Source: Nemania diffusa (Eukaryota > Ascomycota > Sordariomycetes > Xylariales > Xylariaceae). From it: a stretch of DNA of 64,000 nt. The notes under the pieces are model-generated. The model was not told where the DNA came from and did no database searches. It saw only the letters and a list, made by a program, of their open reading frames with translations. Positions 1-64,000 of the stretch are shown here, one piece after another (within the stretch, counting starts at the first letter, position 1; every line of letters begins with the position of its first letter). The position numbers and the translations under genes are program-made. The DNA is taken from the NCBI GenBank assembly GCA_038501195.1, contig JBBPUQ010000005.1:3348001-3412000 (forward strand). The letters run 5' to 3'.

Positions 1-234
1 TTTACCAAAAAAAACCACCAGAACTTAACAATAGAAATTACTCCTTCACTAGGTACGTATTCACTCAAGACATCAAAGCTTATTCAAGTCACAACGATAC
101 CTGAATATTTAATACTGTTTCATTGGCTGGGGGTTCATCATTGTCACAAACAAACGTCGTCATAAGGGCGCTAAGTCATATTGGGCGAGAGACTAAGGTA
201 CCTTCCAAAGGGGGCGCATTGGTTGGGGCGTTGG

Positions 235-270
235 TTGGACGCTTGGACGCTTGGACGCTTGGACGCTTGG
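235..270. repeat. 8-bp minisatellite upstream of the SR-protein gene
   Basis: The unit TTGGACGC is repeated about four times in tandem. It lies roughly 260 bases before the first start codon of the window. No function is apparent, and the rest of 1-528 shows no gene. Confidence 0.7.
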
Positions 271-528
271 GCCCGAAGATCCGCCGACTTCTGGAACTTA
301 CAGCTTCGGCCAACCACTGTCAAACTTTCTCCAGTACTTGACCGAAAACACGTCGTACCTCACCTCTGAGAGGCCGTCTCTTTCAATCATCAAGACCTCC
401 GAGGCATCATCAGCGCTCTTCCACTCAACCTCGTACAAACATCGAGGTTGATTCGATTTTATTCTCCATTGCCTCTTCTTCTATTATCCCCTTCTCATTT
501 CATATCAATAAGATCACACCCGACTACC

Positions 529-1760
529 ATGTCTCGAGGTGGTACCACCCTCTACGTGACTGGCTTCAGCCAAGGCACGCGTGCTCGCGACCTCGCCTAC
601 GAATTCGAACGGTATGTCAGCTATCCTCGTCGTCCTCGTCCTCGTCCTCGCGCGCGGTGAGATCGATCGACCGTCCAGCCTACGGAAACGGTGCCCGATG
701 TCACCACATCTACACCTGTGTCTCCTCGCGTCCTCCTGTCCCAGGATCTCCCCGTCTCGTCTTCCGTCTTCGTCGTTCTTGACTTCGTCGAGTCCTCGAG
801 CCGTCTCCTTGTCCACGCTCCCACCTCTCACGCACGCCCACCACCCATCTCCGTCATCACTCCCCCACGATCGAGCGGTCGAACCAATCATTAGTTGCAT
901 CGCGCGCGCCGAGTCGCCTGTCTGTCGTGGCAGGACAACGAAGCTTATACGCACCTGATGCGATTCTCTGGGAAGTTACCATATTTTGTGAGATTGCTGA
1001 CCGTATCACCTATAGCTATGGCCGGCTTGTTCGCTGTGACATTCCCGCGCCTAGAAGTGCCAGTAGTAGGCTGTAAGTTTCCACCATGTTCATCCTAGAA
1101 TAAGAAGATCACTAACCTGGCACTAGCTTCGCCTTTGTTGAGTATGAGGATCGGCGGGATGCCGACGATGCCTATCATGAAATGCATAACAAGCGTATTG
1201 GTCGGGACGACGTCTTAAAGATCGAGGTAAGCATCCCTGAATCTACTCTTGATGGCAACCCTGTTTACCATGTACTCTAGTGGGCTCGTACACCTCCTTC
1301 AGCTTCTTGGCGGTTTGACTCTGGCCGTGATCGCGATCGTCGTGACGGGGCCCGTGGTGGTCGCTCTCCTCGTCGTGGTCGTTCCCCATCTCCTCGTCGC
1401 AGCACTCGCGACTATTCTCCCAGAAAAGATGATCGACGTGAGCGCGACCGGGATCGGGACTACGACCGTGACCGCCGCGACACCCGAGACCGCTCTCGCA
1501 GCCCAGACACTCGGTACGCGATGTCTCCGCCTCCCAAGTAGGACATGTCTGAGCTCAAGCTAATTATTCCTGATTGTAGTGACCGCGATCGTGACGACCG
1601 TGATGATCGCGACCGTCGTGAGAATGGCACGAATGGTGATGATCGCAAACGTATTTCACCCCCTCCACGAAAGCTCTCTTGGCATATTTGACTAACAGCT
1701 TGTACAGCCGTTGTTGACAGTCCTCCCCCTCAGCACGATGACTTGGATGTCGCTGATTGA
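529..1760 (+). CDS. SR-type RNA-binding splicing factor, six exons
   Basis: Reading the splice sites gives exons 529-611, 1016-1072, 1127-1226, 1281-1513, 1580-1650 and 1708-1760, which join in frame to about 198 residues. The N-terminus is one RNA recognition motif: an RNP2-like LYVTGF near residue 8 and an RNP1-like segment ending FAFVEYED after the second intron. The rest is a tail of RD, RS and RDRDR dipeptides typical of SR proteins, closing with a short acidic end, DDLDVAD. Such proteins bind exonic pre-mRNA in the nucleus and help spliceosome assembly. The start was chosen because the RRM begins directly after it and the context (CTACCATG) is good. The unusually long first intron (about 400 bp) is common in self-regulated SR genes, but regulation is not shown here. 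Confidence 0.85.
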
Positions 1761-3942
1761 AAGGTACATCTACGCGGTTGTGGCTCGTTGTAACTTTTCT
1801 AGGTGCGAGGCATATTTATATGTCGCAGTGGGCTTCTGGTTCTTATCTTCGTTATGCTGTTGCTCATCATTTAGTCTTCCACCGACCGACGTACTTCCCC
1901 ACAGTCGAAGAAGGTTGCAGAAGCACAACTTTTCGCCACAGGCAGCGGTCCGTAATAGATGGAGTTATTAGGTAGTAAAATTGACTTTCTTTTGTGTGTA
2001 CTGATACACATGCGTCTTTGGCCCGTTTATATATTCCTCGATGACCACTATGAATGATATGAGCCTGTGAGTATTTACATATCCGTACTGCGTAGAAAAA
2101 ACAATACCAGTGGCATTTTAAAAGTCGCTCGCAATATCACCGCTAGGGAAAGGTAGGTTTGGAATGTAACGCCACTATTCAAAGCGCAGGAGGCGGTCTG
2201 TATGACGTGAGTAACAGTAAACTAACCACCTTACCATTTGAAGTGGAATATCGCACTACGCACGATGACAGGCTGAGAGGCCGCCTAACTGGAACAATAC
2301 CTAGACTAGGTAGGTAACATGACTGCGAGTCACTGTCTGATGACCGGCGCACAGGACGTGATTGCATTTAAAGGGATAAAGGCACCTCATGTGTATCTAC
2401 AAACCTGAGATTACTTGGCACCTATAAACGTTGAAGAGTGCTCTGATTGGAGGCGGTTCTTGTTGTCTCCAAAACCATCTGTAGCACGACAGCCCCGGAT
2501 CTTCCCTATCTTGATGTTGGGTCACGTCATTTCGATAACAGCAGAGTCCAGGTTACCTTATACATATAGATGCAAGGAGACTCGGCAGACACGACCAGTG
2601 CCTTCAATCCCTATACATGCTGTCGTACTCAGTACCAACCATTTCTCATACCTACATACCTACATATTTATAGACACTCTGGCTTTTTCGGCCGAGTTAG
2701 TACCGGCGAAATCCCCCTCGGAGAGCTCGGAGAGGTAAATAGTAGATAGCACGTTGGGTATTTACGGTTTACAGTCATGCGTCACTGCGGCGGCTTCTAA
2801 AATTTGCGCACCTCGGTACGTAACAAGGTATCTCAGGTATCGCAAAGGTTTTTTGTTCCTCAATATTGTCACCGTAACCGCCATAATAGGTGACAATTCA
2901 TCGATTGTCTCAATCTGTAATTACAACAATGAGGCGAATTGCAAGCCTGGAGGTACGGAACATACTGTACCTACGTATAGACTCAATTTGAGTTTCGGGC
3001 CTCGTGACAATTACGGACCGGCGCATGTTAGAGGTCTTCTGATACCAGGTACAGAATACAAGCGCGCGCCGCTCAGAGATAAAACGAGGCCAGGGGCCAA
3101 GCGTTCCACCCAACTGACCGGGTTCTACCCGTTTAAATTTTTTAAGCTCGTCAGCCCTGGATACACCCGTATGTACTATGTATGTCTGTAGCGTTGTCAT
3201 ATGCCTACATACATATATGTACATAATACTATCTACATCCCTAGCACCTACCTTAGTACGGTAGCGCAGGCTCTATACAGGTACATACATGCCTAGCGGA
3301 CCTAGATCTGGCAATCAATCGCAGGTACATTACCAGGCCTTTACCTCCTGCAGAATTCCATCTTACTCAAATACACCTACCTATACTCTTCAACATTGAT
3401 TGACGCATCCTGTCTCACCCTTTTACCCACGCCTCGTTCGTACCTACAACAGTTCATCTTCCTATAATTTCTTTTTTTACTACCTGGTATTGTTGCACGA
3501 CACTCGTTTACGCCTCGGCTCTGATAGCGACCCCACAGCCGCCCGCCTCCGTCATTCGGTAGCCGATTTTACGTCTAGATCGATCTTCCCGAGCTACGAT
3601 CCGCCCGTCCGTTCCAATTCCTTGCCCTCGTCCTCGCCCACGCCCGTGCTCTCGTCCTCCCTATCTATGCTAGCCTCTAACGCAGCCTATTTCGAAAGTC
3701 GACTATGCCGCCGAAACCGTTGGTTCGCTCCTAACGAAGATTGTGTGTTGTCTCGGTAGTCGACCAAATCCCATCAGCTCTCTCTACGACGTTGTTATTA
3801 CCCAGAGCGAAAGAGTTGTTATTAGATGCTCTTGTACCCAATCGCAAAACCAACATCCTTCATCTGCGACGGGCAATCCGCCTACCTGCTATAACCGCGC
3901 CGCTTCTCGGACCAGATTCAATCAATCAAGTGAACCGAAAAC
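1761..3942. other. intergenic, no gene recognised
   Basis: This holds the 3' side of the SR gene and a long leader region for the carrier gene. The stretch from about 3400 to 3940 is pyrimidine-rich, as fungal promoters and leaders often are. The short open frames here have poor composition and no recognisable domain. Confidence 0.5.
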
Positions 3943-5226
3943 ATGGCGTCTGTACGTTATCCGTGCTCGCTCGACAAAACCCAGCAACCAGGCCGAACCC
4001 CCCTACAACCAGGGCTAATCGTTGTCTCTAGAGTCCCGAAGGTGTCGATGCCATAAAGGCGAAGTATGCGCCCTCAAACAGGACCGCTCAGCTTGTGGAC
4101 TTCATCTCCCAACCGGTAGCAGCCGCATTCTGCGCCGGCGGTGTCGCTGGTGCCGTCTCGCGAACTGTTGTGTCGCCCCTCGAACGGCTCAAAATTCTAT
4201 TCCAAGTCCAAAGCGCCGGGCATAATGAATATAAATTGTCCGTAGGCAAGGCGCTAGGGAAGATGTGGAAAGAGGAGGGCTGGAGAGGCTTCATGCGAGG
4301 GAACGGCACCAATTGCATCCGCATAGTGCCCTATTCCGCCGTTCAGTTTGGGAGCTACAATCTCTACAGGCGGGTAAGCTTCTCCGAGTTGCCATGTTCT
4401 CTCCCCAGCCGAGACCGAACGCATAGTGTGAGGTTTATGCTGACGTCGCTCTATAGCACTTCTTCGAGAGGGAACCAGGCACAGTCATGTCCCCTGTCGA
4501 AAGACTGCTCTGTGGTGGCATAGCAGGTATCACCTCGGTCTTTTTTACCTATCCACTTGACATCGTGCGAACCCGACTCTCCATACAGACCGCCTCGTTT
4601 GCCGCATTGGGCGGAGCACCTAGAGACAAGCTTCCCGGAATGTGGACGACGATGGTATTGATGTACAAGTCTGAGGGCGGTATGGCAGCGCTGTACCGCG
4701 GCATCCTACCAACAGTAGCGGGTGTAGCTCCATATGTATGGTGAAACTTATCCAGCTCGCAGACACGAGTACAATCGACAAGTAGTGCTTACTTTTCACT
4801 AGGTCGGATTGAATTTCATGACGTATGAGTTTGCCCGCCAGTTTCTAACCCCAGAGGGCGACCAAAACCCCAACGCAGGACGAAAGCTTCTTGCAGGAGC
4901 CATCTCCGGTGCCGTAGCACAGACTTGCACATACCCATTGTGAGTTGAAGCTGTGGCCTCACCTTGAGACGTTTAGTTAACATGTGGCCAGTGACGTTTT
5001 AAGACGAAGATTTCAGATCAATACTATGTCCGGAATGGGTTATCAGTACAAGTCAGTCGGAGACGCCATCAGAGTCATCATAGCTCAAGAAGGCGTACGT
5101 GGCCTGTATAAGGGCCTCGTTCCAAATCTACTCAAGGTTGCCCCCAGCATGGCTGCCAACTGGCTCAGCTTCGAAGTCACCCGAGATTTCTTGATAGGCC
5201 TCAAGGAAGAGCCCGTCGACTTATAG
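3943..5226 (+). CDS. mitochondrial carrier family (SLC25) protein, five exons
   Basis: Exons 3943-3951, 4032-4373, 4457-4735, 4803-4939 and 4992-5226 join in frame to 333 residues. The three tandem carrier modules are clear: each opens with the Px(D/E)xx(K/R) signature (PLERLK, PLDIVR and PFDVLR) and carries the matching GxxxLYRG or GLYKG segment. Six membrane helices in the inner mitochondrial membrane follow from the family. The overall sequence, with an N-terminal ISQPVAAAFCAGGVAGAVSRT, most resembles the fungal branch that includes yeast Ypr011c (adenosine phosphosulfate/PAPS transport) and CoA/adenine-nucleotide carriers. The exact substrate cannot be settled by eye. The first coding exon encodes only Met-Ala-Ser; the intron after it has a clean GTACGT donor. 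Confidence 0.9.
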
Positions 5227-8200
5227 ACTAAACAGCCGACGCACAAATGAGAGGTAATTGTGCACTGGCGACGCCAAGTCTATGATTCACGACATTAGAC
5301 TTAAAAAATCCCATTGTTTTCTCACCCTCCGGTTGGCCAGCAATAGAGAGCGACCAACCAAGCTATGGAAAATGCTTGGAATCGATCGATGCGGCTGTAA
5401 AAGACCAAGGCACGGCAAGTATCTTGGTCTCGGGAGGTCGTGTCAAAGCGAAATAGAGGCACAGAGGATAAGGATATAGAGTTTTTCACAGCGATCTTCA
5501 CGTGCGTGTATTATCTGCTAGATAGAGGGTTTACGATTCAATGTACACACAGACAGACAGCCGAAAGCATACTGGGTAGAGTTCCTAGGAATACGTATGG
5601 CCGAAAGGCCTGGCTTTGCATATAGATAACTCGATCAAATTCACCGTACGCGGCTGACCTTGCACGCTGTTTGATTTGATGATCTAGGGAACGGGGAGGC
5701 AGTGCAACACTCTAGCGGCTAGAGCGAGTATGTTAGAAAAGAAAATCTTTAGGGATTGGAAGCAGCGAGAAGGGAATTAGAGTAACATGAGGCAAACAAA
5801 AAGAGTTTACCCTATGTACTAAGAGAAATAATCGTAGTTGAATAAAATATTAGAGTTTTAGCTATCCAGTGCAAAAAGGGGGAAAGAAAAGGGCAGACGT
5901 GTATTTATCTCCCTGATAAATACATAGCTCTATAAGTCGTACTAACTTGGCGAAGGAATTTTATAGTACGTAAATATGTTGACTTACTAGGTGTTGTCAT
6001 AAAAAATGGCCAAGTGTTGAGCAACCGGCGTGCGTTCGGCTTTTGCTCAGTCCAAGGTTATCTCTATTCCACAACTCATTAGTCGAGACAGATTGGTTTT
6101 CCGTTTCCTGTTGCTCTTCAATACTTAAACCCACTACTTCGATGAACCTAAAGGCATTCCCTTACTAATATGAATGTTTCCCATACAACGAAGGACCAGG
6201 GTCTAGTCGCGCAAGTAAACGGCCGACAGCATTGAGCGAAAAGCAGCATCGAGAGGATAGGCGGCTGAAAATGATAAAATTTAGATGCTGCCATAGCTCT
6301 TCTTAACAGCTGCTAACCTAACATTGGATAGCATTGCTCTTGGTAAAATATAGCGCTGTCCCTCGCCTAATACGCGAAGATTTGTACTGCGATAGCAACA
6401 ACGTCATCAACAAAGATAGGCTTATTAGTCAAGATTGGGGCCTAGTCAGTAATAACTCAACACCAGATGCAAAGAAGTGGTCTAGTATAGGGAGAGATTT
6501 CCTAGAAGACTTCCAGCAGCCTCATCGTTGAACCGTAACGATCTGAATACTAGCATTGGCCATGAGCGGAACCTGAAGGTAAAGGGGTAAGAGAAGACTT
6601 GGAATGGAGTTAGATTTCCGTAAACAATTGATTATTGCAATGGGCCTTGCTAGTCTTGATTGCTAGTAAATAGAAATAGTATTTGATGGCTTTTTTTTGG
6701 TCCTCTTTTTATTTGATCATTGTATGCTTTCTACAATGTATCAACGTAGCATCACTATCAAATACCACTGCGTTAAGCCGTCATACTAATATCATTCATT
6801 GAAGACTCTACGACTATTGTCATCACACAACCCTATAACCTTCCAAGTTTTCAAATAATACAACTATTGGGGGAATCGTCACAAAGAGCCAAGTGGCGGA
6901 CTGATGATATTCTTCTGTTACTAGTGTAGCGGTATACAGTAGTGCTGAGACTTAGTACTGAGGCTCTCTTCCGTAACACCCGGTGGAAATGCAGCCTAGC
7001 TTACGAATGAATAATAAGGTCACTGTTTTATGAATAGGACCTCGTTAGGTCGCAGAATTTGGCCACTATGATAGTAATTGCCTGCTGAAACAGACCGCGA
7101 AGAGGACAGACGAATCACTTTGATGTAAGATCGTTTACCTATTTGAAAGGAGAAAGCTCAAATCGTGTAATACGGGCCAAAGGGAAGATGTGATGTGTGA
7201 TGACGACTAGCGGATTTACACATAAACTACCAAAGTTTGCTATGTAGTGTATGCAGCTGGACAAATACAGGCAGGTGGTTAGGTTGATGAAGTGGATCAC
7301 GCTGATATTTCATCGATCAAGTAGATAGCTGCTATCTATCTTTGTATTAAAAAAATGGGAGGTAGTGTAAACGTGAAATCCTTGATAGCACTCCTTTTCC
7401 TAGTGTCCGGAGGTGGATAACAACCCCCTTATCCACATCTAGTTTGATGGGGGCGTATGTATATATAAGTATAAATGGATAGATGGATGAGCTGAACAAG
7501 CGTATACAGATACTAGTGTTCATAAGTTTAAAAGGATACTTGGTGATGTGTCTGCTCTGTTTCCGTATGAAGCCTTTTTCGATCTCCTTTCTTTATCCTA
7601 GTGACTTTTACAGTACTGCTCAGACAACTGCTCTTTAATCATGGCGTAGTTGTACTCGATATACTAATGTGAAGACCTTCAGTGCCCATTTAGCTTATAC
7701 TACGACGATACAGTCCGGTATATAATGGACTAGTATAGTGCATTACGTGCCTGCTAATACGACCTCCTTCAAGGGAAATATATTCGTATCTAAGTTATCA
7801 GGTAAAATGTCACACAATTAGTGACTAGATAGACATATTCTAAGGCGAAGAGAGAAAAAGGGGAGTAAGAGGGACTATTGTTTGCCTTATTAATCATTCT
7901 TCGTAGTCTGCTTGGAGCAATGATAGTGTACAGTAAGACGGACAGGAATCTATCTCGAGCGAACTGCCCTTAGACTTAGGCTACCTTCAAATAAATATAA
8001 TTACTGAGTGGCTCATATCCCTTCCTAGTAGTTCTGGCACTGCTGAATGCTTTTGTCAGATATTTGACATTTGAAAGGAATTATTGCATTTGACGGTGAG
8101 TTCGGTACGGCCGGCGCTAGCATGGTAAGGGGCGTGTACCAACCATAGTGTAAGTATCTGCCCAGCAAAGCCTAGCAGGCGGTGCAGTATTCAAATTTCA

Positions 8201-8836
8201 ACGTGAAAGAGGCGGGTTGAGTGTTGTATCGTTGTATCGGTCGAAAGGAAGCTAGCGATGCATAACTCATGCGGCGTCAGACAACCCCTACACGATGGGT
8301 CTAGAAGTTGGTGCTATCTCCACAACACTAAAGTTCATTGGTGTAAGCCCTGTTAGCCTCAAAGGCCTTGGACGATTGCTCTAGACCTTATGATAGACAG
8401 TAGACGAGGAGAACAGCTCAACAGCTAAGCTACTTCGTTGAAGCTAGCTCTACCCCAGATCCTGTCCTGCTAGTCGCGAGCCCCTTCCCCGCAGCACTGG
8501 CCCTGTCATCGTCTGACACGCTGGGAAACTCGTAGTTATGTAGACGACGCATTCCGCTAACGACTAGTTTCGCTTCTCCAGGCCTTCCCCGGTTCATCGA
8601 TCTGTGCTGATCCTCCCCCAGGATCCATTAGACTAACTTAAGTATTTTCCCCGTAATTGCATGTATTTCCGGGGAAAGGGAGAAAGAGAATGTAGAGCAC
8701 GATGGCCTGCTGATGCTCATAGCGTAAGCTTTATATGTAGCTTGATTGCCTGTGTTTTTCTTGTCATGCCCTGACGACCCTGTTGCGGATTGACCTTTGC
8801 TCTCAAGCCAACCGTATCAGACCACTTTGAGGCATC
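5227..8836. other. 3.6-kb AT-rich gene desert
   Basis: I see no coding region, tRNA or transposon signature on either strand. The open frames are short, mostly without ATG, and of low-complexity composition. The last few hundred bases are probably promoter for the transporter gene. Old, mutated repeat DNA is possible but not demonstrable by eye. Confidence 0.5.
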
Positions 8837-10024
8837 ATGTCGAACGGCAGCTCTCTCGACACTGTTGACGCGAAGCACGAGCATCTTCACGAGAACATGA
8901 CTCCAGACCTCGCGATGAATAAAATCAAAACGGCAGGAAGCATATCCATCTCGCCAGCTCTGTTTGAAAAGCTATACCTGTCACCGCAGAACAATGTGAA
9001 GGGAGATTTAAGGCAGACGTTTGCGAACCCGACCCCAATGTTAGTGATCAGCTCTCAGAACCCACGCGTTAGGATGGTTCGGCATATTAACTAACACGTC
9101 ACAGCGCGTTAGCAGGCCATGTTATTTCTATAGGTCCCCTTGCATGTGATCTCATGGGATGGCGAGGAGCCGGTGGTAGCGGTTCGGCCAGCATGTAAGT
9201 AGTATACGCAACAAACCCCAAAGCCGCGAAGTTCTGTCGCGAGCTTCTCGAGGTGTGTCGAAGGTCTAACATCATTATTCGCCAGACCATTCTTCCTCTA
9301 CTTCGGTGGCGTCCTCATGTCACTGGGAGGTCTGCTCGAGTTCTTCCTAGGCAACACATTCTCAAGTGTCGTCTTTGTCTCGTTCGGCGCCTTCTGGCTG
9401 AGCTATGGCGGCGTGTTGCTCCCCCAGTTCAACGCATATGCCGCATATGCACCTGCGGGTGCCGCATCGGCCACTGAAGGACTGGAGACGCAGGGCTTCA
9501 ATGCTAGTTTCGGTAAGCTAATCATCACGTTTGATCATGTCGGACAAATAAGCGTGCAACGAGAAGCTAGCTGACCAAGTCGATTCTCATCATAGGCTTC
9601 GTTACGCTCTCCATGACCATCCTGTGCTTCATGTACCTCATCTGCTCCGTGCGGACAAACCTCGCCTTCGTCATCGTCTTCCTCAGCCTCGTGCTCGTGT
9701 TCGGGCTGATCACCGGGGCGTATTGGTTCCTAGCTCAGGACTATGCGGGAAACCTGGTATACGCCACCAAACTGCTCGTGGTATGTTATCGATTGTCTGC
9801 TATCTTCTCCCCTGAAAACTCTTGTCGTTGAGCTGTCTTTGCTGATTGTCGTGTGCCATGCGATTTAGGGTGCCGGCGCTGCTTCTTTCGTCTGCACTGC
9901 CACTAGCTGGTGGATTCTGTTCACTCTCATGTTCGCCTCGGTCGATATGCCTTTCACTCTCCCTCTCGGTGACCTGAGCACCAAGATTCGGGGTGCGAGC
10001 GACCGCAAGCTAGCGCAAGATTAA
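8837..10024 (+). CDS. GPR1/FUN34/YaaH (AceTr) family acetate/ammonia transporter, five exons
   Basis: Exons 8837-9039, 9105-9194, 9286-9512, 9596-9780 and 9869-10024 join in frame to 286 residues. The family signature NPTPxALAG is formed exactly across the first intron, and is followed by CDLMGWRGAGGSG. Further hallmarks are GGLLEFFLGNTF and FGAFWLS. Six hydrophobic segments fit a six-helix plasma-membrane protein. Relatives include yeast Ato1-3 and Aspergillus AcpA, which take up acetate or move ammonium across the plasma membrane. The N-terminal 60 residues are soluble and charged, as in fungal members. The precise substrate is inferred from the family. Confidence 0.9.
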
Positions 10025-10721
10025 TTGAATCAGTCGCTTACCTGACATATACTATATCATAACGGGACATGGTCATTAAAAAGACCGTGGAATCTGCATA
10101 ATGAAGGCCTAGGCCTAGCGATTGGATTGGAAAACGGTGCCCTGCTCCTTGGGATGTAGCTTTAAAATTTAGGACGTATTGTCTACCCTGTGTGTTTGTC
10201 AAGATTGAGATACTCACTCTGTATTATGGGCACTTACGGTGATGCACGATAGCTTCTTGGTGTATAATAATATCATTACCTACCTACAATACGTAGCTTT
10301 CTTACGAAGGAGACATGTTTATCCAGATGGTCTATTTCGTCGCAATTTGGGTCTCGAAGATGGATGCCACCTAGAAACCTACCTACCTCCAAGATAGGTA
10401 CTGTTAATAAGTAAATAGCATGCTCTCCCGCTTTAAAGGATATTACATATATACACAATGTAAGCTCCCCGATACTTTCATTTGCGATTATTGGAGCCAT
10501 GAAGCTGCCCCACTTGGTCTACTCATTTCATTGGCTAAGCTAACATATCAAGCCTTATCGGAACTGCTACTTCTCACCGCCCCCACTCGCACGCACAATC
10601 CCACTTCCAATTCGAACTTTTGGATCGCGAGAGCAAATTTCCTCCTCCATCGACTCTTACTAACCACCAACCACCACAGCATCCCGTCGACTCTCCAGAC
10701 CGCCGACGAGTCACTGTCAAG
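10025..10721. other. intergenic, promoter of the ribosomal protein gene
   Basis: No gene is seen. A pyrimidine-rich stretch (about 10570-10720) precedes the eL18 start, as is usual for fungal ribosomal protein genes. Confidence 0.5.
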
Positions 10722-11727
10722 ATGGGTACGTTATTTCTGTGCAAAATATCATATACAAGTGGCATGGGTGTACCTTAAGGACCTACGAGTCCCGAAATGG
10801 CCCCATGCTGCGTCCTCGGGTATTCCAGTCGCTCTCGATTGAGGCGTTCAGGATCCTGATATGAGTATATTGAACCAAGGAAGCTGACCTTGGGCCTTGC
10901 ACATTGAAGGTATCGACTTGAACTCCCACCACACTCGTGGTACTCACAGAAAGGCGCCTAAGGTCCGTCAACTCTCCCCTCTTCCATCTTGTTTTTTGCG
11001 CTTCTGCGAGGAGCTGCTCGCAATCGCGATCTTGGCTCGTGGGAAGATATATGTGCTGACCTACTTATGTGCTGTAGTCCGACAATGTCTACCTTAAGCT
11101 GCTCGTGAAGCTCTACCGCTTCCTTGCGCGCCGAACTGACTCCAACTTCAACAAGGTAAGCCCTCTAGATCTGGTATCTCTGTTTGGGCTATTTCCAAGT
11201 GCCAGAGTCAGGCATCATCACCATCAGTTTCTAACGCCTATATTCTACGTAGGTTGTTCTGCGCCGCCTCTTTATGTCCCGCATCAACCGACCTCCGGTC
11301 TCTCTGTCCCGCGTCAAGTCCCAGATCGGCCGCGGTGACCAGGCCGACAAGACCGTCGTCGTTATCGGCACTATCACGGATGACAACCGTCTCCTTGAGG
11401 TCCCCAAGGTCACAATTGCTGCCCTACGCTTCACCGCCACCGCTCGCGCTCGCATCCTCGCTGCTGGCGGTGAGACCTTGACTCTGGATCAGCTCGCTCT
11501 GCGTGCTCCTACCGGAAGCAACACCCTCCTTCTCCGTGGCCCCAAGAACGCTCGTGAGGCCGTCAAGCACTTCGGCATGGGCCCCCACAAGAACAAGGTA
11601 TGCCTATTCCAAATTAGTGCGAATGAATATATACTAACGTGAATCACAGAAACCCTACGTTCAGTCCAAGGGCCGCAAGTTCGAGAAGGCTCGTGGTCGC
11701 AGACGATCAAGGGGTTTCAAGGTCTAA
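10722..11727 (+). CDS. RPL18: 60S ribosomal protein eL18, five exons
   Basis: Exons 10722-10725, 10910-10962, 11078-11155, 11253-11597 and 11650-11727 join in frame to 185 residues, the normal length of eL18. The N-terminus [20 protein letters not shown], the block [20 protein letters not shown] and the C-terminal [18 protein letters not shown] are diagnostic. The protein is a structural component of the large cytosolic ribosomal subunit. The first exon carries only ATGG, a common arrangement in fungal ribosomal protein genes, so an ORF search misses the true start. Coding bases are strongly biased to C and G at third positions, as expected of a highly expressed gene. Confidence 0.97.
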
Positions 11728-12451
11728 GCTTAGCTTAGCTGGGGTTGGTCATGGTTATGCGTCATGGAGTCTCTTCCGATATACCATCAGAGCATTCGGC
11801 TCCTGGGAGAGCAAATACTGTGTTCAGGGATGGGTTTGGCATTGCTGGCGTGGTTCGGTAACGGGAAAAGCTTCTTCTGAATTGAGATATCACGCCATTC
11901 ATGGCACACCACCAACAGCTCAGAATGCGAAATCTTGTGACGACAATACCTGTTTGATAAACTGCATAGTTGCGTGATTCGATGAAAACTAGATCGAATG
12001 AATATTCTAAGCGACTAATGACGATACTGTATTATGCCTCTTTTCTGCATAACTCGTGTCGCAAAAACCTTTGATAGCCGCAAGTCACCTGATCTCGCGA
12101 CTAAAACGCGGCCCTACCCCACTCTTGGCTTGCTTCATCATTCTAGATAGGGAGACAACACTTCATCAACGCCCGCCTCGAGAGGCACATGTACAATACT
12201 TCACCAATGCTCTTCTACAGAAAAGACACAATTTGATACCATAATCGTATGCACCCCCTCATAGTCTTCTCCACTACCATCACCAGTTCCATCGACAGCG
12301 GCATTTTATCATGCTAGTTTTGTAACTAATGTGAGAATATGGAACGTTCCAGCAATGGTGTGAATCATCCAAGTTGGAGAATCACTCTCTAAAACAGAGA
12401 CATAGGCGTATTCTTTACAATCCCGTTCCATTAACAGACCAAAAGTTCAAG
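11728..12451. other. intergenic, no gene recognised
   Basis: This is the space between eL18 and the SRAP gene on the same strand. The short open frames at 11639-11977 and 12056-12244 have no ATG-led gene structure or recognisable domain. Confidence 0.5.
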
Positions 12452-14142
12452 ATGTGTGGGCGGTACGCACTAGCTCTGGTAAGCATTAAGCAGATCGTTG
12501 CATTCTCGTTGCTTGTGACCTAATGCAATTGATCCCTTGATCGTATTGTCGCGACACACGCCTCATCCATTTCCATCGCCATGGCAACTCACCCTATAGC
12601 CACACATAATTCCTCGTGCGTTTATTTCTAGCTTGCGGGGACTTACTAGGACATAGCGACCTAGCCAAATTCGGCGAATGCTGAGAGATGATAATATGCC
12701 GGTGTATGAGACACCCGATGACCCCAACGACAGCAATGATGAGAATGATGAGGATGAGGAGGTAGGATCTGACGGCCCGAGACAGAGCTACAATTTCGCT
12801 CCAGGCTATCGTGGTGTTGTTTACCGCGCCGACGTACCAGATTGGGGTGCAGGACCTCGGTCTAAGCGCAATGGACAGACTTCGACAGATACCGAGTATG
12901 AGCCGCCAACTGCATCTGACACGAATATGGACAAACGAAACATAGAAACAGACGAGGAACCTGCTTCTGCGGAGAGCAGCGATGTACGCTATAGACTGCA
13001 AAGTATGAAATGGGGCCTTATTCCCTTCTGGACCAAGCGTAATCCTGGCTATGGTTCCGTGATGAAGACCATCAACTGCCGCGATGACTCTTTGGCGCAG
13101 AGCGGCGGTATGTGGGGATCAATGAAGGCGCGAAAGCGATGCATCGTTGTCGCACAGGGGTTCTACGAGTGGCTCAAGAAGGATGGCGGACGCGAGAAGC
13201 TACCACACTACGTTAAGCGTAAGGACGGCAAGTTGATGTGCCTTGCGGGTTTGTGGGATATGGTACAGTACGAGAGTAAGTTGACTCTCTCACTTCCAGG
13301 TTTCCAGAGCTTTACTGTCCCGAAACCCCCGCTTCGCTAGACAGAACACTGCTCTTCCGTTCGCATTTTCGTGATAGACCAGTCCGGGGTCTAAGGCTAA
13401 TGAGTAAATACTAGATGACGAGGAGAAACAGTACACGTATACTATCATCACGACGGACTCAAACAAACAGCTAAACTTCCTGCACGACCGCATGCCCGTG
13501 ATTCTCGACAACGGCTCCGAAAAGATGCGCAAGTGGCTCGACCCTAAACGCTACGAGTGGTCGAAGGAGCTACAATCGCTCCTAGTTCCCTATGATGGAG
13601 AGCTAGAGGTATACCCCGTGAGCAAAGACGTGGGGAAGGTCGGCAACAACTCGCCGACGTTCATCATTCCTATCGACAGCAAACAGAATAAATCCAACAT
13701 TGCGAATTTCTTCGCCAAAAGTCCTGCAAAAAAGGTAGCTAAAAAAGAAGAAATTGATGCTAAAGACAAGATAGTCAAGACAGAACAGCCGGAGATTGAA
13801 ATCACCGAGATCGACGCAGCTAGGGGCGTAAACGAAAAGAATGAACCTAAAGTCAAGTTTGAGAAGATAGGGGAAGACGAGGAGAAGGAAATAGTGCGTA
13901 CGAGTATTAAACGGGAAGCGGAGGAAGACTTGACAAACCAAGAACCGCCCAGAAAACTCTCAAGTACAATGTCAAACAAGGGCCAAGACACGAAGAAGAC
14001 AAAGGAGTTGCCTCTACCGAAAGGCAACGGCAGGCAAAAGATTAGCGCGACAAACAACAACTCTAAAAGTCCCGCCAAGACCAAGCCGTCGAAATCGGCT
14101 GGGACACAGAAAATAACCAAGTTCTTTGCAAATAGCTCGTAA
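12452..14142 (+). CDS. SRAP-domain (HMCES-type) abasic-site processing protein, three exons
   Basis: Exons 12452-12478, 12657-13275 and 13415-14142 join in frame to 457 residues. The first exon encodes MCGRYALAL, so the catalytic Cys2 is directly after the start Met. Other SRAP hallmarks follow: TINCRDDS (Asn near 149), QGFYEW (Glu near 180) and LHDRMPV (His near 239). The family forms a covalent link through Cys2 to abasic sites in single-stranded DNA at replication forks. An acidic insert of about 100 residues (25-125) interrupts the N-terminal half. The Lys-rich tail holds two PCNA-binding-like peptides, SNIANFF and, at the very end, TQKITKFF. Human HMCES also has a C-terminal PIP motif. 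Yeast Ymr114c is the likely relative. Confidence 0.92.
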
Positions 14143-15844
14143 TATAGGCCCAAGTTCGTCCGCGCCCCTTTGCTGTCGAGAGTTAATAAGTCGTTGAGGT
14201 GATTAGGAATCATCAACTCGTACGTCGCAAATTCGCTATAGAGTTTTGATCGGAATGCTTGTTGTTCACACAAGTCAACGGGCTTTGGGATATCTTTATG
14301 TGTTGTATTTTCAAAGCTTAACATAATAATATCGCTATTTCCAACACTCGACAGTGCCTTCAGGTTTACCCCTAGTGCAACGAGATTGCAGTTTACTACT
14401 CTCTATGCTATTACTTGCTGTCAAGCTGTGGTCGATGGAAGGGCCGATTCAGCCTGGATTTCGACGTAGTTGGAGAGGCATGTCTATAAAGTTCACGTTT
14501 GAAACTATAAACTATGACCTTAGAGTTTATCTCCTGAAGTCAATCCGGTTTGGGTTTAAATACGGCCATGTCGTACAACAACCCAACTTCCTAACAATGC
14601 ATGGGATTATCCACTGCAATGGAACAATTTCGGTAGTTATATGTATACTATCACCTTTAATTAGGTGAGTTCCAATTACAAACCCTAACTCAGATTCATC
14701 AGGTAGACAACTGTGCACTCTCGACCGTAGCTTTACATCATAAAAATGTCTGGAGTGACGAGAAGGTCTAAGCCGTACACGAGAGAAACACAAGTACTCG
14801 CTAATAATAGCGAACGGGAAATATCATCTCGTAGTACTAGCCCTATGCAAGGGTTGTGACCGGAAGATAGAGAGTATCACAGTGTTAATCGCACCAAGTT
14901 TCTGGAAAGAAACTTGATTTATGTTGCTACAATTGATTGATACTCCGAAACAATTACCTAGTTTACAAAGGCAAACTTACTGAGGCTAATAGAGACGTAT
15001 GGTTTGAATTACTATGCATCAATAGCAAATCTACTCTGCAGCAATAAATAATAGACTACTCCTAGTGCCGATGAGTATATGTTACCTAAACTCCAACGGC
15101 CGAAATATCCAAAGGGGCCTAGTATGTAGGCACGAGCGCGATTTCACTATCGGAGCCCTGCTACAACAAGGCCATATCTAAGTGGTTTATACTATCTCGT
15201 CTATTTCACTGGTAGGGACGGGACGTGTGTTACCAACAATGGGTACCCCCCCGCAATGGCATTGGTACACATGTTAATTCAATTACACAATGCCTGGTTA
15301 GGTTTTACTCTATTACCTACCTGCCTACCTCCTTATAGTATATCTGCCACCCCTTTGAAGCAAACAAGACCTTTACTCGCACATGCTCACACACCCCCAA
15401 CCTACCCACCCACACATCCACTTCTTTAACTTCCAGCATCCATCCAACCAGTGTCGTGAAGCTGTGATTCAACATCGTGACCTCCCACTTCGACTGGACT
15501 ATATAAACCTTGACTCTCTAGCAATTACATATTTAAAGTTTACTATGAACTTAGTCAAGTACTTCTTGGTAACTTTCTCTCATATAAAAACCCCAGGAAC
15601 TCCCACCCATTCTTCTCTCTTGTTTATCCTACCACAACCTCTTCAACCTACACAATCATTCCAACCACCAGAATTTCCTCTATTTATATAGTGATCACTC
15701 TATTATGCTACAATCACACCTATTACCTAAATCCTTCTCGTCAAACATCTTTTCATTGAACGAATACTGGATATGCTAGATATCTACTGATATTAATACC
15801 GGCTCTAGTCATCTCGTTATTAAATCACCTCAGATCCCGGCAAT
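14143..15844. other. intergenic, no gene recognised
   Basis: AT-rich, with only short frames. From about 15360 the top strand becomes C/A- and T-rich, with CACCCA-type runs, and is probably the promoter and leader of the following hypothetical gene. Confidence 0.45.
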
Positions 15845-16537
15845 ATGGTTTTCTACATCAACCCTTCCACTCTCAATCTGCCCCCCGGTGCCACGTTATG
15901 GGGATACCCGCCGGAGCAAATACTCGGGGAGCAGGCGAGATTCTATAAGATCATGGAGGACATGGATCGAAGGTCAGGTAGAGTCATACCACCGACCGAG
16001 ATCAACTCTACCACTACCCCAACGTCACCGGAACTGAAAGGCAGCCATCTACCTAAGATAACCGGCCCTGATGATGTTGTTCGGCTGAAGAGGGCGTTAC
16101 CTAGTATCGCAGAGCTTGGTCTGGCTTCGCCGGTAAGCAGTGGAGAGCAGCATACTACAAAGCCCGCTGCCAACGACGGCGAGGTGATCACCATCCCACC
16201 GACCCCCTGTCTCCAGCACTCTCTTCTTAATACACCGCCGGCATCCTGGGGGCCGACTCTTCCTCCCGCCTTCTTTTCACAGGCTATGCATGACGCACGT
16301 CGGAGTCAACCCAGACTCTCCGACTCCTATTCCTGTGCCCATTCATGCGGCGAAGGAAAAGGCAGAAAGCGAGCCCTGGAGACGGACGAGGAGGGTGGTA
16401 TAGTGGAATACTCGAGACCGCAGAAAGCTCTGAGAAGGAGTCTAGTCGACGACGCCAAGCCCAGCGACTCGACGATGAGATCACCAAGAGATGATACCGT
16501 CGAAGGCGTTGAAGATGTTGATGGTAGTGAGGGCTGA
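15845..16537 (+). CDS. hypothetical fungal protein, 230 residues
   Basis: A single open frame starts with ATG in good context (GGCAATATGG). I recognise no domain. The N-terminal 50 residues (MVFYINPSTLNLPPGATLWG onward) look ordered. The rest is rich in Pro, Ser and Thr and probably disordered. Residues near 175-200 include GRKRALETDEE and a second basic run, KALRRS, which could act as nuclear localisation signals. Codon use is GC-leaning, unlike the surrounding AT-rich DNA, which supports coding. An alternative is that it is the first exon of a longer gene, but no clear downstream exon was found. Confidence 0.5.
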   Translation: MVFYINPSTLNLPPGATLWGYPPEQILGEQARFYKIMEDMDRRSGRVIPPTEINSTTTPTSPELKGSHLPKITGPDDVVRLKRALPSIAELGLASPVSSGEQHTTKPAANDGEVITIPPTPCLQHSLLNTPPASWGPTLPPAFFSQAMHDARRSQPRLSDSYSCAHSCGEGKGRKRALETDEEGGIVEYSRPQKALRRSLVDDAKPSDSTMRSPRDDTVEGVEDVDGSEG

Positions 16538-18814
16538 TTATGATCAACCCCCGGCTCTAGCTTAGAGAGAAAAGTTGTGAAGTGTATGCAACTAGACCTC
16601 GACACGAGTGTATCATCAAAGTGGTTCTAACAAGTGGTCAGCTAGGCGCAGAAAAAGCGATTATTCAGGTGAACGAAAGCCTTACCGAGTCGACTTGCTA
16701 TTACAACTCAGATTGGCAAGACGAGATGATGTCACGCGGTCCAGATTGGCTCGAATATCTGGTAACGCTAGGCGGAAATCCTAGCTATTCCTACCGGGCG
16801 ACTTAGTAGGCAGGGGAATCTGCTCTGCTTGGATCCATTACGAACAAGATGCTTCCGAATGTTATAAGGCTGCTCGAGGCATTCGCCTTCGACAAGGACC
16901 ATCTACTGTTCGCCCTGCACTAGTCTGTTAGGAGCGGCAACCTCTGACTTGGTTCACAAGAATGAAATCCTTCTCGCACGTAGGTACCTCTAATATCTGT
17001 CTATATCCGGGAAGCACAGCTAATTGGGTAGGCTCTAGTTTTCAAGGTCTCATTAACAAAATCCTCCTGACGGTATACATAAGACGGAAAAGTCCATTGA
17101 GGGATCCTACGGCAAGGAGAGACCATCAATGCCCTCTGCTTGCTTAGAGAGAAAACCAGATCAACATTCTCCGAGTTGCTCTACGCGAACAAGTAACTGT
17201 TCGCGCTGCTTTCCACGCCATCATCCTCGACGCCAATGGCGGGCCTTGGCTAAGACAGTCCCCCACACGCTCGGGGCACTCTAACCGTCGTCGTCGACGG
17301 TGGCATATTGAAGCAGCGAGGCACCTTTTCCCTTTATAGACCTACTCAGGGGACCTTTTCGTTGTGGTTGACTCAACCTACCTATTTGTTCACCTACTTA
17401 CTTGACTAGCGAAGTCCCTACTACCCCTTTTTGACTTCTTAGTCCTGGTGCTTATATAAGAGGTAGCTTGGAAGTGTACGATTAGAATTTATACCCCTTT
17501 TTTTAACTAGCCAGCTTAACCCTTAACCCCTGAATGAAATAGCGGCTTATACATGCATTATACTAGCAACGTATAAGCAGCGAATAAGATATGAATAAAT
17601 CACTCTATCCTTTGAAGCCTTAACGTTAATCTTTTTGAGTCGTTTTGAGCTGTTTCTTCCGGCTTGCCCGGACTGTATACGAGAGAAGTTCCTGCGTACC
17701 TACCTGCGTGTAGAGTAGCAGCGTGTTAGACGACGGCTTTCTTCTTTGAATAGGAGAGGAGCCTATTACGGAAGGGTGGGAGTAGTGGCAGCTTGCCTGC
17801 TAATGAGGCACGCGAGCCAGTAAAATAAGAGTTTACTATGCCAAACTCGCTGGGCTAGCAGGTGGCCAACCGCGACCCCTACACCAGTTTCAGGGCTTTC
17901 GGGCAAAGCCTTGAGTCGCTGGGACCCTATCTGTCAGTGAGGTTAGGTGCCAGGGTAGATGCTGTGTGTCACTCCTAGGACTAGTCTGTATGAGGGCTTC
18001 GAAGCCGTTATTTTGTTGCTTTATTCGTGTGCGCACGCCCTTAGGTAGCAGGTGCCCACCTATGACCTACTCAACGGCACCAGAGTGTTGAGACGGTGTG
18101 GGCGACACGACCACATGGAGATTAGGTTGATTAGATCATCAAGATTTTGAAACGAGGAGGGTTCGTAGCTGTAGGCACGACTGAACGCTGAAAACAACAA
18201 GAAAACCAACGCCGATCAGTAGAACTAAAGGTAGACCACCCCATCCTTTGACATGGTGGTTGCTCTTTTCGTCACGGACCGTTTAGAAGCCTTGTCTGCA
18301 GTTAGGTAAGAAATTATGATGCTGGCATGGGTCGGTTTCTAGGGCTCTCTTTGTTAGTTAGCCTTTGCCATAGAAACTCGGTCGTACAATACAATACACA
18401 CACGCGCGCTCTCTCTCTCCCTCACACACACACGTAGGCATACTTGCGCTGTAAAGTCTGTTCTTACTTTTATTGCTGACTTCTTAGGCTGTAGGTACCT
18501 AGAGATCCTGATGACACATTTAAAAAGTCACAGAGTGAATAAAAGTCCTGTATCAGCTAGGTAAAAGCATGTAGTATAGGTATTGATAAATAAACCAATT
18601 GATTTCTAACGTTCTAGATCTGTATGGGGGATCTCTTATATATAGCCAAATCCATAGATCTAACCACCCTATAGGGTCTGGTTACTTTATCCCCTAGCAG
18701 TTACTCTCCCTTATCCTCTTAGGCTAGCGCCGGCTTGTCTGTGTCGCTTCTTTTCCCGATTGTCTTGGTTGAAGCCCTTGTAAGAACCTGCTCATCTCTG
18801 CCGCCTTGTGCGAT
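16538..18814. other. gene-poor transition from core to accessory DNA
   Basis: No gene is supported. The segment includes (CA)n and CTCTCT microsatellites (about 18385-18435). The short string TCTAGGGCTC and its surroundings near 18320-18375 recur around 21383-21440, so this is repeat-derived sequence. Confidence 0.45.
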
Positions 18815-18985
18815 TGGTATCTCGTAGTCTTTCGACCATTTCGCCCACAAGAACAAAATTAGAGGGATTTTGTATGCCTCTGACCCTCGACAAACATCCT
18901 TCCCTCTGACCTTTTATCATTTCACCTAAGATAGGGGGAGCTGGATTGGGTTCTCCGTCTCGGTGGCGTATTAGCTGTGTAGTGT
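18815..18985 (-). pseudogene. truncated copy of the 5' end of the helicase-like gene
   Basis: The sequence matches 34378-34550, the promoter-proximal end of the helicase-like ORF at 32379-34529. Shared strings include TCATTTCACCTAAGATAGG and TTCGACCATT, with point changes and small indels. The equivalent of the start codon is ACG instead of ATG, and the match ends after roughly 55 codons. It is on the minus strand like its parent. It is a dead gene fragment, left either by duplication and decay or by loss of a once-similar neighbouring unit. Confidence 0.75.
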
Positions 18986-19095
18986 GGTGTAGGTGTGATA
19001 CGGCCTAGTTGTGTAGGTTAAGGTTTATTCGAAATGGAATAGCAAGTCTTTTCGCGGGGCAGCTGAAGGCGATATGGTATGTCGCGAATCCTACT

Positions 19096-20051
19096 TCATC
19101 TCTTCCAATTCGCTGTTATAGCCGTGTCTGCTGCGTCCCACCATTCTGAAGGTGATCCCCAAGGGTAAAAGGCTGCACGCCTAAGAGACCAGCCACGGGC
19201 ATTCTGTAGGAACAAGTAGGTAGCTTGAAGCGTCGCTGGCGCCGGTACGCATAGAGCGATTTGGCTAAAGCCTTTCTCGTAAATTATGTCAAGGTCGCTA
19301 AGGGATGCTCTCGCCAACATGCCGGTAATCTATCCATGTGTATAGAGCTCATGGAGCTCCAGCGGCTGTGTTGCGGAGAGGGGCGGTAGAAATGTGCCAT
19401 GACGAAGTAGTAAAACGCCTTTACGGCCGGCGTTACCGTGTGGTCGGCAGCTGGTGCTCCAGCCTCTTGAAGAATCCCCACAACCCTGGCGTGTATTAGC
19501 TTATGACGGACAACGTAAGCAGCTGGATAGGACGAATCTCTGGATAACTTACATTTGGGTGATCCACCACAGCACCCTGAACGTCGGCCCGGTGCTCTAT
19601 GAGCACACGGACGATCTCCTTTTTGTAGAATGGGATGTTGTTTATATATAGAAAAAGAAAAAGGAAAAGAAAATAATACAAAAATAATGCAAAAATCATA
19701 CAAAAATCATACAAAAATAATACAAAAATAATACAAAAATAATACAAAAATAATACAAAAATAATACAAAAATAATACAAAAAAATATATATATAAGAAA
19801 AGAAAAAGAAAAACAGCAAGTATATCCCCATGAGGGTAATCCTCCTCGGTGCCAGTAACGGCAGCAGCCTCATTCTTTAATAGGTCTACAAACATTCTTG
19901 TGACCTCAGGAATGTTTGCGTCGCTCACCAATCTCTGCGTATCCTCCAGGGATACTTGTCGTTTGCTAGCCCATATGCTTAGGTGTTCAATTGAAGATGT
20001 ATATATATATAATAAGAAAACAAAAGAAAAAAGAAAGAAAAAAGAAAACAA
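19096..20051 (-). pseudogene. ankyrin-repeat gene relic broken by AT-rich repeats
   Basis: Read on the minus strand, separate frames give ankyrin-like pieces: EIVRVLIEHRADVQGA (about 19560-19625) and ARVVGILQEAGAP (near 19455-19490), with an upstream piece VTRMFVDLLKNEAA (near 19880). Their order resembles part of the intact F-box/ankyrin gene at 57140-59140 (IVNTLIASAADV, then SVLRILNDAGAP). The frames are cut by an 11-bp tandem repeat and poly-purine tracts. Some breaks might be introns, but the low-complexity inserts make a working gene unlikely. Confidence 0.5.
19675..19800. repeat. 11-bp tandem repeat inside the ankyrin relic
   Basis: The unit CAAAAATAATA, with a few ATCATA variants, repeats about ten times and runs into a TATATA tract. 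A similar AT/purine tract with flanking (TA)n lies at about 19998-20085. On the minus strand it reads as an artificial Tyr/Phe/Ile/Leu-rich frame, which is not a protein. Confidence 0.85.
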
Positions 20052-20274
20052 AGGAAAATATATATATATAATAAGAAAAAAGGATGTATGAGTTTGCTCG
20101 GTATCTCGAGGTCTGGTGCTGCGCTATCTGTATAGCTTTTGAAGTTGATATTGTAACTGATGTTGGGGCTGTTGTAATTATCTTGGATTTTCGGTTAGCA
20201 ATCTTTCAAAGTAATGCGTGTTTGGATACGAAATACATACAGGATGCTCTCTCAGCTCTGCGGTAGATCAGATC

Positions 20275-20555
20275 TTCAGAAGCTCATGGGAACTTCTCGG
20301 TATAGGCGCGGGGCATCTGGCCTATCCTCTTGGCAGTCTAAGAAGGCCTCGAAGAAAGGATCGCCGTATGCCTCTAGATTCCAGGGCCATTGACGCCTTT
20401 CCTGTAGCGTTTGTGCTATTAACCCGAGAAGCTCTGGCTTCGGGACATCTGGATTCTCCTCTTGACAGTCTAAGAAGGCCTCGAAGAAAGGATCGCCGTA
20501 TGCCTCTAGATTCCAGGGCCGGCTATCGCGACTATTGCAGATGCACACGAACCTG
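20275..20555 (-). pseudogene. fragment of the 698-residue gene family with an internal duplication
   Basis: On the minus strand this encodes CICNSRDSRPWNLEAYGDPF and following residues, nearly identical to residues about 164-215 of the protein at 24030-26126. DNA identity is high to 25490-25645. The segment WNLEAYGDPFFEAFLDCQE occurs twice, about 128 bp apart, showing a tandem duplication inside the fragment. No start codon or remainder of the gene is present. It is followed downstream (minus sense) by the ankyrin and helicase relics. Confidence 0.8.
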
Positions 20556-20559
20556 ATTA

Positions 20560-20648
20560 TATATAGATATATATATATATATATATGTGTGTGTGTAGAT
20601 GAGAGGGTAAGTGTTGAATTTTAGAGCAAAAAAAGGAAGATAATTGTG

Positions 20649-20682
<34 letters not shown>

Positions 20683-20805
20683 CGTGTGTGTGTGTAGGTG
20701 GGAGGGTAAGTATTGAATTTTGGAGCAAAAAGGGAAGATATAGGTAGTTGTGTGTAGGTAGGTACCTGAGGTACGTGTAGGTACCTAGGTACTTGGTGTA
20801 GAAGG
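20560..20805. repeat. (TA)n and (TG)n microsatellites with TACCTAGGTA motifs
   Basis: Two TATATA/TGTGTG blocks, each followed by a similar segment (AGGTGGGAGGGTAAG, then TTGAATTTT.GAGCAAAAA), form an imperfect direct repeat of about 110 bp. The right end has overlapping GGTAGGTACCT motifs. Confidence 0.75.
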
Positions 20806-21216
20806 TCATACACTACCTCTGACCACGTTGAAGTATTCCCGATCTCGTACTCGTTCATGGGGGTGTAGGCGTATGGCTAGGAATCGTATAGCCTCTCGAG
20901 CTATACATACGTTTCCTTCGGTCTGGGGGATGTCTCTCACAGCTAGAAACCAATTGACCAATTCTGTCAATAAGAAGTTCGGGCAGACCCACGCACTCTC
21001 TCCCAGATACGAGGCCCTGAGCCTTCTGAGGGTGTCCCGAAACCAGCTGGGGATCTTAGTAGTGAGGCGAAAAGGATGATAGGAGGTCCAGATGTCAACG
21101 CTTGGGATCCAGTCACTGCCTCCCGTTTGTGCGAGGTACCAGTTTTTTACCTCTTCTTCATTCCACTCGGTATGCTCACCTGGACCACTGCAAACCTGAG
21201 GGCGCTCAGTCATAAG
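20806..21216 (-). CDS. unidentified ORF, possibly a gene remnant (136 residues)
   Basis: The first ATG of this minus-strand frame is near 21216 and encodes MTERPQVCSGPG. The frame stays open to 20806 and has protein-like composition, rich in Trp and Arg (ELVNWFLAVRD, PSWFRDTLRRLR). The phrase WFLAVRD faintly recalls SWFLAVAD near the end of the F-box protein at 27921-29185, but the relation is weak. No domain is recognised. It sits among gene fragments, so it may be the surviving part of a larger gene rather than a complete one. Confidence 0.35.
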   Translation of the reverse strand, partial: LMTERPQVCSGPGEHTEWNEEEVKNWYLAQTGGSDWIPSVDIWTSYHPFRLTTKIPSWFRDTLRRLRASYLGESAWVCPNFLLTELVNWFLAVRDIPQTEGNVCIAREAIRFLAIRLHPHERVRDREYFNVVRGSV

Positions 21217-22546
21217 GTAGGACTCAAGACGATATGTGAAGTATAGAAGATTACCCACAAAATCAACAAAGGGCTCTCAACCTGTCAATCCTGGTTGTGT
21301 CTATACCTGGTGAGTTTCTCCGTGTTGAGTCAAAATGTGAATGTAGTGATTGGAAATAGTATAGGGTATTGGGTGTATGATGCTAGCATCGTTGTTGGTC
21401 TCTAGGGCTCCTTTTGTGGGTTGGCCTTCGCTATAAGAGTGGGAGAATATGAGTTGGTTCCTAATATTTATAGTGTATGAACTATGGCGAGAGGATGAGA
21501 GGAAGAGACATGTCGATAGTTGATGTAACTTGTTGAGGTTAATATGGCCTTTGGACCCTAGGTATAGGGCTTTAGTTCCATGAATGACAAGTTGATTTGA
21601 TTCAGGTTGAAGTACTTACCAAGAGGTGGGATTCCTACGAATATATAGTAGTGCGTAGCACTAGACTTTCAATTTAGGATAACGGTTTGTCAGTGGTGAG
21701 GATGCTCGTAGTTGTGAAGATGTTTGATGATTGAGAAGTTCTCTATAGCTTGTGAAGCTGCTTGGAGATGTGAAGGTCTTAAGTTGTTTGCAGTTGAGAA
21801 GTTGCTTGTAGCTGAGAAGGTTCCCAGGTATTTGCAGCTAAGAAGGCCTTAAAGGTTGGTTAGGTGCCCAGGTGGTGTTAGCAGGCAAGCATCGAATACC
21901 TAAGGTACTGTAAGTTATAACCAGGCTACTACTACCTAGGTAGATATAGGTAGGTTAGGTAAGCCCTATAGATTAGGTGAGCAAATAGGTGGTATAGACC
22001 CTATAAGGTAAAGGAAAGCCCCTATTCAAGAACTATGCTGCCCTACAAGCTGCTGTCTCTCACATAATAGGTACCTAAGTCCGCAAATAAAGCCCAACGT
22101 TAGGTAAGGGACTAACACCAAGAATGCTATGCGTGTAGATTTTACAAATAGGCGTCGAAGGCGACCCTCTGTGCGAACTACGATGGGTATGCTATAGACC
22201 AAATTAACTTTACTGGATAGATTCAGTCACGGAATTCAAAGCATTAGATAGCAGCGAGTAAGTTTTTATTTCAAAGTTACCTAAGTAACTAGAACACCGC
22301 GCAGATGGAGCTCTATAGTATGTATTAAGGAGCCGTATCTTTTCCGCGATTATTAGTAGAAAGGAATCATATGTAGATGCTTTGTTTTATCTACGGATTC
22401 TGTCCCTCCGAGCTACCAGATGACAAGTAGGCCTTTTCGCGCATCTTATTCGCGCATCCTTGCCTGAAAATTATTACTGCCCCTATGCGTTGAGGCTGAT
22501 GTGCTAATACCGAACTTCGTGTAGAAGACGGCACGGATTATGCTCA
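21217..22546. other. intergenic, no gene recognised
   Basis: This contains degenerate direct repeats of a GTTGTGAAG/GTTGCTTGTAGCTGAGAAG type at about 21690-21850, and TACCTAGGTA-type motifs near 21930-21960. No coding region is supported. Confidence 0.45.
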
Positions 22547-23344
22547 CTAGAGAAATCTCGTATTATCAATAAAGTATTCCTCCTCCTCCTCCTCCTCGTC
22601 TCCCGAGCAAGGCGGAAGAGCTAGTGCCCGATCTACTGTGTTTACATAAGCTTTGAGTTCGGAAGAGGTACGGGATTGGGGTTTCTTACCAGCCTCATTT
22701 TGATGAGAGTGAGTGTTCCTATTTTGGGGGGTGTTTGTAATCTCATCGGTCTGTGTACCGATGTCAGATCGCTGTTGCAATCTAGATCTTCCAACTGAGG
22801 GACTCGTGTTGAGAGTATTCAAGCCCTGTTGTCCATGCATTAATGACGCTTGTAGCCCCCGATATCCACCGAGAGCCGTAGCCAAGTGTCCTACTCGACC
22901 GCTTAATTCTTCTTGTTCCGCCTCATATTGATTGAGAGACGTAGCCAAGTTCTGCCCTTGACGTCTTAATGCTGCTTGTTCCGCCGCATATTGATTGAGA
23001 GACGTAGCCAAGTTCTCTCCTTGACGTCTTAATGCTGCTTGTTCCGCCTCATATTGATTGAGAGACGTAGCCAAGTTCTGCCCTTGACGTCCTAATGCTG
23101 CTATTTCCATCTGGTACTGGTTGAGGGCGCCAACCAAGTTCCGCTCTTGACGCATCAATTCCACTCGTAGCATGTGCCCTCCCTCTAAAATATCGCTTCT
23201 GCGAGCGCGGCGCTCATGACTATTGTTGAAGTCCGATGTGGGACTGCGCTCATGCCTCTGTCGGTTGCCAGATCGGCCACGATTGTTGTTAGGTCTTCGG
23301 CGATGGCCACCGCGGCCGCCACGGCCGCCGTTGTTTTGATTCAT
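22547..23344 (-). CDS. RGG-rich coiled-coil repeat protein, 265 residues
   Basis: The ATG at 23344 was chosen over an upstream frame that has no ATG and runs into a GTAGGT microsatellite. Residues 1-35 are Gly/Arg/Asn-rich (GGRGGRGGHRRR, NNNRGRSGNRQR), a typical RNA-binding RGG region. Residues about 69-173 are five tandem 21-residue units of the form NLATSLNQYEAEQAALRRQG, three heptads each, predicting a long helix or coiled coil. The matching 63-bp DNA repeats are nearly identical in the middle copies. After this comes DIGTQTDE, a good match to dynein light chain LC8 binding sites, then a disordered, Glu-rich C-terminus. The family is unrecognised. It may bind RNA and oligomerise; both are inferred from composition. 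Confidence 0.65.
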   Translation of the reverse strand: MNQNNGGRGGRGGHRRRPNNNRGRSGNRQRHERSPTSDFNNSHERRARRSDILEGGHMLRVELMRQERNLVGALNQYQMEIAALGRQGQNLATSLNQYEAEQAALRRQGENLATSLNQYAAEQAALRRQGQNLATSLNQYEAEQEELSGRVGHLATALGGYRGLQASLMHGQQGLNTLNTSPSVGRSRLQQRSDIGTQTDEITNTPQNRNTHSHQNEAGKKPQSRTSSELKAYVNTVDRALALPPCSGDEEEEEEEYFIDNTRFL

Positions 23345-23404
23345 CTTTTTTTTGGAGAATCTGCGTGTATAGATCGGTGAGAGGGGAGAGAGGAGAAAGG
23401 AATA

Positions 23405-23525
23405 TGTGTAGGTAGGCAAGTATGTGTAGGTAGGTGTGTGTGTGTAGGTAGGTAGGTAGGTAGGTAGGTGTGTGTAGGTGAGTGAGTGTAGGTACCAGGT
23501 GTGTGTAGGTGTGTGTAAGTGGTAG
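23405..23525. repeat. GTAGGTAGGT / GTGTGTAG microsatellite at the promoter of the RGG gene
   Basis: Tandem GTAG and GTGTGTAG units lie within 60-180 bp upstream of the start codon of the minus-strand RGG gene. The same motif class recurs upstream of other genes in the accessory block. Confidence 0.8.
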
Positions 23526-23771
23526 GTGTTTCAAACTCATAAGGAGGAAGGAAAGAGGGTGGTTTAGCAAACACACTTGAGGTAGACGTTGTACCTAGGT
23601 ACCTTTTAATTGTTTAAAAATAATACTTTGCTCTATATTGCACGAGCTATAGCCCCTGGTTAGGCACTATCACAGTAAAGGAGGCATTCATTCACTTTAC
23701 AGGTATTGCACAGATTATATAGTTTAAACGTATATATTAAGATAACTAAAAAAAAACCTCTTAATGCCACT

Positions 23772-23812
23772 AAAAACCACCCCCTCGTGGGAGGTGGAAA
23801 CGTGTGTTAGAG
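23772..23812 (-). terminator. shared 3' hairpin/T-tract element, copy 1
   Basis: In the minus sense the sequence is TTTCCACCTCCC, then ACGA, then GGGGGTGGTTTTTAGTGG: a GC stem of about eight pairs followed by five T. It lies about 230 bases after the stop of the 698-residue gene. Similar elements follow four other genes. The term terminator describes the shape only; fungal polymerase II does not need such a hairpin. Confidence 0.6.
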
Positions 23813-23814
23813 AG

Positions 23815-23925
23815 TGCCATTCCGAGACATTACTTGGCATTCTGTCTATATGTAGACTGGCTTGGTCCCCTGCTCTTCTAGAGAGTAAGAGGCCCTTTGA
23901 AGCCATAGCCATTTACGCTACTATA
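23815..23925 (-). repeat. about 105-bp dispersed repeat, copy 1
   Basis: This is nearly the same as 63495-63602, in the same orientation. Both contain GAGACATT.CTTGGCATT, GGTCCCCT and CCCTTTGAAGCCATAGCCAT. It lies between the stop of the 698-residue gene and hairpin copy 1. Confidence 0.8.
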
Positions 23926-24029
23926 CGCCTCAGCATTCCTCGTCTTGTTTGACCGATAGCTGGTACTACTCGTCTTGTTTGACGGATGGCTGGCTACATG
24001 GCCCTAGCCTGAGTGGTCGTATTTATCTT

Positions 24030-26126
24030 TTACGGTTCATACGTGTCCACGGGGAACTGAAATTCGCTGGGTTCCGACTCGGAATCTTCCTGACCTGGCT
24101 TGTCGGAGGGCTCGGCGGACTGGATTGGTTCCTGGCCGCTAGCAGCAGCCACCGTCTCTTCTGTACGTGTAGCTGCCGTCTCTTCTATGCGCGTAGCCAC
24201 CGCCCCTTCTGTGCGTGTAGCCTCGCTATCTATTACAGAATCGGAGGCTGGGAGTGGGGGGTGTTGGGGAATTTGCTGACTAGCGGTAGCCGGCGCCGCT
24301 CCAGTGTTCCTGGTCTGGTCGTTTAGTAGACCTAGACCGGGAACTTGGAAGGGCGGGATAGGTTGAAGGCCACCTATAGCCGTACTATCCGGTTCACCAT
24401 CCAACAGACCCTCTATATCATAAGGATCTTGGAATGAGTAATTTGTATTACTCTCTCTATCCGTACCCTCTGTTGATGGTGGGCAGAAGAGACGGGGGGC
24501 CACAAAACTCTCTTGGCTACTAGTAGCCTCTCGGTAACTAGTAGTCGGCATCGGTTGTATGCCACTCCCTCGTTCGCCCCGTGTGCTATTAGCGAACCTA
24601 TGCTGTAGTGTTTGAGAGAAACCACCGCCTCCAAGGCTCTGTTGGTGGGGAGGTCGGCTATATGTACTCGAGGATAACCGGCTTTGTTGTTCCTCGGCGC
24701 GGCTAACTTGGCGAGATAACGGTCGACGCCCAGTGCCTTGCATAGTATGCATCTGGGGCGCGACGTAGGTACTAGATATGCCATAGTCGTCCTCGACGTC
24801 CTCGACGTCCTCGTAGATGCCTGTATACCTTTGGGGTTGTTTTCCCATGCTAGTAGATGGCATCTGTTGTCTTTTTTCAACACGAGGTCTCTTGCTAGTG
24901 GTAGGGGGCTGAGGTGCGTCCCTATCGTCGTCGTCTTCGTCATCGTCATCGTCGCTGACTTCTTTTCGAGATCGCTTGCTATTACGGGTAGGGGCCAGCT
25001 TCCTAACTAGGGTGATAACCCGGCTACTTCCCTTAGTCGACGGCCTTTGCGAAATATCAGGCTTAGGTTTGTCGGCCTCATCCCAGAGCACTCGTGCGTG
25101 CCTAGGAACGTCTTGGAAGACGGTCTGAGCCTTATCCCGGGCGAGCCCGAAAGCAGCCGCGTTAGCCTCGAGTCCTATGAACGCCTCTTTGCGTAGCTTC
25201 CGGTACGCGGCCTTGTCGGCAGGCTCGTCTTTGGAGTGACGGGCGCCACCCGCACGTGCGTGAGTGAAGAGCAGCACCTGCAGCGCCGAAGGCAGGAAGA
25301 CTATTGTTCCATCCTCGGCGACCATGTCCAGGGCTGTCGCCAGCGACGTCAGGTGTCTTGTGCGAACAGTCAGGAGATCATATCGCCCTGGACGATAGTT
25401 GACGTTGCGACGCCTACCCCCCGGCTGGAGCTGTCTGGTCGAAGCTATGGAGTGGAATATCTGGTACGTTCTCGAGGGCCACTGACCCCTTTCCTGTAGC
25501 TTTTGTGCTATATCTCCGAGAAGCTCGGGCTTCGGGACGTCTGGCTTCTCCCCTTGGCATTCTAAGAATGCCTCGAAGAACGGATCGCCGTACGCCTCCA
25601 GATCCCAGGGCCGGCTATCGCGACTATTACAGATGCACACGAATCTGATGGCGTAGACCATGAGATAGAACTTGTTTGACCATGCCGCATGAACAACTAT
25701 GTTTGTCAGAGCCGAGTTGAACAGTCTGCCCCAGGCCATGTTGGTTAGTCCCTCCTGCGGATCTGGGGTGTCGTCGGGAGCGAACACTAGTCCCGTGCCC
25801 GGGCAGATGATCTCCGTCGGGAACCTATGCCACTTTCGCAAGCACATCTTGTAGAGCTTCTGCGCGGTCTCGATGCCCGGATCTTCGCCTAGCATGGCGG
25901 ACGCTTGGGCAGAGATCTGCTGGATTGTTTCCACGTCGTCTACCGACCAGAGGAGGTTCTCGGTGATCTGTTGACCAACTAAGGGACTAACACTCTCGCA
26001 GATGACTTGAACCTGGTCATCTGTCAGAGTAGGGATGTTCTCTATGCTCTCGGCCACTCTATCGAGATAGCCATCGAGATCTATGATGTGCTCTCCAACT
26101 ATTCCTTTGGAGGAGTCTTTCGGCAT
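24030..26126 (-). CDS. unknown nuclear-type protein, 698 residues, founder of a two-member family
   Basis: One uninterrupted frame begins with ATG after a clean leader. Residues about 95-190 form a conserved domain shared with the 533-residue protein at 54693-56294: WHRFPTEIIC, then VVHAAW, then CICNSRDSRPWDLE and DPFFEAF. A second shared stretch is near 270-320. After this come basic clusters (NSKRSRKE, SKRPRVEKR), an Asp-rich run (DDDDDEDDDDRD) and a long Ser/Thr/Gln-rich disordered tail with ATRTEE repeats. The 533-residue paralogue has the same order of domain, basic patch and acidic patch. The function is unknown; nuclear localisation is inferred. A broken copy of its domain lies at 20275-20555. 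Confidence 0.75.
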   Translation of the reverse strand: MPKDSSKGIVGEHIIDLDGYLDRVAESIENIPTLTDDQVQVICESVSPLVGQQITENLLWSVDDVETIQQISAQASAMLGEDPGIETAQKLYKMCLRKWHRFPTEIICPGTGLVFAPDDTPDPQEGLTNMAWGRLFNSALTNIVVHAAWSNKFYLMVYAIRFVCICNSRDSRPWDLEAYGDPFFEAFLECQGEKPDVPKPELLGDIAQKLQERGQWPSRTYQIFHSIASTRQLQPGGRRRNVNYRPGRYDLLTVRTRHLTSLATALDMVAEDGTIVFLPSALQVLLFTHARAGGARHSKDEPADKAAYRKLRKEAFIGLEANAAAFGLARDKAQTVFQDVPRHARVLWDEADKPKPDISQRPSTKGSSRVITLVRKLAPTRNSKRSRKEVSDDDDDEDDDDRDAPQPPTTSKRPRVEKRQQMPSTSMGKQPQRYTGIYEDVEDVEDDYGISSTYVAPQMHTMQGTGRRPLSRQVSRAEEQQSRLSSSTYSRPPHQQSLGGGGFSQTLQHRFANSTRGERGSGIQPMPTTSYREATSSQESFVAPRLFCPPSTEGTDRESNTNYSFQDPYDIEGLLDGEPDSTAIGGLQPIPPFQVPGLGLLNDQTRNTGAAPATASQQIPQHPPLPASDSVIDSEATRTEGAVATRIEETAATRTEETVAAASGQEPIQSAEPSDKPGQEDSESEPSEFQFPVDTYEP

Positions 26127-27590
26127 CTTGCTATTTTCTTCTTCTTCTTCTTCTTCTTAAGTTCTTAACTTCTTCTTAACTTCTTCTTAGCTTCTTTTTC
26201 TTTTGCAGTTGTTAAATGCTGTAAAGAAAAGCTGTTAAAACGAAGTATGAAGAATATGAAGAAAAAAAGAAGAAGAGGAGAAACTATGCGGTAAAATGGA
26301 CAACTCGTGGGTATATAGGTAACTACCTAGGTAGTTAGGCGCCTCCTGTGTGCCTACCTGCCTTCCTTCCCTCCTGCTTGCGTGCCTTCGTTGTACCTTA
26401 GTACCTCTATACATACATAATGCACTGTAGTTGACACCTGCGTTAGCCTGACGGCTTAACACATGACAGCTAAGCAATAATGGCTGTCATTATACACTAG
26501 GTGCTTTATCTCTTGCCTTACATTTAATATTAGAGTGGACTCAGCCTATTGTGTCTATTGCATCTATTGTCATAATCTTCTATATTTAACTACTTTGTGT
26601 ATTAGACGGCCTATACGCGTTATCAACGTCCCCTTCTCACACCTAAGAGTAATAGTCAACTTGTTACACATTGAATAGCATGTTTGCTGCAACAAAACAG
26701 GCCGTGTATATCACAACACCACCCGCTAGAGGCTTGATCGACTTGATCATAATGATATAAGGATCTAAGCATTTCACGAAAACTTCTAGTAAATCAATCG
26801 AATTGGATGAAAAGAAATCAACTAACAGACGAGTCTCTAGAGCCTTAGAAGCGTTGCGCGCCAGCTAGGTATATACAGACAGGAATCAACGAAATGGAAG
26901 CTTATTAATAGACTTCCCGCGCAACTTGATCACACGCACTATAGCAATGATAAGAAAACCAAGTCGTATGTGAAAACATCACCGACTTGCACGATATTAA
27001 GCGAAATGTCGCGGGAAAATAAAAAGATGGATGAACCTCAGCGGTGACTCGTACGCCCAAGGGCTGATACTAAGACACAACGCGATCGGTTATAATTGAC
27101 TTATAAAGGCGCCCGGGATGTTCCATCAACGGCAAACCTATCGCGACACCGGATATTGCATCGCATTTGCTATGTTCACAAATCATAAGCGGCCAATGAC
27201 TTAGGCTTCGGGGAAGAGGCCAGCCTTTAGGAGCTATATAGAGTAATCAATGGCTTGTTAGCTAAGAGGGACTATAACATGCGCTTCACTTACTAGTCTA
27301 CCTAGGCAATATACACAAGTATTATAAACACACGAGTCACAATTACGATAAAGAGATATATACTAGAGCAACTAATATTAGATTAGCTTGACTATTACTA
27401 TCTTGAGTCAATCGGTTGTTATAGGACTCATTTATTCACGCAATAGGTATTGCACAGGTAAATTGGCTCAACGCACGTATCGGCATGAGCCACACTCAAG
27501 ACCTGGAGGCTTGTATATCAGGCTACTCACGGCGTGACTAGGACTCGAGTAGTTCCTAACCCTATGCCTCAAAATTGTTCATTTTGGAGA
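26127..27590. other. intergenic with TTC microsatellite, no gene
   Basis: The stretch 26138-26210 is a (TTC)n and TTCTTAACTTC repeat just upstream of the 698-residue gene start. The remainder is AT-rich. The string AGGTATTGCACAG near 27447 recurs near 23701, so parts of the flanks are repeated between the two neighbouring genes. Confidence 0.5.
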
Positions 27591-27730
27591 GGCCAAGGGG
27601 TGCTTTCACGACCTAGCCGATTTAGTTACCGTCTAGTCCTTTAAGCAAGGAAGAGCGATAAACCCTTCCAACTACCACTATATATATATAAAAAACCACC
27701 CCCTTTGTTGGGGGGTGGAAAAGTGTGGTA
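27591..27730 (-). terminator. shared 3' hairpin/T-tract element, copy 2
   Basis: In the minus sense TTTTCCACCCCCCAAC is followed by AAAGGGGGTGGTTTTTTATAT, a strong GC hairpin with six T. It lies about 200 bases after the stop of the F-box gene. The following segment, including GGAAG.G.TTTATCGCTC and GAAAGCACCCC, is shared with copy 6 near 63683-63801. The repeat is therefore about 130 bp, longer than the hairpin alone. Confidence 0.65.
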
Positions 27731-27920
27731 ACGAGGGAAAAGCCCTCGCGCAAAGTACGAAGCACGACACGCCTTTTTATAGGCCTAGCCGGAGGCTCGT
27801 GCTCGTGCTCGTGGCATAACCTGTTGGGGCGGTGAATTAAACACTTCATCTGCCAAATTTGTTAGCATGGACGATAAAGATAGTTAAACCTTCACACCAG
27901 GTGTGTACGGCTCTAGCTCA

Positions 27921-29185
27921 CTACTCTTGCTGTGACCATAGCTGACGTTTTCGTTCTAGGTCCGCGCTGCTCGGGGTTCTCGGCAGCCGAGAACTATCAG
28001 CGACGGCCAAGAACCACGAGTTGACGTGTATAAAAGGTCTACTAAGACCGCAGAGATCGCCAAACTCCTCCAAGGACGGCAGCAAAGTAAATGGGCATGC
28101 CATCCCATAGAAAGGTACTTGTATACCCGGGTTTCGCTCGTAGAACGGGCTAGTCGGCGGCAGCGGCTGCTTGTTCGTCGCGTGTCCGATGTAATGGAAC
28201 ACGCGTCTCCCCATGGTGGGATCAAACTCGTGATCGTTCCCATTACAACTCTCCGAGTACCGGTCATTGACGGCGAGGATGAGCCGCCAGATACGCAAGA
28301 AGCCTTGGCCAGCCCAAGTCTCCATGCCAGCGCCCAGATAGGCCCCGGCTAGCATGTTCTGATGGTGCCCGTCGACCACCTGGCTACAGCGCGGGCACTG
28401 TCCGAGTAAGACGCGACACACGTCCGGCGAGGGGGAGGCGATATGGGGTTGCACTGCGCGACACTTAGTTTCCGTTGACGACGTACGAGGATGTAGGACA
28501 GCGAGACGTGCGCCGAGATGCGGATGGGCGAGGACTTACTGGCAGCCGTGACGTTCTCGTGGAAGTCGGGCGAGGAGACCATGATCTGCAACCGTGCGGC
28601 GTCCCAAGCCGGCACCTGTTTCCAGAACCTGCGACAGAGGTCCGGAAACGGTGGGGGGATGTGCATGGCCGGTATCGTGTGGTTGTTCCACCGGAACAGG
28701 TTTCCGGCGATCTCACAGAGGTAGAGCACGCGATGCAGGCGTGTCCTCTCTGTCCACGACAGGGACTGGCTTCCTAGGTGCCAGATGTTGAGGTCATCGC
28801 AGCGAATGGTGCTCATGGCCTTGTACATGGTCTTGTTGAGACGCCGTACCGCGATGGCTAGTCGCATGCTATATACGCTCAGGGGCCACTCCTCGGGGCG
28901 GGTATAATTGTCTATAAACCCCTCGACGGCTGTCCTGTCGGCGACGGTGATGTGGCTAGACACCTCTGCCATGATGGCGAGCTTATAATTATCCTGGCCT
29001 ACGAGGTTTATTATAATCGCCATGGCGACTGAAGACTCATTGCTCCGCAACGTCTCCTTGTAGACGCGCGAGCTTACCACTAGGTTTCTAAGTGACTTGA
29101 AGTTGGTGATGTGCCCCATGATGGACACCCTCAACTCGACGGGCATCCTCTCCAGAGGTGCCGGAGCGGCGGCTTCGCGAGGCAT
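27921..29185 (-). CDS. F-box protein with one intron, 392 residues
   Basis: Exon 1 runs from 29185 to 28540 and exon 2 from 28453 to 27921. The 86-bp intron has a GTAAGT donor and a CGCGCAG acceptor, and joins the two frames exactly (GCTGCCA to TGCAACC). The N-terminal LERMPVELRVSIMGHI..FKSLRNLVVSSRVYKE fits an F-box, the part that docks on Skp1 of SCF ubiquitin ligases in fungal proteins of this type. The remainder (helical, Trp- and Arg-rich, ending SWFLAVAD) is the usual unclassified C-terminal region of ascomycete F-box proteins. It is the only gene in the accessory block where an intron is clear. Substrate unknown. Confidence 0.75.
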
Positions 29186-30108
29186 TGATTCAATTGTTGT
29201 GTCTCACTTTTTATCTTGACTAAAAAACTTCGATTTATCATGCGATTTCTCTTGCAGAATAGCTTGTTGTTTGTGCACATGCGCATAAGATGTCGAAGAT
29301 GTGTGTGAGAGACTAGGTAAGTAAGACCAGAGGCACTGTAGTAAAACACTCAGGGTATTTCTTCTCACCCACTACCCCTAATCTCTTCTAACCATTATGA
29401 CAGCAGGCGCTTTTTCGAAACACTAGATTTATGGGTCATCTACATAGCTCTTGCTTGACATAACCAGATGTTCTATAAAATCGAGCCTACCTAGGTATAT
29501 AGGTATCCAAGGCACCAAGTTTACCTAACTCCTTACTGAGCACCACTATAATTACCTGCCTATATACCTACCTAGGTCCTTGTTAGTTAGGTAGCAGTTA
29601 GGTGCCTATATGCTAACCTTGGTAGCCGTTCGGGGGTAAGTTAAGTAGTATAACATCGAAAGATTGAGAGACGGTATAAGCGACATCCAAACAAACTAGC
29701 AATTATTGTTCAATTACTCACCTATTTTATATATAGTGATAGTATGAAATAAAAACAGGAAGAAAAGCCGAGGAAAAGGTGCCGTGGTTGTGAGTATTTG
29801 GATGAGGGGCGGTAAAACCTTAGGTTAGGTAGGCAGCTATAGTGAGTTGAAGGTCAAGGTAAAGCACTTGAGCTACTTGCCTCAGGCATTCAATTCAGTT
29901 CGTAGTCGCCACTAACTTGCCTAAACTACATATGTACCTAGGTAGCTTTCCCTGAGTTTCTAGGTACCTAGCCTTCCCTGCATTCCTGTTTAACTCTTCT
30001 CCTCTCAACACCTTATGTTTCGAGCAAAACAACAACACGATAATTTACCAATTATCACTCGAAGCTTACAGCGCACTCATCCTACTTCATCAAGTTTCAG
30101 ACCTATCG
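29186..30108. promoter_or_regulatory. divergent promoter with TACCTAGGTA palindromes
   Basis: This lies between the F-box gene (minus) and the 341-residue gene (plus). CCTAGGTA, TACCTAGGT and related palindromes occur repeatedly at about 29489-29640 and 29935-29975. The same motif marks other promoters of this block. A CT-rich stretch follows at 29965-30010, near the plus-strand start. Confidence 0.45.
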
Positions 30109-31134
30109 ATGAATATGGCGGATAACAATAATGTCAAGAAGCCCGTCTTGCTCTCCCTAACCGCCCAAGGCTTAGCAGAGGTCTTAGCCTCTATCCTTCT
30201 AGTATCCGACGTTGGCGATTTACCCAAAATCCTAGTCATGAAGTCGCAAGGCAAATACCTGCTACACTTAGACGCCCAAGTACCGGACAATATCCGAAGT
30301 ATCGTGTGCGACGATGATATTACGCGACCCGGGTCTTCAAAGAGGACTCGTTCGCCTAGCCCTAGCGATGACGCGGCGTCGAAGAGGCCGGCGCACGACG
30401 CGGGTCAGCAGAGCGGTATAGCCGACCTGGTCAAGGCTGAGGCGCACGACGCGGGCCAGCAGAGCGGTATAGCCGACCTGGTCAAGGCTGAGGCGCACGA
30501 CGCGGGCCAGCAGAGCGGCATGGCCGACCTGGTCAAGGCTGAGGCGCAGTTCTCGCACTCGACCGTCAGCGAGCAGCCCCTCCAGTCAGCAGACTCGGGG
30601 TTAACAAGATTGCCGCGGATAGTGGGTTCTCCCGCTACCGATGCCGCTGTCTCCGAGGCTATCGCTAGGCTCGCAAAACTCGAGGTGGGCACCGAAGAGT
30701 TTTTGGATGCCGACGGGGATTTGCTGAATAAAAGACGCGATCAGCGCTGGGAGAACGACAAAGCAATCCTCAGACAGATTGAAGGTCTGTCGTGGATGGA
30801 GAAGCGTAAGGAGTTCTCGCGCCTGAAGTTCGAGCAAGCGGAGGAGTTCAAGGAGGTGGACGTGCTGCGCCGACTGGCAGAGACATTCGTAGCCAACGGA
30901 TACTCGTGGGGTAATTCGCGCGGCTACGAGACGGTGCAAGAGGCCGACAAACGAGTCAAGGGCGACGTCGATCCTACCCAGGACGAGTATCTACCAAAAC
31001 TATATCCCGACCCACTCTGGGATCAAGGTAACAGACAGTTCGAATGGGACATGAGAGAGGAGGCCCGCAAGGCCAAGGATCCCGCATACAAGATGCGTCC
31101 TTACCCCCCTTTCAACCAGTGCAACCCGATGTAG
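30109..31134 (+). CDS. unknown protein with a triple 17-residue repeat, 341 residues
   Basis: One open frame with ATG (a second Met two codons later is as plausible). Residues 1-65 look ordered. Then come a Ser/basic stretch, SSKRTRSPSPSDDAASKRP, which could be a nuclear signal, and three tandem copies of AHDAGQQSGIADLVKAE at about residues 99-149. The 51-bp DNA units differ by only a few bases, so the expansion is young. The C-terminal half, from WENDKAILRQIEGLSW to YPPFNQCNPM, is charged and helical, with conserved-looking Trp, Tyr and Pro. The family is not recognised. A palindrome array lies about 360 bases downstream. Confidence 0.65.
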   Translation: MNMADNNNVKKPVLLSLTAQGLAEVLASILLVSDVGDLPKILVMKSQGKYLLHLDAQVPDNIRSIVCDDDITRPGSSKRTRSPSPSDDAASKRPAHDAGQQSGIADLVKAEAHDAGQQSGIADLVKAEAHDAGQQSGMADLVKAEAQFSHSTVSEQPLQSADSGLTRLPRIVGSPATDAAVSEAIARLAKLEVGTEEFLDADGDLLNKRRDQRWENDKAILRQIEGLSWMEKRKEFSRLKFEQAEEFKEVDVLRRLAETFVANGYSWGNSRGYETVQEADKRVKGDVDPTQDEYLPKLYPDPLWDQGNRQFEWDMREEARKAKDPAYKMRPYPPFNQCNPM

Positions 31135-31490
31135 ATATATTCTACAGCCTCATAAATGCTATCGCATTTACCACGGCCGTTCCAATACGCGACTGTTAAA
31201 GCGATGTGGGTAGATTCATGCCATGACTGCATCGTCTCGAGCGGACGTAAAGGTAAACAAGCCTTTGTTTAATTAAAAATAGCATAGCCTGTAAAATATG
31301 GTGCAATTATAGCATGCGATGTATGTCTAAATAGAACTTCTCTCTTTGCGCAATGACAATAAGTCAATCTAGCAACACCAACAGTCCAACAGTTTAAACT
31401 GTGACAGTGTATTACTTGAGTATATATTGCACATAAGTAATTGTAGGTTATAGTAGAAATAGTTGGTATAATATCTAATAGCCTATATTA

Positions 31491-31853
31491 ATTGTAGGCT
31501 ACAATGATTAATTGTAGGCTACAATGATTAATTGTAGGCTACACTGATTGATTGTAGGCTACAATTACTTGTTATAAGTTATTGCAACTTGACATTTAAA
31601 CTTAAGTTTGATTGTAGGCTACAATTAATCGTTGTAGGCTACAATGAGTGATTGTAGGCTACAATCAAATGTTATAAGTTATTACAACTTGACATTTAAA
31701 GCCAAGCTTGATTGTAGGCTACAATCACTCATTGTAGCCTACAATCACTTATTGTAGCCTACAATCAAACTTAACCTTAAGGTTAAATTGCAATTGCTTA
31801 TTGTAAGCTGTAAGTTTGATTGTAGGCTACAATGATTGATTGTAGCCTACAAT
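31491..31853. repeat. palindrome array A (15-bp ATTGTAGGCTACAAT class)
   Basis: There are about twelve copies of ATTGTAG(G/C)CTACAAT or close variants. Within clusters the copies start exactly 20 bp apart (31491, 31511, 31531, 31551; 31611, 31631, 31651; 31711, 31731, 31751), and the first three clusters are joined by 60-bp steps. Linkers such as TTATAAGTTATTGCAACTTG and AACTTGACATTTAAA occur twice. It lies between two convergent genes. Confidence 0.95.
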
Positions 31854-31859
31854 GTACAA

Positions 31860-31940
31860 TACCGGCTATTATATCGTACGTGCGAGGTATGTAACAAAAG
31901 CGCACTTCAGCTTCCAGGTCTCGAGTAAGGCTCATGCTTC
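31860..31940 (+). repeat. shared array-adjacent block, copy at array A
   Basis: This contains CCGGCTATTATATCGTACG, then TGTAACAAAAGCGCACTTC and GGTCTCGAGTAAGGCTCA. The same ordered strings occur at 51260-51370, at 63110-63225 (inverted), and in shorter form at 43325-43385. It directly abuts the end of array A. Confidence 0.75.
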
Positions 31941-32378
31941 TTCAATATATACATTTAACTAATTCAAGCAAGCCTGTTGAGTGAATAAACAATTAAATAT
32001 TGCAGCTATATCTACTTTATTAATAGTTAGGTCTTAGACCGTGAAGCACATATACATATAGTGAAACGAAGCATGTAACACACACACACTACGCACTTTA
32101 AAGGACTAACCACTGTCACTTCTAGAGATCTGAGGCTAAAGAAAACAGTAAATAGGTAATGCAAACGTATATTGAGAAGTAGCAGACCCCCGAAAAGGCC
32201 GCTAAGAGGCGTGACTCTCTGTAAGAAGTGCTAGCTTCAGCTAACTATCTTAAATAAAGAAAAACTAGGACTCGATAACCTAATCAATCTAATCCCCATA
32301 CGGTCAGGTCACCCACACCGTCTCAATAGCTTGTCCAATTGCTTCTTGATTGTTTTAGAAGTCTTGGCCGTGTGACAT

Positions 32379-34529
32379 TTATAGTAAAAGATGTTTGTCT
32401 TTGTCAAACTTACTCCGTATCCGCCATTCAACGTAAACCTTTGTAGGGACTATTAAGAGATTATTAACGATAGGCTTATCGTCAGCAATAGCCATGTCGA
32501 AATATATCGCAAATACTAAGGGAGCTTTTCCTTCTTTAGAAATCGTCATACTGCGGGATAAAGGCAAAGTGTTTAACAGGTCTGGGCTGAGACGGTAAAC
32601 ATGGTTAGAGCATGTTCCAAAGGCCCTGTAGCTGCTATACATGGTCCGTAATACCACGAGCTGTTCTGGAAACGCGTCTAGAAGCTGGTGAATAATGGCT
32701 TCGTAGCAGGTGTTTACGTGCCCCTCGGGGTCTGGCATGTTTTTTGCTATAAATGGAGCCCCCCCTACGTGACATTTTTGGAGCATTCGCTTCTGGTCAC
32801 TGAGAATGCTTTCGGCAAAGGCCGGGGTCGCGCATATATGATCCGTGAGACTAAACCAGGGTTTCTTGTAATGATCTTGATGCCTGTAGGTTTTATCGAT
32901 GAGGTCGAAGATCAACATGAATAGCCATGGCGCGCCTTTATCCAACCACGAATGCAAATGGCTTGGAAAGGCAGCATTGATGCGTTTGGATATGATCTGG
33001 TCTGTACTTTCGTTTTCTTCTTCGTTTTCTTCGGGATCGAGATTGATCAAAATTCCAACGCCGCCTGGCCGAGGACGAAGCAAAGCCATCAAACGACACA
33101 GGGCACTCGTAGTGTCTATTGTGACTACACTGCCATCAGGCGGGTAATCTAGTCCTGCCTCTAGCCAGCAGAAGCCCACGTCGAGCCTATCATTCCGAAC
33201 CATGAGGTAAAAGGTCTTTATGACGCGGCGATCTCGGAGAGTATAGTAGACGGTGGTACGATCCGGGTTAGGCGTCTCATTTAAAAGCGCTAGGTTCACG
33301 AGCCTTAGGAGGCAGACGGAAGCCCGCTCTATCGTAGGCCAGTTCAGATGATGTTCCAAATAGGGCAGCGGAACCTTTTCCAATATCCCAATGATCAAGA
33401 ATAGGCTGACGAATGGGTCGACCAACAGCTCTCGCCTAGGTTCCGACTTCTCTCCTGGTAGTCGAAACTGGCACAAGAACGGGGTAGATTCCCTGGTCGC
33501 ATGCCTCATGAGGACATGGTGGCAGTACTCCATCTCGCCGAGACACATGGCGCTCCGGACCGTAGGGAGGAACCAATGATCCTCGCTGAAGACTGGCCTC
33601 TCTTGCGGATCGATGCATATAATTGCAGCAAGTCCGGGGATCTCGCAATCTAAGGTGGCGATCCCTGTCGTCACGAAGAAGAGCACACACCGGGTGAATT
33701 GTTGCGCTTGATACGCCGACTGCTGTTGATCAACGCAGGTAAGCGGACAAATAACCCACGATTCTAAGATATGCTTCGGCAACAAGCTCGGAAAGGTCGT
33801 GCAATTGTCCAGGGAGCAAGCAATAACTACGGAAGGGCGTGTCGCAGTCTTTGATATAGTATCGAGTTCTGATACGAGTGCGTCGACTATTATTTTGTCG
33901 CGGCGGTCACTATATCCGGGGCCTTTAGAGTCGCCGGGGTCTTGGAGCTCTACTCTACGCAGCACTGGTTGAACGCCGCGTGGGACATCCGAGGTCGACT
34001 CGCCATGCCATACTATAGGGCTCGGCTGGAGAAGGCACATTCGTACCCAGGTTGAGGTGCTATTGGCACGCGAGGCCCATTCTGGGAGAGCGGCGTGGAC
34101 CGAGCGATCCCATGCGCACAAGTCGGGGAATAAGGTATCGACGATTACGACGTATCTTTTACGCGTCTTTAGCCCCAGCTTCGACTCGCTGTATAGGAAT
34201 CCCGCCGCCGCCTTGACATCGATCTGAACCATGTCTTGGGGCTGACCCTGAGACGCCTCGGCAGACTGTTGAGATCTTTCTCGCTGCGCATTTTTATATT
34301 TTTGCCACGTTAGAATTGCCTCTTTTAAGACTTTGGCTTTCTGCGTCGTTGCTGTGAGAACGACGAAATCGCTAGGTATCTCTCGGTTTTTCGACCATTC
34401 TACCCAAAACGACAAAATAAGAGGGATTTTGGATGCCTCGCATCCTGGAAAGGATCTTGACAAACATCCTGCCCTCTGGTCTTTCATCATTTCACCTAAG
34501 ATAGGTGGAAATTGGATTGGATTCTCCAT
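32379..34529 (-). CDS. catalytically dead DExH-helicase-like protein, 716 residues
   Basis: A single frame from ATG. The order of segments follows a superfamily-2 DExH helicase: PGCEASKIPLIL (28-39) at the Walker A place, FVVLTATTQKAKVL (55-68) as motif Ia, YVVIVDTLFPDL (126-137) at the DExH place, RMCLLQPSP (163-171) as motif III, PSVVIACSLDNC as motif IV, and CVLFFVTTGIATLDCEIPGL (281-300) as motif V. A helical ERASVCLLRLVNLALL segment near 400 resembles the winged-helix part. The Walker Lys and the DExH Glu are missing, so ATP hydrolysis is not expected. Fold assignment is by eye. A decayed 5' copy lies at 18815-18985. Confidence 0.55.
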   Translation of the reverse strand: MENPIQFPPILGEMMKDQRAGCLSRSFPGCEASKIPLILSFWVEWSKNREIPSDFVVLTATTQKAKVLKEAILTWQKYKNAQRERSQQSAEASQGQPQDMVQIDVKAAAGFLYSESKLGLKTRKRYVVIVDTLFPDLCAWDRSVHAALPEWASRANSTSTWVRMCLLQPSPIVWHGESTSDVPRGVQPVLRRVELQDPGDSKGPGYSDRRDKIIVDALVSELDTISKTATRPSVVIACSLDNCTTFPSLLPKHILESWVICPLTCVDQQQSAYQAQQFTRCVLFFVTTGIATLDCEIPGLAAIICIDPQERPVFSEDHWFLPTVRSAMCLGEMEYCHHVLMRHATRESTPFLCQFRLPGEKSEPRRELLVDPFVSLFLIIGILEKVPLPYLEHHLNWPTIERASVCLLRLVNLALLNETPNPDRTTVYYTLRDRRVIKTFYLMVRNDRLDVGFCWLEAGLDYPPDGSVVTIDTTSALCRLMALLRPRPGGVGILINLDPEENEEENESTDQIISKRINAAFPSHLHSWLDKGAPWLFMLIFDLIDKTYRHQDHYKKPWFSLTDHICATPAFAESILSDQKRMLQKCHVGGAPFIAKNMPDPEGHVNTCYEAIIHQLLDAFPEQLVVLRTMYSSYRAFGTCSNHVYRLSPDLLNTLPLSRSMTISKEGKAPLVFAIYFDMAIADDKPIVNNLLIVPTKVYVEWRIRSKFDKDKHLLL

Positions 34530-34740
34530 CTAAATAGCCTGTTAGCTGCTTTTTCAATGCAAATCTGGTGTGTATATATATGCGCGTGTGTGTTTGTGTG
34601 AAGCATATGTATATACCTTTTTTTCTAATGCGAAAGTGTTGTTCGTGGGCTAAGTTCAGTTTGTTCAATGGATTTTGCAGCTTTGTTTCTTCCAAGTATT
34701 AATGAGAAGTTGTTGTGTATAGATAGACCTACATATGTGA

Positions 34741-35181
34741 TAAGTACCTACCTACCTATAGGGGGGAACCCGTTTTTAGGACACGCTGTTGACAGTGATG
34801 TTAGCTGTGTTTTTATCCCTATACTGAAGGGCTAGCCCAACAGAGTGCCGGCCAGTCCACTTCAGTTCCAGTCTTTTCGACATATACGCTGTTATATCGT
34901 ACGCAGTGTTACAAGAAAACAAAATGTTACAATAATGTTGTAATAATGTTGTAATATAAACAGAAAGGCCATTCCAGCTTGGTTTGTGAAAAACAGCAGG
35001 TGTAACTCAAGCAAAGTGGCAGTTTCGGCGTAGCAATAAAAACTTATTATGCAGTTACTACAACGCTATTATACAATGCATGTAACAGAATAACCGAAAA
35101 ACCGACAGAGCGACGTAGAAAACACGCAAGTTCCAGCGTGTCCTAAAACCGGGTTCCCCCCCATAGGTAGGTAGATACTTA
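34741..35181. mobile_element. MITE-like element with about 45-bp terminal inverted repeats
   Basis: The left end (34741-34788) and the complement of the right end (35134-35181) share CTACCTACCTAT, then GGGGGGAACCCG and TTTTAGGACACGCTG, with only a few differences. The element is about 440 bp, AT-rich inside, and codes for nothing. TA or CTA next to the G-run could be a target duplication of a Tc1/mariner-type transposase, but the exact ends are blurred by the surrounding TACCTACC motif. It lies between the promoter of the helicase-like gene and the 3' side of the 452-residue gene. Confidence 0.7.
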
Positions 35182-35719
35182 GATACCTAGAGACTTCCAA
35201 TGTGCTAGCCAGGGGCGGGCCGCCGTGCCGTAGCATATTTCATCCTCGCTTTTAATTGGTCGTCGTTCCTTATTAGGAAACCTACATGCGCTAAAAGGGT
35301 TCTCTGCGCTACCTAGGTACCTTAGGTACATAGGTAGGTATCTACTGCAACAGCCCTCAGCCTTTTACAGGGGGGTAGGAGATGTGCAGCGACGTGGAAC
35401 ACCACAGTCCCAGGCACACTCAGCTTTAATACGACGCAAATGTGTATATTCTTTGCACGCTCACTACACTCACTCTTCTCACTCATTAGCTACGTTGGAA
35501 AAAATAAGTTACAATGGGTCATTATATACTACTGTGCATTTATAAATAAGTCGATATTTAATTTCGACGCGATGTTTTAGGCATAATACAAAGGGCACGC
35601 ATGCGAGGCTTAAACGTATATATCATAGGAGAAACATAAGCTTTTATTAAATACTAAACATAATCTAGCGGTGTAGGCACCACCGAGAGGGACGATGGGT
35701 GCGATAAAAACCGCGCGGC

Positions 35720-35765
35720 CACCATTAAAAACCCACTACTCCTCTTGTGGGAGGTGGAACGGCGA
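35720..35765 (-). terminator. shared 3' hairpin/T-tract element, copy 3
   Basis: In the minus sense GTTCCACCTCCCACAAG is followed by AGGAGTAGTGGGTTTTTAATGG. It lies about 190 bases after the stop of the 452-residue gene. The stem is weaker than in copies 1 and 2, but the flanking T-run and TGG match. Confidence 0.55.
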
Positions 35766-35943
35766 AAAGGGCCCCTTTTATTCAAGGGACCCCTCTGCCA
35801 GGAGCCCGAGCTGTGCTGGGCCCGGAGGTGAAGGTCGTAGGGCGTGGCATGCAGGACGGACCGCAGCTAACAACGACCCTTGACATTAAACCAGAAACGA
35901 GATAGCGCGTGGCTTGATCTATAACTTTAATTCGACAACTTAC

Positions 35944-37302
35944 TCATTCTTTTTTATTATCCAGCAATGATGTAAGCTGCGACATCAATGCGATAGTCTC
36001 GGCACGTAGCCTGTTCTGTCTCTCGATCTCTGCCGTCTCCAGCTCGATCTTCCTGGTATCGGCGCGTACCTGATCGAGGAGGATGTCAAGTTCGCTGAGC
36101 TTATCCTCTACGATGGAGAGGTCGTTCTTCAACTTTGTGAACTTGGCCTGGAAGCCGCCATGGTTGGCGTCGCTCGTCGCCTGCAAGAAAGCAGAGCGCT
36201 GGTACAGGTTGTGTCGCGTGGCCTCTAGGTTCTCCCGCAGAAAGGGGCAATTCGCCAGGACGTAGTTGCGATCGTCCGGCCCGACACCCCTCCCGACCCT
36301 GTTGCCGCCCTGCACGACGTTATAGCCGTCCTGGCTGATCAGCGACGACGCGAGGAGCGTCACCAGCATCTCGGCCGCCCGGAGCTGGCCGTAGTCCCAC
36401 ACCCGCAAGACGGGCACGGTGGTCACCTCGGGTGTGAGGTCCATCTCCTTGAGCACGCACAGGACCAGGCCGAACGTGTACGTGGTATAGACCAAGGAGT
36501 CGCTCCTCGCCGGGTTGGGATGGTGGGCCACCACGCGCTCGTTGATGTTGTCGGCGCAGCCCACCATGGAAGGTAGGGAGATCTGCCACGCCTCCCTATC
36601 CGCGTCGCTGCCGCCCCTGGCGACGGCACACCGGGACTGGAGCATATGGATCATCCTCCGCAACCGGCGACAGGCGACGGGGCCGCTGATAAAACGAGGC
36701 TGCAGCTTAGGCATGTCGCTTGGCTTGAGCCCGTATTGACTGTCGATGCTCGCCACCTTCTCGAACCGGCTCTTCTCTTTGGGAGAAAAGGTGCTCAGGC
36801 TCGCGTCGGGGTTCTTCTCGAATTGTTCGAACACGTAGACGTAAGTCAACAGCCAACTCACCAGCGACTCGGTCTCGTGGCAGTTCAGGCCGCGGCCTTG
36901 GCGGCCCTCGATGCTGATCTGGGCGATGTAGATGCCCGGGCCATCCCCGTTGTAGGTGATCGGGCGTTGCGCCCTGGGCCTAGACGGGTGAAACTCGGCG
37001 GCTATGGTGCCGAGGAGGATGGGGCCCATGACCTGTCTCGGTATGCCGTGGAGGGTGCTCAGCATGACCCAGTCTTTTGTGTGGTCTAGCAAGATCGAGA
37101 TGGCAGTCGTGTCCGTCTGGACGTTGTCATCTATGAAGTCGTCTCTCGAGATGAGCCCCTTCAGGCGAACCCATATCTCGTAATACGAGCTATTCTCGTG
37201 AAAGGCCGCAAGGAGGCCGAGCCTATAATTGTTCATGGCAGGGAACTCGGGGGAGGCGGGGATTCCGCGTCCGGCTTCCCACTGAGGGATGGTAAATGAC
37301 AT
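35944..37302 (-). CDS. unknown protein with C-terminal coiled coil, 452 residues
   Basis: A single ATG-led frame with strongly GC-biased third positions. Residues 1-370 look globular, with segments such as YEIWVRLKGLISRDDF, DTTAISILLDHTKDWVML, SWLLTYVYVFEQFE and WDYGQLRAAEMLVTLLASSL. Residues about 385-450 are a heptad-rich helix (LKNDLSIVEDKLSELDILLD, then IELETAEIERQNRLRAETIA), predicting a coiled coil that could give oligomers. No signal peptide or catalytic motif is seen, and I do not recognise the family. Neighbours are a MITE-like element on its 3' side and a divergent promoter on its 5' side. Confidence 0.65.
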   Translation of the reverse strand: MSFTIPQWEAGRGIPASPEFPAMNNYRLGLLAAFHENSSYYEIWVRLKGLISRDDFIDDNVQTDTTAISILLDHTKDWVMLSTLHGIPRQVMGPILLGTIAAEFHPSRPRAQRPITYNGDGPGIYIAQISIEGRQGRGLNCHETESLVSWLLTYVYVFEQFEKNPDASLSTFSPKEKSRFEKVASIDSQYGLKPSDMPKLQPRFISGPVACRRLRRMIHMLQSRCAVARGGSDADREAWQISLPSMVGCADNINERVVAHHPNPARSDSLVYTTYTFGLVLCVLKEMDLTPEVTTVPVLRVWDYGQLRAAEMLVTLLASSLISQDGYNVVQGGNRVGRGVGPDDRNYVLANCPFLRENLEATRHNLYQRSAFLQATSDANHGGFQAKFTKLKNDLSIVEDKLSELDILLDQVRADTRKIELETAEIERQNRLRAETIALMSQLTSLLDNKKE

Positions 37303-38165
37303 GATATTATCGATTCACAAGGCTATTTGAGATATTGTCTCTGCTACCTAGTATATAGATATATTATCGTCTTATTGCGGGCGCTATAGTAGTATAAGAT
37401 GTCTTGTTTTTAGTTTCTTATACAGCTCTTTGCTCTTCACAATAAAACGACAGAGAGAAAAGTCGGAGTCGAGAAATGCAAGTGTCGCAATTCCGGGCGC
37501 TATATGCCTGCCTGCTACCTGCTCGTCTACTTCTACTCATCTACTTCTACCCGTCTACTTCCTTACTTCCAATGTTCCTGCCGCTTTTTTACACAAATAC
37601 GGATAGGTAGCACATAGGCAGCACCAATGAGAGGCATTTCCCAAGACTTGAAACAAGGCTAAGGTAGATTTCAGTAGCCACTGCCTTGCTAACATGTTTC
37701 CAAGGTCACTTGAGGCAGGTACGGTGTGCCACTACATGTACCAGTCCTAGTCACTGAATTAGGTACGCAATAGACGTATATTAAACACAATAAGTACCTA
37801 AGTGATATATTAGGTACCTACTTCAGTATAGAAGGTGTCGACATACACTTGTAGGTAGGCAAATAAGCACTCAGGTACCTGCCTGCCTGTACCTACATAT
37901 ACCTCTTTGCCTACCCGCCAACTTGCCTACCCGCCTACTTGCCTACCCGCCTACTTGCCTACCTACCTACAGCTTAATAGCCGTACTCTGTCTACTAAGT
38001 CCAGCGCACCCTAGGTTGTACGCTTGCTCTTATAAGCGCGTCGCAGACTTTTCCCGTTCAAGTAATTTATCTGCCAGGACTTCAACATAACAAATCATAT
38101 TTTCTTTCCGAGAACGCTACCTCAACTACTTAGATATACTCTAAACAAGAGTACCTACCTACAAC
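37303..38165. promoter_or_regulatory. divergent promoter with 16-bp tandem repeats
   Basis: This lies between the 452-residue gene (minus) and the 172-residue gene (plus). At 37905-37970 the unit CTTGCCTACCCGCCTA repeats about four times. TAGGTACCTA-type palindromes are at about 37793-37885. Confidence 0.5.
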
Positions 38166-38684
38166 ATGGAGCCTAACAAAAACGACCAGACTTCTCCTGA
38201 TCAAACCAAAGGCGGTGCGGATCCTGAGATGATCTCGCATGCCATTTCTGCCGACGACGCGGACGTAATGCCCCAAGTCTCAGAAGCAGTAGAAAACATG
38301 ATCAGCGGCATGGCGGAGGGCGATCGAGTCGCCTTGGTAATCGGTCGATTGCCCGACACCGGCAGCAGGATTCTTCGCTATGTCAGACTAAGGTCTGATA
38401 ATGGGAATCAGGCTGCTGCCAATGACACTGCTACCAATGTCGCTACTGCTAATGGTGGTGCTTCTAATAGCGCTACTGTCAGCGACGGTGCTGCCAACAA
38501 GGCGTCACCCCCGTCTTTGCCAGCGCAAGATCATCACGGCACAGGAGACACCCTTGGACCCGTGGGTGGAGGAGACAGCTTTGATGAATACGTGGCTTGG
38601 TGTCGTATCCACTATCCAGAGATTCAAGAAGAAGAAAATCTCTTGCTACAGATGTACCAAGAGTGGCTCTTTACGAGAATCTAA
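38166..38684 (+). CDS. hypothetical protein, 172 residues, possibly continuing in another frame
   Basis: The start is ATG in good context (CTACAACATGG). The protein is acidic and polar, with an Asn/Ala/Thr-rich linker (ANDTATNVATANGGASNSAT) and a C-terminal SFDEYVAWCRIHYPE..ENLLLQMYQEW segment. No domain is recognised. Just after the stop, a second frame open to 38934 encodes two copies of a 29-residue unit, RAQYL.SS.PI.PEKA.E.SLVQD, from an 87-bp tandem duplication. Either a short intron or frameshift links the frames, or the second is not used; I found no convincing splice pair. Confidence 0.5.
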   Translation: MEPNKNDQTSPDQTKGGADPEMISHAISADDADVMPQVSEAVENMISGMAEGDRVALVIGRLPDTGSRILRYVRLRSDNGNQAAANDTATNVATANGGASNSATVSDGAANKASPPSLPAQDHHGTGDTLGPVGGGDSFDEYVAWCRIHYPEIQEEENLLLQMYQEWLFTRI

Positions 38685-38686
38685 GA

Positions 38687-38860
38687 GAGCTCAATACCTT
38701 CAATCATCTGAACCAATACGCCCCGAAAAGGCCCCCGAGCTTTCACTAGTTCAAGATGAAATAACATCGAACAGAGCTCAATACCTTCCATCATCTAAAC
38801 CAATACACCCCGAAAAGGCCTTCGAGCCTTCACTGGTTCAAGATAAAGCAGCATTCGAAG
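38687..38860 (+). repeat. 87-bp tandem duplication after the 172-residue ORF
   Basis: Two adjacent copies begin AGAGCTCAATACCTTC.ATCA and contain CCCCGAAAAGGCC and TTCAAGAT. They keep an open frame (about 38687-38934), suggesting past or present coding use. Confidence 0.8.
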
Positions 38861-39678
38861 ATGCCAGACCCGATCTCGAACCCCGAGCTCGAGCCTCGAT
38901 CCCACGCTCGATCTATTCTCCTAACTACCGCTAGTAACACCAAAAAAAATGGTAACGATACTTAGTCTCGGACCCTCTTTGACAGCACACCTTATACTAG
39001 CTAAGCTGATAGTAATTCTAGCATGGTCTGGCGTAATCGGCCTTAATGACTTAATTCGTGAATAGCTCTTTAAAAACCTGCTGTGGTGTAATAATTAGCA
39101 TTATCTCGGCAACCTTTGGATTTCCTGTATAGCCAACCCTCCGCGTAAACAATGCCTTATTTTGACTAGTTATCAAGGCGACTAATGCGTAGCTTTTCAA
39201 ACAGAGCTTACTTTCCCTTGCCCACAACACTACGCGCTTCGAATTCACATCAAACTATACTTAGAATCAATCAACGCCTCTCTCATCAACCACCATTTAT
39301 CCTTATCCATCCCTATTTATCATCACACTTATCTTAACTCGGCAGATCTCAGGCTTTACAGAAGTATACCTCTTTGCGCACCTTTCTCTTCTGCGCTAAC
39401 TTTGGTGTCTACAGTCCGTTAGCTTCCGGTGATCTTACCACCTTTCTCCACCTCCTTTCAACGATGAGTCTTACACGCGAAAAGGGTCGACAAGCACGCC
39501 AACTACGATGAATAAGTGATCTATACTACATATAAGAGTGCCCCAAATACCCACTGGGAGGTTATTAAAACTCTAGCTATCCAGGTAGCTCGCAGAGAAC
39601 CCCCGGCGTACAATGTAACACACTTAACATGCACTTTTTTTATTGAATACTTACGTGTATGGCGATCCCGTCTAGGAG

Positions 39679-40240
39679 GTGAGTTTATCCGCAATTTCAA
39701 GCACGGATGTCTCGATAAATAACGAATTGATTAGCATGTCTGCGACTTCATCTTTAGCGCTGTACACGTCCATATCTCCTCGTCGACATAGTTATCTTGT
39801 ACAAGTCTATCAGGCAATAAAGTCACAGCTAACACGCTTCCGAGACAACACGAGTTCTAGTAACTTAGAAGCGCCTGCTCGTCTCATTGCCGCCACAGCG
39901 CACGTCCAGCTTAGAATATTCGAACTTTTATTACAGGCCGGAGCAGACGTAGACTTTGCTCTGTCATTCGATACCGCTATTCAGAGATCCCTCAAGAGCT
40001 CTGGGCCTTGTAATCCAGCAAGGCATTAGAAGCCGATTCTCTAGGCTGTAAGTTTCGAACCTAAACAGTCAAATTCTAAAATAACCGTCAACAACAACAT
40101 TTTAAAGCCTCTGCTCCGTCATGGGGCCAACGTCGAGGAAACAGATCACGACGGCCAAACCTCGTTGCACTACGCAAGCGCGCTTGGTTCGTTAGAAATC
40201 ATCGCCTTGTTCCCCGCGTTACAAGACGTTAAATAATTTA
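39679..40240 (+). pseudogene. ankyrin-repeat relic
   Basis: The frame to 40029 encodes PARLIAATAHVQLRIFELLL and QAGADVDFAL, and a different frame near 40097-40237 encodes LLRHGANVEETDHDGQTSLH followed by YASALGSLEIIALFPALQ. These are ankyrin units, close in style to SDGYSALHYASANCSTRAAA in the intact protein at 57140-59140. A good GTAAGT donor at about 40049 and TTTTAAAG before the second part hint at an intron, but the first frame already stops before it. An inactive remnant is the simplest reading. Confidence 0.5.
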
Positions 40241-40839
40241 AACAGGATAGACTAAATCTACTACAATACGACAAATGTTTCTTTATATTAGCATCAGAGA
40301 AGCTCACAATATAACGTGCTATGCCTAGAAATTTATAACTATACCTCGAACTTACCCTATCTCATAGTTGCTGGTATGAATATGTAAGTTAAAAGGGCCT
40401 TCTAACATCTTAGTACGCGTTAAGATGTATCTTATTTTAATCCATTAAGTTTAAAGCTCATTTTTCATCGTTGTTTATAATCTAGAACCGTTACTCATTC
40501 AGAATATAAATAGTTAATTAGCTTTATATTAAACAAATGAACCAGCTTCATCAAAGCCCTTATAGTATTACGAAGTTAAGCTGATTAGTTGCCGTATTAA
40601 GCTTGACATACTTATCTACATCCTATATAGCTACCCAAGTACATGTATATAGATGAGGAGGTTAACAAGTACCTACCTAGGTAGATAAGTGCCTAGAGAC
40701 TTAGGAGCTAAGGTAGGTATGCAGGAAGGTAGGGTCTAAGAGGTAGTTAGGGCTAATATTATAATGCTGCTAGTGAGTGACCTGACACTATCCCGCACCC
40801 CGCTTCTTAACTCTTCGCAACTGCTCCCTCTCTCTATCC

Positions 40840-40965
40840 TTCACTTTCACCATCACCTTCACCATTATCATCGCCATCGTCATCATCATCTCCATCCCCA
40901 TCACCGTCGCCGTCGCCGTCGCCATCGCCATCGTCATCGTCATCGCCATCGCCTTCAACAAAAAA
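40840..40965. repeat. CATCACC/CGTCGC low-complexity tract
   Basis: A run of trinucleotide-like units (CACCAT, CATCGC, GTCGCC) lies about 150-270 bases upstream of the 684-residue gene. Frames through it on both strands are artefacts. The rest of 40240-41109 is AT-rich with no gene. Confidence 0.8.
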
Positions 40966-41109
40966 AACAATAGTAAGTAGTTGTATAAGGCTGTATATCC
41001 TTCCTGTCTCTTCTATAAACCTCAATAGCCCAGCTTCAGTGATTGTTCTAACCAGATACTACTATAGGAAGCTATTTATTTCTCAATAGAGAAATAATAG
41101 TCATAGAAA

Positions 41110-43164
41110 ATGTCGAACCAGACCAGTCCTTTCAACAACAATCTAACAACCCTCCGGCGTAAGCTGGTGGTTAGTACAGTAGCGAAAATAGCTAAACAAT
41201 CTGTTCCTGTCGTTACGAAAAGTTTCGAAGGCTTCTATAGTACAGAATGTGTCAAGCTTTTAGAACAGGGCATAACAGAGGTTTCTGAAGAGCTGATATC
41301 CTCTAGAGCCGAGAGAGACTGCTGGGAACATTGGTTAAAAGATCATGTATCCATAGTCAACGGATCACGGGTCGAAAAGTACCCATGGCCATTCCAATAT
41401 TCCGAGACCTTCCAGGATGGTATGCTAGAAAGTGCAGCCTACGCGCAGTTCGTGGAGGCAAATGCAGCATACCTAGAGAAGCGAAAGGCCGAGGCTACGA
41501 AGCTAGCAGAACAAGTGCAGCCCAGCCAGCCCAAGCCCGCTTCACAGGTCCCCGTCGAGGTCAAGAAGCAGGAAGCACCTGTTGCCTCCAACTTAGTAGA
41601 TAGATTACAGCAGTTGGCTTTGACAGACTCTCCCTGGACAAAAAAGCCCGGGGAGTCTGGAGAGCTTGTCAGCGAGAAGGACAAGCAAGATCTAATAGCA
41701 GAGGCAGAGAAAGCATCTATCTACTTCGATAAGCTTGCGGAGTCTCTACGAGAAGGGTCTAGGGTGCCCTCCCATGGCTTTGATGCCATACCTCCAGCGC
41801 CTTCAGGAGGGCCATCGACCCAGGAGCCAGTTCCTGCTGCGCCGACGCAGCCAAAGCCCGCGCCAGCCCAGGTCAAGCAGCCCAGTACTCTGCCGGAGAT
41901 TCCACGTCCCAGTAAGAAAAACTGGGCAGATATCGTGGAAGAGGAGCTAGAGGAGCGAGAGGAGGCCGCTCGCGCGAAAGCCGCGGCCTCTAAAACACCG
42001 CCCGCCCCCACCACCGTCCCACAGCACACAAGCACACAGGGACAATCCGTGGTCACCGCCCCCGCCAAAGAGGAAGGAGACAAGAAGCCCCAAGGCCAAA
42101 TGCTTTCCTTCGTCAACGTGGACGGCCTCACTGAGCATTTCGTATCGGCGTCGCCCTACACCGGCCCGGGCAAGCAGGTCGACTACAGCAAAGTCGCCTG
42201 GACACCCCCCTTGACCATGCGAGCCAAAGACGCTGCAGAGGAAAAGGGGAGCGAGGGATCCAAGATCAAGAAGACCCGATCCCAACAGCTGGGAAAGATC
42301 TTCGGGCAATATAAGCCCGGCGAGAGAACCGTCGTGCCTTACCTAGAGCCCTTCGAGACCCCGGTGCTCACGTCAGCGAGCCTCGTGATCGGGAGACGGG
42401 GCATATCCATAGAGGCGGCCTCGCAGGAGATCGACTGCGAATGGGTCCGCATCTTTGTCCGGCGCGCGCCCCCCAACCCATGGAATGTCACCCATTGCCT
42501 CAGCCTCGACCTGACGGCTAGAGCAGAGAAGACCGGCAAGTACAAGGCCGGCGACGCCGCCGCCGTCCACCAGGCCGTCATTTACGCCTGGCGCCTCATG
42601 CTCGCCCATTTGCGCATGACGGCCCCCGTCGTCAGCAAACAAATGTCGGCCAAGATGAAGGAGGTCGAGGTCGAGAAGGAGTGGGCCACCGTCCCATCCA
42701 TCGAGACCTGCTTCAAGCTAGAGGCAGACAATATCCGAAGCGCCGCCATCAGTGGCAAAACCTTCTCACAGAGGGAAAGCCTGAACCAGGCCCTGAATTA
42801 TCTCGAACACATACGCGTCTGTTACGCTCGAGAGCAGAATATCAGCACCGCCCTCGAGAGGATCAAGTACGGCGTCACCAAGAAGGTGCAGCCGCTCGTG
42901 AAAAAGCAGCCCGAGTTCGAGGCCGCTTTGATCAAGTCCTTTAACATAATTCTCGGGAGGAACTCCCAAGCCCATATAAGTCCGCGCCGCCTAACGCAGG
43001 CCTTCCGTGAATTGATCAAGGATATCGAGGGTATCAAGGCCGACGGCGGTGTCACGTTGTATAATTTCCAACGACACTACGAAGGGCTAACTGCCGAGAA
43101 GATAGCAGCCATCAAGAAAGAACAAGCTATCAATAAGGAGGCAGAGAGGAAGAACTTGTGGTAG
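41110..43164 (+). CDS. unknown protein with Pro/Ala-rich linkers, 684 residues
   Basis: A single ATG-led frame. Residues 1-140 are helical and Trp-containing (DCWEHWLKDHVSIVNGSRVE). Residues about 140-400 are a low-complexity linker rich in Pro, Gln, Ala and Glu, with the amphipathic ADIVEEELEEREEAARAKAA. Residues about 420-540 look globular (PYLEPFETPVLTSASLVIGR, then NPWNVTHCLSLDL and IYAWRLMLAHLRM). The last 140 residues are helical and Lys-rich. No known domain or catalytic motif is recognised. A hairpin element lies about 100 bases after the stop and array B about 650 bases after it. The codon bias matches its neighbours, suggesting a shared history. Confidence 0.7.
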   Translation: MSNQTSPFNNNLTTLRRKLVVSTVAKIAKQSVPVVTKSFEGFYSTECVKLLEQGITEVSEELISSRAERDCWEHWLKDHVSIVNGSRVEKYPWPFQYSETFQDGMLESAAYAQFVEANAAYLEKRKAEATKLAEQVQPSQPKPASQVPVEVKKQEAPVASNLVDRLQQLALTDSPWTKKPGESGELVSEKDKQDLIAEAEKASIYFDKLAESLREGSRVPSHGFDAIPPAPSGGPSTQEPVPAAPTQPKPAPAQVKQPSTLPEIPRPSKKNWADIVEEELEEREEAARAKAAASKTPPAPTTVPQHTSTQGQSVVTAPAKEEGDKKPQGQMLSFVNVDGLTEHFVSASPYTGPGKQVDYSKVAWTPPLTMRAKDAAEEKGSEGSKIKKTRSQQLGKIFGQYKPGERTVVPYLEPFETPVLTSASLVIGRRGISIEAASQEIDCEWVRIFVRRAPPNPWNVTHCLSLDLTARAEKTGKYKAGDAAAVHQAVIYAWRLMLAHLRMTAPVVSKQMSAKMKEVEVEKEWATVPSIETCFKLEADNIRSAAISGKTFSQRESLNQALNYLEHIRVCYAREQNISTALERIKYGVTKKVQPLVKKQPEFEAALIKSFNIILGRNSQAHISPRRLTQAFRELIKDIEGIKADGGVTLYNFQRHYEGLTAEKIAAIKKEQAINKEAERKNLW

Positions 43165-43254
43165 TCACATACCACGTTGAATAGAAAGGACGCGAATAAG
43201 CCTCCAACTATCTCTAGTCGTCACACGAGTTACCTTTGGCGAACTCTCGCCACC

Positions 43255-43295
43255 ACGCTTTTTTTCCACCTCTTATCAAGGAGGTGGTTTTTTCT
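43255..43295 (+). terminator. shared 3' hairpin/T-tract element, copy 4
   Basis: TTTTTTTCCACCTC, then TTATCAA, then GGAGGTGGTTTTTTCTCC, about 100 bases after the stop of the 684-residue gene. The stem CCACCTC..GGAGGTGG pairs almost perfectly and a six-T run follows. Confidence 0.65.
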
Positions 43296-43324
43296 CCCCT
43301 CTCTCTTCTTTTCACCACCTTGCA

Positions 43325-43390
43325 CAACGCGCAATAAAAGCGCACCGGTGGCTAGGCCTTGAGTAAGGCTCACGCTCCCCCGTGCGATGC
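43325..43390 (+). repeat. shared array-adjacent block, diverged copy
   Basis: AATAAAAGCGCAC, then GGCTAGGCCTTGAGTAAGG and CTCACGCTC correspond to the blocks next to arrays A, C and G. Here it stands about 430 bp before array B. Confidence 0.55.
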
Positions 43391-43479
43391 CTGTCGAGTT
43401 AATAAATGGCCGACGAGCGCAGGCATCCCATAGATTCGTCAGATAGCTAATTGAATCATGGTTGGCTCGGATATCTCAT

Positions 43480-43692
43480 ATCAAGCGTTAATACTTCACA
43501 TGTTTGTCGTGCCTCGCAATGTAAATAAACGTGTCTGTAAACCCTCCCATGACCTGCACGTATAGTACGCCCGTAGATTAGCAGCTTAAATAATGGTCTC
43601 TGTAAATTATGCTGGGACTTTAAGACATAAGGTGACGGTATATCGACAGCGCAGTAAATAAACCTCTTAATAAACTTTCCCACGACCTTAAG
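43480..43692 (+). repeat. imperfect direct duplication before array B
   Basis: GTAAATAAACGTGTCTGTAA with ACCCTCCCATGACC (43519-43553) recurs as GTAAATAAACCTCTTAATAA with ACTTTCCCACGACC (43652-43685), about 133 bp apart. No coding potential. Confidence 0.6.
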
Positions 43693-43816
43693 GTCAAATG
43701 GAAGGCCTCGGGTAACAGCCAGGACATGTAGTTAGGCAGAGGAGGCCCTGTCCACGAATTTTAAATCGGGGACTATTTATGCACAGGCAGGAATTAAAGT
43801 CAAGTTGCAATAACTC

Positions 43817-44108
43817 ATTGTAACCTACAATGGGTTATTGTAGTCTACAATAAGTTATTATAGCAATGTTTACAGTCAAGGTTAATTGTAGCCTACAATG
43901 AGTGATTGTAGCCTACAATGGGCAATTGTAGCCTACAATCAAATTTAACTTTAACAATTATTTGCTAGCAACTTATTGTAGGTTACAATTACCCATTGTA
44001 GGCTACAATGGGTGATTGTAGGCTACAATTAACCTTGACTGTAAACATTGCTATAATAACTTATTGTAGACTTATTGTAGGCTACAATGACCCATTGTAG
44101 GTTACAAT
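43817..44108. repeat. palindrome array B with a 46-bp perfect inverted repeat
   Basis: About ten copies of the 15-bp palindrome at 20-bp steps in clusters. The segments 43854-43899 and 44015-44060 are exact reverse complements over 46 bp, and similarity continues inward with few changes, so most of the array could form a cruciform. It is flanked by direct repeats GGGACTATTTATGCAC at about 43772 and 44210. It lies between two convergent genes. Confidence 0.95.
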
Positions 44109-44369
44109 CAAATTTAGATAGCTATAGGAGTGTGGCTAAATCTTTACGGCAGGCGTAGAACATGTTTAACACGACATGTCTCGGTATATCTAATGCTACG
44201 TGTAAACCAGGGACTATTTATGCACGGGCAGCGAAGGCACTGGCTTGGTGCCTGCTAAGATTCACGGTCTGCTAAATGCTTAAATGCTAATGTCAAAATA
44301 GGTACGGCACGTCGGTAAATGGCAGAAGGTAATTGAGTATATTAGCTATGTCAAGCATGCACTATTTCT

Positions 44370-45986
44370 CTATACCTGCTGTATGCAGAAGGCTTTTTCC
44401 TTCGCAGGGTCTCTCCTTATTTGGATACAGTGGTCGCTCAGGCAGCCACAAGGACGCTCGTCGCATGGCTCGCCGAGCATGGCGATCTGCCGCAGGCAGC
44501 ACCACGTGGTGCCCCTAACGCGGCGCCAGAGCTTGTCTTCTTGTTGTTCGCCTGGCCGAGTGACGACTTTCCAGAGCAGCGCACCCAGCTCGCTCTGGTC
44601 GACGTTGAGGGCGATGTGAGTCATCTCGACAAACGCCATGTCCCTAGAGACGTCTAGTATCAGACACTCCCAGGCAGATAGCTCTGCCTGTTGGGGTCGG
44701 TCCGGCCGGGCGGGCTCTAGGTTCATGTCTAGTGGCGCGGCCGGATAGTATTCGAGCAGGCGTCTGTGCTGTGAAATGATCTTCCGCTCCGCCACCTCTA
44801 TGGTGGCCTGGCGGAGCTGGGCCATGTATTTTGACTGGCGCCTCTCGTTGCGCAGCTGCTTGCCTAGACGACTAGCGAGCCTCTCTAGCATACTCACGCG
44901 CTCTGCCATATCCGCGGCCTCGCGGACCCGCGCGGGGTCGTCGGCTGTGGCAGAGGAGGGCGAGGCCGCGGATCTCGCGAGTAGCTCTTGATGCTGGGCT
45001 TCGAGGGCGGCGAGGTTCTCTCGAACCTCGTCAGTCTCCCCCCTCGATATGACGAGCTGGTCTAGTAGCCTGCTCTTCTCTCTAGCGAGGGCACTCAGGT
45101 CCTTGTCGCGAGCGGCAAGGTTCTTTCGGGCCTCGTCGGCCTCGCCCTTGGCTACCTTGAGTTGGGCCATCAACTCGCTCTTCTCGCGCTCGAGAGCGAT
45201 CAGCTTCTCGGATTGGGCGTCGACTCTTCTCCGGACCTCATCTGTCTCGCCCCTGGCTATCTGGAGTTGGCTTATCAACCCGCTATTCTCTGCCGCGAGG
45301 GTGGTCACGCTCTCATTGTAGGAACGACCCTCTGCTGCCTGGTATTCGGCCGTCTTGTCCAGGCCGTCCAGGATGTCCGCGTATAGGTCCAGGACGACCT
45401 GGCCAATCTCCTTAGCCACCTCGCTGAGGTTTCTCAGGTCGACCGCCTGTATGGCGGACAGCTGGTTGCGGACCGGGGTTATTTCTATGCTTTGCAGCGA
45501 TGCCACGGCCTGGTTCATCTCTCTATGGCTGCCGGCCATCGTGTCGATGTCCCTGCTCATGTTAGCCCTAGTCTTGTCTAGGGCGCCCAGGAGATCTTTG
45601 CACTGCTTATACGCGGCGCAGAGCTCCCGGATCACCTCTGCGCAGTCGCGCCTATACGTCGACAGCTCGCGCTTATACGTCGACAACTCTCGCCTTGTAG
45701 CGGCGAGCTCTTCATTCATGGCATTGGATTTCTCTATGGAAACGCCAAGCTCTTCATTCATGGCTTTGGATTTTTTCAGGGCAGTCCCAAGATCTTTGTT
45801 TACTTTGTGGAACTCAGCGACAACGATGTGTAGGGCCCCCATGAGCTCGCTAACATCAGGGTCTGGGCCGGCCCATTGTCGGATGTGCTCTTCCATCCAG
45901 TCTAAGGTCTTGAGAAAGCTATCCAGCTTCTCATCGACATTTCTAACAACTACCTCGTTGGGCGTCACGTTCTCTACACTGGCCAT
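44370..45986 (-). CDS. long coiled-coil protein, 538 residues
   Basis: The ATG at 45986 (MASVENVTPNEVV) is preferred to an upstream GTG in the same frame. Residues about 60-370 are almost continuous heptads. They include a duplicated KS.AMNEEL unit and three tandem 35-residue units of the form LQ.ARGETDEVRR..DAQ..KL.ALEREKSE, five heptads each. The last 150 residues are globular (SAWECLILDVSRDMAFVEMT, LWRRVRGTTWCCLRQI) and Cys-rich near the end (CDERPCGCLSDHC). It is similar in style, though not clearly in sequence, to the 1164-residue protein across the divergent promoter. A structural or scaffold role is inferred. No family is recognised. Confidence 0.7.
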   Translation of the reverse strand: MASVENVTPNEVVVRNVDEKLDSFLKTLDWMEEHIRQWAGPDPDVSELMGALHIVVAEFHKVNKDLGTALKKSKAMNEELGVSIEKSNAMNEELAATRRELSTYKRELSTYRRDCAEVIRELCAAYKQCKDLLGALDKTRANMSRDIDTMAGSHREMNQAVASLQSIEITPVRNQLSAIQAVDLRNLSEVAKEIGQVVLDLYADILDGLDKTAEYQAAEGRSYNESVTTLAAENSGLISQLQIARGETDEVRRRVDAQSEKLIALEREKSELMAQLKVAKGEADEARKNLAARDKDLSALAREKSRLLDQLVISRGETDEVRENLAALEAQHQELLARSAASPSSATADDPARVREAADMAERVSMLERLASRLGKQLRNERRQSKYMAQLRQATIEVAERKIISQHRRLLEYYPAAPLDMNLEPARPDRPQQAELSAWECLILDVSRDMAFVEMTHIALNVDQSELGALLWKVVTRPGEQQEDKLWRRVRGTTWCCLRQIAMLGEPCDERPCGCLSDHCIQIRRDPAKEKAFCIQQV

Positions 45987-47264
45987 CTTGGACTTATTGA
46001 TTCTCACTCGTAACTCTTATTATTTGAATATATAGTGATTTCGATACAGATGTGAGATGTGACATGGGAGATATGAGAGAGGGGAAGTGGGAGAGGACAC
46101 TACGCAGGTCGGGTCAAGCCATCTAATGCTCGCATCAGCCCACGATGAGGATTCCACCTGCCGTCATAGCCATGCTCCTACCTATAATCTGGCTGCTCTA
46201 TAGACCTCGTTCTATGAACCTGCATGTCGAGTAGGTAGCACAACATGACGCTGTGTAACACAACATAACGCTGTGTAACAGCACTAACGAGTCTTACTTT
46301 CAGAAATAACCACTACCTAGGTACTATTCCAACTTCTATAGCACACTCTAGGGTACTATAATCGCAGTAAATAGAACTTGTATTAGGTAGGTAGGGAAGC
46401 GTGAGCGTAACAACGTTCTACTTTCGCATTCTGCATTACAGCTATCGCGGTATGCCCGCGTAGACTAGCCTAAAACAGCCCAAACTAAATAAAAAAAAAT
46501 AAAGAAATAAAAAAAAACACAACCCGCTGTTCTAGCTTTCAATTCATCTCTTTTTGCTAGTTATAAAAGAGGTGGGCGGGTAAAAGCAGTGTCGTAATCG
46601 CTGCGATTGTGCCTCGAGAAGTGCACGTTGCAGTGTAGAAGTTGTGTGGTGGGCCCTGTAGGCCTGTGGGACCAGCTGTTTATTGTAATAGGGATCTGTA
46701 ACACCCACTGCGCTAAAATAGGCTTAGTAGGCAGCCCCGAAGCTAACTCGCCAGCATAGGTAACCTTTAGTATTTACATCGCATTTCAGGGTATATGTAT
46801 GCCTAAGGCAACTAACTAACATTTATTCGTTCTTTGTAGGTTAGTTTTATTAGGTAGGCCGGTGAGAATATGCCGTGGGCGATGGGAATAGGCTTTGAAA
46901 GTGTGTTATAATGTTCGACAATTGGCTTATAGCCAGCTACCTAAGTACCTAGCTTGCCAACAGGTATCCTCAATATATATACCGCTTGGCGCAGGTGATA
47001 ATCTTCAGTATAAGTGGTGAATGCGAGTCTACGCATTGGTCTAGGTAGTCATACCTACTAAATAGGTGTAGCTTAGGGGAGCAATTATACAGGTAAAGCT
47101 GGTAGCGCGAAGCTTGGACCAGTTCCCACCCAACTAAACAGTCCACTAATCCTACCGTACGGCTTAATTGTCTTATATCTATCTACCTGTTTCATCTTTT
47201 ACAACTTATTCTCTACAACCACCTTTTTCCTGTACACAGCTATCAAGCCTTCTTGTGATACGTA
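45987..47264. promoter_or_regulatory. divergent promoter between two coiled-coil genes
   Basis: This contains CCTAGGTA palindromes (about 46314, 46950), a tandem pair of ACGCTGTGTAACA (46250-46280), and A-rich tracts at 46485-46520. The shared position suggests the 538- and 1164-residue coiled-coil genes are co-regulated. No other gene is seen. Confidence 0.45.
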
Positions 47265-50200
47265 ATGGCAAATAACTATCTGTGGCCCTACTGGCCTGTA
47301 ATCGGCCCTCAGCCACGGCCAGCTAGATTGACAAAAAAATCATTAAGTGACACGTTAACTGCACTAGATTCAGCGAAGACCCATCTGGGCGACGTCACAA
47401 GAGACGGCGAAGACTTAGCGAGACGAGCCGGGCTCTACCTAGCCCAGTCATCGCATGTCGTAGATCAGCACCAGCAGGTTATTGCCGCCCACGATGAAGC
47501 GGTAGACAATGCCGAAAAGCTTCAGCGTCAAACAAATAAAGAGTTTGAGGTGCTCCAGGGCGTAGCTGAAAGGTTCGATAGCACGGCCTCGGCCTCGGCT
47601 GCCGTGCTAGAGAATCCGCCCAAAGACTTTATCGTGATGCTGTATACGCTCGTGATAAAGCTCTCGGGCAACCTAGATATCATCCGCAACATTAGCCCCG
47701 AACACAAGGCCATGTTGTGGAACGAGGAACTGGCAGCGGATCGCGACGTGGCCGGCACGGCGGCGACGATCCAGAATCAGCTGCAGAGACTCATAGAACA
47801 GGGCGAGGAGAATCACTCGCAGCGACTCTCCCCGGCAGCCTCAGACGCCAGCGAGAGCGCCAAGAACGCGGCGACGCTACAGAGACAGCTCGACGCGAGC
47901 ACTCGGCAGTGTGACGAGGCCATGGAGGCGGCCAAGTCATCCGAAGCCATGGCTCAAGAGTTGCAAGACCAGATCCTCACCCTAGAGGAAGCCAACGGCC
48001 TGCTCGAAGCCCGCAACACCCAGCTTTTCAAGGATCTGCAAGAGCAACATCCAAGTCTACTCGAAGAGATAGAGAGGCTGACAGAAATCATAGATAACAA
48101 AGAGGAGCTGGCGTACGAACGCGCGATAGAGGCAGATAGAGAAGAGTTCGCTGCCGCGATCAAATCAAGGGACGAACAGCAGCAGCTGAAGGATCAGATC
48201 GCTGATCTCGAACTGACCATAGAGAACTTGCAGAACAACGTCGCGAATCTCGAAGGGGAGCATCGCAGACGGGACCAAGAGTCCATCTCCGCGAACGCGC
48301 GAGCCGCAAGAATGCAAGATGAGCGCAACAAGGCCGGAGAGGACCTGGCCAGGGCGGAGAAGAAGGCCGGGGACCTCGACGACCGAAACCAGACCCTCGT
48401 CGGCCTAAATAACAGCTGCGCGGAGAGGAACAAAGCCCTCGCTCAGGAGGTCGAATCCCTCCATGAGCAGATGGCGGAACAACGGCGAGACAAGCAGGCC
48501 GTCGACGAGGTCAAGGCCACGTTCCAGGCCCGCATCCAGAAGATCAACCACGACGCGCACGAGGTCGACAAGGAGCGGAAGCAGCTAGCAGACGAGAAGA
48601 AGGCGCTGCTCAAGTCCGAGAAAGAGCTGAAGCAGAAGCTCGCCGGCTGCGAGGTCTCCATCTCGTCGCTGAAACAGCAGGTAACCTCTCTCAAGACGGA
48701 GCCCGCCAACGACCCCGGCGTCATGGAGGCGCTGGAGGGACGCATCAGGGAGCTCGAGGGTCTCCTGATCAGTGAGGAGAGGGATAGCCGGCGGGTCTCG
48801 GACGAGAACCTCGTCCTTAGCCACGCCAACGAGGGCCTGAGGCAGGACGTGCTGGCTCACATGGTAGACATCACGTCCCTCCGCGAGGAGCAGGTCGAGA
48901 ACGTCGCGAGGATGGCCGACGCGCAAGGGAGAGCCGACGTGCTCGAGAGGCAGCTCCAGGTCGCCAACGAGCTCATCCGCGACACGACCGCCGCCACAGA
49001 GGACGCCAGGTCAAGCGCCAGCGCGAACAACGGCCTGGTCGACGAACTGCGCGAACAGGTCTCGATACTGAGACGAGAGAAGGAACATCTGTCTGGAGAG
49101 TCGCGAGACGTCCGAGAGCAGCTCGACAAGAGAAACGACCAGATCCAGGGGCTCCAGGCCAGCCATATCGCGCTGACAGAAGAGCGGAATCTCCTCTCCC
49201 AGGGCACGAACGCCCTGACCGAAGAGCGGAATCGCCTCGGGCGGGAGATAAGGACCCTGACAGGCCAAGTCCAAGACCTCGAGAGGGAATTGGAGCAACT
49301 GAACGAGGTAGGTGCCGAACGCGACGAGACGCTCGCTGACGCCCACGCGCAGCAGGCCCTACTGGAGAGCCGTCTCCGGCTTGCTGCTAACGCGGCAGAA
49401 GAAGCCGAGGCCTCCGCTGCCCAAGCTAGAGCTGACCATGCCGAGGTCTTGGCAAGACTAAGGACGGCCGAGGAAATCATCAACAGGCCCCCGACACCAC
49501 GTCCTAGTGTCGTCCACGCCAGCGCGCAAGCCGGCGCTGACCATACCGACGTCGCCGTCCAGGCGAGCGCGGAATATGTGAGCACCGGCCTGCAGGCCAG
49601 CCCCGAATGCCACGATATCGGCGTACAGACTCGTCTTGTATATGCCGAGTCGTCCGCACAGGTCGAAGACGACCTCCCCGTGGCCTCCGCCGACCATGCC
49701 GACGTCGCCGTCCAGGCGAGCGTGGAATGCGTCAGCACCGGTCTGCAGGCCAGCCCCGAATGCCGCGACATCGGTGTACAGGCTCGTCCTGCATATTCCG
49801 AGTCGTCTGCACAGGTCGAAGACGACCTCCCCATGGCCGGCGACGATCCTCGCCTCGCCCTGGGCTCGGCCCGCGAGCGCCTACACGGCTGGCGGGACTG
49901 GGCCCTGGGACTCGTGAGTGCCAATGCTAACCCGACCCTAGACGCCGAGGGAGCGGATTGGCGTGACATGATAGACAGCATAGAAAAGGGATTGATATCC
50001 CCTCTGAATGTGGCGCCTGCGGTCTGCGAGCCCGAGAACACGTGGCCCATGCTGCCGCCGTGGTGCATTTCGGAAGGCGGATCTTTCCCGTTCCAGTCCG
50101 CCGACGTCTCGGCCTGGAGACTATACGCCCTGTTCCTTTCGGGGAAGGCGGTTTCCGCCGAAGGGTTCGCCCGACTGCATCAGATCTATAGCACTCGGGC

Positions 50201-50759
50201 GTTTACAACACCCGAGGTAGATGGCGAGTTTCTATCTCGCTATGAGAAGGCCGTGCTGGGGGAGGGCGAGACGCCTCCTCTCGGCGCCGCCATCTTCACC
50301 ATAGCTATGTTCCAATATACCGAGAACATCTTGCGGCACTCTTGGCCCAATAGCGCTAGCATGTACAACGAGAAGAGTCGTCGGCTAGAGGCTTACATCG
50401 AGGCGAGGGCGCCGCCACTCCTCCAAGAGTGGTTCAAGGTCATCAAGACTCGCGACGCCTCCGCCATCAAGTCCTTCTGTAGCTCACAGGGCTTGATGAT
50501 AAACCAAGAGTCTATAGGTATCGTGTCTAGTCGCACCCTCTCCTGGGGCATCATCGTCGACTTTGAGCACCCCTCATGGAGGGTTGTTCAATGCCGGCGA
50601 GGGGAGTTCAACGGCGTACATGAGTTTATCATACAGCCCCCTCCCCAGACATCAAGTTGTCCAATCTCGTTAGCCGTCACTGAAAAAGCTCAGTTTAGAT
50701 GGCTCTTGGGAACTTTCGTGCATGGCTCTGAGCCATGGCAGCTTATCCAAAAAGAGTAA
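47265..50759 (+). CDS. giant coiled-coil protein, 1164 residues
   Basis: A single ATG-led frame of 3.5 kb without introns. Residues about 25-740 are mostly heptad repeat rich in Glu, Arg, Leu, Gln and Ala (for example LRREKEHLSGESRDVREQLD), predicting a very long coiled coil. Residues about 757-858 are two tandem 51-residue units carrying DVAVQAS, STGLQAS and DIGVQ(T/A)R, spaced like LC8 dynein light chain binding sites. The last 290 residues are globular (DVSAWRLYALFLSGK, FTIAMFQYTENILRHSWP, LSWGIIVDFEHPSWRVVQC). The family is unrecognised; a filament or tether is likely. A hairpin element, the shared block and array C follow. Large opposite-strand frames here are artefacts of the skewed codons. 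Confidence 0.75.
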   Translation: MANNYLWPYWPVIGPQPRPARLTKKSLSDTLTALDSAKTHLGDVTRDGEDLARRAGLYLAQSSHVVDQHQQVIAAHDEAVDNAEKLQRQTNKEFEVLQGVAERFDSTASASAAVLENPPKDFIVMLYTLVIKLSGNLDIIRNISPEHKAMLWNEELAADRDVAGTAATIQNQLQRLIEQGEENHSQRLSPAASDASESAKNAATLQRQLDASTRQCDEAMEAAKSSEAMAQELQDQILTLEEANGLLEARNTQLFKDLQEQHPSLLEEIERLTEIIDNKEELAYERAIEADREEFAAAIKSRDEQQQLKDQIADLELTIENLQNNVANLEGEHRRRDQESISANARAARMQDERNKAGEDLARAEKKAGDLDDRNQTLVGLNNSCAERNKALAQEVESLHEQMAEQRRDKQAVDEVKATFQARIQKINHDAHEVDKERKQLADEKKALLKSEKELKQKLAGCEVSISSLKQQVTSLKTEPANDPGVMEALEGRIRELEGLLISEERDSRRVSDENLVLSHANEGLRQDVLAHMVDITSLREEQVENVARMADAQGRADVLERQLQVANELIRDTTAATEDARSSASANNGLVDELREQVSILRREKEHLSGESRDVREQLDKRNDQIQGLQASHIALTEERNLLSQGTNALTEERNRLGREIRTLTGQVQDLERELEQLNEVGAERDETLADAHAQQALLESRLRLAANAAEEAEASAAQARADHAEVLARLRTAEEIINRPPTPRPSVVHASAQAGADHTDVAVQASAEYVSTGLQASPECHDIGVQTRLVYAESSAQVEDDLPVASADHADVAVQASVECVSTGLQASPECRDIGVQARPAYSESSAQVEDDLPMAGDDPRLALGSARERLHGWRDWALGLVSANANPTLDAEGADWRDMIDSIEKGLISPLNVAPAVCEPENTWPMLPPWCISEGGSFPFQSADVSAWRLYALFLSGKAVSAEGFARLHQIYSTRAFTTPEVDGEFLSRYEKAVLGEGETPPLGAAIFTIAMFQYTENILRHSWPNSASMYNEKSRRLEAYIEARAPPLLQEWFKVIKTRDASAIKSFCSSQGLMINQESIGIVSSRTLSWGIIVDFEHPSWRVVQCRRGEFNGVHEFIIQPPPQTSSCPISLAVTEKAQFRWLLGTFVHGSEPWQLIQKE

Positions 50760-51174
50760 GCTTTATAGTATCTCGTAGTAATCAAATAGAGTTACACCCT
50801 TCTTCGTAGTACTTGTATTATGCTGTTGTATCGTGACTTTGATTTTTAATTACAGTGCGCGTGATTAAACCTCTCCCTCAGGTGTGGCCGCGTGGCATAT
50901 ATTTAGCATTCTGCCTGCGAAGTCACCAGGCCGTGCCCACCTTATGCGCCGAAGCTTCAGGCGTCAGGTATACGCCTAGATCATAAGCTTGTCGCCAGCC
51001 TCATCTTCTACTTAGGCACGCTTGCGGCACATATCGTGATGCTATCTATTTCGCGCCTAAGATCGCCGCCGTCCAAGGCTACGCAGTATAGCGCGCTATG
51101 TTCAGCGGCAGGCCGTCGTATGTACCGTACATTTAGCGAGTGCACCGTACATATTATAAAGGTTTCTTTCTTGT

Positions 51175-51235
51175 TACCACATTTTTCCGCCTCTCACAAA
51201 AGGGGTAGTTTTTAGTGGTGGTGGTTGGAGGCTTA
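51175..51235 (+). terminator. shared 3' hairpin/T-tract element, copy 5
   Basis: TTACCACATTTTTCCGCCTC, then TCACAAAAGGGG and TAGTTTTTAGTGGTGG, about 420 bases after the stop of the 1164-residue gene. Bases outside the stem (TTACCACA before, TTTTTAGTGG after) match copies 1 and 2, so the identity is wider than a chance hairpin. Confidence 0.6.
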
Positions 51236-51259
51236 AGAGGGTTGTACAAGTTTGATTGT

Positions 51260-51372
51260 CTAAGCGCTATTCGAGTCCTGGCCGCCTCGCAGAGTAGCCG
51301 GCTACTATATTGTACAGCAATATACGTGACGAAAGCGCACTCGGCTTCTAGGTCTCGAGTAGGGTGCTTTTT
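51260..51372 (+). repeat. shared array-adjacent block, full copy at array C
   Basis: GCGCTATTCGAGTCCTGG, then GTAGCCGGCTACTAT, TTGTACAGC, ACGAAAGCGCACTCGGCTTC and GGTCTCGAGTA. The inverted copy at 63110-63225 matches over the whole length; array A keeps the second half. It ends about 11 bases before array C. Confidence 0.85.
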
Positions 51373-51382
51373 AACTTGGTTG

Positions 51383-51757
51383 ATTGCAGGCTACAATGAC
51401 CTATTGTAGGCTACAATCACTTATTGTAGCCTGCAATCAAACTCGACTTTAAATGTCAAGTTGCAATATTTGATTGTAAGCTACAATGAGTGATTGTAGC
51501 CTACAATAGGTCATTGTAGCCTATAATCAAACTCGACTCTAAGTGTCAAATTGCAATAACTGATTGTAGGCTACAATGAGTGATTGTAGCCTATAATCAC
51601 TCATTGTAGCTTACAATCAAACTCGACTTTAAAGGTCAAGTTGTAGCAATAGATTGTAGGCTACAATGACCTATTGTAGGCTACAATCAAACCTGACTTT
51701 AAAGGTCAAGTTGCAGCAACAGATTGTAGGCTACAATCACTCATTGTAGCCTACAAT
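51383..51757. repeat. palindrome array C with a higher-order repeat of about 90 bp
   Basis: Thirteen palindromes in groups of 3, 3, 3, 2 and 2. Each group has exact 20-bp spacing, and groups are separated by a shared linker of the form CAAACTCGACTTTAAAGGTC, AAGTTGCAATA. The linker is itself a near palindrome (CTTGACTTTAAAGGTCAAG). The five-base spacers are mainly GAGTG, CACTC, GACCT and AGGTC. It lies between two same-direction genes. Confidence 0.95.
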
Positions 51758-51952
51758 TATAATCTACCTATGTTTAAGCTACGCAGTAAATACCTAGGTA
51801 CTTATTTACCTACCTAGGTACTTATTTACCTACATAGTAAGTACTCATCTAAACATCTACCTAAGGTACACGATATTTAACTTTACACTCTGTTTAAAGC
51901 CTCTGAGTTTTGCAGATATAATACCGACCGTACAGCCCGACAAGCGAAGCCG

Positions 51953-53623
51953 ATGTCGAACCTTGAACCACAAAAGGATGAGGTCCTTCAACAAGAGGAC
52001 AAGGTCTTTCAACAAGATGACCTTCGACTCGTTTTCAAATATCACCCACATCTAATTGAAAATAAGCTCGTCAACTACTGGCCTACGCTGCTCCATTGGA
52101 AGCAAGTTCAAGATGGCCAACAAGTCAACATAGAGTCGCACAGCGTCATGGCCGTAGTCATGTTCTTGCGCCGCATGTTCTCTTTCTGGGGCGGAAAAGA
52201 TCTCTCGGGCGGAAAACCGACGCCTCTCAAACAACTAGCATGGAAGACAAACCCCTTGTCTAAGAATACCAACCCCGAAGAGATGCGGGCCCTATTTAGA
52301 GAACTAGGGCTCTCTACTACCGGGGAGCAAAATCCCACATTCGAGGACATCTTCAATCACGACATGATGGCAGAGGTCTGGGGGACTCCCTCCATGACCC
52401 TATGCTGTCGGAAGTGTCAACTGCGGAAAAAAGGGACAGATAGACCGGCATTGATCAATGTAAACGCGTCTACTACGCTCTGCAAGCTCGAGTTGGTAAC
52501 ACTCGAGGGTTCCACTCCTATCGCAGAAAGGATGAAGCTGCGTGTTAACGAGAACATGACGCCAAAAGTGAACCTTTTATGCAATTTCCCACCCTTCATA
52601 CGGGTCAAGTACCAAGCCGTTAAGGAAACCTCCAAGACACCCCAGAGATTCTCCGATCTTCGCTACTTCCGGCTTCAAGGGTTGACAATCGTGAACGAGA
52701 CCGATGTCGTGCATCAAGAGCACGGCTACGTCCTCATAGCTTGTTACCTAAAGCCTAACGAGGGGGCCAGGACCGGCGAGGTGAGGTTGTATTCGAATGA
52801 CGGGCGACCTATATTCCCGATCAATGCACGCGAAGGAGCCCAGCACCTACATAATCACGATTCTCTAATCAAAATAGGGGACCCAGGATTGGACTTCATT
52901 CTATTATATGGAAAAACAATGAAATTTGAAGAGCACCCGGACTGTTCCGAGCTAGTAAGCCCTTCGGCGCAACTAGACAACAACTTGCACGGATTAAAAA
53001 ACCGTCTGGTCGACGAGGCCGATAGCTTAGGCCCTGGCCTAGAACATGTACCAACATTAGAAGCATCATCCGTTCTCAGTTTGCCGGTGCGTCTCTTGTC
53101 CCAGCCGCAAACCCCTGCGGTCACGACTCCGGATAGGGCTGTCTTACGACCTGGTGTATCTACCCAGGGCGGGGAGGACACCCAAGGCGAACGCCAGACA
53201 GGCGAGGCCCCAAGAAGCTCCGTGCTAACGGGGGCGGTGGGGAGCAAGCGAGCTTATGGCGGGGATGGCGATGAGCCCTCTCCAAAGCGCAATCCGCCAG
53301 CGCACTTGGGGGGTCTCGGAAACACAGGTTACGCCGGTAGTATGCCCTCAAGACCACCTCTAGATTCGCGTCAACATGCAACCGTAGGCGGGAGACCGCG
53401 TCTAAATTTGGCGGAAGATATGCGACCGGGGCAACAACCCTTAACGCAGCATAACAATAATGAGTTGAATCAGACGTCTCAGCAGCCTCGAGGTCGCGGC
53501 GGACGTGGTGGACGCGGTGGACGCGGCGGGCGCGGCGGGCGCGGTGGGCGTGGCGGACGCAGTGGCAGAAGCCCCTTAAATCCCCAAGCAGATTTGTTTA
53601 GAGCTTCTCAGAGAGGCCATTAA
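51953..53623 (+). CDS. unknown protein with Cys motif and C-terminal RGG tail, 556 residues
   Basis: A single ATG-led frame. Residues about 1-330 look globular. They include MTLCCRKCQLRKKG (a CxxC-like cluster), FPPFIRVKYQAVKE, LRYFRLQGLTIVN and HGYVLIACYLKP, an order that loosely recalls the C-terminal half of ubiquitin-specific protease folds, but no catalytic residues can be assigned. Residues 340-500 are disordered, with a bipartite basic signal (GSKRAYGGDGDEPSPKRNP). Residues about 505-545 are a run of RGG/GRGGRGG, a classic RNA-binding and condensate-forming tail. Nuclear RNA association is inferred. Arrays C and D lie immediately on either side. Confidence 0.65.
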   Translation: MSNLEPQKDEVLQQEDKVFQQDDLRLVFKYHPHLIENKLVNYWPTLLHWKQVQDGQQVNIESHSVMAVVMFLRRMFSFWGGKDLSGGKPTPLKQLAWKTNPLSKNTNPEEMRALFRELGLSTTGEQNPTFEDIFNHDMMAEVWGTPSMTLCCRKCQLRKKGTDRPALINVNASTTLCKLELVTLEGSTPIAERMKLRVNENMTPKVNLLCNFPPFIRVKYQAVKETSKTPQRFSDLRYFRLQGLTIVNETDVVHQEHGYVLIACYLKPNEGARTGEVRLYSNDGRPIFPINAREGAQHLHNHDSLIKIGDPGLDFILLYGKTMKFEEHPDCSELVSPSAQLDNNLHGLKNRLVDEADSLGPGLEHVPTLEASSVLSLPVRLLSQPQTPAVTTPDRAVLRPGVSTQGGEDTQGERQTGEAPRSSVLTGAVGSKRAYGGDGDEPSPKRNPPAHLGGLGNTGYAGSMPSRPPLDSRQHATVGGRPRLNLAEDMRPGQQPLTQHNNNELNQTSQQPRGRGGRGGRGGRGGRGGRGGRGGRSGRSPLNPQADLFRASQRGH

Positions 53624-53676
53624 TAAGCCGTTGTAAGTGCTTTATTGCAACTTTAAAGGTTAAGCTGCAATTACCT

Positions 53677-53885
53677 ATTGTATGCTACAATCACTCATTG
53701 TATGCTACAATCACTAATTGTAGCCTACAATTAAATTTAAACTAAAAAGTTAATAGCTAACAACTTATTGTAGCCTACAATCACTTATTATAGGCTACAA
53801 TGAGTGATTGTAGGCTATAATCAAACTTGACCTTTAAAATTAAGTTGCAGTAACCTATAATCACCTATTGTAGCTTATAATCAAA
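53677..53885. repeat. palindrome array D
   Basis: About eight copies, several with single changes (ATTGTATGCTACAAT twice, ATTATAGGCTACAAT, ATTGTAGCTTATAAT). Linkers ATTAAATTTAAACT and TCAAACTTGACCTTTAAAAT match linkers of arrays A and F. It starts about 50 bases after the stop of the RGG-tail gene. Confidence 0.9.
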
Positions 53886-54165
53886 CTTGACTTCAAAGGT
53901 TAAACGTGCTGGCGTGCAAACACCGGGTGCATAAGCGAGTTGTATGTAATACGTTTTTATTAAGGCTAAGAACACAGAGGGTAAACGCCAAGGTGGGTGG
54001 CAAGCATATTGTGTGAGGCGCAGGTAAGGCACTTGGTGCTTTGCGGCTTAAGCGCAGTTGTTTGATTTTGGGCGCAGCTATAAAACAATCAGGTGTTTGT
54101 ATGGTTCGCGGCTTAGCTATTTGGTTGCAGCTTATCCGCTTGCCTAAGTGAAAAGGTCGAGTTTG

Positions 54166-54560
54166 ATTGTAACCTACAATGGGTCATTGTAACCTACAAT
54201 GGGTCATTGTAACCTACAATGGGTGATTGTAGGTTACAATGAGCTATTAGTAAGTAGCTGTTAAAGTTAAGTTTAATTGTAAGCTACAATGAGTGATTGT
54301 AGGCTACAATGAGTGATTGTATGCTACAATCAAACTTGACTTTAAAAGTCAGGTTGTAATAGCTTACAATGACCTATTGTAGCCTACAATTACCTATTGT
54401 AGCCTACAATTAAACTTAACTTTAACAGCTACTTACTAATAGCTCATTGTAACCTACAATCACCCATTGTAGGTTACAATGAAACTTGACTTTAAAGATC
54501 AAGTTGCAATAACGATCAAGTTGCAATAACCTATTGTAGGCTATAATCACCTATTATAAC
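54166..54560. repeat. palindrome array E with a 76-bp perfect inverted repeat
   Basis: It starts with three identical ATTGTAACCTACAAT palindromes at 20-bp steps. The segments 54206-54281 and 54405-54480 are exact reverse complements over 76 bp, around a 123-bp centre that is itself made of palindromes. The linker GAGCTATTAGTAAGTAGCTG with TTAAAGTTAAGTTTA is shared with array G. Confidence 0.95.
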
Positions 54561-54692
54561 TACATTGAACACTAAGCTTTCCCGAATATTTGACTAGGCT
54601 ATAGTGTCGCTGTGCTTTTCACCTGCAACATTTCAACGTACAACATTGTGCCAACGCATAGTTTAAACAACGTATACTGCTAGAACAATATA

Positions 54693-56294
54693 ATGAGTTC
54701 AAGGTCTTCTTATAAAGCGTTGGCGGAACAGTCGAGGACATGGTTAAGCACTGATAGGCCAAAGGTCTCGCGCCCGACCATGGAAGACCTAGTTCCGCAG
54801 CCTCAGTTTGGGGCGCTGTGGTCAGAAGAAGACGAGGCCGGCCTCGCCAGCCGAGTCGATCTAGAGGATCTCCGGATCCTGAAGCCCGAGAACGTAACCA
54901 TCTCGATGATCAAGCTTTGGAAGGTGAGCCTGCGCATATGGAGAAGGCTCCCACCGTACTTCATCTGTCGGTCTAGTCACCTAGTATATGCCGGCGGTGC
55001 GCAGACGCGACCGCCGCAGCCCGACTCGTGCGGCAACCTTGACTGGGATGACCAGTTCTGTAGCATACTAACCAAGCTGCTCACTCACCCGGCGTGGTAC
55101 GGCCAGGAGTGGTTCTTCGTGGCGGCGCTGCAGCTGGCCGTCATATGTCGCACTGACGACAGGAGGCCATGGCCGCTCGCGCTCAATGCGTGCCCGGATC
55201 CGTTCTGCGCGACCCTGCAGGGCACGGCACTGCGGCTCGCCGGGTCTAGCATCAGGCGCATCTTTGATGAGGCGGTCGAAGAGGCCGATACGGAGGGCCA
55301 GGCGCCGTCGCAGTACCGCCTCACGCTATCCGCTATAGTAGATAGCATAGCGAGGATAGGGATGCCGGCCGTGTCGCTCGCGCCCACGGCCGACCTAGTC
55401 GCGGAACCGTACGCGGTGACCGCGGAGGACTTGAGCTCTCTCGTGTCCGTCCTCGACGCGTTGGACGTGAATGGGGTAGTTCTCTACTACGACTGTCAGA
55501 CGATTTCCCGTATGTATTGGGCGAGTGGCAGCAGCCTCGTGAACGGCCCTGATCTCCCGCTCGTGGGTGATATGCCTAACCTGCTAAGGGCGTTCCTGAT
55601 GTCGGAGCGCAGGGAGGACATGATTGCTCGGCGCCTGCAGTCGCCCCAGCCTCGACAGGAGAAGCTCCCGCAGACAGTAGGCAGGAAACGTCGAAGGTCG
55701 AAGAGGCATGATGAGATCGTGGAGGTTCCTAACTCCTTCCCGGTGGAATATTCCGATGACAGTGAGACTGATTCCGACGCCGTACCGGAACTCCAATTGC
55801 CGGGCGGCCCGAACTCGCCCTCACCATCTCGTCGAGGGCGGTTTCGCTTGTTTAGCCGTGACAGCCGCATCGAAGCCGATATAGAAGCTGGTGAAGATGC
55901 CGGCGTAGACGCCGATATAGAGGCTGATATAGATGTCGATAGAGACGTTGGCGGAGACGCTGGCGGAGACGCTGGTGCCGACGCTGGTGTCGACGCTAAT
56001 GTAGATGAGAATGTTCTCTATCCAATTATGCTAACTCCTCCGTCGGGACAAATCCCCGTCGTAACTAGCCCGACGCCTCCGTCTGATAGGGGTAGCGTTC
56101 CCGATACACAGGAGCCTAATCCCCTAGATAACGTGGGAGATTCAGGCTCGGAATTAGATTTCGCCTATCGGCCTCTAGAAGAGTCGCCAGAGCCACCTCC
56201 AGAAGTCGTCGTCATTTCCTCAAGCCAGTCGAGGGCTGGCGGCTCGCGGGGTTCAACCGTGCCCGAGTCCCCGATTCTAGGCCACATCGGTTGA
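54693..56294 (+). CDS. unknown nuclear-type protein, 533 residues, paralogue of the 698-residue protein
   Basis: A single ATG-led frame. Residues about 80-175 align with residues 95-190 of the protein at 24030-26126: WRRLPPYFIC, HPAWY, LAVICRTDDRRPWPL and DPFCATL against WHRFPTEIIC, HAAWS, RFVCICNSRDSRPWDL and DPFFEAF. A second shared stretch is DLSSLVSVLDALDVNGVVLY (near 245-265). As in the relative, a basic patch (GRKRRRSKRHDE) and acidic/Ser stretch (YSDDSETDSD) follow, then an Asp/Gly/Ala repeat (GDAGGDAGADAGVDANVD). Identity is low, so the duplication is old. Function unknown; nuclear localisation inferred. Confidence 0.7.
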   Translation: MSSRSSYKALAEQSRTWLSTDRPKVSRPTMEDLVPQPQFGALWSEEDEAGLASRVDLEDLRILKPENVTISMIKLWKVSLRIWRRLPPYFICRSSHLVYAGGAQTRPPQPDSCGNLDWDDQFCSILTKLLTHPAWYGQEWFFVAALQLAVICRTDDRRPWPLALNACPDPFCATLQGTALRLAGSSIRRIFDEAVEEADTEGQAPSQYRLTLSAIVDSIARIGMPAVSLAPTADLVAEPYAVTAEDLSSLVSVLDALDVNGVVLYYDCQTISRMYWASGSSLVNGPDLPLVGDMPNLLRAFLMSERREDMIARRLQSPQPRQEKLPQTVGRKRRRSKRHDEIVEVPNSFPVEYSDDSETDSDAVPELQLPGGPNSPSPSRRGRFRLFSRDSRIEADIEAGEDAGVDADIEADIDVDRDVGGDAGGDAGADAGVDANVDENVLYPIMLTPPSGQIPVVTSPTPPSDRGSVPDTQEPNPLDNVGDSGSELDFAYRPLEESPEPPPEVVVISSSQSRAGGSRGSTVPESPILGHIG

Positions 56295-57139
56295 GCGTAA
56301 TAAACGGAACTTCTCCGCGAGTGAGCAAGGCGCTTAGGTATTAATATAGCCTGGCATGTCGAACAAGACATATGACATTAATCAGGTAAAGTGCAATTCT
56401 AGCCAGTAGCAATTAAATGACATAGGTTTTAATGAATAAACTATAAATTTAATTGTTATATGATAACACTGAACTTCTGGCGCATGTGTTTGTTATGCGT
56501 AGGACGTAATTTAGCATACCTTTCGTATTATGATACCACACACATTCGAGGCACATAAAGGCATTCTCGTAGACTGACAGTGTCCCCTCAAAGACCCCTT
56601 AACACCGCTATTATATTTATACGACACCGAGTTACAAACTACGTATTTAAGGAGAGACAAAAGAGCAGTTAAAAAAAGGCAAGATATAAACAAATGTACA
56701 TATATTGAATAAATTAGCGGACTCGCGGAATATCACTTGGCGACCATCCATTTATCGCTGCTTAAAAAGCTTTATTGTGATCAAACTAACAAGCCTTACT
56801 AGACGACCTACAGGCTAATTACGTATAACAAGGACCATGTGGAGGGCTGGGAATATAGGATCACATTCAATTTTATATCATACTACGTCCGAAGGTTCTA
56901 AAGGCAAAGGCTCAAGACCGTCGTGGTGTTTGCAAGGACTAAGGGGAGGCTAGGAATAGTATTAATTTAGCTACCAACTATCTTCAGCCTCTCTCTCGGT
57001 TTATAATCAGACATGACCTTTATCAGCGGGTTACGCGGTGTTATAGAACACCACCGATGAGTTGCTATTGAGCGAAGAAGCTGTACTAAGGTAGAGCGCG
57101 CCGAAAAGCTGCTTGCACCTGAAGTGTGAGGCTATTTAG
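56295..57139. other. intergenic, no gene recognised
   Basis: AT-rich space between convergent genes. Unlike the other convergent pairs of this block it carries no palindrome array and no hairpin element. Confidence 0.5.
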
Positions 57140-59140
57140 CTAGAGACGTAGTAGGGCCCTCATCCTCTCTGGGCAATCCTCTTGTTCGGGAAGTAGTGGG
57201 TTTAGCTGCCAATCCTCTGGCTTCCAGTTTGCCCCATGGTTGCGCAGCATTTCCACTATCTTGATCATGGACTCATCGTCTGGATCTCTTCCATATCCGA
57301 TGAAGGGATTGCGATCCGAATACATGCTGATCGCCACCACGAGTGGTGTACAGGGCGCTGGGTCGAGGTTTGGATTTGCCTCATGCTTTAGTAGAAGACC
57401 AACCAACTCCACGTCTCCTTTCCGGCAAGCAAATGCCAGCGGACTATGCTGGTTCCGATCCAATACGTTGACGTCGGCGCCAGACTTGATTAACAACTCT
57501 GCGAAGCTCTCTCGCGTGTTGACCAGATCTCCGCATTGCTGAGCATCACACACCGTGATCAGCATGGGTCTTGCTAGCCTGCCGTCCACGTCCCTGAGAC
57601 GGCCATGGGTGACCATCTCGGAAAGAGGGGCGGCGGAGAGAAGGACAGCAGCCGCACGCGTCGAGCAGTTTGCCGAAGCATAATGCAGTGCGCTGTACCC
57701 GTCGCTATCTCTGCCGGTAGGTGATGCTCCTTTTAAAAGGAAGAACTTTATGTATGGTTCGATTGGAAACGCATCGTCAAACTCATTTTTGCACAGAGCG
57801 GTCAGGGCAGAGTCTGCCTCACCAAGCTGCACCCCTTCTTCGCCCTCAAAGCCCTCTGCGATGTCTTCCTTGAAGCATTCTACGTAGCGCCTCGCGGTAC
57901 TCTCGAGTTTTGCCCCATTTTCGATTAATAGAGTAAATAACGCTTCATACCCGTGATAAAAGTCCAGATCCTTCCAATCTGAGGTTGTGAGCCCCCAATT
58001 GGGTGAAAGATAGTGGAGGGCAGATATTAGACATTCGGTTGTAGTCTTGATATCTGGTTTATTGGCATAACGTAGGAATACGCGAGCAGTTTTAAGCATA
58101 TATGGCGTTGGTGCGCAATGGCAAAGCTCGGTAAAGTGTTCCTTGTAGAGTGTGTCAATAGAGTCCGCTCTTGAGAGGACGAACTTTAATTTATCCTTTC
58201 GTTTGGGGCTCAAGAACACGATTCCTTTTGCCTCCCATTTGTAGATGCAAGTTCCGACTAAGAAAAGAAACGGGTGTATCGGCTCATCTAAAGAAGGGCC
58301 AATGGTAAAAGGGCCAATGGTAGGTGCCCCAGCGTCGTTGAGGATTCTCAAGACACTTACTGGTGTATATTTGTTTGCGAAGGCCACGGTCATCACCGGA
58401 ACATCTCCAATAGTTGGGTAACTTGACGAAATTGCTTTCACGTCGGCTGCGGAGGCTATCAACGTGTTGACAATCTGTTTTGTGAGTCTGTTTTCGGTGT
58501 GCGAAGGGACGCCGGCCAACTGTGGGTTCACAGCCCAATGAAGAGGTTGGAAGGATGCGATAGATGGGATCCCTTTCTTGTACAACCGGGTATCGGTAAT
58601 CTTGATTTTGTCGGATGACCATTGTGTCTGGGCCGCAGTTGGGGTAAAGTTGGCATTTGCATTTCTTTCTAGTAGAGCCTTAATCGCCTCGAGCTGACGG
58701 AAAGCCACCGCTGTGCTCAGCGGGGTACACGCATGGTCACGTCCATGTCGACGATCGTCAGACCTGCTGGTCTTGACGCATACTCGGTGGCTAAAGACGT
58801 GGTTTACGGACATACCCCGGTCTAGCATCTCGTAGATGATACTAATAAGGCCGTGGGCGCAGGCCCATCGCAAAGCACGTGGATGACGGCTGCTAAGGTC
58901 CTCTGTATAGATGATATCTCTGATTAGTGCATACATGCCCTTGCATGTAGACATCAGGTGATACTTGTCGGACAAGCCGATGTCTTTCACGATCTGAAGC
59001 ACAGTTTCCGCCGGCAGATCTCCAAGGCTCATGTGACTAGAGGGTTCTATTGTTGCTAAGGTTGTCGTATGGTACTGTGGTTGCGTTCCGTAACCGGGAC
59101 CGAGGCCCTGGGCCAGGCGGCTCGGGGCGCTGGAACTCAT
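57140..59140 (-). CDS. F-box and ankyrin-repeat protein, 666 residues
   Basis: ATG at 59140, one frame. After a short N-terminal extension, residues about 37-75 (SLGDLPAETVLQIVKDIGLS, then KYHLMSTCKGMYALIRDI) form an F-box. Ankyrin units follow across the rest, such as ALRWACAHGLISIIYEMLDR, TPLSTAVAFRQLEAIKALLE, GYSALHYASANCSTRAAA, LLIKSGADVNVLDRNQHSPL and ELVGLLLKHEANPN. The family joins Skp1-based ubiquitin ligases through the F-box and uses the repeats for substrate contact. F-box/ankyrin fusions are common in ascomycetes, often in expanded, fast-evolving sets. Two relics of related genes occur at 19096-20051 and 39679-40240. Confidence 0.85.
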   Translation of the reverse strand: MSSSAPSRLAQGLGPGYGTQPQYHTTTLATIEPSSHMSLGDLPAETVLQIVKDIGLSDKYHLMSTCKGMYALIRDIIYTEDLSSRHPRALRWACAHGLISIIYEMLDRGMSVNHVFSHRVCVKTSRSDDRRHGRDHACTPLSTAVAFRQLEAIKALLERNANANFTPTAAQTQWSSDKIKITDTRLYKKGIPSIASFQPLHWAVNPQLAGVPSHTENRLTKQIVNTLIASAADVKAISSSYPTIGDVPVMTVAFANKYTPVSVLRILNDAGAPTIGPFTIGPSLDEPIHPFLFLVGTCIYKWEAKGIVFLSPKRKDKLKFVLSRADSIDTLYKEHFTELCHCAPTPYMLKTARVFLRYANKPDIKTTTECLISALHYLSPNWGLTTSDWKDLDFYHGYEALFTLLIENGAKLESTARRYVECFKEDIAEGFEGEEGVQLGEADSALTALCKNEFDDAFPIEPYIKFFLLKGASPTGRDSDGYSALHYASANCSTRAAAVLLSAAPLSEMVTHGRLRDVDGRLARPMLITVCDAQQCGDLVNTRESFAELLIKSGADVNVLDRNQHSPLAFACRKGDVELVGLLLKHEANPNLDPAPCTPLVVAISMYSDRNPFIGYGRDPDDESMIKIVEMLRNHGANWKPEDWQLNPLLPEQEDCPERMRALLRL

Positions 59141-61800
59141 ATTGAGAATCTAGCCTGTTGAACTTGATTAGAATTGCTCAGAGTAGAAAATATAGATCTG
59201 CGTACTCTGGAGTAAAAGGTTGTTATGATACACTATTTCTTCCGACAGATTGTGTGTGCGCGTGTGTGTGAAAGTAGAAAGGTAAGGGGAGATGTGTGTA
59301 TAGAAAGGTAAGTGTTAAACTGAGGGAGAGAAGGATGAAGATGTGTGTTTGTGTGAAAGTGTTAGGGAGGTACTTAACGGTTAGTAGAAGAGTGCAGACC
59401 AAATAGGGGTACCTACCTACCTAAGGTAGGTAGAATTAGCTGCTGCATGTAGGCATAGGCAGGTCTTTACTTACCTAAAGTATATCCAACTAAACAACTA
59501 AGTAACCTGCCTGTTTAATGCTTGCCTAGGTACGTAAGTACTAGCCATATACCTACCTACATGGTAGGCATATCAGTATAGAGGCCTACATAGATAGCTA
59601 TATACCTAGGTACAAAAGTATAGAGGTAAATCAAGACATGAGGGAAGTCCTGAGGCATGCTAAGCACTCCAAGTACTTTATTCAGATCGATAGAGTCTTA
59701 CATCAATCTCTCTACACATTGAACCATTAACGCGAGATCTTTAAAGGCCTTGGGAAAAGGGGAGAGGAGGGCACCTAAAGGCGAAACGACGAGAAAGACG
59801 CCTTTTCCCTCTCCAAGATTAGCCCGAAGATCTCTCCGTAATTACAGTCATTATGAGGCAGTTTTTAACTATTTCAGGTCATATATAGTATTGTGTATAA
59901 CTCAGAGTTTTTCTCAATGAACCGGCGATAGTTAAGCCTCTCTATCGCATACGAGATGCTAGAAAGTATTGTGTTAAATAGTCTTGACACATTGAATATG
60001 GAGCATGTGGCAGCTAGTAAAAGCGGTGTAGTATAGATCTTGGTAACAATATTGATTTATTTCCCCCTTCTAGGTCCCTGCCAGAGATCAGAGGTCTTGT
60101 ATACCATGAATAGCACCGCTTTATTAGGTATAGTTACATTATCTCCTAATAGAGTACCTCTTCCGCTAATCTTTCGTCCTCAGAACATGATACAACCGGC
60201 GAGGTGAAGTGAGGCCTTCATAACCAATCTATCGAGTTGGCACTAAGTCAGTTGTTAGCAGGGCCCCCCGAAACCAGGTGAGGTCCTAAGGGTAGCTTGT
60301 CACCAGTGCCTAACCACTACCTCACACTAGCCATGCAAGGTTGGCTGGTTGGTTGGTGGTTGGTATATTTGACGTCGGGGGGCTTCTGTGAAGCAGAGAC
60401 CCCAGAGCCTCCCGAAGGGCATCGAGGGCGTGCTAGGCTAAGATCCACGCTTGAACCAAAACAGGCTACCTATCTAGCAACTCTTGACCATCGTCGATTT
60501 GCCGAAACCGGCTTCTCACTGCTTCTTCCCTTCTCTGTGCAAGCGAGTGCTCAGCTATATGTAGTCGATCGCGTAGCAATACTCTCCCGTATTGTCAATA
60601 GCCTGTAGGGCTCAGGTGTGTTCTCTGCGGATCTAGCCCGCAGTATTCCTGGCGCCGAACGCCTGTAAACAAAAGGAAAACGTGATTATAAGTGTAGTTG
60701 TCGAATGTAGTTGCGCCGCACCCCCTATTTATCCCTTCTCTGTACCCTTATCCGTAGCCTCGCCTTTTTCGTTTTATATATCCCCCGTTTACACTAGCTA
60801 TGCAACAGCCCTACAACGGAGCAGAGCCTCGCATATAGCCGGACCTAGCCTAGGTCCTTTAAGCAACTTGCCAAAGTCCTTGACAGAAGCCCTGGGCCCC
60901 TAGTTGTTGCTTAACAGGCCCCTCGTAGGCCCTCGACAACACCTTAGACACCACTTAAACTCGTAGGCCTAAAGCCCAAGGTCCTCAAAATACCTCGCCA
61001 GGAACAAGTCGAAAAGGCTTCGAGAAAAGGAGTAAATACGTCTTTGTTGGGTCTTCGTGTGATTCGAACGTCGTCTCGTCGCAATGGATAATTTTCACAG
61101 GCGGGGTGCCTTGTAGCCTCGACCAGGCTAGGTCTCTTTCTCGAAGGCGGTCGGCGATGATGGTCGTTGATGTTGTAGCGATGAAAACACCATAGGTTAA
61201 TGAGAATTGGTCGGAGTTATTCAATTGCCTTTAAGAGCTGAGATGTTATTAATTGCATCATAGTAGAGAGGCTAGACCAAGGGATGATATATACTTATAA
61301 TCGGTGCTTGTTATATACGTTCCTTGCTTCCTCGTCTTGTTGGCTGGTGATCGCCTCACAGATCACTTTGCCGCCTTGTAGCGCGACGTACCTTTCATCT
61401 CGGAGCTGGACTTGAATGGTGAATGGACGGCACAGGACGATGCGCCGAGAGAGCGTAGAAAGAGGACGACCATTCGAGGGGCGCCGTCTATTCCACTAGA
61501 TGGGATCGGTCCAATGATCTTGAAGGCGACTCCCATAGATACAATAATCGACTCGAAACGACTCGTTGTTAGCAAGTAAGCTGGAATCTCATATACCTAC
61601 AAGAGGGCATTTATCGACTTTTGCTAACATTATAGCAATCTTTTAGCAAGGCATGTTTTGTAAAAGGGGTAAGCTAAGGCGCAAAGAAAGCTTGTTAATG
61701 TTGTATTAGCTTAGGTATGTTGCGTGGTTTAAAGCGGTCGGAGAATGCATTACTAACAGTCTCAGATATTACAACGCGGTTATTGCAAATTGACCTTTAA
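59141..61800. other. repeat-rich stretch with possible relics
   Basis: Near 59240-59360 are GTGTGTGAAAG/AGAAAGGTAAG repeats, and at 59400-59610 many TACCTACCTAGGTA motifs. The frame at 60297-60608 has no ATG start and is doubtful. On the minus strand near 61330-61500, one frame reads PFTIQVQLRDERYVALQGGK followed by VICEAITSQQDEEARNVYNK, and 60985-61200 reads IIADRLRERDLAWSRLQGTP. These look protein-like but sit in different frames with stops, so they may be fragments of one dead gene. I cannot name it. Confidence 0.35.
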
Positions 61801-61807
61801 GCAACTT

Positions 61808-62237
61808 ATTGTAGCTTACAATGAGTGATTGTAAGCTACAATGGGTGATTGTAGGCTACAATAAGCTGTTGCACTTAACTTTAGAAGCTAAATTTGATTG
61901 TAGGCTACAATGACCTATTGTAAGCTACAATAAGCTGTTGCATTTAACTTTAAAAGCTAAGTTTGATTGTAGGCTATAATGACCTATTATAGGCTACAAT
62001 GACCTATTATAGGCTACAATCAAACTTGTTACATTTGACCTTTAAAATTAAGTAGCAATAACTCATTATAGACTACAATGACCCATTGTAGCCTACAATC
62101 AAACTTGCAACTTCACTTTAAAACCAAATTTAATTGTAGGCTACAATCACCTATTATAGCCTACAATGAGTTATTGCTACTTAACCTTAAAGGTCAAGTT
62201 TGATTGTAGGCTACAATAAGTGATTGTAGCCTACAAT
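61808..62237. repeat. palindrome array F
   Basis: About fourteen copies in groups of two or three at 20-bp spacing. Linkers such as AAGCTGTTGCATTTAACTTT and AAAGCTAAGTTTGATTG repeat within the array. Variants are mostly single transitions (ATTGTAAGCTACAAT, ATTATAGGCTACAAT, ATTGTAGGCTATAAT). Confidence 0.93.
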
Positions 62238-62376
62238 TAATATCTCGCCTACTAGTATACTACAGAGCCTAGCAAGTGAGATTAAACCAGTGTAGCTAAA
62301 ACAATCTCATAAGGTGTATTAAAGTGAGGCTTGCTCAATGTTCTTTTTCTCTTAGGCTTTTTAAGCGAAAGCGTCT

Positions 62377-62502
62377 CTTGGGCTTAGACGCGCGTGCTTA
62401 AGCTCCAATTGTGTAATTGCTGCTCAGCGCCCAAATGGCTTGGGCTTAAACGCATGCGCTTAAGCTCCAATTGCGCAATTGCTGCTCGGCGCCTAAAATA
62501 GC
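62377..62502. repeat. 62-bp tandem repeat, two copies
   Basis: Both copies begin CTTGGGCTTA.ACGC and contain GCTTAAGCTCCAATTG, TAATTGCTGCTC and GCGCC. Together with a C-homopolymer near 62539-62550 they fill the space between arrays F and G. No gene. Confidence 0.8.
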
Positions 62503-62842
62503 TAGGTGATTGGTTACAATGGGTCGTTATAGGTTACCACCCCCCCCCCCGCGCACTATCTGTCCGCTTAAACCCTACTATACCATTAGGTCAACCGTAT
62601 CTAGCAAGATGAACCAAATGCACGAGGCACGGAAGTTTTATTTAAAGTAGACACGGAGTCACCGAAGACACGACTTAACGGCTTAAGAAGTGAGAATATG
62701 GAGATAGTGCGTGCGACACTGCTACAGGGGTATTAGCTAGCAAGGAGATAGTTTTTTATTAGGGGAGGAAGATGGGCGATGCGCGGTATTGATACCTTTG
62801 GCATTAACCGAATAGGTCGATACGCTGTTAAGGTCAAGTTTG

Positions 62843-63060
62843 ATTGCAGCCTACAATGAGTGATTGTAAGCTACAATAAGTTGTTAGTAAATAGCTGTTA
62901 AAGTTAAGTTTAATTGTAGGCTACAATAGGTCATTGTAGGCTACAATGAGCTGCTAGTAAGTAGCTGTTAAGGTCAAGTTTAATTGTAGGCTACAATTAG
63001 TGATTGTAGGCTACAATGACCCATTGTAGCCTACAATGAGTTGTTAGTAAGTTATTACAG
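62843..63060. repeat. palindrome array G
   Basis: Seven palindromes; linkers AGTAAGTAGCTGTTAA and AAGTTAAGTTTAATTG are the same class as in array E. It is followed at once by the shared block in inverted orientation. Confidence 0.93.
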
Positions 63061-63109
63061 CTTGACTTTTATTCACTTAACAAGCTGCACAGATTGATTG
63101 AACGCATAT

Positions 63110-63225
63110 ATTAGGGGAGCATGGGCTTTACTCGAGGCCTAAAAGCCAAAGTCGCTTTTGTTAAGTACGTCGCTGTACAATAGTAGCCGGCCACCTCGCC
63201 GCGACCAGGGCTCGAATAGCGCCCA
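63110..63225 (-). repeat. shared array-adjacent block, inverted full copy at array G
   Basis: Read on the minus strand: GCGCTATTCGAGCCCTGGTC, GTGGCCGGCTACTAT, TTGTACAGC, TAACAAAAGCGACTTTGGC, then GCCTCGAGTAAAG. It matches 51260-51372 over its full length. Its orientation toward array G mirrors the arrangement at array C. Confidence 0.85.
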
Positions 63226-63494
63226 AACTCCTTGTGACAAATAAATGGCTACCACTCGAAGTCTTTCTTTCTTTTGCGCTGGCACGACTAGGTCTTGCGA
63301 AAAGTATTGCCTTTACCGCGCTGGCAATTAGGCACTACCTGACCTTGACCAGGTCCTGCGGAAAGGAACCCTTCGACGACCTCAAGACCTTTAATAGCCC
63401 TTTTAGACGATTAGACCTTCAGAGGAATAGAGGCTCAGAGGCGAGCCTTGAGAAAGAGAGAGATAGTGTTATACGGACCCATTTATCAAGGGGT

Positions 63495-63602
63495 TTCTGA
63501 GACATTTCTTGGCATTGTGTATATATAGGCTGGCTCGGTCCCCTCCTCTCCAGAGGGATCTAGAGAGTAAGAGACCCTTTGAAGCCATAGCCATTTAGTA
63601 GA
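63495..63602 (-). repeat. about 105-bp dispersed repeat, copy 2
   Basis: This matches 23815-23925, including GAGACATTTCTTGGCATT, GGTCCCCT, CTAGAGAGTAAGAG and CCCTTTGAAGCCATAGCCAT. The right part of the window therefore carries the same 3' flank as the 698-residue gene. Confidence 0.8.
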
Positions 63603-63682
63603 TCAATAGGAAGCACAATCCACAAGTCTAATATAACTGTCCTTGTGGCACTCGTGCCCCGAACCGTGTTCTTTTTAAGAGG

Positions 63683-63815
63683 AGGGGTGCTTTCGAAGCC
63701 TAGGTTGTACTATGCGAGTACACCGACTTAGGTTTCGAAGGCTAGGAAGAGGGATGAAAACCCTCTAACCACCATAAAAACCGCCTCTCTCGTGTGAGAG
63801 CGTTGCAGCGACGTT
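63683..63815 (-). terminator. shared 3' hairpin/T-tract element, copy 6
   Basis: In the minus sense AACGCTCTCACACGAGAG is followed by AGGCGGTTTTTATGGTGG, then a region shared with copy 2 (GGTTTTCATCCCTCTTCC, GAAAGCACCCCTCC). By analogy with the other copies it should follow a minus-strand gene lying beyond the right edge of the window. Confidence 0.55.
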
Positions 63816-64000
63816 GTAAAAAGGCCCTTGCTAAGGTGTGTGCCTTAAGCCTTATTAAACAACCTATTCTATTTAGCTACCTAGGTTCATTGCTACCTAG
63901 GTACATTTAGATCAAACAACGTTGATAATTAGAGCTGAAATATGACAGTAACAAGGTTTAAATAAGCTATGCAGACTAAATCAACTTCATCAAGACAAAT

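Follow-up and report, generated by a model that had tools for sequence, protein, structure and literature searches.

A 15-bp palindrome, ATTGTAGSCTACAAT, forms rigid lattices of dyad sites that are limited to a single gene island, and we put at roughly 45% the probability that these arrays are, as their sequence suggests, coated by a dedicated dimeric DNA-binding protein and serve as shared control or boundary hubs. The window, the whole 64-kb stretch of DNA analysed here, contains 39 exact copies of the palindrome, where none is expected (100 dinucleotide shuffles, largest count 0). Allowing up to three mismatches yields 76 matches, from which an isolated three-mismatch match at 31440 was excluded ahead of all site counts; the remaining 75 agree with the ‘about 75’ copies of the first-pass annotation, whose seven array starts all proved correct on the recomputed site map. 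Including an eighth array just outside the window, there are 85 sites (Table 1), 81 of which carry at most one of the three permitted mismatches.

Table 1 Arrays, shared flank elements and open reading frames of the C5 island (window coordinates unless a contig is given).
Feature	Coordinates	Strand	Palindromes	Remarks
Array A1	31491..31853		12	Between convergent ORF ends
Array A2	43817..44108		10	Between convergent ORF ends
Array A3	51383..51757		13	
Array A4	53677..53881		7	
Array A5	54166..54547		12	
Array A6	61808..62237		14	
Array A7	62843..63037		7	
Array A8	C5:3414782-3415086 = L005:2782-3086		10	Just beyond window
F1 copy	31847..31995	+		At right edge of A1; C8 relative at C8:4275346-4275488, next to C8 right array
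F1 copy	51264..51376	+		Left of A3
F1 copy, inverted	63068..63222	-		Right of A7
F2	53942..54150	+		Between A4 and A5; C8 relative at C8:4262293-4262541, left of C8 left array
Orphan ORF, 708 aa	24033..26156	-		Homologous part fused to w51881-like part in Xylaria curta (P0012)
Orphan ORF, 392 aa	29956..31131	+		
Orphan ORF, 716 aa	32382..34529	-		95% identical in Hypoxylon argillaceum; in X. castorea (P0003) fused to part like L005:612-2000
Orphan ORF, 456 aa (w35947)	35947..37314	-		Paralog C8:4263983-4265341
Orphan ORF, 685 aa	41107..43161	+		N-terminal part fused to w51881-like part in P0009 and P0010
Coiled-coil-like ORF, 548 aa	44373..46016	-		Pfam matches sub-threshold only
Coiled-coil-like ORF, 1166 aa (w47259)	47259..50756	+		Weak relative C8:4266949-4267575
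Orphan ORF, 580 aa (w51881)	51881..53620	+		RGG-rich tail; paralog C8:4271397-4272272
Orphan ORF, 536 aa	54684..56291	+		Paralog of ORF 24033-26156
Ankyrin-repeat ORF, 669 aa	57143..59149	-		

The palindrome is private to this island. The 55.6-Mb genome holds 40 exact copies, every one inside a single 36-kb stretch, and 41 of the 45 one-mismatch copies are in the island, leaving four outside compared with 4.6 expected by chance. The first-pass annotation had asked whether the 15-mer is scattered through the genome with no link to this gene set; because the sites are private to the gene set, that question is answered, in favour of a link. As a control, palindrome families in general (arms of 6 bp with three or more kinds of base, loop of 0–3) reach 10–24 copies per 10 kb in window segments from 30 kb onward, versus at most 2 copies per 10 kb in 60 kb drawn from six other places in the genome.

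Spacing within the arrays is close to a fixed lattice. The 20-bp interval reported earlier holds for 51 of the 77 neighbouring pairs and fails for the other 26, which are separated by 48–68 bp (exactly 50 or 60 bp in 18); overall, 69 of the 77 spacings are multiples of 10 bp. The accompanying proposal that all sites face the same side of the DNA is approximate only, as the longer gaps show phase clustering of roughly equal strength at 9.5, 10.0 and 10.5 bp. Pairwise identity is 0.90 in the palindrome core, a value that is partly ascertained because sites were picked by their match to the consensus (up to three mismatches), versus 0.46 in the spacers. The two arms vary to a similar degree across the 85 sites, with the consensus base kept at positions 4 and 12 in 80 and 79 sites and at positions 2 and 14 in 80 and 81. 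A second dyad, CTTGACYTTWAARGTCAAG, occurs in 19 of the 26 longer gaps with up to five substitutions and in 11 with up to two; at up to two mismatches, 11 of its 14 places in the whole genome are inside the island.

A diverged paralogous island is carried by a second contig (C8) of the same genome, with proteins about 25% identical to their counterparts in the window’s contig (C5): w35947 (E = 6e-19), w51881 (8e-9) and, weakly, w47259 (2e-4). It lacks the C5 palindrome; instead, two arrays that lie 12.7 kb from each other form a dyad lattice of its own, with ACTTTCTGYG as the half-site. The tail-to-tail distance between half-sites is exactly 26 bp in eight of eight pairs and, when tail-to-tail pairs of one array are compared with those of the other, half-sites are 85–90% identical (again partly ascertained, with 2 of 10 mismatches allowed in picking them) versus 22% for the linkers. 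This lattice is private as well: all four places in the genome that match its head-to-head dyad with up to one mismatch are within the C8 right array. The coding homologs of the two islands give no DNA-level hits. Six stretches of DNA similarity connect the islands, all outside long ORFs and five of them close (180 bp or less) to arrays on both sides, and they fall into two families of elements, F1 and F2, which were compared between these two islands; the flank argument would be weaker if they were dispersed repeats. The F1 copy at A1 has weaker island matches away from array edges, at 27431-27511 and 43333-43376, and the F1 consensus folds weakly. The genes that adjoin the array modules differ between the two islands, which suits autonomous hubs better than gene-specific promoters.

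Among the long ORFs between the arrays, the ankyrin repeats of one are the sole Pfam match over cut-off. Island proteins carry RGG-rich tails and a CX2CX4HX4C (zinc-knuckle-like) motif. Neither the ORFs scanned nor three intergenic stretches yielded a DNA-binding domain over cut-off, the only named match of this kind being a sub-threshold coiled-coil hit to TMF_DNA_bd in ORF 22550-23530 (13.4 bits versus 35). Apart from sub-threshold matches, read-through scans of the three stretches returned just a TrAA12-like remnant and pieces of ankyrin, and a tRNA search found none. AlphaFold2 gave no usable model of the 716-aa ORF (mean pLDDT 35.5); its model of the 456-aa ORF (mean pLDDT 63.1) matched no PDB fold at E ≤ 0.001. 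By eye, the 716-aa ORF and a 790-aa C8 ORF resemble degenerate P-loop/SF2 proteins, but we make no claim of a helicase identity: Pfam returned nothing, a PDB sequence search with the 716-aa ORF family, the one family searched, found nothing, and the similarity between the two ORFs is not significant (z = 1.3). The left edge of the island holds decayed duplicates.

Homology searches, which used three island ORFs as queries and scored the 7,994 to 7,996 candidates with the most words in common, identified at least 13 relatives, 10 of them in named Xylariales; family sizes are lower bounds because only such candidates were scored. The nearest proteins among them come from Hypoxylon argillaceum, of the same order, and the first-pass annotation was right to treat the DNA as fungal. 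Genes that are separate in the C5 island appear joined to one another in relatives, in different fusions (Table 1).

Because the palindromes are private to one island, and different arrays lie by related flanks in the other, the arrays are likely to be docking platforms. The ‘binding platform’ suggested by the first-pass annotation is well supported by comparison of sequences, through the conserved core, the private sites and the independent C8 lattice; sequence does not distinguish among its further options of insulator, replication or segregation site and cassette ends. Arrays occupy none of three divergent, two of three convergent and four of six tandem intervals on an ORF map read by eye, and simple promoter control is therefore not favoured. 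We propose that a dimeric protein encoded in the island binds the palindromes, and that this binder and its sites diverge together from island to island. Many bound dimers would then draw the eight arrays together, setting the expression and limits of the island, be it by activation, silencing or insulation. Each island would keep a private array system with its own predicted binder, comparable to the homologous regions (hrs) of baculoviruses.

Baculovirus hrs occur at several loci per genome. PMC6669502 describes them as repeated palindromes that are enhancers and putative replication origins and are bound by IE1, a protein that the same unit encodes, and the title of a reference cited there indicates that IE1 binds as a dimer. 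In the C5 arrays, too, palindromes are repeated at several loci of a single unit; the differences are the fungal chromosomal setting, the 15-bp palindrome at 20-bp spacing and the second dyad. We class the likeness as one of working only, because none of the ORFs scanned against Pfam, NCBIfam or PHROG matched a viral core gene or IE1. A viral identity was likewise rejected: the w35947 family has no relative in viral contigs and, among 10 island proteins, only the ankyrin ORF has a PHROG match.

The hr comparison also bears on a different, unlikely explanation, in which the arrays would be oriP- or centromere-like sites for the replication or segregation of an element with independent maintenance, present or past, and would be bound by an origin-binding protein encoded in the island. 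Each island has several autonomous array loci, and the fixed close dyad spacing resembles that of EBNA1 sites in EBV oriP, which lie 21 bp centre to centre (PMC3798644). For EBV oriP/EBNA1 and KSHV LANA sites, whose dyads, like those of C5, are about two helical turns apart, that article describes binding as cooperative and arrays of sites as looping to one another. Unlike these systems, the C5 island has eight arrays rather than one origin, is chromosomal and encodes no recognised homologous protein. It is embedded in a 4.97-Mb contig, where the genes on its left are ordinary ones (a mitochondrial carrier and SRAP), and no replication protein was recognised in the ORFs scanned.

A role in recombination or transposition, with the arrays as the sites through which gene cassettes are moved or shuffled, is similarly unlikely. 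The C8 arrays flank a four-gene block on both outer sides, the C5 arrays separate modules, and both the varied fusions in relatives and the decayed left-edge duplicates would fit such traffic; however, the ORFs scanned contain no transposase or recombinase match, and the arrays are not single matched ends. Starship giant transposons are also large fungal islands of accessory genes, although we know of no internal palindrome lattice in them. We rejected a Starship identity, as the three matches in the genome to the DUF3435 tyrosine-recombinase captain (five candidates scored) are on C1 and C10 and neither island contig has one.

It seems improbable that the island is a conventional gene cluster in which the palindromes are operators for an ordinary transcription factor specific to one pathway. 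A cluster regulator typically shows itself through dyad motifs restricted to its cluster, as with fungal AflR-type sites, which are limited to one gene cluster much as the palindrome is to the C5 island. Unlike AflR-type sites, those of C5 number 85 in eight arrays, follow a lattice spacing and in two arrays lie between convergent 3′ ends, with none in the three divergent intervals. We also rejected a biosynthetic gene cluster: the 20 window ORFs scanned include no core biosynthetic enzyme, and apart from the TrAA12-like remnant no biosynthetic enzyme or transcription factor domain exceeded cut-off in the scanned ORFs and three intergenic stretches, although a transcription factor in another interval or on very short exons could escape these scans.

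We think it quite improbable that the arrays act as RNA, with transcribed palindromes forming hairpins or double-stranded RNA bound by the island’s RGG and zinc-knuckle-like proteins. Exact inverted gap elements (for example 43852-43884 versus 44030-44062, 100% over 33 nt) would suit this idea, but 41 of the 45 variant palindromes carry a single change, none of the four with double changes has a compensating pair, and the six Rfam matches, all overlapping arrays, are below gathering scores. Neutral minisatellite expansion is very improbable: the array DNA has tandem-repeat periods of 20, 70 and 90 bp, but divergence is not uniform along the unit (core 0.90 versus spacer 0.46; C8 half-site 0.85–0.90 versus linker 0.22), gap elements occur in both orientations, and a second island has conserved half-sites by related flanks.

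To our knowledge, dozens of arrayed dimer sites are a feature of viral origins and enhancers and not of fungal chromosomal gene islands. No comparable fungal array system was found among the literature matches listed, and a literature search for the motif brought up five papers, which contain the 11-base core TGTAGGCTACA alone and of which none concerns fungi to judge by the titles. Ankyrin repeats aside, the gene set has no Pfam match over cut-off, yet relatives have fusions of its parts, so that it may amount to a complete multi-protein system not described before. Tentatively, we suggest that Xylariales chromosomes may harbour an undescribed class of element in which fast-evolving orphan proteins, fusing in varied pairs, travel with a private lattice; binder and sites would co-diverge while the landing flanks stay recognisable, giving a self-governing, perhaps selfish, hr- or centromere-like DNA platform in a normal chromosome. 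As the same genome holds two islands in which related flanks adjoin unrelated lattices, it provides a natural experiment in the joint change of a DNA-binding protein and its sites.

The seven arrays of a 15-bp palindrome described in the first-pass annotation were borne out in coordinates and site counts: the window holds 76 sites of ATTGTAGSCTACAAT at up to three mismatches (one isolated and dropped), including 39 exact copies where none is expected. With that isolated match left out and an eighth array (A8), just beyond the right window end, counted in, eight arrays hold 85 sites in all: 40 are exact copies, 41 carry a single mismatch and 4 carry two. These sites form a lattice: the 77 neighbour distances within arrays comprise 51 of 20 bp, 12 of 50 bp and 6 of 60 bp, and the other 8 lie 1–3 bases from a multiple of ten. 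A second dyad, CTTGACYTTWAARGTCAAG, matched in 19 of the 26 longer gaps at up to five substitutions and in 11 at up to two. Gap elements occur in both orientations, and exact inverted copies make A2 and A5 each partly symmetric as whole arrays. The constraint falls on the palindrome core, the columns of which average 1.72 bits versus 0.71 in the five spacer columns (pairwise identity 0.90 versus 0.46).

Searching the whole genome (55.6 Mb, 16 contigs), as the annotation had proposed, placed the arrays beside this gene set alone. All 40 exact copies of ATTGTAGSCTACAAT, 41 of the 45 one-mismatch copies and 11 of the 14 occurrences of CTTGACYTTWAARGTCAAG fall within C5:3379491-3415086, on the contig where the window spans C5:3348001-3412000. 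The four one-mismatch copies elsewhere approximate the 4.6 expected by chance (assuming equal base frequencies). Neither site thus shows any sign of being used elsewhere in the genome. Palindrome families in control DNA (60 kb, drawn from six other parts of the genome) reached at most two copies per 10 kb.

A second island, on contig C8, was matched in a search with w35947 (window ORFs are named by their start). It contains paralogues of w35947 (E = 6e-19) and w51881 (8e-9) and a weak relative of w47259 (2e-4); its 790-aa ORF has no detectable relation to window ORFs. Proteins of the two islands are only about 25% identical. The arrays differ as well: ATTGTAGSCTACAAT is absent from the C8 island, where two arrays with the half-site ACTTTCTGYG flank the block, one on each side. 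Omitting the 12,677-bp step between these arrays, half-site distances are 32 or 33 bp for ++ and −−, 26 bp for +− (8/8) and 15 bp for −+ (5/6; the sixth is 26). Across eight tail-to-tail pairs (three in the left array, five in the right), identity between the arrays is 90% and 85% for the half-sites versus 22% for the 16-bp linkers; half-site identity is partly ascertained, the half-sites having been picked by consensus, but the distances are not. Within 40 kb, 25 of 29 half-sites (up to one mismatch) fall in the two arrays, and the right one contains all four genomic occurrences of the head-to-head dyad (up to one mismatch). A protein lattice would be expected to show just this combination of fixed distance and randomised linker.

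Sensitive blastn of 84 kb of C5 against 40 kb of C8 (E ≤ 0.01) returned six DNA matches, every one outside long ORFs; coding homologues gave none at this threshold. Five of them are no more than 180 bp from an array in both islands (C5, 0–81 bp; C8, 15–177 bp) and form two families, F1 and F2; the sixth is farther off, at distances of about 205 bp (A1) and about 645 bp (right array of C8). F1 (64–78% identity) adjoins A1, A3, A7 and the C8 right array, and F2 lies left of A5 and of the C8 left array, in two blocks (72% and 87%). Neither F2 nor any of the three C5 copies of F1 matched control DNA (107 kb); from the C8 copy of F1, the AT-rich tail gave five weak matches, confined to two of the ten control stretches. 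Weaker matches of the A1 copy off array edges in the C5 island count against the flank reading. On the whole, array loci appear recognisable between islands despite their diverged proteins.

Locations of individual features (window positions unless prefixed; L005, DNA directly right of the window; L015 and L021, stretches of the C8 island)
Feature	Location	Remark
Decayed gene pieces	18764-20554	From w32382, L005:612-2000 and w24033
11-bp repeat AAAATAATACA	19670-19787	About 11 copies
Paralogue pair in island	22550-23530 / L005:612-2000	
Paralogue pair in island	24033-26156 / 54684-56291	
Weaker F1 matches	27431-27511; 43333-43376	
51-bp repeat	30390-30548	Three copies within 392-aa ORF
TrAA12-like and ankyrin remnants	40768-41013 (−); 40093-40209 (+)	Long ORFs absent from stretch
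A2 inverted gap elements	43852-43884 / 44030-44062	Exact copies
A5 inverted gap elements	54241-54275 / 54411-54445	Exact copies
Ankyrin-repeat ORF	57143-59149	
Array A8	L005:2782-3086	C5:3414782-3415086
C8 match to w35947	C8:4264166-4265152	
Coiled-coil gene	C8:4266949-4269777 (L021/L015)	Split across several frames (introns or decay); 126-bp internal repeats
Inverted repeat	L015:729-818; 1111-1198	Arms nearly 90 bp; between two C8 island genes

Ankyrin repeats excepted, long ORFs between the arrays had no Pfam match over cut-off; NCBIfam (9 proteins) gave matches far below cut-off only, the ankyrin ORF was the sole match in PHROGs (10 proteins), and the 716-aa family (w32382), which alone was searched against PDB sequences, had none there. 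The ORF L005:612-2000 and its relative P0003 share a CX2CX4HX4C motif, readable as a zinc knuckle (not called by Pfam), and a second Cys/His cluster. The three ORFs used as queries gave at least 3, 5 and 5 relatives. Ten of the 13 retrieved bear names from Xylariales (Hypoxylon argillaceum, Xylaria, Nemania or a Xylariaceae strain); one is labelled Lasiodiplodia mahajangana (Botryosphaeriales), on a 24-kb contig. Fusions in relatives link five genes to one another, four in the window and one just past its end: L005:612-2000-like with w32382-like (P0003, X. castorea), w24033-like with w51881-like (P0012, X. curta), and w41107-like with w51881-like (P0009, Lasiodiplodia-labelled, and P0010, Nemania abortiva). 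Equal contig sizes suggest co-location of the H. argillaceum relatives of w32382 and w35947 (both 546313) and of the X. castorea relatives of w32382 and w51881 (both 492927). Given the decayed gene pieces at its left edge, the C5 island probably starts near 18.7 kb.

By our reading of ORF orientation, in a small sample, arrays occupy 2/3 convergent, 4/6 tandem and 0/3 divergent intervals, and array modules have different gene neighbours in C5 and C8. This placement argues for autonomous hubs or boundaries rather than gene-specific promoters. In the reading we favour, a dedicated dimeric DNA-binding protein would coat the arrays and join them into one hub, which may control or delimit the island. 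Rival readings are that the arrays serve replication or segregation, serve recombination, or act in an RNA role. The closest working parallels, with no membership claimed, are baculovirus hrs (PMC6669502) and EBNA1/LANA sites (PMC3798644).
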